This document shows positions 1 through 22,507 of a stretch of DNA of 22,507 nucleotides, piece by piece. The stretch is from the IMG/VR virus record IMGVR_UViG_3300027779_000172, positions 1-22,507 of that record; one strand, 5' to 3'. The notes below the pieces were generated by a model that searched no databases, was not told where the DNA came from, and saw only the letters and a list, made by a program, of their open reading frames with translations. The position numbers and the translations under genes were made by a program. This DNA comes from a virus. Positions within the stretch are counted from its first letter, which is position 1, and the number at the start of each line of letters is the position of its first letter.

Positions 1-20
1 ATTTAAGAAGTAGGTTAAGT

Positions 21-653
21 ATGGCAGCACAAAACAACTTGATGATAGAAGCCGGAACCGACTATGAATCAATCGTATATATAGGAGTCGGTGATGCCTC
101 TTACTCATTTACAAATAAAGAGTTTAGAGCAACCTTGAATGCTACTTACGGCGGAGGAACGCATCTAAGTTTCTCGATTAAAGAAGACTCAGCCAATAAA
201 AAGATAACTTTATCGTTACCACAAAACATTACAGCAACACTTGCGTCTGGAATTTGGTATTGGGATTTAATCGAAAACGAAAATAAGTCTTTTTTAGTTG
301 CAGACCAATTAGGTTCTGGAGCAGGTGGCAACGCATTTACTACAGTTAGTGGGGACGCTACTGTAGAGGTAAACTGGACTGGACACGGACTTACTTCAGA
401 CGATAAAGCTATAATAACTAGCTCTTCTAGTTTGCCGGGCGGATTCGCAAATGGTGCATTAGATGGAACAAAAACCATAACAATCGTGGATGATAATAAT
501 TTTACTTTTGAGGCAGGAGGGACGGCAAACGCATCAGCAACAGCCGGATTCGCAAATGTTAATTCTACTTTCAAAACAAGCAGACTTCTAGAAGGGGATG
601 TATTGGTCACTCCATATGTAACCAATAGAACTGACGGGGAGGCAAGCACATAA
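21..653 (+). CDS. Baseplate/fibre-associated virion protein with an inserted domain
   Basis: A 210-aa protein just upstream of the tail fibres. Residues 1-95 and about 183-205 read like the two halves of one small beta-rich domain known from phage baseplate/fibre regions: an N-terminal 'GTDYESIVYIGVGDASY' strand pair, a stretch ending in 'GIWYWDLIE', and a C-terminal 'RLLEGDVLVTPYVTN' that normally follows directly. Between them lie about 85 Gly/Ala/Thr-rich residues containing 'WTGHGLTSDDKAIIT' and 'TITIVDDNNFTFEAGG', resembling the small beta domain often found as an insert in virion proteins. The start at 21 has a purine-rich AAGAAGTAGG upstream. The stop overlaps the next start (TAATG). 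The role in the virion is inferred from context and the two-part pattern; I cannot name an orthologue. Confidence 0.7.
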   Translation: MAAQNNLMIEAGTDYESIVYIGVGDASYSFTNKEFRATLNATYGGGTHLSFSIKEDSANKKITLSLPQNITATLASGIWYWDLIENENKSFLVADQLGSGAGGNAFTTVSGDATVEVNWTGHGLTSDDKAIITSSSSLPGGFANGALDGTKTITIVDDNNFTFEAGGTANASATAGFANVNSTFKTSRLLEGDVLVTPYVTNRTDGEAST

Positions 654-1066
654 TGGCTAGCATTCAGGTAAGACCGCCAACAAGTTTTTCTATTAAAACA
701 GCTACTGCTGGTTCGGCAGTTTCAACCGCTGTAACCGTTGGAACATCTACTCCGGCTACTAGCACAGGAAATCTTTGGTTTGATACTGCCGTTGGATTTT
801 TAAAAGTATATGATGGTAGTAATTGGGACGCTCTAGGGTTAGTTGACTCTGACAATGATGGTAGATTTGAGTTTGATTCTACTTCTAACGGAGTATCTGC
901 ATTAACAAATGGTCTGCTAGCATCTTTTAGCAATAATGGTACAAGTATATTTTCTATTACCTATGATGGAATTACAAAACTAAGAAAAATAACAGGTTCT
1001 GCCCCAGCGGCAGTAACTGGAGGCACATATACCGATGGAGATGATTGGTATCTAGGTGTTGATTAA
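653..1066 (+). CDS. Short tail-fibre-like virion protein
   Basis: A 137-aa Ser/Thr/Gly-rich protein. Residues 37-62 contain 'GNLWFDTAVGFLKVYDGSNW', the common fibre motif in which an aromatic pair and a YDGSxW turn form one beta repeat. The C-terminus ends 'GGTYTDGDDWYLGVD'. There is no signal peptide or membrane segment. The ATG overlaps the preceding stop codon (TAATG), and GGGGAGG lies 13 bases upstream, so it is probably translationally coupled to the gene before it. It is likely a small fibre or adaptor subunit; an exact role cannot be read from the sequence. Confidence 0.7.
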   Translation: MASIQVRPPTSFSIKTATAGSAVSTAVTVGTSTPATSTGNLWFDTAVGFLKVYDGSNWDALGLVDSDNDGRFEFDSTSNGVSALTNGLLASFSNNGTSIFSITYDGITKLRKITGSAPAAVTGGTYTDGDDWYLGVD

Positions 1067-1091
1067 TAAATAATAAAAAAAGGATATACAA

Positions 1092-1292
1092 ATGGGGCTA
1101 ATAAAGAATTTAAAAACTGCAAAAAATACTGTGACTGAGGGCTACGATGGAAAATTTAATATTAAAGAGGTAAGTTATCTCTTAAATATCATTGAAAGCA
1201 TTGACCACAATGGTAAAATGCTTGAACAAGCGTTATCCTGTAAACAGAAATTGAAAGATAGCCTTGAAAAACTAACAAAATACACGGAGTAA
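1092..1292 (+). CDS. Small helical protein paired with tail fibre (copy 1)
   Basis: A 66-aa charged, helix-rich protein of unknown function, with an AAAGGA tract 8 bases before the ATG. Residues 26-57 (EVSYLLNIIES...GKMLEQ...KQKLK) match in pattern residues 12-42 of the small protein encoded at 2814-3017 (IIES...GKIVEN...KLKMIK). Both sit immediately upstream of a fibre that begins MATWKxV, so the pair looks like a duplicated unit. Possible roles are a fibre assembly factor or a small structural subunit; neither is shown by the sequence. Confidence 0.65.
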   Translation: MGLIKNLKTAKNTVTEGYDGKFNIKEVSYLLNIIESIDHNGKMLEQALSCKQKLKDSLEKLTKYTE

Positions 1293-1295
1293 GTT

Positions 1296-2807
1296 ATGGC
1301 AACTTGGAAAAAAGTAGTAACCGAGTCTGCTGCCGGGGAGATTTCCCAAAATGCAGCAGGACTAACAACAGAATTAGCAATAGCATCAGGAGGAACCGGA
1401 GCAACTAATGCGTCAAATGCTATATCGGCATTAGGCGCAGCTAGAAGTGGTGCAAATAATGATATTACATCAATCACGGGACTTACAACCGACTTAGCCG
1501 TAGCACACGGTGGTACTGGTTCAGGTACCGCAAGTGCTGCTCGTACCGCTTTAGGTCTAGCAATCGGTAGTGATGTTCAGGCTTTTGGTACTCATTTATC
1601 TACTTGGGGAGTTGTTTCGCCATCAACGAATGGTAAATCTCTTGTAGCTGCCGCTGATTATGCTGCAATGAGGACGTTACTTGCAGTTGCTCCTCTTGCC
1701 TCACCTACTCTTACTGGAACTCCTTTGTCAACAACACCATTAACATCGGATAATACCACAAAAATAGCAACTACTGCCTATGTTAAGGCTCAAGGATATG
1801 CAACAGCATCTGGAGATATAGAAGGCGTAACGGCTGGAACAAATCTTAGTGGCGGTGGAACTAGCGGTACAGTTACCATTACTCTAGCAGATGCTTCTGC
1901 TACAGCAAAAGGTGCAGTCGAGCTAGCAACTACTGCCGAAACTAACACAGGAAGTGATACTGCAAGAGCAGTAACTCCTGCTGGCTTAGAAAGTTGGACA
2001 GGCAATGATAATATTACTACTTTGGGAGATATAGCACAGGGTACTTGGGAAGGTGGTGTTATAGCCGAGGCTTATCTCCAAAATCAAAGTGGGACAAATA
2101 CAGGTGATGAAGCCGCAGCAAGTGCAACAGCAGCAGGTATTGTAGAACTTGCCACAGCGGCTGAAGTGACTTCTGGTACTGATACTTCAAGAGCAATTAC
2201 AGCGGCTGGAGTAAAGGTAGAATTAGATAAGAAATCTTTAATAGCCGGAAGTGCTAGTATCGTAACAGTAGGTACTATCGGAACTGGTACTTGGCAGGGT
2301 ACAACAGTTGCTGTAGACCAAGGTGGAACTGGAGTAACAACAAAAACTGGAACTGGTAATGTGGTATTGAGTGCTAGCCCGACATTTACCGGGACAATAG
2401 ATGCTGCTGCTATCACAACCTCTGGAGACCTAACTGTAGGTGGAACATTAATCTCTACTGAAACTGAAATTCTCAAAGTTGAAGACAGTATGATTATTGT
2501 TAACGCTGGAGTAGGTACTGGCTCAACTGCTTTCGATGGCGGAATAATGGTTGAACGTGGCGATAATGTGACAGGAACTCAGGGTGTAGTTAAAGTTGCC
2601 GGAGATAATGTCGGTATTATGTGGGACGACAGCGAAGGATATTTTAGGTTTTCTTCTGGTCCGTCAGATACTGCATTTTTTGCAGGAGGCTATCTAGCTC
2701 AAGCTAGCAACAGCACGGGGACTGCTCCGGCTGATGACGAATCTGGAGCAATAGGTTCAATTCACGTTAAAACTGATACTCAGCTTGTTTACATTAGAAC
2801 AGCTTAA
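1296..2807 (+). CDS. Tail fibre protein, MATWKKV type with GGTG repeats
   Basis: A 503-aa fibre. It opens with 'MATWKKVVTES', an N-terminal signature of fibres in many marine phages, and is followed by 'GLTTELAIASGGTGATNA' and 'GLTTDLAVAHGGTGSGTA', two copies of the GGTG fibre repeat. The middle contains two related segments, 'GAVELATTAETNTGSDTARA' and 'GIVELATAAEVTSGTDTSRA', typical of repeated shaft units. The C-terminal part (TSGDLTVGGTLISTETEI...GSIHVKTDTQLVYIRTA) resembles the distal part of T4-like marine fibres. Composition is dominated by Gly, Ala, Thr and Ser. The start has CGGAGTAAG upstream and lies 3 bases after the previous stop. It probably contributes to receptor binding. Confidence 0.85.
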   Translation: MATWKKVVTESAAGEISQNAAGLTTELAIASGGTGATNASNAISALGAARSGANNDITSITGLTTDLAVAHGGTGSGTASAARTALGLAIGSDVQAFGTHLSTWGVVSPSTNGKSLVAAADYAAMRTLLAVAPLASPTLTGTPLSTTPLTSDNTTKIATTAYVKAQGYATASGDIEGVTAGTNLSGGGTSGTVTITLADASATAKGAVELATTAETNTGSDTARAVTPAGLESWTGNDNITTLGDIAQGTWEGGVIAEAYLQNQSGTNTGDEAAASATAAGIVELATAAEVTSGTDTSRAITAAGVKVELDKKSLIAGSASIVTVGTIGTGTWQGTTVAVDQGGTGVTTKTGTGNVVLSASPTFTGTIDAAAITTSGDLTVGGTLISTETEILKVEDSMIIVNAGVGTGSTAFDGGIMVERGDNVTGTQGVVKVAGDNVGIMWDDSEGYFRFSSGPSDTAFFAGGYLAQASNSTGTAPADDESGAIGSIHVKTDTQLVYIRTA

Positions 2808-2813
2808 CAACAT

Positions 2814-5245
<2,432 letters not shown>

Positions 5246-5260
5246 AGGAAGTACATAATT

Positions 5261-5536
5261 ATGGCACTTAAAAAAGAAACAATAATAGACAAAATTGAAG
5301 TCATTGGTGGATTTAAGAAAATAGGAATAAGGGAAGCAACGGTTCTTTACGAAGGTACTGATGCAAGTGGTTGGACAGAGTTATCACGCTCAATGCACAA
5401 AAAGGTTTTAACTCCTGATGTAGATGTATCGAGTGAACCAACCGAAGTTCAAGATATAGCCAACCTAGTTTGGACAGATGCAATCAAAGCATCTTGGGCT
5501 AGTTATGTTGAAATAGTAAATCTTGAAAATGACTAA
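5261..5536 (+). CDS. Small fibre-region protein
   Basis: A 91-aa acidic protein beginning 'MALKKETIIDKIEVI', with 'GIREATVLYEG', 'HKKVLTPDVDVS' and 'IANLVWTDAIKASW'. This arrangement is typical of a short protein encoded directly after tail fibres in marine phages; I recognise the pattern but know no proven role. AAAGGAAG lies upstream of the ATG. The stop codon lies inside the first of three TGACTAAG repeats that precede the next gene. A small virion or assembly protein is the likeliest reading. Confidence 0.7.
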   Translation: MALKKETIIDKIEVIGGFKKIGIREATVLYEGTDASGWTELSRSMHKKVLTPDVDVSSEPTEVQDIANLVWTDAIKASWASYVEIVNLEND

Positions 5537-5587
5537 GTATGACTAAGCTGTGACTAAGTTGGGAATACAATCACAATATAACATAAT
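5530..5587 (+). promoter_or_regulatory. Three TGACTAAG iterons and promoter-like sequence
   Basis: TGACTAAG occurs exactly at 5530-5537, 5540-5547 and 5551-5558, with start-to-start spacing of 10 and 11 bases, close to one helical turn. The third copy abuts a -35-like TTGGGA (5559-5564), and 17 bases further is a -10-like CATAAT (5582-5587), about 27 bases before the oxygenase start. The arrangement fits activator sites on one DNA face upstream of a promoter for the oxygenase and lysis genes. The repeats are seen directly; the promoter role is inference. Confidence 0.45.
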
Positions 5588-5613
5588 ATAAAGGGAATTG
5601 AGGGTAAAAAATA

Positions 5614-6186
5614 ATGACAAAAACGGAAGAGAGAGAAGTAAGAGATGCAATCTTTGAAAAATACTATATTGTTGATGATTTATATGATGAAGTAGAGATA
5701 AAGAATATTGAAAAATCTATAGAACATATTAGTTATGCTCAGGCAGATACGGTTAGCAAGGACCCTGATGATGATTACAGGGTATCTAGCGTTAAGTGGA
5801 TACCTTTTGAAAACGACTGGATATACGACAGGATTTGGGAGCATTCCAATATTGCTAATAATGAATTATGGGGATTTGATGTTATAGGGTTTAAAGACTC
5901 CGCACAATTTACAAAATATACAGCCCCTACAGGCAAATATGACTACCACCTAGACATAAACGGGGAAGGGATTAATCATCGCAAAATAAGCGTAATTTGC
6001 GCCTTAAACGATGGCTATAAAGGTGGGGGTGTAGAGTTCAAAACTGGTAGGGAGACTCACGCACTAGATTTAAAAAAGGGTCAAGCTGTTTTTTTCCCGT
6101 CGTTTTTTTTACATAGGGTGTTGCCAATCACGGAAGGAGTAAGAAAGAGCTTGGTTCAATGGATTTCTGGAGAACCATATCGATGA
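5614..6186 (+). CDS. 2OG-Fe(II) oxygenase (PKHD-type hydroxylase)
   Basis: A 190-aa protein with the double-stranded beta-helix signature of Fe(II)/2-oxoglutarate dioxygenases. The iron ligands fit H112 and D114 (YHLD) and H167 (FFLHRV); R177 (RKSLVQW) is placed to bind the 2-oxoglutarate carboxylate. The core 'KISVICALNDGYKGGGVEF' and 'KKGQAVFFPSFFLHRV' is typical of the phage/prolyl-hydroxylase-like branch. Members hydroxylate proteins or modify bases; the substrate here cannot be told. GAGGG lies upstream of the ATG, and three iterons and a promoter-like site precede the gene. Its TGA overlaps the ATG of a 29-aa membrane peptide. Confidence 0.85.
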   Translation: MTKTEEREVRDAIFEKYYIVDDLYDEVEIKNIEKSIEHISYAQADTVSKDPDDDYRVSSVKWIPFENDWIYDRIWEHSNIANNELWGFDVIGFKDSAQFTKYTAPTGKYDYHLDINGEGINHRKISVICALNDGYKGGGVEFKTGRETHALDLKKGQAVFFPSFFLHRVLPITEGVRKSLVQWISGEPYR

Positions 6187-6272
6187 GGTTTTTAAATATA
6201 ATATTTATTTCTTATATTCTGTTTAGTATATTCTGTTTAGTTATGGATAAAAATAGGAAGTTACTTGAGTGA
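6183..6272 (+). CDS. 29-aa single-span membrane peptide
   Basis: A very small reading frame whose ATG overlaps the oxygenase stop (ATGA). It encodes about 20 hydrophobic residues (RFLNIIFISYILFSIFCLVM) followed by a charged tail, DKNRKLLE. Its stop overlaps the TTG start of the next gene, so it is locked into a chain of coupled genes. A single span with a short basic tail fits a holin/antiholin-like or other lysis accessory peptide, but the cysteine context is not a good lipobox. Much of the hydrophobic span is encoded by a perfect 14-bp tandem repeat (6213-6240). Confidence 0.5.
   Translation: MRFLNIIFISYILFSIFCLVMDKNRKLLE
6213..6240 (+). repeat. Perfect 14-bp tandem duplication
   Basis: TATATTCTGTTTAG occurs at 6213-6226 and again immediately at 6227-6240. 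Because 14 is not a multiple of 3, the copies are read in different frames in the 29-aa peptide, yet both encode hydrophobic residues. It may be a slippage duplication. Confidence 0.8.
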
Positions 6273-6594
6273 ACAGCCCAAAACTGCTAGAAGTTATAGG
6301 GGGACTGTGGTTGATGATAACGCTATTGTTTCTATTAACCTTAAATGGTTGGGTCAGTTACTTGTCCTTGTTGCTATGCTCGTTTATGGTTATTGGCGCA
6401 TTGAAAGCAGATTGGGTAACCTTGAAGAAGCGATGCTTACGGCAGATGTTAAGATTGGGGACCTTCTTGGTAAACACATCGTGGAGGAGACTTTACAAAG
6501 AGAGCAGCTAGAAGAGAAAGTAAGTTTTTATGAGAAAGAGTTTAACATAAACCCCCTAAGCTGGGGAAAAAGAAAAGGGAATCGAAAAAAATGA
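6265..6594 (+). CDS. Membrane-anchored coiled-coil protein of the lysis region
   Basis: A 109-aa protein translated from TTG, with AGGAAG 6 bases upstream; no ATG fits. Residues 1-27 are polar and predicted cytoplasmic, residues about 28-47 form one membrane span (WLGQLLVLVAMLVYGYW), residues 48-95 are a charged coiled coil, and the tail is very basic (KRKGNRKK). The topology resembles an inner-membrane spanin or a marine-phage membrane protein of unknown role, and the position between the oxygenase and further small membrane proteins supports a lysis or envelope function. It overlaps both neighbours. Confidence 0.7.
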   Translation: MSEQPKTARSYRGTVVDDNAIVSINLKWLGQLLVLVAMLVYGYWRIESRLGNLEEAMLTADVKIGDLLGKHIVEETLQREQLEEKVSFYEKEFNINPLSWGKRKGNRKK

Positions 6595-6836
6595 GTGAAG
6601 AAAAAAAGTATATTGACAAGTGTTCAATAAAACAAAAGGACTTTGAGAATGGCGGAAGTGTGTTAAACTGCGCTTTTGGTATAGACGAGTTAAAGGAAAT
6701 AGCGGTTGATGGTTGGGTTAATATTACTATTTGCGAAAGAAGGGAACCTTCGGAAAATGGAAAAACTCATTATGCTAAAGTAGACACATATAGGAGCAAG
6801 AAGGCAGACACTAAAAGTGATGACTTGCCTTTTTAG
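6591..6836 (+). CDS. Small protein with SSB-like acidic C-terminal tip
   Basis: An 81-aa soluble protein coupled to the previous gene (ATGA) with AAAAGGGA upstream. The body (KQKDFENGGSVLNCAF...WVNITICERREP...KTHYAKVDTYRS) resembles short proteins recurrent in marine phages. The C-terminus is KSDDLPF, very close to the DDxPF tip of bacterial single-stranded DNA-binding proteins, through which host repair and replication enzymes dock. A recognisable OB-fold is not obvious at this length. It may be a reduced SSB or a decoy for SSB-tip partners. Confidence 0.65.
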   Translation: MSEEKKYIDKCSIKQKDFENGGSVLNCAFGIDELKEIAVDGWVNITICERREPSENGKTHYAKVDTYRSKKADTKSDDLPF

Positions 6837-6845
6837 ATAGTTACT

Positions 6846-6998
6846 ATGCCTATGCCGTTTATGTGCCACGAGTGTGATAAATACACAAGGAACAAAAACG
6901 GTATATGCAGCACCTGTTTAGATATGCTAGCACGACCAGCAGCACCAGCTAAACCAGAAAAAAAAGCTAGTGTCCCAAAGAAGGTTAAGGATGACTGA
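6846..6998 (+). CDS. 50-aa CxxC zinc-finger peptide
   Basis: A short frame starting at 6846. Residues 7-24 contain CHEC and, after 10 residues, CSTC, a four-cysteine treble-clef or zinc-ribbon spacing. The tail is Ala/Pro/Lys-rich (ARPAAPAKPEKKASVPKK). The TGA overlaps the ATG of the next gene (ATGACTGA). There is only a weak purine tract before the ATG, so translation probably depends on coupling to the gene ending at 6836. The cysteine pattern and the fit between two coupled genes support it as real. Function unknown. It contains one TGCTAGCA (6925-6932). Confidence 0.6.
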   Translation: MPMPFMCHECDKYTRNKNGICSTCLDMLARPAAPAKPEKKASVPKKVKDD

Positions 6999-7302
6999 AT
7001 TTCTAGAAGTATATTCAGAGGCGGGAATGATAGGGGTTGTGGGTGTTATGTTTTGTTTTATGGTATATCAAAATGCCAAAAGAGCCGAAGAACAAGGAAA
7101 GTCCATAAATGATTTACAGATTGAAAACAGGGGTCAATCAGAGACTCTTGAGAATACTGAAAGTATGATTATCAAATTAATTGAACGATGGAACAAGTCG
7201 GATGATACTTCTCTTAGACATAGGGAAGATATTCTTCGTGAAATTTCAGACTTAGCTGAGAAAGTAAGCTACCTGTCTGGAAGAGTAAATGGGAATAAAT
7301 GA
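6991..7302 (+). CDS. BhlA/UviB-like putative holin
   Basis: A 103-aa protein: short N-terminus, one membrane span at about 10-28 (GMIGVVGVMFCFMVY), then a long charged coiled-coil-like tail (NDLQIENRGQSETLENTESM and RHREDILREISDLAEKVSYL). This is the plan of BhlA/UviB-type bacteriocin/holin proteins, which have one N-terminal span and a cytoplasmic helical tail. I chose the ATG at 6991 over an upstream in-frame GTG because AAGG lies before it and it overlaps the previous stop. Position beside other tiny membrane proteins and a lysozyme-like gene supports a lysis role. Confidence 0.55.
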   Translation: MTEFLEVYSEAGMIGVVGVMFCFMVYQNAKRAEEQGKSINDLQIENRGQSETLENTESMIIKLIERWNKSDDTSLRHREDILREISDLAEKVSYLSGRVNGNK

Positions 7303-7304
7303 TA

Positions 7305-7451
7305 ATGGATAGTCTAAGGGTCACAGGTATAAGCACAAGTTTGGGGCTTGCATATTGGACAGACCTACTTTCCGGTGTTTTGATGTGTATAATGTTTGCG
7401 GTACAGATTTACTATTTGTATCTAAAAACAAAAAAGATAAAGGAGTCATAA
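7305..7451 (+). CDS. 48-aa single-span membrane protein
   Basis: Residues about 20-40 (DLLSGVLMCIMFAVQIYYLYL) form one hydrophobic span followed by a basic tail, KTKKIKES. The gene begins 2 bases after the previous stop and ends directly against the next ATG (TAAATG). It is one of several tiny membrane proteins here, and a holin, antiholin or spanin-like role fits the neighbourhood, but no family is recognised. Confidence 0.55.
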   Translation: MDSLRVTGISTSLGLAYWTDLLSGVLMCIMFAVQIYYLYLKTKKIKES

Positions 7452-7604
7452 ATGGAATGGTTAGCTGAAAATTGGGAAACGGTTCTTGTTGTTTTTTTCT
7501 GTTTAGAAAAAATAGTAAAGCTGTCCCCGTCAGACAAAGACGATATTCTTGTGGATGTTGTATTTCAAGGTTTAACTAAAATGATAAAGGGAGAAGAAAA
7601 ATGA
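7452..7604 (+). CDS. 50-aa lysis-region small protein
   Basis: It begins directly after the preceding stop, with AAAGGAG upstream, and overlaps the next gene. The N-terminal half is moderately hydrophobic (WETVLVVFFCLEKIVKL). The second half has 'SPSDKDDILVDVV', which resembles 'TPSKEDDKIVAKI' in the following gene, so the two may be distant paralogues. Similar short proteins recur near marine-phage lysis genes; no function is established to my knowledge. Confidence 0.55.
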   Translation: MEWLAENWETVLVVFFCLEKIVKLSPSDKDDILVDVVFQGLTKMIKGEEK

Positions 7605-7756
7605 GTTGGGCATCAAAATATGTGCAGAGACAAGTTAGAAAGAGAGGACTGAAGGGGTTTATCATTTGGGTATTAGACTTGGTTGCAAAAGCTACTCCGT
7701 CTAAAGAAGACGATAAAATTGTTGCAAAAATCAAAGAAGCAATGAAATCTTTTTAA
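7601..7756 (+). CDS. 51-aa basic amphipathic protein
   Basis: It overlaps the previous gene by 4 bases (ATGA) and has GGGAGAAG upstream. The N-terminus is strongly basic (KYVQRQVRKRGLKG), followed by 'FIIWVLDLVAKA', a short hydrophobic or amphipathic helix, and 'TPSKEDDKIVAKIKEAM', shared in pattern with the preceding protein. Possibly membrane-associated. The 62 bases to the next gene (7757-7818) hold nothing I can identify. Confidence 0.55.
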   Translation: MSWASKYVQRQVRKRGLKGFIIWVLDLVAKATPSKEDDKIVAKIKEAMKSF

Positions 7757-7818
7757 AGCCACCCTTACGTTCAGCATAGTATTTGCTTGTCGTTGTTTAA
7801 ATCTTTACATTAAGAGCG

Positions 7819-8304
7819 ATGAATCAGACGCAAATTAGACGAGTAATCCAAAAGGTCTTAAACAACTTAGGGTACGATTCAGAAGATGCCCTAGAAATGG
7901 TTTTCCTGACAGGGTTAGTCGAATCAAAATATAACTACTTAGAGCAGTTAGGTTCTGGACCAGCAAAGTCCTTTTTTCAAATAGAACCAAATACCTGCAA
8001 GGATATAATTGAAAACTATCTTTCCTACAAAATAACTACCCGTCAAAAAGTGACAGAAACAGCAAAGCTATATGATGGCTGGCATAAAGCTAGCACCGAA
8101 CAATTAGCTTACCTGCTGGAAACAAATATCGCTTTTGCCATCTGTATGTGTAGGTTGCATTACAGGAGGGTCCCGACGGCTTTGCCGAAAAAAGGGGATG
8201 CTAGAGGGTTTGGAACATACTGGAAAAAATGGTTTAATACACATCTTGGGGCAGGAACCATTGAAAAATTCCTAGAAGCAGAGGGTAGACGTAAAGACGA
8301 GTAA
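7819..8304 (+). CDS. Lysozyme-like / transglycosylase-like endolysin
   Basis: A 161-aa protein without signal peptide. Residues 31-57 (TGLVESKYNYLEQ...GPAKSFFQIEP) match the active-site layout of lysozyme-fold lytic enzymes: a helix ending in the candidate catalytic E35, then a Gly/Pro turn and an (F/Y)FQIEP strand. The C-terminal 'ARGFGTYWKKWFNTHLGAGT' also recurs in phage lysozyme-like proteins. It would cleave peptidoglycan at lysis, or act in virion entry if packaged. The adjacent small membrane proteins favour lysis. Only a weak purine tract (AAGAGCG) precedes the ATG. Confidence 0.65.
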   Translation: MNQTQIRRVIQKVLNNLGYDSEDALEMVFLTGLVESKYNYLEQLGSGPAKSFFQIEPNTCKDIIENYLSYKITTRQKVTETAKLYDGWHKASTEQLAYLLETNIAFAICMCRLHYRRVPTALPKKGDARGFGTYWKKWFNTHLGAGTIEKFLEAEGRRKDE

Positions 8305-8311
8305 AATCAAA

Positions 8312-9790
8312 ATGCCTAAAAAAGATGACAAATTCGGTGGCAAAACAACTTGGACACAGGAACAACGGGACGTTGCTGAAGATTTAATAGGAAAAAAACA
8401 CTCGTATTCAGAAATAGCTCGTAGATTATGTGAATTATACCCTGAATACAACTTTACAGCCAACTCAGTTAGAAACCAAAAAAGGACAGGACGACTAGGT
8501 GTCAATCCAACCATTCCTCTTTCGGCTGACCGAGGCAGACACAGGAAATCAAAACCCAGACAGGAAAAAGAAGTTTTTACTGCTGAACCAAACAAAAAAC
8601 CCGATTTTGAACCCGGTCACGATTTTTCATCTTTAGGTAATTATGCAATATTAGACTATCGTGGAGAGCAAAACCCGTCATCCCTAGAAGAATTATTAAC
8701 TGCTTGTGATGTAGATAGGTCTATTTGGCAAGTAGAACGCTACGTTGTAAATAAGTGGGAAGTAGCTATGAAGTTACAAGAGGCGATTGTTCACCGCCCA
8801 TTGTTTCAAGTAAAGGCTTGGTTAGTGAGAGAAAAACCGATTGTTGTAGAGTTTCCGACAATTAAGCCAATAAACCCAATAAATGTACCCTCTCCAAAAC
8901 CCTTAAATATGAAAACCTATGGCAGCAGGAAAGATAAGCTAGCATTAATTATACCAGACGCACAGGTGGGATTTTCTAGGAATTTCCAAACGGGAGAACT
9001 AGACCCGTTTCACGACAGGAGAGCATTGGACTTATGCTTGCAAATGGCAGAAAAGCACCAGCCTGATGAAATCATCCTGCTGGGGGATATGCTAGACCTT
9101 CCAGAGTGGTCCGATAAGTTTATGATAAGCCCAGAGTTCTATTGGACAACTCAACCCGCAGTAAACGAACTCTATTGGTGGATAAAAGAACTAAGACAGC
9201 ACACTAATAAAATGATATATATTGAGGGGAATCACGAGTTAAGAATGTCTAAGGCTGTTGTAAAAAATATTATCGCTGCGTACAATTTAAAGCCTGCTAA
9301 CGAACCTAATAAAAATAGCCTCACAGTTCCTACTCTGCTAGCACTTGATGAACTGGGTGTCGAATATATGGGTCCATATCCAGATGGAGAATATTGGATT
9401 AACGACAACTTGAGAGTGTCTCACGGGCAAATAGCAAGGAAGGGAGGCGGAAAAACCGCTTCAGCAATCTTAGCAGACGCTAGGAACTCTGAGATTGTTG
9501 GACATATACACAGGCACGAAATGGCGCAGAAAACCGTTCATCCGAGAAAGGGCATTAAGACCTACGTTGCGTACTCTCCCGGAACGGTTGCTAGAATTGA
9601 CGGGGTAGTCCCCGCATATCAAGCTAGAAACGATTGGCAACAAGGTATGGCTCTTGTCCATTTTGAAGATGATAATGGAAAATTTCAAATAGTACCATAC
9701 AATATTCACGAAGGCGAAACAATGGCTGATGGGGTTATTATGAAATATAGAAAGTCTATAGTCAATAAGCTAAAAAAGACAATAAAATGA
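8312..9790 (+). CDS. Calcineurin-like metallophosphoesterase with N-terminal HTH
   Basis: A 492-aa protein. Residues 15-60 form a helix-turn-helix-like region (EQRDVAEDLIGKKHSYSEIA). From about 208 a metallophosphoesterase core shows all expected motifs in order: PDAQVG at 215-220 (D216, with Q218 where His is usual), GDMLD at 258-262, GNHE at 306-309, SHG with H371, and GHIH at 397-400. These bind two metals for phosphoester hydrolysis; phage members are probably nucleases or nucleotide phosphatases. Fusion to a DNA-binding N-terminus suggests a DNA substrate. The gene ends in an ATGA overlap with the next. The replaced motif-I His may alter metal binding. Confidence 0.85.
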   Translation: MPKKDDKFGGKTTWTQEQRDVAEDLIGKKHSYSEIARRLCELYPEYNFTANSVRNQKRTGRLGVNPTIPLSADRGRHRKSKPRQEKEVFTAEPNKKPDFEPGHDFSSLGNYAILDYRGEQNPSSLEELLTACDVDRSIWQVERYVVNKWEVAMKLQEAIVHRPLFQVKAWLVREKPIVVEFPTIKPINPINVPSPKPLNMKTYGSRKDKLALIIPDAQVGFSRNFQTGELDPFHDRRALDLCLQMAEKHQPDEIILLGDMLDLPEWSDKFMISPEFYWTTQPAVNELYWWIKELRQHTNKMIYIEGNHELRMSKAVVKNIIAAYNLKPANEPNKNSLTVPTLLALDELGVEYMGPYPDGEYWINDNLRVSHGQIARKGGGKTASAILADARNSEIVGHIHRHEMAQKTVHPRKGIKTYVAYSPGTVARIDGVVPAYQARNDWQQGMALVHFEDDNGKFQIVPYNIHEGETMADGVIMKYRKSIVNKLKKTIK

Positions 9791-10197
9791 GACATATGAC
9801 AGAAGATGAAATGATTGAATCGCTAAACCAGACGACTGGTAGGGATGCTAGCAGAGTTGATTACGACGAATACTCAAGGTATGATGCAGAGGACAAAAAC
9901 TACATATACGAGGCGAAAGACAGAAAAAAGCATTTTTTAAGGACGATGATTGAGGATAAAAAGTTTAAAGCAAATAACGATTGGGGAGACCGTTTAGAAA
10001 AAGAATTTATTTATTTAGTCCACTCTAATGATAATATGTATATATTCAACGTCACCGAGCTTGTAGGTGAGGGATATAATTTTGGTTGGCACGAGAGACT
10101 ATGTAAAAAAACAACCGATTTTGGTGAATCTAAGATGGAATTAAAGAAAGTCGGGTACATCCATCTAAATAAGGCGGTTCGAACATATAAAACTTGA
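9787..10197 (+). CDS. Putative PD-(D/E)xK nuclease-fold protein
   Basis: A 136-aa protein with a charged sequence. Residues 31-50 (RYDAEDKNYIYEAKDRKKHF) carry D33 and E42-x-K44, the spacing of a PD-(D/E)xK active site (D, then ExK on the next strand), followed by 'MIEDKKF' and a predicted strand 'KEFIYLVHSNDNMYIFNV'. This resembles small phage nucleases of the restriction-endonuclease fold. It overlaps the metallophosphoesterase by 4 bases; a second ATG at 9796 is an alternative start. Confidence is moderate because the motif is short. Confidence 0.5.
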   Translation: MRHMTEDEMIESLNQTTGRDASRVDYDEYSRYDAEDKNYIYEAKDRKKHFLRTMIEDKKFKANNDWGDRLEKEFIYLVHSNDNMYIFNVTELVGEGYNFGWHERLCKKTTDFGESKMELKKVGYIHLNKAVRTYKT

Positions 10198-10226
10198 CAG
10201 GCATTAACTTCTGTTGCTAACTTCTG
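10194..10226 (+). promoter_or_regulatory. Promoter-like site with direct repeats upstream of HTH gene
   Basis: A perfect -35 hexamer TTGACA (10194-10199) overlaps the stop codon of the previous gene. An 18-base spacer leads to the weak -10-like TAACTT (10218-10223). Two exact copies of TAACTTCTG lie at 10205-10213 and 10218-10226, 13 bases apart, within and just after the promoter. This would suit repressor binding, perhaps by the HTH protein encoded directly downstream. The repeats are seen; the promoter and autoregulation are inferred. Confidence 0.4.
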
Positions 10227-10247
10227 CCAATCAACAGGGAGTATCAC

Positions 10248-10472
10248 TTGAAAGTAGCAGAAAAGAGCAATATTCAATATATAGAACGTATGTTAAGCGT
10301 GGACGAGGTTGCAGAAAACCTTAATTGTAGCGTATATACCGTTTATCGAAGACTAAAAAGCGGTGAACTAGGTGGATTTAGAGATGGTGGAACTTGGAAA
10401 ATCCCAACAAGCGATTATACTAGGTATGTAAGCAATAAGAAAGCGTATCAAGGTACTTATCCTTTATTGTGA
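10248..10472 (+). CDS. HTH excisionase/MerR-like DNA-binding protein
   Basis: A 74-aa protein. Residues 15-62 (MLSVDEVAENLNCSVYTVYR...GGFRDGGTWKIP) match the short winged-helix 'HTH_17/excisionase' family: a first helix with xxxVAExL, a recognition helix with SVYTVYRR, and a wing ending W(K/R)IP. I chose a TTG start at 10248 because AGGGAG lies 6 bases before it; the internal ATG has no such site. Members bind DNA as excisionases or transcription regulators. With no integrase in view, a regulator is likelier. It is bracketed by a promoter with repeats and a large inverted repeat over its stop. Confidence 0.75.
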   Translation: MKVAEKSNIQYIERMLSVDEVAENLNCSVYTVYRRLKSGELGGFRDGGTWKIPTSDYTRYVSNKKAYQGTYPLL

Positions 10473-10499
10473 ACGCTAGTGAACAATAAAGGATAAGTA
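10454..10499 (+). promoter_or_regulatory. Perfect 17-bp inverted repeat over stop codon and next RBS
   Basis: TACTTATCCTTTATTGT (10454-10470) is the exact reverse complement of 10483-10499, with a 12-base loop. The left arm runs into the HTH gene's stop codon. The right arm contains AAGGATAAG, the ribosome-binding site for the ATG at 10503. In RNA it would hide that site; as DNA it is a symmetric protein-binding site. No T-run follows, so a simple terminator is unlikely. Confidence 0.7.
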
Positions 10500-10502
10500 A
10501 CT

Positions 10503-10820
10503 ATGAGACTATTGGGAAAGACTCCGATTGTATATTTAAAAAACTTGGATGTTGGAACACCCTTTCACGTTCCAAACACAAGTCTTTACGGAACCATTAT
10601 AAAGCACGGACAAATGGGGACTAGGGTCATAATGGACGGTTGTGTGAGGTATAACTCGGAAGGGAAAACCTTATACGAAAGAAGAATAGAAACAATCGGA
10701 AACAGAACGGAGTGCATAAAAAATGAAAATAGATATACAAGTAGCCAACTTGAAACAATTACAGGAATGGGTAACAAAAACACAGGCGTTAGCAGAGAAA
10801 ATAGGACTTCCGAAGTTTAG
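10503..10820 (+). CDS. Unknown protein with small beta-domain N-terminus
   Basis: A 105-aa protein. Residues 8-50 (PIVYLKNLDVGTPFHVPN...YGTIIKHGQMGTRVIMDGC) look like a small beta-barrel found in many short phage proteins ('L..L.vGT.F.vp...G.I'). The last third, from about 74, overlaps the next gene in another frame for 98 bases and is low in hydrophobic residues, so the functional domain probably ends earlier. Its ribosome-binding site (AAGGATAAG) is inside the right arm of the 17-bp inverted repeat, suggesting translational control. Function unknown. Confidence 0.6.
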   Translation: MRLLGKTPIVYLKNLDVGTPFHVPNTSLYGTIIKHGQMGTRVIMDGCVRYNSEGKTLYERRIETIGNRTECIKNENRYTSSQLETITGMGNKNTGVSRENRTSEV

Positions 10821-10983
10821 TTTCTTTTTTGGTTACTGCAACACTTGTAATAGAGGGGTACATTATCCAAAAAGGCTAGTAATCCACGACAATGGGGATA
10901 ACTTTGATATAATGTGCGAATTATGCAACAATAAGCTATCACAAAAATATAACGGAGGGAACGATGGGGAGAGTCAAGGGTAG
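10723..10983 (+). CDS. Small four-cysteine zinc-ribbon protein
   Basis: An 86-aa protein. Residues 1-30 are helical (NLKQLQEWVTKTQALAEKIG). C39/C42 (CNTC) and C65/C68 (CELC) form a zinc-ribbon-like knuckle pair around 'RLVIHDNGDNF'. GGAG lies about 10 bases before the ATG. It overlaps the previous gene by 98 bases and the next by 20; both overlaps are large for this genome. The cysteine pattern argues that this frame is coding. Possible roles are nucleic-acid binding or protein interaction in the recombination module. Confidence 0.6.
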   Translation: MKIDIQVANLKQLQEWVTKTQALAEKIGLPKFSFFFGYCNTCNRGVHYPKRLVIHDNGDNFDIMCELCNNKLSQKYNGGNDGESQG

Positions 10984-11509
10984 TAAAATGTTTCAAGATG
11001 CAGAAGAGCAAGAGAGAAAGTTTCAAGAATCCTTAGACCAATACACGGACGACTTCTTCGGTGATGACACGAGCGAAAACCTAGAAGTGGACAACAACAA
11101 CGTAGAAAGAGTCCTCTATAGACACTCTAAGATTGAAAAAGACCTAAGTGAAATGGAAGAAAGAAAGGAAAGTAGTGAGAATTTCTATAACGACGAAATA
11201 GATAAAATTAAAAAACAACTAAAGTATCAAAGCCAATGTTTAAAAAGTTTCTTACAAGCAAGTAAGAAAAAAACAATGAAATTCCCAAATGGAACGATTT
11301 CTATTAGGAAATCAACTAAGCATCAGTATAACGGGGATGATGAAGTCTTACTAGATTGGTGCAAAAAACAAGAGAGGGTTCTCACAACAACAATGACAAA
11401 ACCGTCAAAATCTTTAATCATTAAATACATTAAAGAAACGGGATTTGCCCCCAATGATTGGGAAATTGAAGAGAAAGAGTCTTTTAACGTAAAAACAAAA
11501 GGAGAATAA
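10964..11509 (+). CDS. Gam/Gp157-like host-nuclease inhibitor
   Basis: A 181-aa protein. Residues 48-105 form a long charged coiled coil (RHSKIEKDLSEMEERKES... YNDEIDKIKKQLKYQSQ), followed by 'KKKTMKFPNGTISIRKS' and 'DDEVLLDWCKKQ'. A long helical hairpin followed by '(K)xFPNGTIxxRK' is the layout of phage Mu Gam and siphovirus Gp157 proteins, which protect DNA ends from host RecBCD-type exonuclease. GGAGGG is 5 bases before the ATG. Placement next to the annealase-like gene is the usual recombination arrangement. Identification is by pattern only. Confidence 0.65.
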   Translation: MGRVKGSKMFQDAEEQERKFQESLDQYTDDFFGDDTSENLEVDNNNVERVLYRHSKIEKDLSEMEERKESSENFYNDEIDKIKKQLKYQSQCLKSFLQASKKKTMKFPNGTISIRKSTKHQYNGDDEVLLDWCKKQERVLTTTMTKPSKSLIIKYIKETGFAPNDWEIEEKESFNVKTKGE

Positions 11510-11510
11510 G

Positions 11511-12572
11511 ATGCCTGTAAAGATACACAACAAAGAATATAAAACGGTTGCGGAGAGAATAGTTGAGTTCTATGCCAAATACGGAGGAAGCAACGAGACA
11601 TCAATACATACTGAAATACTAAAAGACGAAGATAGCCTAGTACAAGTTAGGGCTACTATTTCAGTAAATATAGAAGACGTTCAAGTTCTGTATGGAACCG
11701 GACACGCTGAAGAAGACAGACGACAGGGAATGATTAATAAGACATCAGCCCTAGAGAACGCTGAAACATCCGCAATCGGAAGAGCATTAGCTAGTATTGG
11801 ACTAGGCGGTGAAGAGTTTGCATCGGCAGATGAATTAGTTCAGGCTCTTGCTAACCAAAAAAGTACAGCCGCCAAGAAACCTAGCACCGCTGTCACGACG
11901 AACAGTTCAGCCAGCAGCGAGAAAAATGCTAGCACAATTAACTTCGGAAAACACAAAGGAAAACCATACAACAAGATTCCTATTCAATATCTAGAGTGGC
12001 TGACAGGGAGACCCGACACAGACCAAGAGACTATGGAACTTGCGAAGGCAGAAATCTCAGTAAGAAATTCAATAGGCATTGGGAATCTCACACCGCCTGA
12101 TGATAAAGATGTCAAAGCCAACGATTCTTGGGAAGTGGATGAAAAAATCTTCAGCAAGGTTGCAAAGACAGAAGAAAAACCAAAAAGCCAAACACCAAAG
12201 ACGATAGAAAAAAAACAACAAAGCGTCAATGAAATGGTTGCTAGCATAGGCAACGGAGTAGCTCCTGAGTCTCCGGTTATTTCTGAGTCTCCGGTTGCTG
12301 ATACTCCTTTGTCTCTAGAAAGAAGAAGAAGAGATGTTGCCAATGAACTTACTATTCTATCTCAAGTCTTAGGAATGGAGAAGTTCCAAGAAATTAAGAC
12401 TAGGGAAGTTGGAGCAAAGGGATTCGCTCAATGCGAACTAGATGAGTTAGAGAAGTTGAAAGAGATAATGGACGGCTCTATCCCAACAAAAACCAAAAAG
12501 TCCATTGAAAAACAAGAAGAACTGCTAAATAAAGTTGTCGAAACTTTTGACGGTCAGATTCTTAGCAAATAA
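11511..12572 (+). CDS. Sak/ERF-like ssDNA annealing protein with DUF3820-like segment
   Basis: A 353-aa protein. Residues 1-110 resemble phage single-strand annealing proteins: a strand-rich N-terminus (RATISVNIEDVQVLYGTGHA) and the signature 'ENAETSAIGRALASIGLGG' (82-100). After a Ser/Ala/Thr linker, residues 145-164 (FGKHKGKPY...YLEWL) match the small DUF3820-type motif associated with exonucleases. The C-terminal 100 residues are charged and helical. It would pair ssDNA at phage ends during recombination or replication, protected by the Gam-like product. AAAAGGAG precedes the ATG. Two TGCTAGCA sites lie within it. Confidence 0.65.
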   Translation: MPVKIHNKEYKTVAERIVEFYAKYGGSNETSIHTEILKDEDSLVQVRATISVNIEDVQVLYGTGHAEEDRRQGMINKTSALENAETSAIGRALASIGLGGEEFASADELVQALANQKSTAAKKPSTAVTTNSSASSEKNASTINFGKHKGKPYNKIPIQYLEWLTGRPDTDQETMELAKAEISVRNSIGIGNLTPPDDKDVKANDSWEVDEKIFSKVAKTEEKPKSQTPKTIEKKQQSVNEMVASIGNGVAPESPVISESPVADTPLSLERRRRDVANELTILSQVLGMEKFQEIKTREVGAKGFAQCELDELEKLKEIMDGSIPTKTKKSIEKQEELLNKVVETFDGQILSK

Positions 12573-12616
12573 TGACAAGTAATAATTATTGGTTTCATAG
12601 TGAAGGAGAATACATA

Positions 12617-12841
12617 ATGAATCAAAAAAGCAAGAAGGATAAAATCAGAAATTGGCTAGAGGAAGGTAGGTCTATAACGCCTAAAGATGCTTATGAGATG
12701 TTTGGCTCGATGAGGTTAGCCTCAATTATCCACGACTTAAAAGCAGATGGATACACATTTAACACCGAGTATGTGAGAAAGGGAAACTCTAAGTATGCTA
12801 AGTATTCTTTAGTAATCCCATCAACCCTGTTCGGTTCTTGA
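12617..12841 (+). CDS. Small winged-HTH-like protein
   Basis: A 74-aa protein, starting at the ATG at 12617 because GAAGGAGAA is 7 bases upstream; an earlier in-frame ATG at 12572 lacks one. The sequence 'KIRNWLEEGRSITPKDAYEMFGSMRLASIIHDLKADGYTF' has the order of a winged helix: helix 1, ITPxDAYxxFG, recognition helix RLASIIHDLK, then a wing. Such phage proteins are usually small DNA-binding regulators. It lies between the annealase-like and resolvase-like genes. Confidence 0.65.
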   Translation: MNQKSKKDKIRNWLEEGRSITPKDAYEMFGSMRLASIIHDLKADGYTFNTEYVRKGNSKYAKYSLVIPSTLFGS

Positions 12842-12842
12842 T

Positions 12843-13163
12843 ATGACTCATCCATCAAAAAGGAAAGGTAATCGTGTTGAGAATCTAGTAAAGGATATCT
12901 TTATAGGTCACGGATTTAAGTCAATCCGTGCCTATGCTAGCAACGGTTTAGCTCTGGGGGAACACGAGGAGTGCGACCTAACTGCTGAAATGTTTGGTCA
13001 CAAATGGCGATTTCAAATAAAAGCTAGGAAGGTAATAGCCAAGTGGATTAAACCTAATATGGAAAACGTGGATGCTCAAATTATCAAGCAAGATAGGGAA
13101 GAGCCATTGATAGTAATGCCATTAAGCAGATTTATAGAGGAGTTGAGAAATGCCCGACAATAA
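12843..13163 (+). CDS. Holliday-junction-resolvase-like nuclease
   Basis: A 106-aa protein with the archaeal-Hjc-like PD-(D/E)xK arrangement: E13 in 'GNRVENLVKDIF', D45 in 'HEECDLTAEM', and Q58-x-K60 in 'WRFQIKARK', followed by a basic helix and 'DREEPLIVMPL'. These residues form a Mg-dependent active site that cuts branched DNA. In phages such enzymes resolve recombination intermediates before packaging. It begins 1 base after the previous stop and overlaps the replication gene by 14 bases. Assignment rests on the three motif elements and size. Confidence 0.7.
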   Translation: MTHPSKRKGNRVENLVKDIFIGHGFKSIRAYASNGLALGEHEECDLTAEMFGHKWRFQIKARKVIAKWIKPNMENVDAQIIKQDREEPLIVMPLSRFIEELRNARQ

Positions 13164-14019
13164 GCCCCCGGCTTTTATGTTTTATGCCGGAGATTTCTTA
13201 TCGAGCATAGATGTTGCTTTTATGGATATGGAGTTGAGAGGTGTTTACATAACTCTGTTAGCATACTCTTGGCTAGAGAACGGGATACCAAATGAAGACA
13301 GGAAATTAAAAGTTATCTTACAATGTAGTGACGAGGACACTTACTCAAGGTATAAATCTGAGGTTATAGATGCTTGTTTTAAGCTAGAAAAAAATACTTG
13401 GAGACAACCAAGACAGGAAAGAGAAAGAGCCAAGCAACAAGAAAGAAAGGATGCTCACATTAAAGCCGGAAAAATGAGTCAAGATTTAAGGAGAGCAAGA
13501 GAAAATAAAAGGGGAAAAGGAGCATTATTGCGTGTGAGTAAAGGGAGCAACGCTCTAGAGTTGGAAAGAGAAGTAGAATTTGAAACTGAATTTTGGAAAG
13601 CGTATCCTAGAAAAACAGGAAAGAAGAAAACAAAAGCACTATATAATAAAATAAGAAAAAGCACAAGCAAAGAAGACGTAATAAATGGATTAAAAAACCA
13701 TATAAAAGGTTGTTGGAGTGGGAAAGAAATTGAATTTATACCATATCCAATGACTTGGCTAAATGGGGAATGTTGGAATGATGATGCTAGCAATATATCT
13801 GGTGAGGTCACAAAGGTGATTAAGAGAACTTTTGTGAAGGTTTGCCCCGTCTGTGGAGCAACTAAGGATGGATGCGACAAGAACTCTGTCGATGTTTGCC
13901 GTAGGCACAAACCTAGCTTTGATATGTTTTCAGAGAATAAAGTGCTAATGGACGATGATTTACTAATGATTAATGGCATACGTTTAGATTTAGGTTTGGA
14001 ATTAGTAGGAGAAAAGTAA
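13150..14019 (+). CDS. DUF1376-type replication initiation protein
   Basis: A 289-aa protein. Residues 7-50 (PAFMFYAGDFLSSIDVAFMDMELRG) match DUF1376, the N-terminal winged-helix domain of phage replication initiators. Residues 88-125 are very basic. Residues 148-209 (FWKAYPRKTGKKK ... YPMTWLNGECW) form the C-terminal domain found in replication O-like/helicase-loading proteins. A late cysteine cluster (C232, C235, C242, C250, H253) may bind zinc. GAGGAG is 7 bases before the ATG. It would recognise the phage origin and load host or phage helicase. No origin is obvious within this frame. Confidence 0.75.
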   Translation: MPDNKPPAFMFYAGDFLSSIDVAFMDMELRGVYITLLAYSWLENGIPNEDRKLKVILQCSDEDTYSRYKSEVIDACFKLEKNTWRQPRQERERAKQQERKDAHIKAGKMSQDLRRARENKRGKGALLRVSKGSNALELEREVEFETEFWKAYPRKTGKKKTKALYNKIRKSTSKEDVINGLKNHIKGCWSGKEIEFIPYPMTWLNGECWNDDASNISGEVTKVIKRTFVKVCPVCGATKDGCDKNSVDVCRRHKPSFDMFSENKVLMDDDLLMINGIRLDLGLELVGEK

Positions 14020-14033
14020 TAAATTTAACAGAA

Positions 14034-14190
14034 CACCCTTAGTATAAATTGGGGTGACAAATGAACAGAGAGCTAGTTTGGTTTGGCTATTAGTCTAGTT
14101 CTCAAAAATAAGCGCAAAAGAGAGAAATCTCGATGGTGGATTATTTGGTTATTCTCCAAATTACCCATTTTTATTCACCATCACGCTTAT
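14034..14190 (+). ncRNA. Multi-helix structured RNA candidate 1
   Basis: The 192-base gap 14020-14211 is packed with helices. (i) 14034-14039 with 14051-14056. (ii) 14068-14076 with 14095-14103, 9 bp. (iii) An outer 7-bp helix 14108-14114/14184-14190 (ATAAGCG/CGCTTAT) enclosing two arms: 14120-14123/14128-14131 with a GAAA tetraloop, and 14132-14140/14174-14182 (GATGGTGGA/TTCACCATC), which carries an inner 6-bp arm 14143-14148/14156-14161 with a 7-base loop. G-U pairs (72-99, 139-175, 39-51 in the last digits) fit the plus-strand transcript. A weak TTGGAA-N17-ATAAAT promoter (13996-14024) would start transcription close to helix (i). It could be a 5' leader element of the 14212 gene or a free RNA. 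Confidence 0.6.
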
Positions 14191-14211
14191 AACCTATAGA
14201 CGGAGAGAAAT

Positions 14212-14679
14212 ATGGCAACAAAAAAAGAAGTAACCGCCCTGAAAGAGAAATATTATGAGGGGAAGAAGGAAGTAAATCGCCTGAATGAGCAGTTAAATCA
14301 TCTTGGTGGTCATTTAAAAAATGTAATTTTTCATATAGATGAAATATACGCTAAATTACTCGTTGAATCTGACGATGCAAAGAGGAACAGGAATTATAGT
14401 AAAAAAGACCTTATTCGCAAGATTAAAGGCATTGTAGACTATTCTATTAGATGGATTGGTGTACCAAAGAAACAAGTCTATCAATGGAACCCATTGGATT
14501 TATATAAAAACTATGATTGGTGGGAAGAGAAAAAAGAAGACAGATATTTCGTAGGAAAAGAAATACTAGATTCAATATACCCAAATGAAAAAGAACTAAA
14601 AGAAATTTTAGACGGAAGCGGCATTAGTGAGGACGAGCTAAAGACACCGGACTTGGCAGATGCTAGCACGAAAAAATGA
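14212..14679 (+). CDS. Unknown 155-aa protein between two structured RNAs
   Basis: I recognise no family. Residues 1-40 are a charged coiled coil (KEKYYEGKKEVNRLNEQLNHL). The middle is basic and aromatic (RNRNYSKKDLIRKIKGIVDY and VYQWNPLDLYKNYDWWEEKK), and the C-terminus is acidic and low-complexity, ending ADASTKK. There is no signal, span or cysteine motif. CGGAGAG lies 6 bases before the ATG. It is the last rightward gene, isolated by 192 bases of structured sequence before it and about 220 after. The basic aromatic core would suit nucleic-acid binding, so it may act with one of the flanking RNAs; that is inference. Confidence 0.7.
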   Translation: MATKKEVTALKEKYYEGKKEVNRLNEQLNHLGGHLKNVIFHIDEIYAKLLVESDDAKRNRNYSKKDLIRKIKGIVDYSIRWIGVPKKQVYQWNPLDLYKNYDWWEEKKEDRYFVGKEILDSIYPNEKELKEILDGSGISEDELKTPDLADASTKK

Positions 14680-14692
14680 AATCACATAGCTC

Positions 14693-14875
14693 AAGGTGAA
14701 GTAGCCGAAACAAATCGCCCTTCGCATTTCAACTCCGCATTAATCAATAGGGGGGCTTGATAAGTAGGTTATTTCACCTTAATATTTAGATAGACACTAG
14801 GGAATATATATTGTAAAGTCGTTTCGTCGGCTCACAACTACCTCGGTTTACTCGCCAATTATTTCTTAGTGTCTA
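14693..14875 (+). ncRNA. Structured RNA candidate 2, two long helices
   Basis: Two consecutive long helices fill the gap after the 14212 gene. Helix A: 14693-14706 with 14767-14780, 14 continuous bp (AAGGTGAAGTAGCC/GGTTATTTCACCTT) including two G-U pairs. It encloses hairpin 14743-14747/14757-14761 whose G-rich loop can pair with GCCC at 14717-14720, a possible pseudoknot. Helix B: 14791-14806 with 14860-14875, 16 continuous bp including two G-U pairs, enclosing a 53-base loop with an inner GTAAA/TTTAC pairing (14813-14817/14847-14851). All G-U pairs would be C-A mismatches on the other strand, so the plus transcript is the folded one. A terminator follows 23 bases later. Confidence 0.6.
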
Positions 14876-14898
14876 CATCCTATCCCAATAGGCAAAAA

Positions 14899-14925
14899 AA
14901 AGGGGGAGCATTTTGCTCCCCCTTT
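14899..14925. terminator. Bidirectional hairpin terminator between converging operons
   Basis: A perfect 12-bp stem (AAAGGGGGAGCA, loop TTT, TGCTCCCCCTTT). On the minus strand it is followed by a run of at least seven T; on the plus strand by TTTCTCC. Rightward genes end at 14679 and leftward genes end at 14948, so it stops both transcription units. Confidence 0.9.
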
Positions 14926-14947
14926 CTCCGTTATCTAGGTAGTCAGA

Positions 14948-15085
14948 CTAACCACTTCTTTTTATTGCTTGAATTGTAACCGAAACCACAACTGCCATTA
15001 TCCCTATGGCTATTGACCAAATTAGGAACCCTACTCCCAATGCTAGCACTTGAACTATCCAACCTGCTACGTCTAGAATTATCAT
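14948..15085 (-). CDS. 45-aa single-span membrane protein
   Basis: Last gene of the leftward operon. The frame starting at 15085 encodes a long hydrophobic stretch (WIVQVLALGVGFLIWSIAIG ... IMAVVVSVTI) ending IKRSG, a clear membrane protein. A longer frame over the same DNA (14943-15134) gives a Ser/Asn/Arg-rich product without features and is rejected. The ATG shares its A with the upstream stop (TAATG), and GGGA lies 9 bases before. Function unknown. Confidence 0.65.
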   Translation of the reverse strand: MIILDVAGWIVQVLALGVGFLIWSIAIGIMAVVVSVTIQAIKRSG

Positions 15086-15330
15086 TATTCATCCCTTTTT
15101 TGTTCTGTATCTTTATCTTCAAATAAATCATCACAATTATTCAATATGGTTTCACTTAATTGTTCGTGACTCACGCACCAATCCATTTCTTCTTCAGCTA
15201 TGCCAACTTGTTCTTCCCACGATATTTCTTTAATATCTATTGGAGACATTTCTTCATCCCACCAAGCTATAATAATTTCTTCATTACTATCATAGAGAGA
15301 AAGTTTTTTAATAGCATCTTTAATTTTCAT
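15085..15330 (-). CDS. Unknown acidic 81-aa protein
   Basis: Starts at 15330 (MKIKDAIKKLSLYDSNEEII), because AAGGAGTACAGAG directly precedes that ATG; the longer frame from 15390 lacks a site and adds an unlikely Ile-rich lead. The product is acidic with several Trp (AWWDEEMSPIDIKEISWEEQ) and ends in a charged tail. Its stop overlaps the start of the next membrane protein. Such small acidic phage proteins often modulate host enzymes, but no family is recognised. Confidence 0.6.
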   Translation of the reverse strand: MKIKDAIKKLSLYDSNEEIIIAWWDEEMSPIDIKEISWEEQVGIAEEEMDWCVSHEQLSETILNNCDDLFEDKDTEQKRDE

Positions 15331-15517
15331 CTCTGTACTCCTTATAAAGTTTTTTGTAATTATATTTGTTATGAATATCCCATCTATCATATTGAGCAGA
15401 TAGCTTTTTAAGTCTTTGATGCGCCTTTCCCCCTTTTTTTATTTTTCCTTTTTCTAATAATTGTTCATAAAAACTTACTAATAAAGATGTTTTCATTTTA
15501 TAATTTGTCTTAGCCAT
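15320..15517 (-). CDS. Unknown basic 65-aa protein
   Basis: A strongly basic, Tyr/Lys-rich protein (MAKTNYKMKTSLLVSFYEQL ... AHQRLKKLSAQYDRWD ... YNYKKLYKEYRDEN). AAAGGA is 9 bases before the ATG. It overlaps the next gene by 11 bases. Composition suits nucleic-acid binding; no fold is recognised. A compact structured element precedes it (15535-15596). Confidence 0.6.
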   Translation of the reverse strand: MAKTNYKMKTSLLVSFYEQLLEKGKIKKGGKAHQRLKKLSAQYDRWDIHNKYNYKKLYKEYRDEN

Positions 15518-15534
15518 AGTTATTATCCTTTCTT

Positions 15535-15596
15535 ACAGGGAGAGAGGTCTGACCTTTTTCACAAGACTAATGCACATATCTTGCTACTCTCCCTGT
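15535..15596 (-). ncRNA. Compact three-way-junction element in leftward operon
   Basis: In the 95-base gap between genes, ACAGGGAGAG (15535-15544) and CTCTCCCTGT (15587-15596) form a perfect 10-bp stem. Inside are two arms: AGGT/ACCT (15545-15548/15552-15555) and CAAGA/TCTTG (15562-15566/15579-15583). Genes on both sides are leftward, so the minus transcript would carry it, just before the ribosome-binding site of the 15517 gene. It may be a leader element, processing site or binding site. No poly-T follows, so it is not a standard terminator. Confidence 0.45.
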
Positions 15597-15612
15597 TACA
15601 TATTAGTTATGC

Positions 15613-15852
15613 TTAATCAGTTCCCTTGATTGCCTCGGCAAGAGCATTGATTCCCTTAGCCATAGCCTCGATTGATGTTCTTGGAAAAGCCACACCTTTT
15701 TTAGTAGGAATCATTTTACCGTCTTCTAGCTTAATCCAAGTCCTAATTTGGGCTAGTTGCTTACCGCCTAATTCGTCAAGGGTGAATCTGATTTCTGAAT
15801 TAGATTTTTCATTTGGTTTATGTACTGCTACTACGTTGTTGTCGTCGTTCAT
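15613..15852 (-). CDS. PC4/YdbC-like ssDNA-binding protein
   Basis: A 79-aa protein. Residues 21-72 (IRFTLDELGGKQLAQIRTWIKLEDGKMIPTKKGVAFPR) follow the PC4 pattern: two strands around a GGKxLxxIRxW turn, a beta-hairpin with DGxxxPTKKGV, then a C-terminal helix (EAMAKGINALAEAI). PC4 proteins dimerise and bind single-stranded DNA; phage members are linked to transcription or replication. AGGAG lies upstream of the ATG. A hairpin plus T-run precedes the gene. Confidence 0.8.
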   Translation of the reverse strand: MNDDNNVVAVHKPNEKSNSEIRFTLDELGGKQLAQIRTWIKLEDGKMIPTKKGVAFPRTSIEAMAKGINALAEAIKGTD

Positions 15853-15882
15853 AACGATAACTCCTGTTTGTTTACTCGTTTA

Positions 15883-15939
15883 AAAAAATTATTGCTTGGC
15901 ATATCAAGAACAATATGATAACAAGTGCTAAGTGCCAAG
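15883..15939 (-). terminator. Hairpin with T-run upstream of the PC4-like gene
   Basis: CTTGGCA (15895-15901) pairs with TGCCAAG (15933-15939), and inside TATCA/TGATA (15902-15906/15916-15920) extends the fold. On the minus strand the stem is followed within about 6 bases by a run of seven T (15882-15888). This fits an intrinsic terminator or attenuator between the 15945-16466 gene and the PC4-like gene. The long loop makes it weaker than the 14899 terminator. Confidence 0.4.
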
Positions 15940-15944
15940 TCACT

Positions 15945-16466
15945 CTACGCCTCTGCTCCACTAGAGAACCCTGTGGTGATGTCTCCATCACCGAAGTCAT
16001 TGATGAATTTTTTCATATCTGACTCGTCAATATCAGCATTTACACCCATACCAATTCCATCTTCTGTCTCGAAGATATCAACTCCGTCGGGAATTATGTC
16101 AGCACTCTTACACATAGATGTCAAAGAAAGAGACATCCCTAGAACTGTGCCGAGACTCCTGTCGTGTTGTTCGTTGTTGAAGTATGCTAGCATCATCATA
16201 GCGTCCTTTCTGCTTAGGCACTCTTTATTTACTAATGCTCTGATACAATTACATAAACTATCCATTATGTCTCCAATAATTGCCGACATATAAGCATTCA
16301 TTTTCCCATCACCTTTTATATATTTTTTCATCTCGTCACTATACTCTTCAAAATCTTCATAGCTACCGAAGATATCTCTTGGATTTGGTGCATCTGATTC
16401 GATGGTTCTTCTACGGGCATCATTTAGTTTATCTTGTGTCAGGTATTTTGATTTTGCTTTGGGCAT
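15945..16466 (-). CDS. Unknown 173-aa acidic protein
   Basis: No family recognised. The N-terminus is basic (MPKAKSKYLTQDKLNDARRR); the middle is helical with a Met/Cys-rich stretch (GDIMDSLCNCIRALV and RKDAMMMLAYFNNE); the C-terminus is acidic (DIDESDMKKFINDFGDGD). TAGGAGAGA lies just before the ATG. It lies 8 bases after the 16475 gene, so the two are likely one transcript and may function together. A TGCTAGCA lies at 16185-16192. Confidence 0.65.
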   Translation of the reverse strand: MPKAKSKYLTQDKLNDARRRTIESDAPNPRDIFGSYEDFEEYSDEMKKYIKGDGKMNAYMSAIIGDIMDSLCNCIRALVNKECLSRKDAMMMLAYFNNEQHDRSLGTVLGMSLSLTSMCKSADIIPDGVDIFETEDGIGMGVNADIDESDMKKFINDFGDGDITTGFSSGAEA

Positions 16467-16474
16467 TCTCTCTC

Positions 16475-16924
16475 CTAGTTAGCTTGTTCGTTTTTGTTCA
16501 TAGCGATTGCTATCATTTTATTTAATTTTTTTAACTGATTTCTGATTTTTAATCCACCCTTCTTCCTGTTATATTTTTCAATAATATTATATCTGTCTTG
16601 TTTGGTTGGTGGGGTTGGATTTGTGGGGTAGCCGTTGGTCACATCAACTAAATCCACCGCTAGAGACTCTATTTCCGTTGCTAATATTCTTAATTCGTCG
16701 TTGTCCATTGGGTAATATTCCAATGGGTCGGGAAGTCCCTTCGTTCCCAACCCCTTACTTAGCGAGAGAGTAGCTAAAATTGATTTTGTGGTATCTATCA
16801 TATCAATAACTTGACCGAGTGATTCAAATAAATTTACTTCTAAAAAATCTCTTGGGAATTGGTCAGAGAAATCTGTCTCCGTTGCCCTGTTCGATGCTCT
16901 AACTTTGTCGTTCATAAAATCCAT
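16475..16924 (-). CDS. Unknown 149-aa protein, first gene after a leftward promoter
   Basis: Helix-rich protein without a recognised family (DFLEVNLFESLGQVIDMIDT; LRILATEIESLAVDLVDV), with a Pro-rich link (NPTPPTK) and a basic C-terminal helix (NRKKGGLKIRNQLKKLNK). AGGGAG lies 8 bases before the ATG at 16924; an ATG three codons later is also possible. It follows a 176-base non-coding stretch with a promoter-like -10 and a 13-bp inverted repeat, so it probably heads a separate leftward transcript. Confidence 0.65.
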   Translation of the reverse strand: MDFMNDKVRASNRATETDFSDQFPRDFLEVNLFESLGQVIDMIDTTKSILATLSLSKGLGTKGLPDPLEYYPMDNDELRILATEIESLAVDLVDVTNGYPTNPTPPTKQDRYNIIEKYNRKKGGLKIRNQLKKLNKMIAIAMNKNEQAN

Positions 16925-16954
16925 TTCGTCGGCTCCCTTTTTAATATTGTTTTC

Positions 16955-17019
16955 TTTATTTTACCTTTCACTTTGTTCAAGGTAAAATAAATAAAACTAT
17001 ATTATTAACTAATATTATA
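16955..17019 (-). promoter_or_regulatory. Leftward promoter-like -10 and 13-bp inverted repeat
   Basis: On the minus strand an extended -10 (TGTATAAT) lies at about 17021-17014; a -35 is poor. About 20-50 bases downstream a perfect 13-bp inverted repeat (TTTATTTTACCTT at 16955-16967 with 16979-16991, loop 11) lies between the promoter and the gene starting at 16924. It could be a leader hairpin or a repressor site. The rest of the 16925-17100 gap is very AT-rich, with two small 5-bp hairpins near 17034-17047 and 17076-17090. Confidence 0.4.
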
Positions 17020-17100
17020 CATAAATAACTTAAATAGCAATAGCTATCTTTGCTTGTCAGTATTGGTTTCTCCTTAGCTTTACTAAGCATAATATTTGTA

Positions 17101-17211
17101 TTACTCAAGGTTTTGGAATGGGTTAAACGGTGCTAGCACGTTGATTTTAGGAGGGGCGGGAACACCACGAGATTCCTCAAGTGATGTTCCCTTGTCGAGA
17201 GAGAGCGACAT
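17101..17211 (-). CDS. 36-aa Pro-rich peptide
   Basis: A short frame 4 bases after the stop of the membrane protein above it, with AAAGAGATAG before the ATG. It encodes a mixed, non-repetitive peptide ending in a proline-containing half (PAPPKINVLAPFNPFQNLE). It contains one TGCTAGCA (17131-17138). Support is its tight fit in the operon and its start site; function unknown. Confidence 0.4.
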   Translation of the reverse strand: MSLSLDKGTSLEESRGVPAPPKINVLAPFNPFQNLE

Positions 17212-17215
17212 AAAT

Positions 17216-17371
17216 CTATCTCTTTTTAAAGGACTCTTTAATCCTCTTGATAGCATCTTTCGTATCGGGGATAAACATATCTTTGAATGCGAAGTAAACT
17301 ACAGGTACTAGAGTCCCATATACTACAACAATTATTATTACCGTTAATACATCTCCAAGTTGCTGATTCAT
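17216..17371 (-). CDS. 51-aa single-span membrane protein
   Basis: Residues 8-29 (VLTVIIIVVVYGTLVPVVYF) form a strong membrane span, followed by an amphipathic basic tail (DAIKRIKESFKKR). AAGGAG lies 6 bases before the ATG, and the start overlaps the previous stop (ATGA). The frame on the opposite strand across this region is featureless. It may be a small inhibitor or anchor protein of the early region; the role is unknown. Confidence 0.65.
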   Translation of the reverse strand: MNQQLGDVLTVIIIVVVYGTLVPVVYFAFKDMFIPDTKDAIKRIKESFKKR

Positions 17372-17637
17372 ACTATTCTCCTTATGTTAGATACTATTTC
17401 TTCAACATTTATTTCATCACAATGCTCTTTGCAATTAGAACATATATCAGAAAAAGATATTAAAGCACCGCAACAATCGCTTTCCTTACTCCCCGGATAA
17501 GAATCCACCGACTCGTCATCTACCTTGACTTGGTAGGGGAATGCTAGCACTCCGTCACCTTCTGCCTCTAGAAGTACGTCAACTATTTGGTCTTTTTGAG
17601 ATTCGTTTTCAACGGTTATTGTTATTATTTTAGACAT
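17368..17637 (-). CDS. Small Cys-rich zinc-binding-like protein
   Basis: An 89-aa protein. Residues 1-40 read as a beta-alpha-beta start (KIITITVENESQKDQIVDVL). C55, C56, C66, C69 and C73 (CCG..., CSNCKEHC) suit zinc binding. AAGGAG is 7 bases before the ATG. It overlaps genes on both sides by 4-8 bases. No family recognised. Confidence 0.6.
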   Translation of the reverse strand: MSKIITITVENESQKDQIVDVLLEAEGDGVLAFPYQVKVDDESVDSYPGSKESDCCGALISFSDICSNCKEHCDEINVEEIVSNIRRIV

Positions 17638-17821
17638 TATTATTCTCCTTTTCTTGGATGATAAAGTCTAATACTTCTAGCATTATCATCCGTTGGTCTT
17701 CATATCCCCTGACATAATAGTCTTGGGTCTTAACTTTTTTAATAAACTCTCTCATTTTCCTTAGATATTTAAGTATATCTTCGTCATAGTAAAGAGTTTT
17801 AGATTCTTTTCCAAAGTACAT
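17630..17821 (-). CDS. Unknown 63-aa helical protein
   Basis: A charged, Tyr-rich helical protein (DILKYLRKMREFIKKVKTQD; QRMIMLEVLDFIIQEKENNN). AAGGAGAG lies 5 bases before the ATG; it starts 10 bases after the previous stop and its end overlaps the next gene by 8 bases. No recognised family. Confidence 0.6.
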   Translation of the reverse strand: MYFGKESKTLYYDEDILKYLRKMREFIKKVKTQDYYVRGYEDQRMIMLEVLDFIIQEKENNNV

Positions 17822-17831
17822 ACTGCTCTCC

Positions 17832-18722
17832 TTATTTGTAATGACCCTGTGAGTATTCCATTGTCTCTGCTAGCTTTCGTATTTCCCTGTCCAAAGTATC
17901 TACGGTAGCATCGACACTCTTGGTGTCTTTTTGTTCAACGACATAGAACACATTTGCTCTTTCTTTAGCATCTTCAGACATTTCTTTCTGATATCCCATA
18001 CCGTGGTCAAATCCGAAGACACCTCTCTTGATTTGGAACAATAGGTCTCGAAGTATTCCGTTGGTTGCTATCGACATAACCCTCTGCAAATCCAACACTT
18101 CGTGACTTCTCTTTACCGGGAAGAGGACAACAAACTCCCTTACTCCGGGGAGAGAACCTTCATACTGACAACAATAAGTAGCGTGAATCTCGACGGCATT
18201 CCCCATCCTTGTAAGAATGTCTGCTAGCACCGAAGCCGTAGCCCCTAGTCTTGCAAATTCCATCTCATCGTTGAAGTGAGCAAGGGAGAAATTGATACCT
18301 ATTCTCACATTTCTCCTCTTGTTGTCTCTCACCATTTTGTCCCAATAGTCGTCCCTATTGACCATAACCTTGTCGATGTTAAGTTCATCTCCATCGTCAC
18401 TACATCTCCTAACCCTCTTCGATGATAGTCCTTGCCCTAAGTAAGAAGTAATGTCGAGTTGTTGTTCTACTTCTTCTCGATATTTTTCAAAGAAGTCCCT
18501 TACTTTCTTACTGCTCTTGCCGATAGTAAGATTCTCGACAAGTTGCTCCCTTGTCTTAACCGACCCATAAGTCCAATCCTTGTCGGTTATTTTGAAGACA
18601 TCGTTAGTCAGACAAGCCTCGATATAGTCTTCTGCTGAATCAAATTCAAGACAGACGATTTCCTTCTCGGCACTATAGTCATATGATACATCGTTCTTTT
18701 CTGATAGAATATAATCAGACAT
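17832..18722 (-). CDS. AAA+-partner protein, DUF7192/VWA-like
   Basis: A 296-aa protein encoded 14 bases after the CobS-like ATPase. Residues about 25-100 are helical with 'GKSSKKVRDFFEKYREEVEQ'. Residues 137-180 (RRNVRIGINFSLAH... RLGATASVLADILTRMGNAVEI) match the core of a phage family I associate with DUF7192: a strand 'vRIxxNxs', a charged loop, then 'RxGAxxxxLxDxLxxxGxxVE'. This core is reminiscent of a degenerate von Willebrand A domain, the usual partner of MoxR/CobS ATPases. GAGGAG precedes the ATG. It probably forms a chaperone-like or remodelling complex with the ATPase; the target is unknown. Confidence 0.55.
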   Translation of the reverse strand: MSDYILSEKNDVSYDYSAEKEIVCLEFDSAEDYIEACLTNDVFKITDKDWTYGSVKTREQLVENLTIGKSSKKVRDFFEKYREEVEQQLDITSYLGQGLSSKRVRRCSDDGDELNIDKVMVNRDDYWDKMVRDNKRRNVRIGINFSLAHFNDEMEFARLGATASVLADILTRMGNAVEIHATYCCQYEGSLPGVREFVVLFPVKRSHEVLDLQRVMSIATNGILRDLLFQIKRGVFGFDHGMGYQKEMSEDAKERANVFYVVEQKDTKSVDATVDTLDREIRKLAETMEYSQGHYK

Positions 18723-18736
18723 ATTTTACTCCTCGA

Positions 18737-20056
18737 TTAAAGTGTTATTGGTTGATTGACATTGACACCATCTAAGCTAGATACTCTCGGTTCTGCTCTC
18801 TTGTAGTTGGTGGGAAACTTCTCCATCATCTCTTCAAGATTGATTTTCGATTTCTCTTCGTCTGTCCATTGAGCCGTCAAGTCAGCTAATGCGTAGAAGA
18901 TGCTAGCTTTTGATAAGCCGCCCTCTATCTTCTTGCCCTTTCCTAGTGTCATCGGAGTTACCGATTTTTCTGCCACTACACCATTGACGGCTTGGTGAAT
19001 CATTTTTGCCGAAGTGGAAAAAGCACGGGTAGAGATGTTGTATCTTAGCTTTTGGTCTCTAATCCGAGTCCTTAGTTCGAAGAGAGCATCTGCTAGCTCT
19101 TTATATTCCCCGACTATAGCTTTCTCGATTTCATTGTCGTAATCTATCGATATTACTGCTCCGGTGAATCTATCAAGAGTTGCCATATCTTGTTGGTTCC
19201 TTCCAACGTATTGGTGACTATTTCCATACCCTGTGCTATTATCGATGGCAATAAACGAGAAGTCATCGTGACGAAATCGATACGGATTCTCTGGGTCATT
19301 TGGAGTGAACATCAATCCTTGACCATCTAGCATAGAGTTATGAATGAGAGACATATTGGGGTCAAATCCATTGAACTCGTCGGCTACAATAAAGCCACCT
19401 TCCGAGAATGGTTTGACATATTGACCCTCAATATACCGACCATCAAATGTCGATTTCCCTAATAGTTGAGCCTCACTAACTCCGGCAGTACCGACGGCAT
19501 AAGTATATTTAAACTTATCATCTTCGTCCCAATCTTTAGCCTTGGCAATTACCTTAAATAGCATCTCGGCTATTGTCGATTTCCCTGTTCCTCTTTCACC
19601 GACCATAAAAAGCTTGCCGTGAGTTATCAGTTTATCGAGACAATCTTGGTATTGAAAGTGGATTAAATCTCCATCGACTTGGTCAAAAATTACCTTATCC
19701 TTGACGGTGATTTGGACAGGTCTCGTTACTTCCTCGACTCTCTCCTCAATCATCTCCTCGATTTTCTTCCCATACTTGTCCTCCATCTTCTCGAGAACCT
19801 TTTCCGACGAGTAGTCTCCAATCACTTTCTCCATATCCGACAGACTTTTCTGCCCTGTAGTACCGTTGTTGTCCGACGATGAACTATTCCCACTACTTTG
19901 GTCGGAAGTATCTTTACCGTCGTTACTTGGTGGATTCCAACTTCCGTCTAGAAAGCCGTCTAATTCGTGTCTTCTAGCAAAAGCCGTCCAACTTGAACTG
20001 ACACCGTCAGCTTCACATTTTCTTCTAGCGGATTTTCTCATTTCTGAAACATTCAT
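18737..20056 (-). CDS. CobS/MoxR-like AAA+ ATPase
   Basis: A 439-aa protein from the ATG at 20056, chosen because AAGGAGAA precedes it; a longer frame to 20161 would run through a 17-bp inverted repeat. Residues 1-43 are basic and helical, 44-70 a Ser/Asn/Gly linker, and the ATPase starts near 145: Walker A GERGTGKST (153-161), 'GTAGVSEAQLLG', Walker B FIVADE (222-227), sensor 1 IAIDNSTG (269-276) and YVGRNQQDMATLDRF (283-297) with candidate Arg finger R296. This last motif is characteristic of CobS-like phage ATPases. They remodel partner complexes; phage roles are not settled. Three GCTAGC cores lie in this gene or the next one leftward. Confidence 0.85.
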   Translation of the reverse strand: MNVSEMRKSARRKCEADGVSSSWTAFARRHELDGFLDGSWNPPSNDGKDTSDQSSGNSSSSDNNGTTGQKSLSDMEKVIGDYSSEKVLEKMEDKYGKKIEEMIEERVEEVTRPVQITVKDKVIFDQVDGDLIHFQYQDCLDKLITHGKLFMVGERGTGKSTIAEMLFKVIAKAKDWDEDDKFKYTYAVGTAGVSEAQLLGKSTFDGRYIEGQYVKPFSEGGFIVADEFNGFDPNMSLIHNSMLDGQGLMFTPNDPENPYRFRHDDFSFIAIDNSTGYGNSHQYVGRNQQDMATLDRFTGAVISIDYDNEIEKAIVGEYKELADALFELRTRIRDQKLRYNISTRAFSTSAKMIHQAVNGVVAEKSVTPMTLGKGKKIEGGLSKASIFYALADLTAQWTDEEKSKINLEEMMEKFPTNYKRAEPRVSSLDGVNVNQPITL

Positions 20057-20121
20057 TTTGTTCTCCTTGCCTCTCTCGGCAGTTTTGGTTTTTGGCTCAA
20101 ATTCCGAGCCGTTAGTATTTC

Positions 20122-20196
20122 TATAAATGATAGCATCTTCAGTTCCTTCAGATGCTATCATTTATAAATACAAAGCCGTCAGTTCTTCCGACGGTT
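20122..20196 (-). promoter_or_regulatory. 17-bp perfect inverted repeat and GCCGTC/GACGG hairpin
   Basis: TATAAATGATAGCATCT (20122-20138) is the exact reverse complement of 20150-20166 with an 11-base loop. Beside it, AGCCGTC (20174-20180) pairs with GACGGTT (20190-20196). Both lie in the 150-base gap before the ATPase. On the minus strand the smaller hairpin comes first and is followed by TTTGTATTT, as in an intrinsic terminator; the larger one may be a binding or processing site. Confidence 0.6.
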
Positions 20197-20206
20197 CTGC
20201 TTCTCA

Positions 20207-20569
20207 CTACTCGATAGTTAGCATCTCGTCGATAAACTCGTCGGTTATCAATGCTAGTCTAGACTTCGTAAAGAGTCCAACTATCGTTTTTTGAGCATAA
20301 CCATAAGAGCAGTCAAACTCTGTTGCTAAAAGACTTGTATATCGAGAGATTACAAAACTTCTCCGCTGTCTATCGGTAGCTTTTTTCATCTTCAAGACAT
20401 TGTGACGGTCTAATCCATCCCAGTCTCCATTTATGAAGTGAGTCCATAGTGAATATCCATAATCACTCATCGTTCCGACGGTGATGACTTCATTCCTTCC
20501 CGAATGGAACATCCCAATTTGCTGCTTATTGACGAGAAGCACTTTTTTCATCTTGTCTTTTATGTTCAT
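20207..20569 (-). CDS. Unknown 120-aa protein
   Basis: Basic N-terminus (MNIKDKMKKVLLVNKQQ), a mixed core (VITVGTMSDYGYSLWTHFIN; KKATDRQRRSFVISRYTSLL) and an acidic end. No family recognised. GGGAGAG lies 4 bases before the ATG, which overlaps the upstream stop (ATGA). It precedes the hairpin pair upstream of the ATPase gene. Confidence 0.65.
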   Translation of the reverse strand: MNIKDKMKKVLLVNKQQIGMFHSGRNEVITVGTMSDYGYSLWTHFINGDWDGLDRHNVLKMKKATDRQRRSFVISRYTSLLATEFDCSYGYAQKTIVGLFTKSRLALITDEFIDEMLTIE

Positions 20570-21084
20570 TTTACTCTCCCTGTTACTATCGTTGTTGGTT
20601 GTTTGATTAACTTTCTCATATCTTCTAACTCACCGAAGACATTTTTATTGTAATTCATCACGAAGAAGAAAGCATCAACTCCATAAGTGAGATGAATCTC
20701 TCTCGGTAAACTAGCATCAATATTGCCTAGTTCTTCCTTCGTGTAGACTCTTTCCATCAAGGCTCCCTTGGTAATACCGTCGGGTATTAATTCATCGATT
20801 AACTCTTTCTCGTCGAGAAAGTCTCCATAGTCGTAACCTTGATTTCCCCGACCCTTGCTTACTTCGTCTTCTAGATGGTGCTTAATCAGAGAACCTAACT
20901 CTTTGACTAAGTCATCTAAGTCTCCTAACAAGATTCTCACTCCAAAATTGTTTGGAAAACCGTGATGTTTATTGTCACCACATTGACAAGCAGTTTTACT
21001 AGGATTATCTTCGTGCTTCTTAAAAGCATTTAATATGCCTTCTATTTCCCCTGTTAATTCGAGGATTCTGTCGATTGTGTTCAT
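20566..21084 (-). CDS. Unknown 172-aa protein with a CxC-HH cluster
   Basis: Start at 21084 because GGAGAGTAAA directly precedes that ATG; four further in-frame codons upstream overlap the site. Helical N-terminus (RILELTGEIEGILNAFKKHE), a Cys/His cluster (C33, C35, H40, H41) that may bind metal, then acidic helices (KELIDELIPDGITKGALMER) and 'GVDAFFFVMNYNKNVFGELE'. No family recognised. A 13-bp hairpin lies about 17 bases upstream in the leader. Confidence 0.65.
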   Translation of the reverse strand: MNTIDRILELTGEIEGILNAFKKHEDNPSKTACQCGDNKHHGFPNNFGVRILLGDLDDLVKELGSLIKHHLEDEVSKGRGNQGYDYGDFLDEKELIDELIPDGITKGALMERVYTKEELGNIDASLPREIHLTYGVDAFFFVMNYNKNVFGELEDMRKLIKQPTTIVTGRVK

Positions 21085-21101
21085 TTTACTCTCCAAGCTG
21101 T

Positions 21102-21129
21102 GACGGTGCTAGAACATTCTAACACCGTC
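21102..21129 (-). promoter_or_regulatory. Leader hairpin, GACGGTG...CACCGTC
   Basis: Arms 21102-21114 and 21117-21129 pair over 12-13 positions; the one mismatch on the plus strand (C/A at 21109/21122) becomes a G-U pair on the minus strand. It stands about 17 bases before the 21084 start and closely resembles the hairpin at 21662-21687. Likely a leader or processing element of the leftward transcript. Confidence 0.6.
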
Positions 21130-21138
21130 GGTTTTAGG

Positions 21139-21564
21139 TTATAATATCATCTCAAGAAGTACATCTTCGGTTTGATTTTCCTTGTACACCAAGACCATCC
21201 AAGATGGTTGAGGTGATTCTCCTTCCTTGACGATGAAGTAGTCGGAATTTTTAATCCATTCCAGTTCTCCAGTCCCACCGAGATGCTCTTCGCATTCTTT
21301 CCAAGACCATTCTCCCATTTCGAGATTTTTGTCCCAATCGAGTCTATTCTCGTCGATATAGGCTTCCCATAAGAGATGCTCTTTCATCACGGAGAACCAA
21401 GACTCGTCGTTGAGTCTATAGTCGGGGTGAATAGTGCATCTTTGGATTTTTCTCTCTTCTGCCGACGGTGGAAGAGCTAATTTCTCTTTGTATCTGTCAA
21501 AGTATGCCTTGAAATGCTCTAGCTTCTCGACGACTCTCTCGACGAGTTGTTTCTTATGTTTCAT
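21139..21564 (-). CDS. Unknown 141-aa protein, Trp-rich
   Basis: The N-terminal 40 residues are charged and helical (QLVERVVEKLEHFKAYFDRY). The rest is Trp- and Glu-rich (ESWFSVMKEHLLWEAYIDEN; NLEMGEWSWKECEEHLGG; SPQPSWMVLVYKENQTEDV). No family recognised. GAGAGAGTAAA precedes the ATG, with a 6-bp ACCGTC/GACGGT hairpin (21579-21596) just before that. Confidence 0.65.
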   Translation of the reverse strand: MKHKKQLVERVVEKLEHFKAYFDRYKEKLALPPSAEERKIQRCTIHPDYRLNDESWFSVMKEHLLWEAYIDENRLDWDKNLEMGEWSWKECEEHLGGTGELEWIKNSDYFIVKEGESPQPSWMVLVYKENQTEDVLLEMIL

Positions 21565-21578
21565 TTTACTCTCTCTTT

Positions 21579-21596
21579 ACCGTCACTAAAGACGGT
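21579..21596 (-). promoter_or_regulatory. Leader hairpin ACCGTC/GACGGT
   Basis: A 6-bp perfect stem with loop ACTAAA, 15 bases before the start at 21564. The same ccgtc/gacgg arms recur at 20174-20196 and 21102-21129, so it belongs to a family of leader hairpins in this operon. Confidence 0.45.
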
Positions 21597-21661
21597 GGTT
21601 TTTCGTTAGTTGGTCTGTCTTCTTCAGGACGAGTAGACCAGTTCTCGTCGATACTGCTCTG

Positions 21662-21687
21662 GCGATGCTAGAACAATCTAGCACCGC
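21662..21687 (-). promoter_or_regulatory. Intergenic hairpin related to the one at 21102
   Basis: Arms 21662-21672 and 21677-21687 pair over 11 positions; the only plus-strand mismatch (A/C) becomes G-U on the minus strand. On the minus strand this and the 21102 hairpin share GGTG-Y-TAGA-W-TGTTCTAGCA-Y-CG. It lies in the 140-base gap after the 21705 gene, so it may be a 3' end or leader element. Confidence 0.6.
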
Positions 21688-21704
21688 TTCGAATAGTATT
21701 TCGA

Positions 21705-21914
21705 CTATACTCTCTCGACAAATTTGCCATTTCGGTTCAGATAACCGTCACGTTTCTGACAATCTCCCGAGAGGTGACCGACGTTACCACCGACGAGTAA
21801 ATCGTCGCTGATATTGATACACTTCAGCTTCAAGATTCCAATTTCAATCTCGTCGGCATTGTTACTATTCAGATATGCGTTATATACTGCGTTCAATCGT
21901 TCGTTTTTGCTCAT
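21705..21914 (-). CDS. Unknown 69-aa protein
   Basis: Short mixed protein (MSKNERLNAVYNAYLNSNNA; EIGILKLKCINISDDLLVGG; NVGHLSGDCQKRDGYL). No recognised family. GAGAGAGAG precedes the ATG. Preceded by a 182-base non-coding stretch. Confidence 0.55.
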   Translation of the reverse strand: MSKNERLNAVYNAYLNSNNADEIEIGILKLKCINISDDLLVGGNVGHLSGDCQKRDGYLNRNGKFVERV

Positions 21915-22096
21915 TTTGTACTCTCTCTCTTTTTGTTGTTTTGTCGTCGATAAAACCTAGTGTTCTATCTTCGTTTTCTTATTCTAATTCTTGTTCTCTT
22001 TCTCTTTCCATATCACTAGCGATGCTATAGCGACGTTATAGATATGCTAGAACACCGCTTAGTGCTATGGTGTATTAACTCGTCGGTTAATACTAC
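21915..22096 (-). other. Non-coding leader stretch with hairpins
   Basis: No gene fits these 182 bases. GTATTAAC (22072-22079) and GTTAATAC (22086-22093) form a perfect 8-bp stem with loop TCGTCG right after the upstream gene, a probable 3'-end hairpin. A sequence at about 22046-22055 shares TGTTCTAGCA (minus strand) with the hairpins at 21102 and 21662. The minus strand of 21960-22015 is strikingly purine-rich, followed by a weak GTTTT/AAAAC hairpin (21938-21956) before the ribosome-binding site. Confidence 0.5.
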
Positions 22097-22477
22097 TTAT
22101 CCACGAGAAGTGGACTTCGTATCCGCTAGAATCGTCAAGTCTCTTGCGAAAGTATCAGCAATCTCTTCAGGTGAGAGAAGCTTATATTCATCGAATCTTG
22201 CGAAGTGAGAAGGTTCGATATCTTCAGCAATCTCCGAGAAGCGGTCATCCTTGCCATCCGCCACTTTCTCGACGATAAAGTCCATATCGTGATGTTGTCC
22301 TGTTCTCTCTGCGTAGTCTTCGAAGAATAACTGTCTTTCTTCGTCGTTCATATTCGTTACTTCGTGACGGTTTTGAGTGGTCACGACTGCAACGTCCTTA
22401 GTCACCGTGTCTGTGGTGATAGCAAGGTCGATTATGTCGATTGTGTCCTGTGTGTCGAACATATTGATTGTTTTCAT
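22097..22477 (-). CDS. Unknown acidic 126-aa protein
   Basis: Acidic, Asp/Thr-rich protein (FDTQDTIDIIDLAITTDTVT; NDEERQLFFEDYAERTGQHH; GKDDRFSEIAEDIEPSHFAR) with predicted helices in the second half and no recognised family. GAGAGAGTATC precedes the ATG at 22477. First visible gene of the leftward operon; its promoter is outside the window. Confidence 0.65.
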   Translation of the reverse strand: MKTINMFDTQDTIDIIDLAITTDTVTKDVAVVTTQNRHEVTNMNDEERQLFFEDYAERTGQHHDMDFIVEKVADGKDDRFSEIAEDIEPSHFARFDEYKLLSPEEIADTFARDLTILADTKSTSRG

Positions 22478-22507
22478 TTGATACTCTCTCTTTAGTTATG
22501 GTTCTGT

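Follow-up and report, generated by a model that had tools for sequence, protein, structure and literature searches.

TGCTAGCA, a HIP-like palindrome of new sequence iterated through the genomes of one clade of tailed phages

In this study, the octameric palindrome TGCTAGCA was found 17 times, from position 915 to position 18222, in a 22,507-nt viral stretch (the window) that is a fragment of a tailed phage, and we class it with the HIP-like palindromes as a new word carried by one phage clade. Since it occurs in phage DNA and not in a cyanobacterial genome, it is called HIP-like and not HIP1. We tentatively propose that TGCTAGCA is an iterated site which this one clade has kept, and whose likeliest reader is an activity of the host, as has been proposed for HIP1.

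The counts of 17 TGCTAGCA and 27 GCTAGC (the first at 656, the last at 19092-19097) given in a preliminary description of this DNA were reproduced by direct recount and lie far above chance, zero-order and first-order Markov models expecting 0.29 and 0.24 TGCTAGCA and 3.3 and 2.8 GCTAGC, respectively. A maximal-order model 'expects' 17.1 TGCTAGCA, because its 7-mers consist of the motif itself. The excess of CTAG, put forward earlier as the reverse of the usual bias, does exist but is small (125 observed vs 83) and is carried by GCTAGC and CTAGCA. TGCTAGCA is its own reverse complement and the same 17 places are found on both strands; 14 of the 17 lie within ORFs of at least 80 aa, and genes of both directions carry them, as had been stated. 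The claim that several codon phases are used stands in so far as the 13 coding copies occupy both possible phases (4 in one, 9 in the other), but only two exist, as the TAG of the word would be an in-frame stop in the third. Likewise, the flanks are not conserved, except that a T before or an A after the word is rare (3 of 34). The possibility, raised at the outset, that a Markov or codon model might explain the count was followed up by shuffling synonymous codons in ORFs of at least 100 aa (200 shuffles, with or without the junction bases kept), and codon use does not explain it: the 13 coding copies in the window stand against shuffle means of 0.6-1.1, no shuffle giving more than 5, and in the four genomes tested 9-27 copies were observed against a shuffle maximum of 6. 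Hairpins around TGCTAGCA were not above background (13% vs 12%), and Rfam gave no match in the window. The individual copies are listed in Table 1.

Table 1. Location of the TGCTAGCA copies and of accompanying features in the window
Feature	Position	Strand	Context
TGCTAGCA copy 1	915..922	.	in ORF 653-1066; TGATAGCA in 99.8% identical stretch of record G001
TGCTAGCA copy 2	3226..3233	.	in collagen-like ORF 3017-5245
TGCTAGCA copy 3	4156..4163	.	in collagen-like ORF 3017-5245
TGCTAGCA copy 4	4387..4394	.	in collagen-like ORF 3017-5245
TGCTAGCA copy 5	6925..6932	.	between ORFs 6591-6836 and 6970-7302
TGCTAGCA copy 6	9336..9343	.	in metallophosphoesterase ORF 8312-9790
TGCTAGCA copy 7	9846..9853	.	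in ORF 9787-10197
TGCTAGCA copy 8	11927..11934	.	in ORF 11511-12572
TGCTAGCA copy 9	12239..12246	.	in ORF 11511-12572
TGCTAGCA copy 10	12935..12942	.	in RusA-like ORF 12843-13163
TGCTAGCA copy 11	13785..13792	.	in replication-initiation-like ORF 13150-14019
TGCTAGCA copy 12	14661..14668	.	3' end of ORF 14212-14679
TGCTAGCA copy 13	15041..15048	.	between convergent ORFs 14212-14679 and 15085-15390
TGCTAGCA copy 14	16185..16192	.	in minus-strand ORF 15945-16466
TGCTAGCA copy 15	17131..17138	.	between ORFs 16475-16924 and 17368-17637
TGCTAGCA copy 16	17542..17549	.	in minus-strand ORF 17368-17637; CGCTAGCA in near-identical records G001, G002
TGCTAGCA copy 17	18222..18229	.	in minus-strand ORF 17832-18722
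HTH_17 protein, 74 aa	10248..10472	+	PHROG matches: excisionase / transcriptional regulator, DNA-binding protein
Winged-helix protein, 89 aa, Pfam HTH_39	12572..12841	+	weak candidate reader
Absence of GATC, CATG, GGCC, CGCG	1..22507	.	restriction-avoidance signature accompanying the motif

The genome, of ~48 kb with ~25 copies, belongs to a motif-bearing clade that has sister phages without the motif. While it had been considered that relatives might lack the excess, all 12 close relatives found carry it, at 0.5-1.1 copies per kb, and two 46-kb phage records hold 24-38 copies each (~520-830 per Mb). A pool of 155 kb contains 115 TGCTAGCA where 2.1 (first-order) or 3.5 (second-order) are expected, a conclusion unchanged by the double counting of the 2.9-kb L134/L144 overlap with its four copies. 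The word is exact: its one-mismatch neighbours number 0-22 in the pool; those altered in the central TA do not exceed chance (0-5 observed vs 2-8 expected), and those altered at outer positions number 3-22 observed vs 2-11 expected. As in palindromes of the HIP1 type, deviations are thus rarest at the two central positions, and the density of the over-represented octamer lies within the range of about 0.5-2.5 per kb that marks this class. On a portal tree the word is restricted to one group, the five motif-rich rows forming a single cluster (100/100) separate from 12 rows without the motif. No megablast match was obtained among 50,697 phage records, and the protein matches are remote (at most 33% identity among the matches listed) and name no host.

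Copies are conserved position by position beyond protein constraint. The preliminary description had proposed looking at synonymous sites, and the copies proved to be kept there: two relatives at 64% codon identity retain both core codons in 16 of 20 comparable copies vs 3.2 expected, a figure that counts shared copies from both sides, equals 8 shared sites and is built on pairs that are not independent. The count was made after removal of collagen-like genes and of protein matches below 35% identity; one control word, GCTAGCAT, overlaps the motif, and one analysis was run with the motif and collagen-like genes masked. Between records G001 and G004, aligned-copy 8-mers are identical in 67% vs 13% for flank-matched 8-mers; conservation was hardly above background (55% vs 48%) in G011-G010, one of 14 pairs compared. 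In the terminase-portal region, five records share three TGCTAGCA sites without any change, and two sister records differ at them. Not every copy is retained, 13 of 29 ungapped coding copies being unshared between G001 and G004. Two of the 21 SNPs between the window and G001 hit a copy (0.14 expected, P 0.009), and single copies can therefore change; none of the 30 differences between G001 and G002 falls in one. Many copies keep their place in genes as the sequence around them diverges, which suggests a reader of the sites inside the infected cell. Conservation at orthologous positions beyond protein constraint has been published for HIP1 copies as well.

GATC, CATG, GGCC and CGCG are each at zero in the window (83, 69, 40 and 21 expected), a feature that the earlier account overlooked. 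The complete lack of GATC, CATG and GGCC extends to all 13 motif-rich records, the window included, and points to hosts that are putatively restriction-rich. The avoided palindromes vary inside the clade (G001 is without CGCG, G004 without AGCT and GCGC) and TGCTAGCA stays, a combination that fits a trait of the phage, or of its host at the level of species or genus, and not of single restriction systems. Sister phages with equally strong avoidance show no TGCTAGCA excess, and CTAG is wholly avoided in 5 of 15.

No host genome with comparable TGCTAGCA density appeared in a scan of one genome per species across 84,980 species, which sought three near-by copies and had an estimated chance of 0.09-0.91 of catching one host genome at 0.5-1.0 copies per kb; all 34 stretches that it returned proved to be locally clustered repeats, in one cluster in 29 stretches and in two in the other 5. 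In direct counts, each on a sample of a larger group, the highest values were about 46 per Mb among 194 cyanobacteria and 37 per Mb among 369 gammaproteobacteria, and none of eight further genomes came near the phage density. The host-matched signature suggested earlier was thus not demonstrated in these sets, the species scan having limited power. Unrelated phages with the same signature were not seen among 90 stretches, a search with almost no power; of the 80 examined, none had at least four clusters more than 150 bp apart, and many were operator-like arrays or tandem repeats. Of 37 and 38 genes, 22 and 21, respectively, have a Shine-Dalgarno-like word of four to five bases ahead of them (counts with no shuffled control), which weakly counts against a Bacteroidota host. 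A literature search, mostly outside subscription journals, showed no report of a HIP in a phage among the titles and opening lines of abstracts listed. Where the letters TGCTAGCA occur in the literature, the titles among the matches listed suggest primers and constructs.

On the reading that we tentatively prefer, a clade of tailed phages most likely acquired TGCTAGCA once, its copies would then have been kept largely one by one at fixed places throughout the genome, and the word would act on the whole genome, not as an operator for particular genes. The reader would most plausibly be supplied by the host, as has been proposed for cyanobacterial HIP1; a host activity such as an orphan methyltransferase coupled to strand-directed mismatch repair may act at TGCTAGCA, and the phage may have adopted the word of its host lineage. 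Three points of this reading are inferred: a host protein as the reader, a role for methylation or repair, and the same word in the host genome. Against the reading weigh the searches above, in which neither a genome nor an unrelated phage with this signature turned up (the phage search having almost no power), and the copies that are unshared or altered between records. Methyltransferase families PF01555, PF00145 and PF02086 were found in none of nine phage records, seven of them motif-rich.

Alternatively, a sequence-specific protein made by the phage might bind TGCTAGCA and organise, protect, replicate or package the phage DNA, the word being a phage invention that the host need not contain. 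We consider this possible but doubtful. The grouping of the motif-rich rows on the phage tree, the conservation of copies in place and the failure of the searches to find a host with the word would all agree with it, as would the winged-helix HTH_39 protein, the only gene with a recognised DNA-binding domain to occur in 4 of 4 motif-rich records tested and 0 of 5 outside records. However, after a single origin every gene peculiar to the clade should track the motif, and several others do; HTH_39 is a common phage domain; the HTH_17 protein is a poorer candidate because it is also present in sister record G582, which has no excess; and we know of no phage-encoded system of genome-wide palindromic binding sites. 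In a broader form, which we likewise hold to be rather doubtful, the phage lineage may have evolved a genome-wide palindromic address of its own, made up of dozens of exact TGCTAGCA sites, selected in position and read by a clade-specific protein or a host partner acting on the whole viral chromosome; to our knowledge, no described phage system works in this way.

It is unlikely that TGCTAGCA marks phage DNA as self or protects it against host defences or nucleases, much as Chi stops RecBCD, with selection raising the copy number in a phage whose escape from restriction otherwise rests on site loss: defence pressure does appear strong, GATC, CATG and GGCC being entirely purged, and a palindrome would work in either direction, but known Chi sites are non-palindromic and strand-biased, and end protection of the Mu Gam type, to which the phage has a weak match (E 3.7e-6), would make Chi less needed. 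That a phage repressor uses the copies as transcription operators or stoperators seems improbable. Unrelated phage contigs contain operator-like arrays in which three TTGCTAGCAA stand within about 64 bp, and repressors reading the word therefore probably exist; the small HTH_17 protein, moreover, matches excisionase and transcriptional-regulator families. Against this, 14 of 17 window copies and 21 of 24 G001 copies lie inside ORFs, the latter matching the coding share of 88%, and spacing is random, with no regularity seen, so that operators are argued against; the TT..AA flank of the TTGCTAGCAA arrays is rare in the window, and searches of 36 proteins, from about 36 of the 50 ORFs, against Pfam or PHROGs gave no integrase match. 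A packaging site, also suggested earlier, is unlikely because 24-38 copies are scattered randomly over each 46-kb record. Very improbable, finally, is an origin of the excess as a by-product of codon use, amino-acid repeats or the removal of other palindromes: while 3 of 17 copies lie in the collagen-like gene and these genomes are strongly shaped by palindrome avoidance, the codon shuffles fall short of the observed counts in all four genomes, equally avoiding sister phages have no excess, and copies are kept at synonymous positions.

HIP1-like palindromes number thousands per cyanobacterial genome. Work from 2018 reportedly dealt with the selection and periodicity of HIP1. A motif-rich clade beside motif-less sisters, with many sites conserved individually, offers a small system for a direct test of HIP-like function. 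Should the word be the host's, it would be a strong pointer to the host of this uncultured phage group; should it be the phage's own, it would represent a new kind of phage genome organisation.

The resemblance in style to HIP1 pointed out in the preliminary description holds, as TGCTAGCA is an exact octameric palindrome whose centre is rarely altered and which is scattered through genes at roughly one per kb. In Elhai (2015, PMC4390886), alternate HIPs are described in cyanobacteria beside HIP1 (GCGATCGC), HIP density is put at 500-2500 per million, a range that includes the 0.5-1.1 per kb of TGCTAGCA, and HIP1 changes are rarest at positions 4 and 5, as are those of TGCTAGCA; in the model given there, a methylated HIP needs GC on both strands, which TGCTAGCA contains. 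A term search of the PMC4390886 text gave no 'phage', 'GCTAGC' or 'TGCTAGCA'. Unlike HIP1, TGCTAGCA is a different word and belongs to a phage clade instead of a cellular genome; a search for three methyltransferase families in 9 phage records showed no cognate enzyme, and 0 of 194 cyanobacteria searched carry it at phage-like density. In mycobacteriophage L5, too, the genome carries dozens of short sites bound by a protein, the stoperators, but they are asymmetric, oriented and mostly between genes, whereas TGCTAGCA is palindromic and mostly inside genes; assignment to stoperators or phage operators, with their intergenic, oriented or arrayed sites, was rejected for these mostly intragenic, randomly spaced copies. 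Chi, too, is an over-represented octamer read genome-wide, but it is non-palindromic and strand-biased, and assignment to this asymmetric class was rejected for a word that is its own reverse complement. Restriction-site avoidance in phages is shared by the motif-rich genomes, from which GATC, CATG and GGCC are wholly missing; however, such avoidance removes palindromes, whereas these phages accumulate one, about 30- to 70-fold over Markov expectation.

The preliminary description had claimed an excess of the palindrome TGCTAGCA, an extended form of GCTAGC, and this holds: 17 copies occur in the window, 24 in G001, 38 in G004 (45.8 kb) and 12 in G011 (15.1 kb), the last three being related virus records, against 0.2-0.7 expected per genome under a first-order Markov model. 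Codon use was checked by 200 synonymous-codon shuffles within each of these four genomes, which gave 0.4-2.0 copies on average and 3-6 at most, versus 13, 21, 27 and 9 coding copies observed, respectively. A 155-kb pool contained 115 copies, where first- and second-order models expect 2.1 and 3.5, respectively; a third-order model expects 13.8, its 4-mers already holding part of the motif's excess. One-mismatch neighbours occur at most 22 times each in this pool, and those changed at the central TA only 0-5 times, at chance or below. Among 8-base palindromes in 131 kb, TGCTAGCA is far ahead of the runner-up (97 versus 12). The non-palindromic ACCTAGCA is likewise enriched in the motif-rich pool (31 versus about 4-5).

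The same excess recurs in all 12 close relatives found, at 0.52-1.06 copies per kb. These are G001-G006, G009-G011, L132, L134 and L144, with portal or capsid proteins 73-100% identical where a record covers them and, failing that, a phosphoesterase or ATPase 53-100% identical. Distinct lineages number fewer than 12, G001 and G002 being almost the same as the window and L134 sharing 2.9 kb with L144. It is missing from 15 more distant records (capsid or portal identity 43-59%), where the stretch read holds no copy in 13, two in one and one in another (three across its full 46 kb), and three records reached via other genes have zero copies. In a portal tree of 17 rows, 14 of them different, the five motif-rich rows form a single group (100/100 support) against 12 rows without the motif. 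This distribution requires one change on the tree, which is unrooted, and a gain would be the simpler reading.

Copies also persist at their positions. When the DNA of G001 and G004 is aligned, the same word stands opposite 67% of copies, versus 13% for 8-mers with equally conserved flanks, and over 14 overlapping pairs 55-100% of copies are matched versus 11-48% for control 8-mers, the weakest pair being G011-G010 (55% versus 48%). Synonymous-site conservation, suggested earlier as a check, was scored at coding positions whose amino acids are conserved, success meaning that both core codons were unchanged.

Core codons of the motif left unchanged between pairs of related virus records
Pair	Unchanged	Expected
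G001-G004	16/20	3.2
G001-G011	8/9	1.4
G001-L132	8/10	1.5
G001-L134	6/7	1.4
G001-G003	6/7	1.7
G001-G006	4/4	1.4
G004-G011	14/14	3.4
G004-L134	8/8	1.5
G003-G006	6/6	2.6

Of 18 control words scored for the G001-G004 pair, twelve had at least one amino-acid-conserved copy; GCTAGCAT, which overlaps the motif (6 versus 1.4 expected), and AGCACC (12 versus 5.2) exceeded expectation, and the remaining ten were near or under it. Three motif sites in the terminase-portal region are identical across G001, G004, G011, L132 and L134, and two sister records have different bases there. Copies turn over as well, 13 of 29 ungapped copies being unshared between G001 and G004. Of the 21 SNPs that separate the window from G001, two hit a copy; of the 30 differences separating G001 from G002, none does.

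ORFs hold 21 of 24 copies in G001 (88% of sequence) and 27 of 38 in G004 (83%), and gap lengths between copies show no departure from random placement in three genomes. These mostly-in-ORF positions, together with random spacing, argue against transcription operators. In unrelated phage contigs (L040, L044, L051, L104 and other loci), three TTGCTAGCAA copies stand within ~64 bp, with few elsewhere, and these triplets are probably repressor operator arrays with the same core word.

We propose that some component of the infected cell reads TGCTAGCA genome-wide on phage DNA. By analogy, the likeliest explanation is of the type proposed for HIP1, the highly iterated octameric palindrome of cyanobacteria, in which, according to Elhai (2015, PMC4390886), a methylated GC-containing palindrome directs mismatch repair, which creates and maintains copies. 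Copies of TGCTAGCA would be created, then held in place, by mismatch repair that the methylated word directs; since nine records (seven motif-rich, two sister) had no match to three methyltransferase families (PF01555, PF00145 and PF02086), methylation would fall to the host. What weighs against this host-repair model is that no genome with a comparable density of the motif was found, either in a scan covering 84,980 species at one genome each or in direct counts over 194 cyanobacteria and 369 gammaproteobacteria; the scan's chance of catching one host genome at phage-like densities was only 0.09-0.91, and hosts often go unsampled. In the main rival model a phage DNA-binding protein reads the motif, the candidate being an 89-aa winged-helix protein (Pfam HTH_39; window 12572-12841) present in each of the four motif-rich records tested and absent from the five outside ones, the only gene with a recognised DNA-binding domain showing that pattern, although the single origin of the motif-rich clade makes this co-occurrence weak evidence.

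Not one GATC, CATG or GGCC occurs in any of the 13 motif-rich records (window and 12 relatives), and 23 of 64 six-base palindromes are missing from a 131-kb pool. CGCG is absent from G001 and present in G004, which lacks AGCT (204 expected) and GCGC (46 expected). Sister phages have other avoided sets, with CTAG at zero in five of 15 (three of the five have one identical portal row) and strong avoidance not seen in four of 15. Palindrome purging is a mark left by hosts with many restriction systems, and we infer such hosts behind the purged palindromes here. Avoided sets vary among close relatives, whereas TGCTAGCA is constant.

G001 (IMGVR_UViG_3300009425_000025, 46.3 kb) overlaps the window, a virus record of 22.5 kb, at 99.8-99.9% identity. 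Because both window ends fit both G001 ends, leaving ~2.0 kb exclusive to the window, the genome measures about 48 kb, and its map may be circular or circularly permuted. G001 encodes a terminase, a portal protein with P22-like portals among its remote named relatives, a capsid protein remotely similar to annotated ones, and a 2820-aa protein containing a VanY-like domain; G001 and the window belong to a tailed phage. The window also encodes a collagen-like protein, possibly a fibre (3017-5245; Pfam PF01391, E 3.9e-33, GPTG-type repeats), and a metallophosphoesterase (8312-9790) whose N-terminal 60 residues, with no match in a domain search, resemble by eye an added helix-turn-helix. An AT-rich inverted repeat (16942-17004; 26-nt arms, 92% complementary, 11-nt loop) sits in the gap upstream of the minus-strand ORF 16475-16924. 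A second iterated element, CCGACG/CCGTCG (105 and 97 versus about 19 in the pool), clusters in the leftward module (G001 16.3-19.6 kb, window ~19.4 kb to end; G004 22.9-31 kb), many words lying in loops of short hairpins whose stems differ but are complementary; for CCGACGAG, stems of at least five pairs occur in 16 of 27 versus 12% in controls. These hairpins are possibly a protein-bound RNA element, and an Rfam search of the window gave no match.

The likeness to HIP1 drawn in the preliminary description is upheld. Membership in HIP1 proper is rejected, as TGCTAGCA is a different word, its carrier is a phage clade and the methyltransferase evidence differs.
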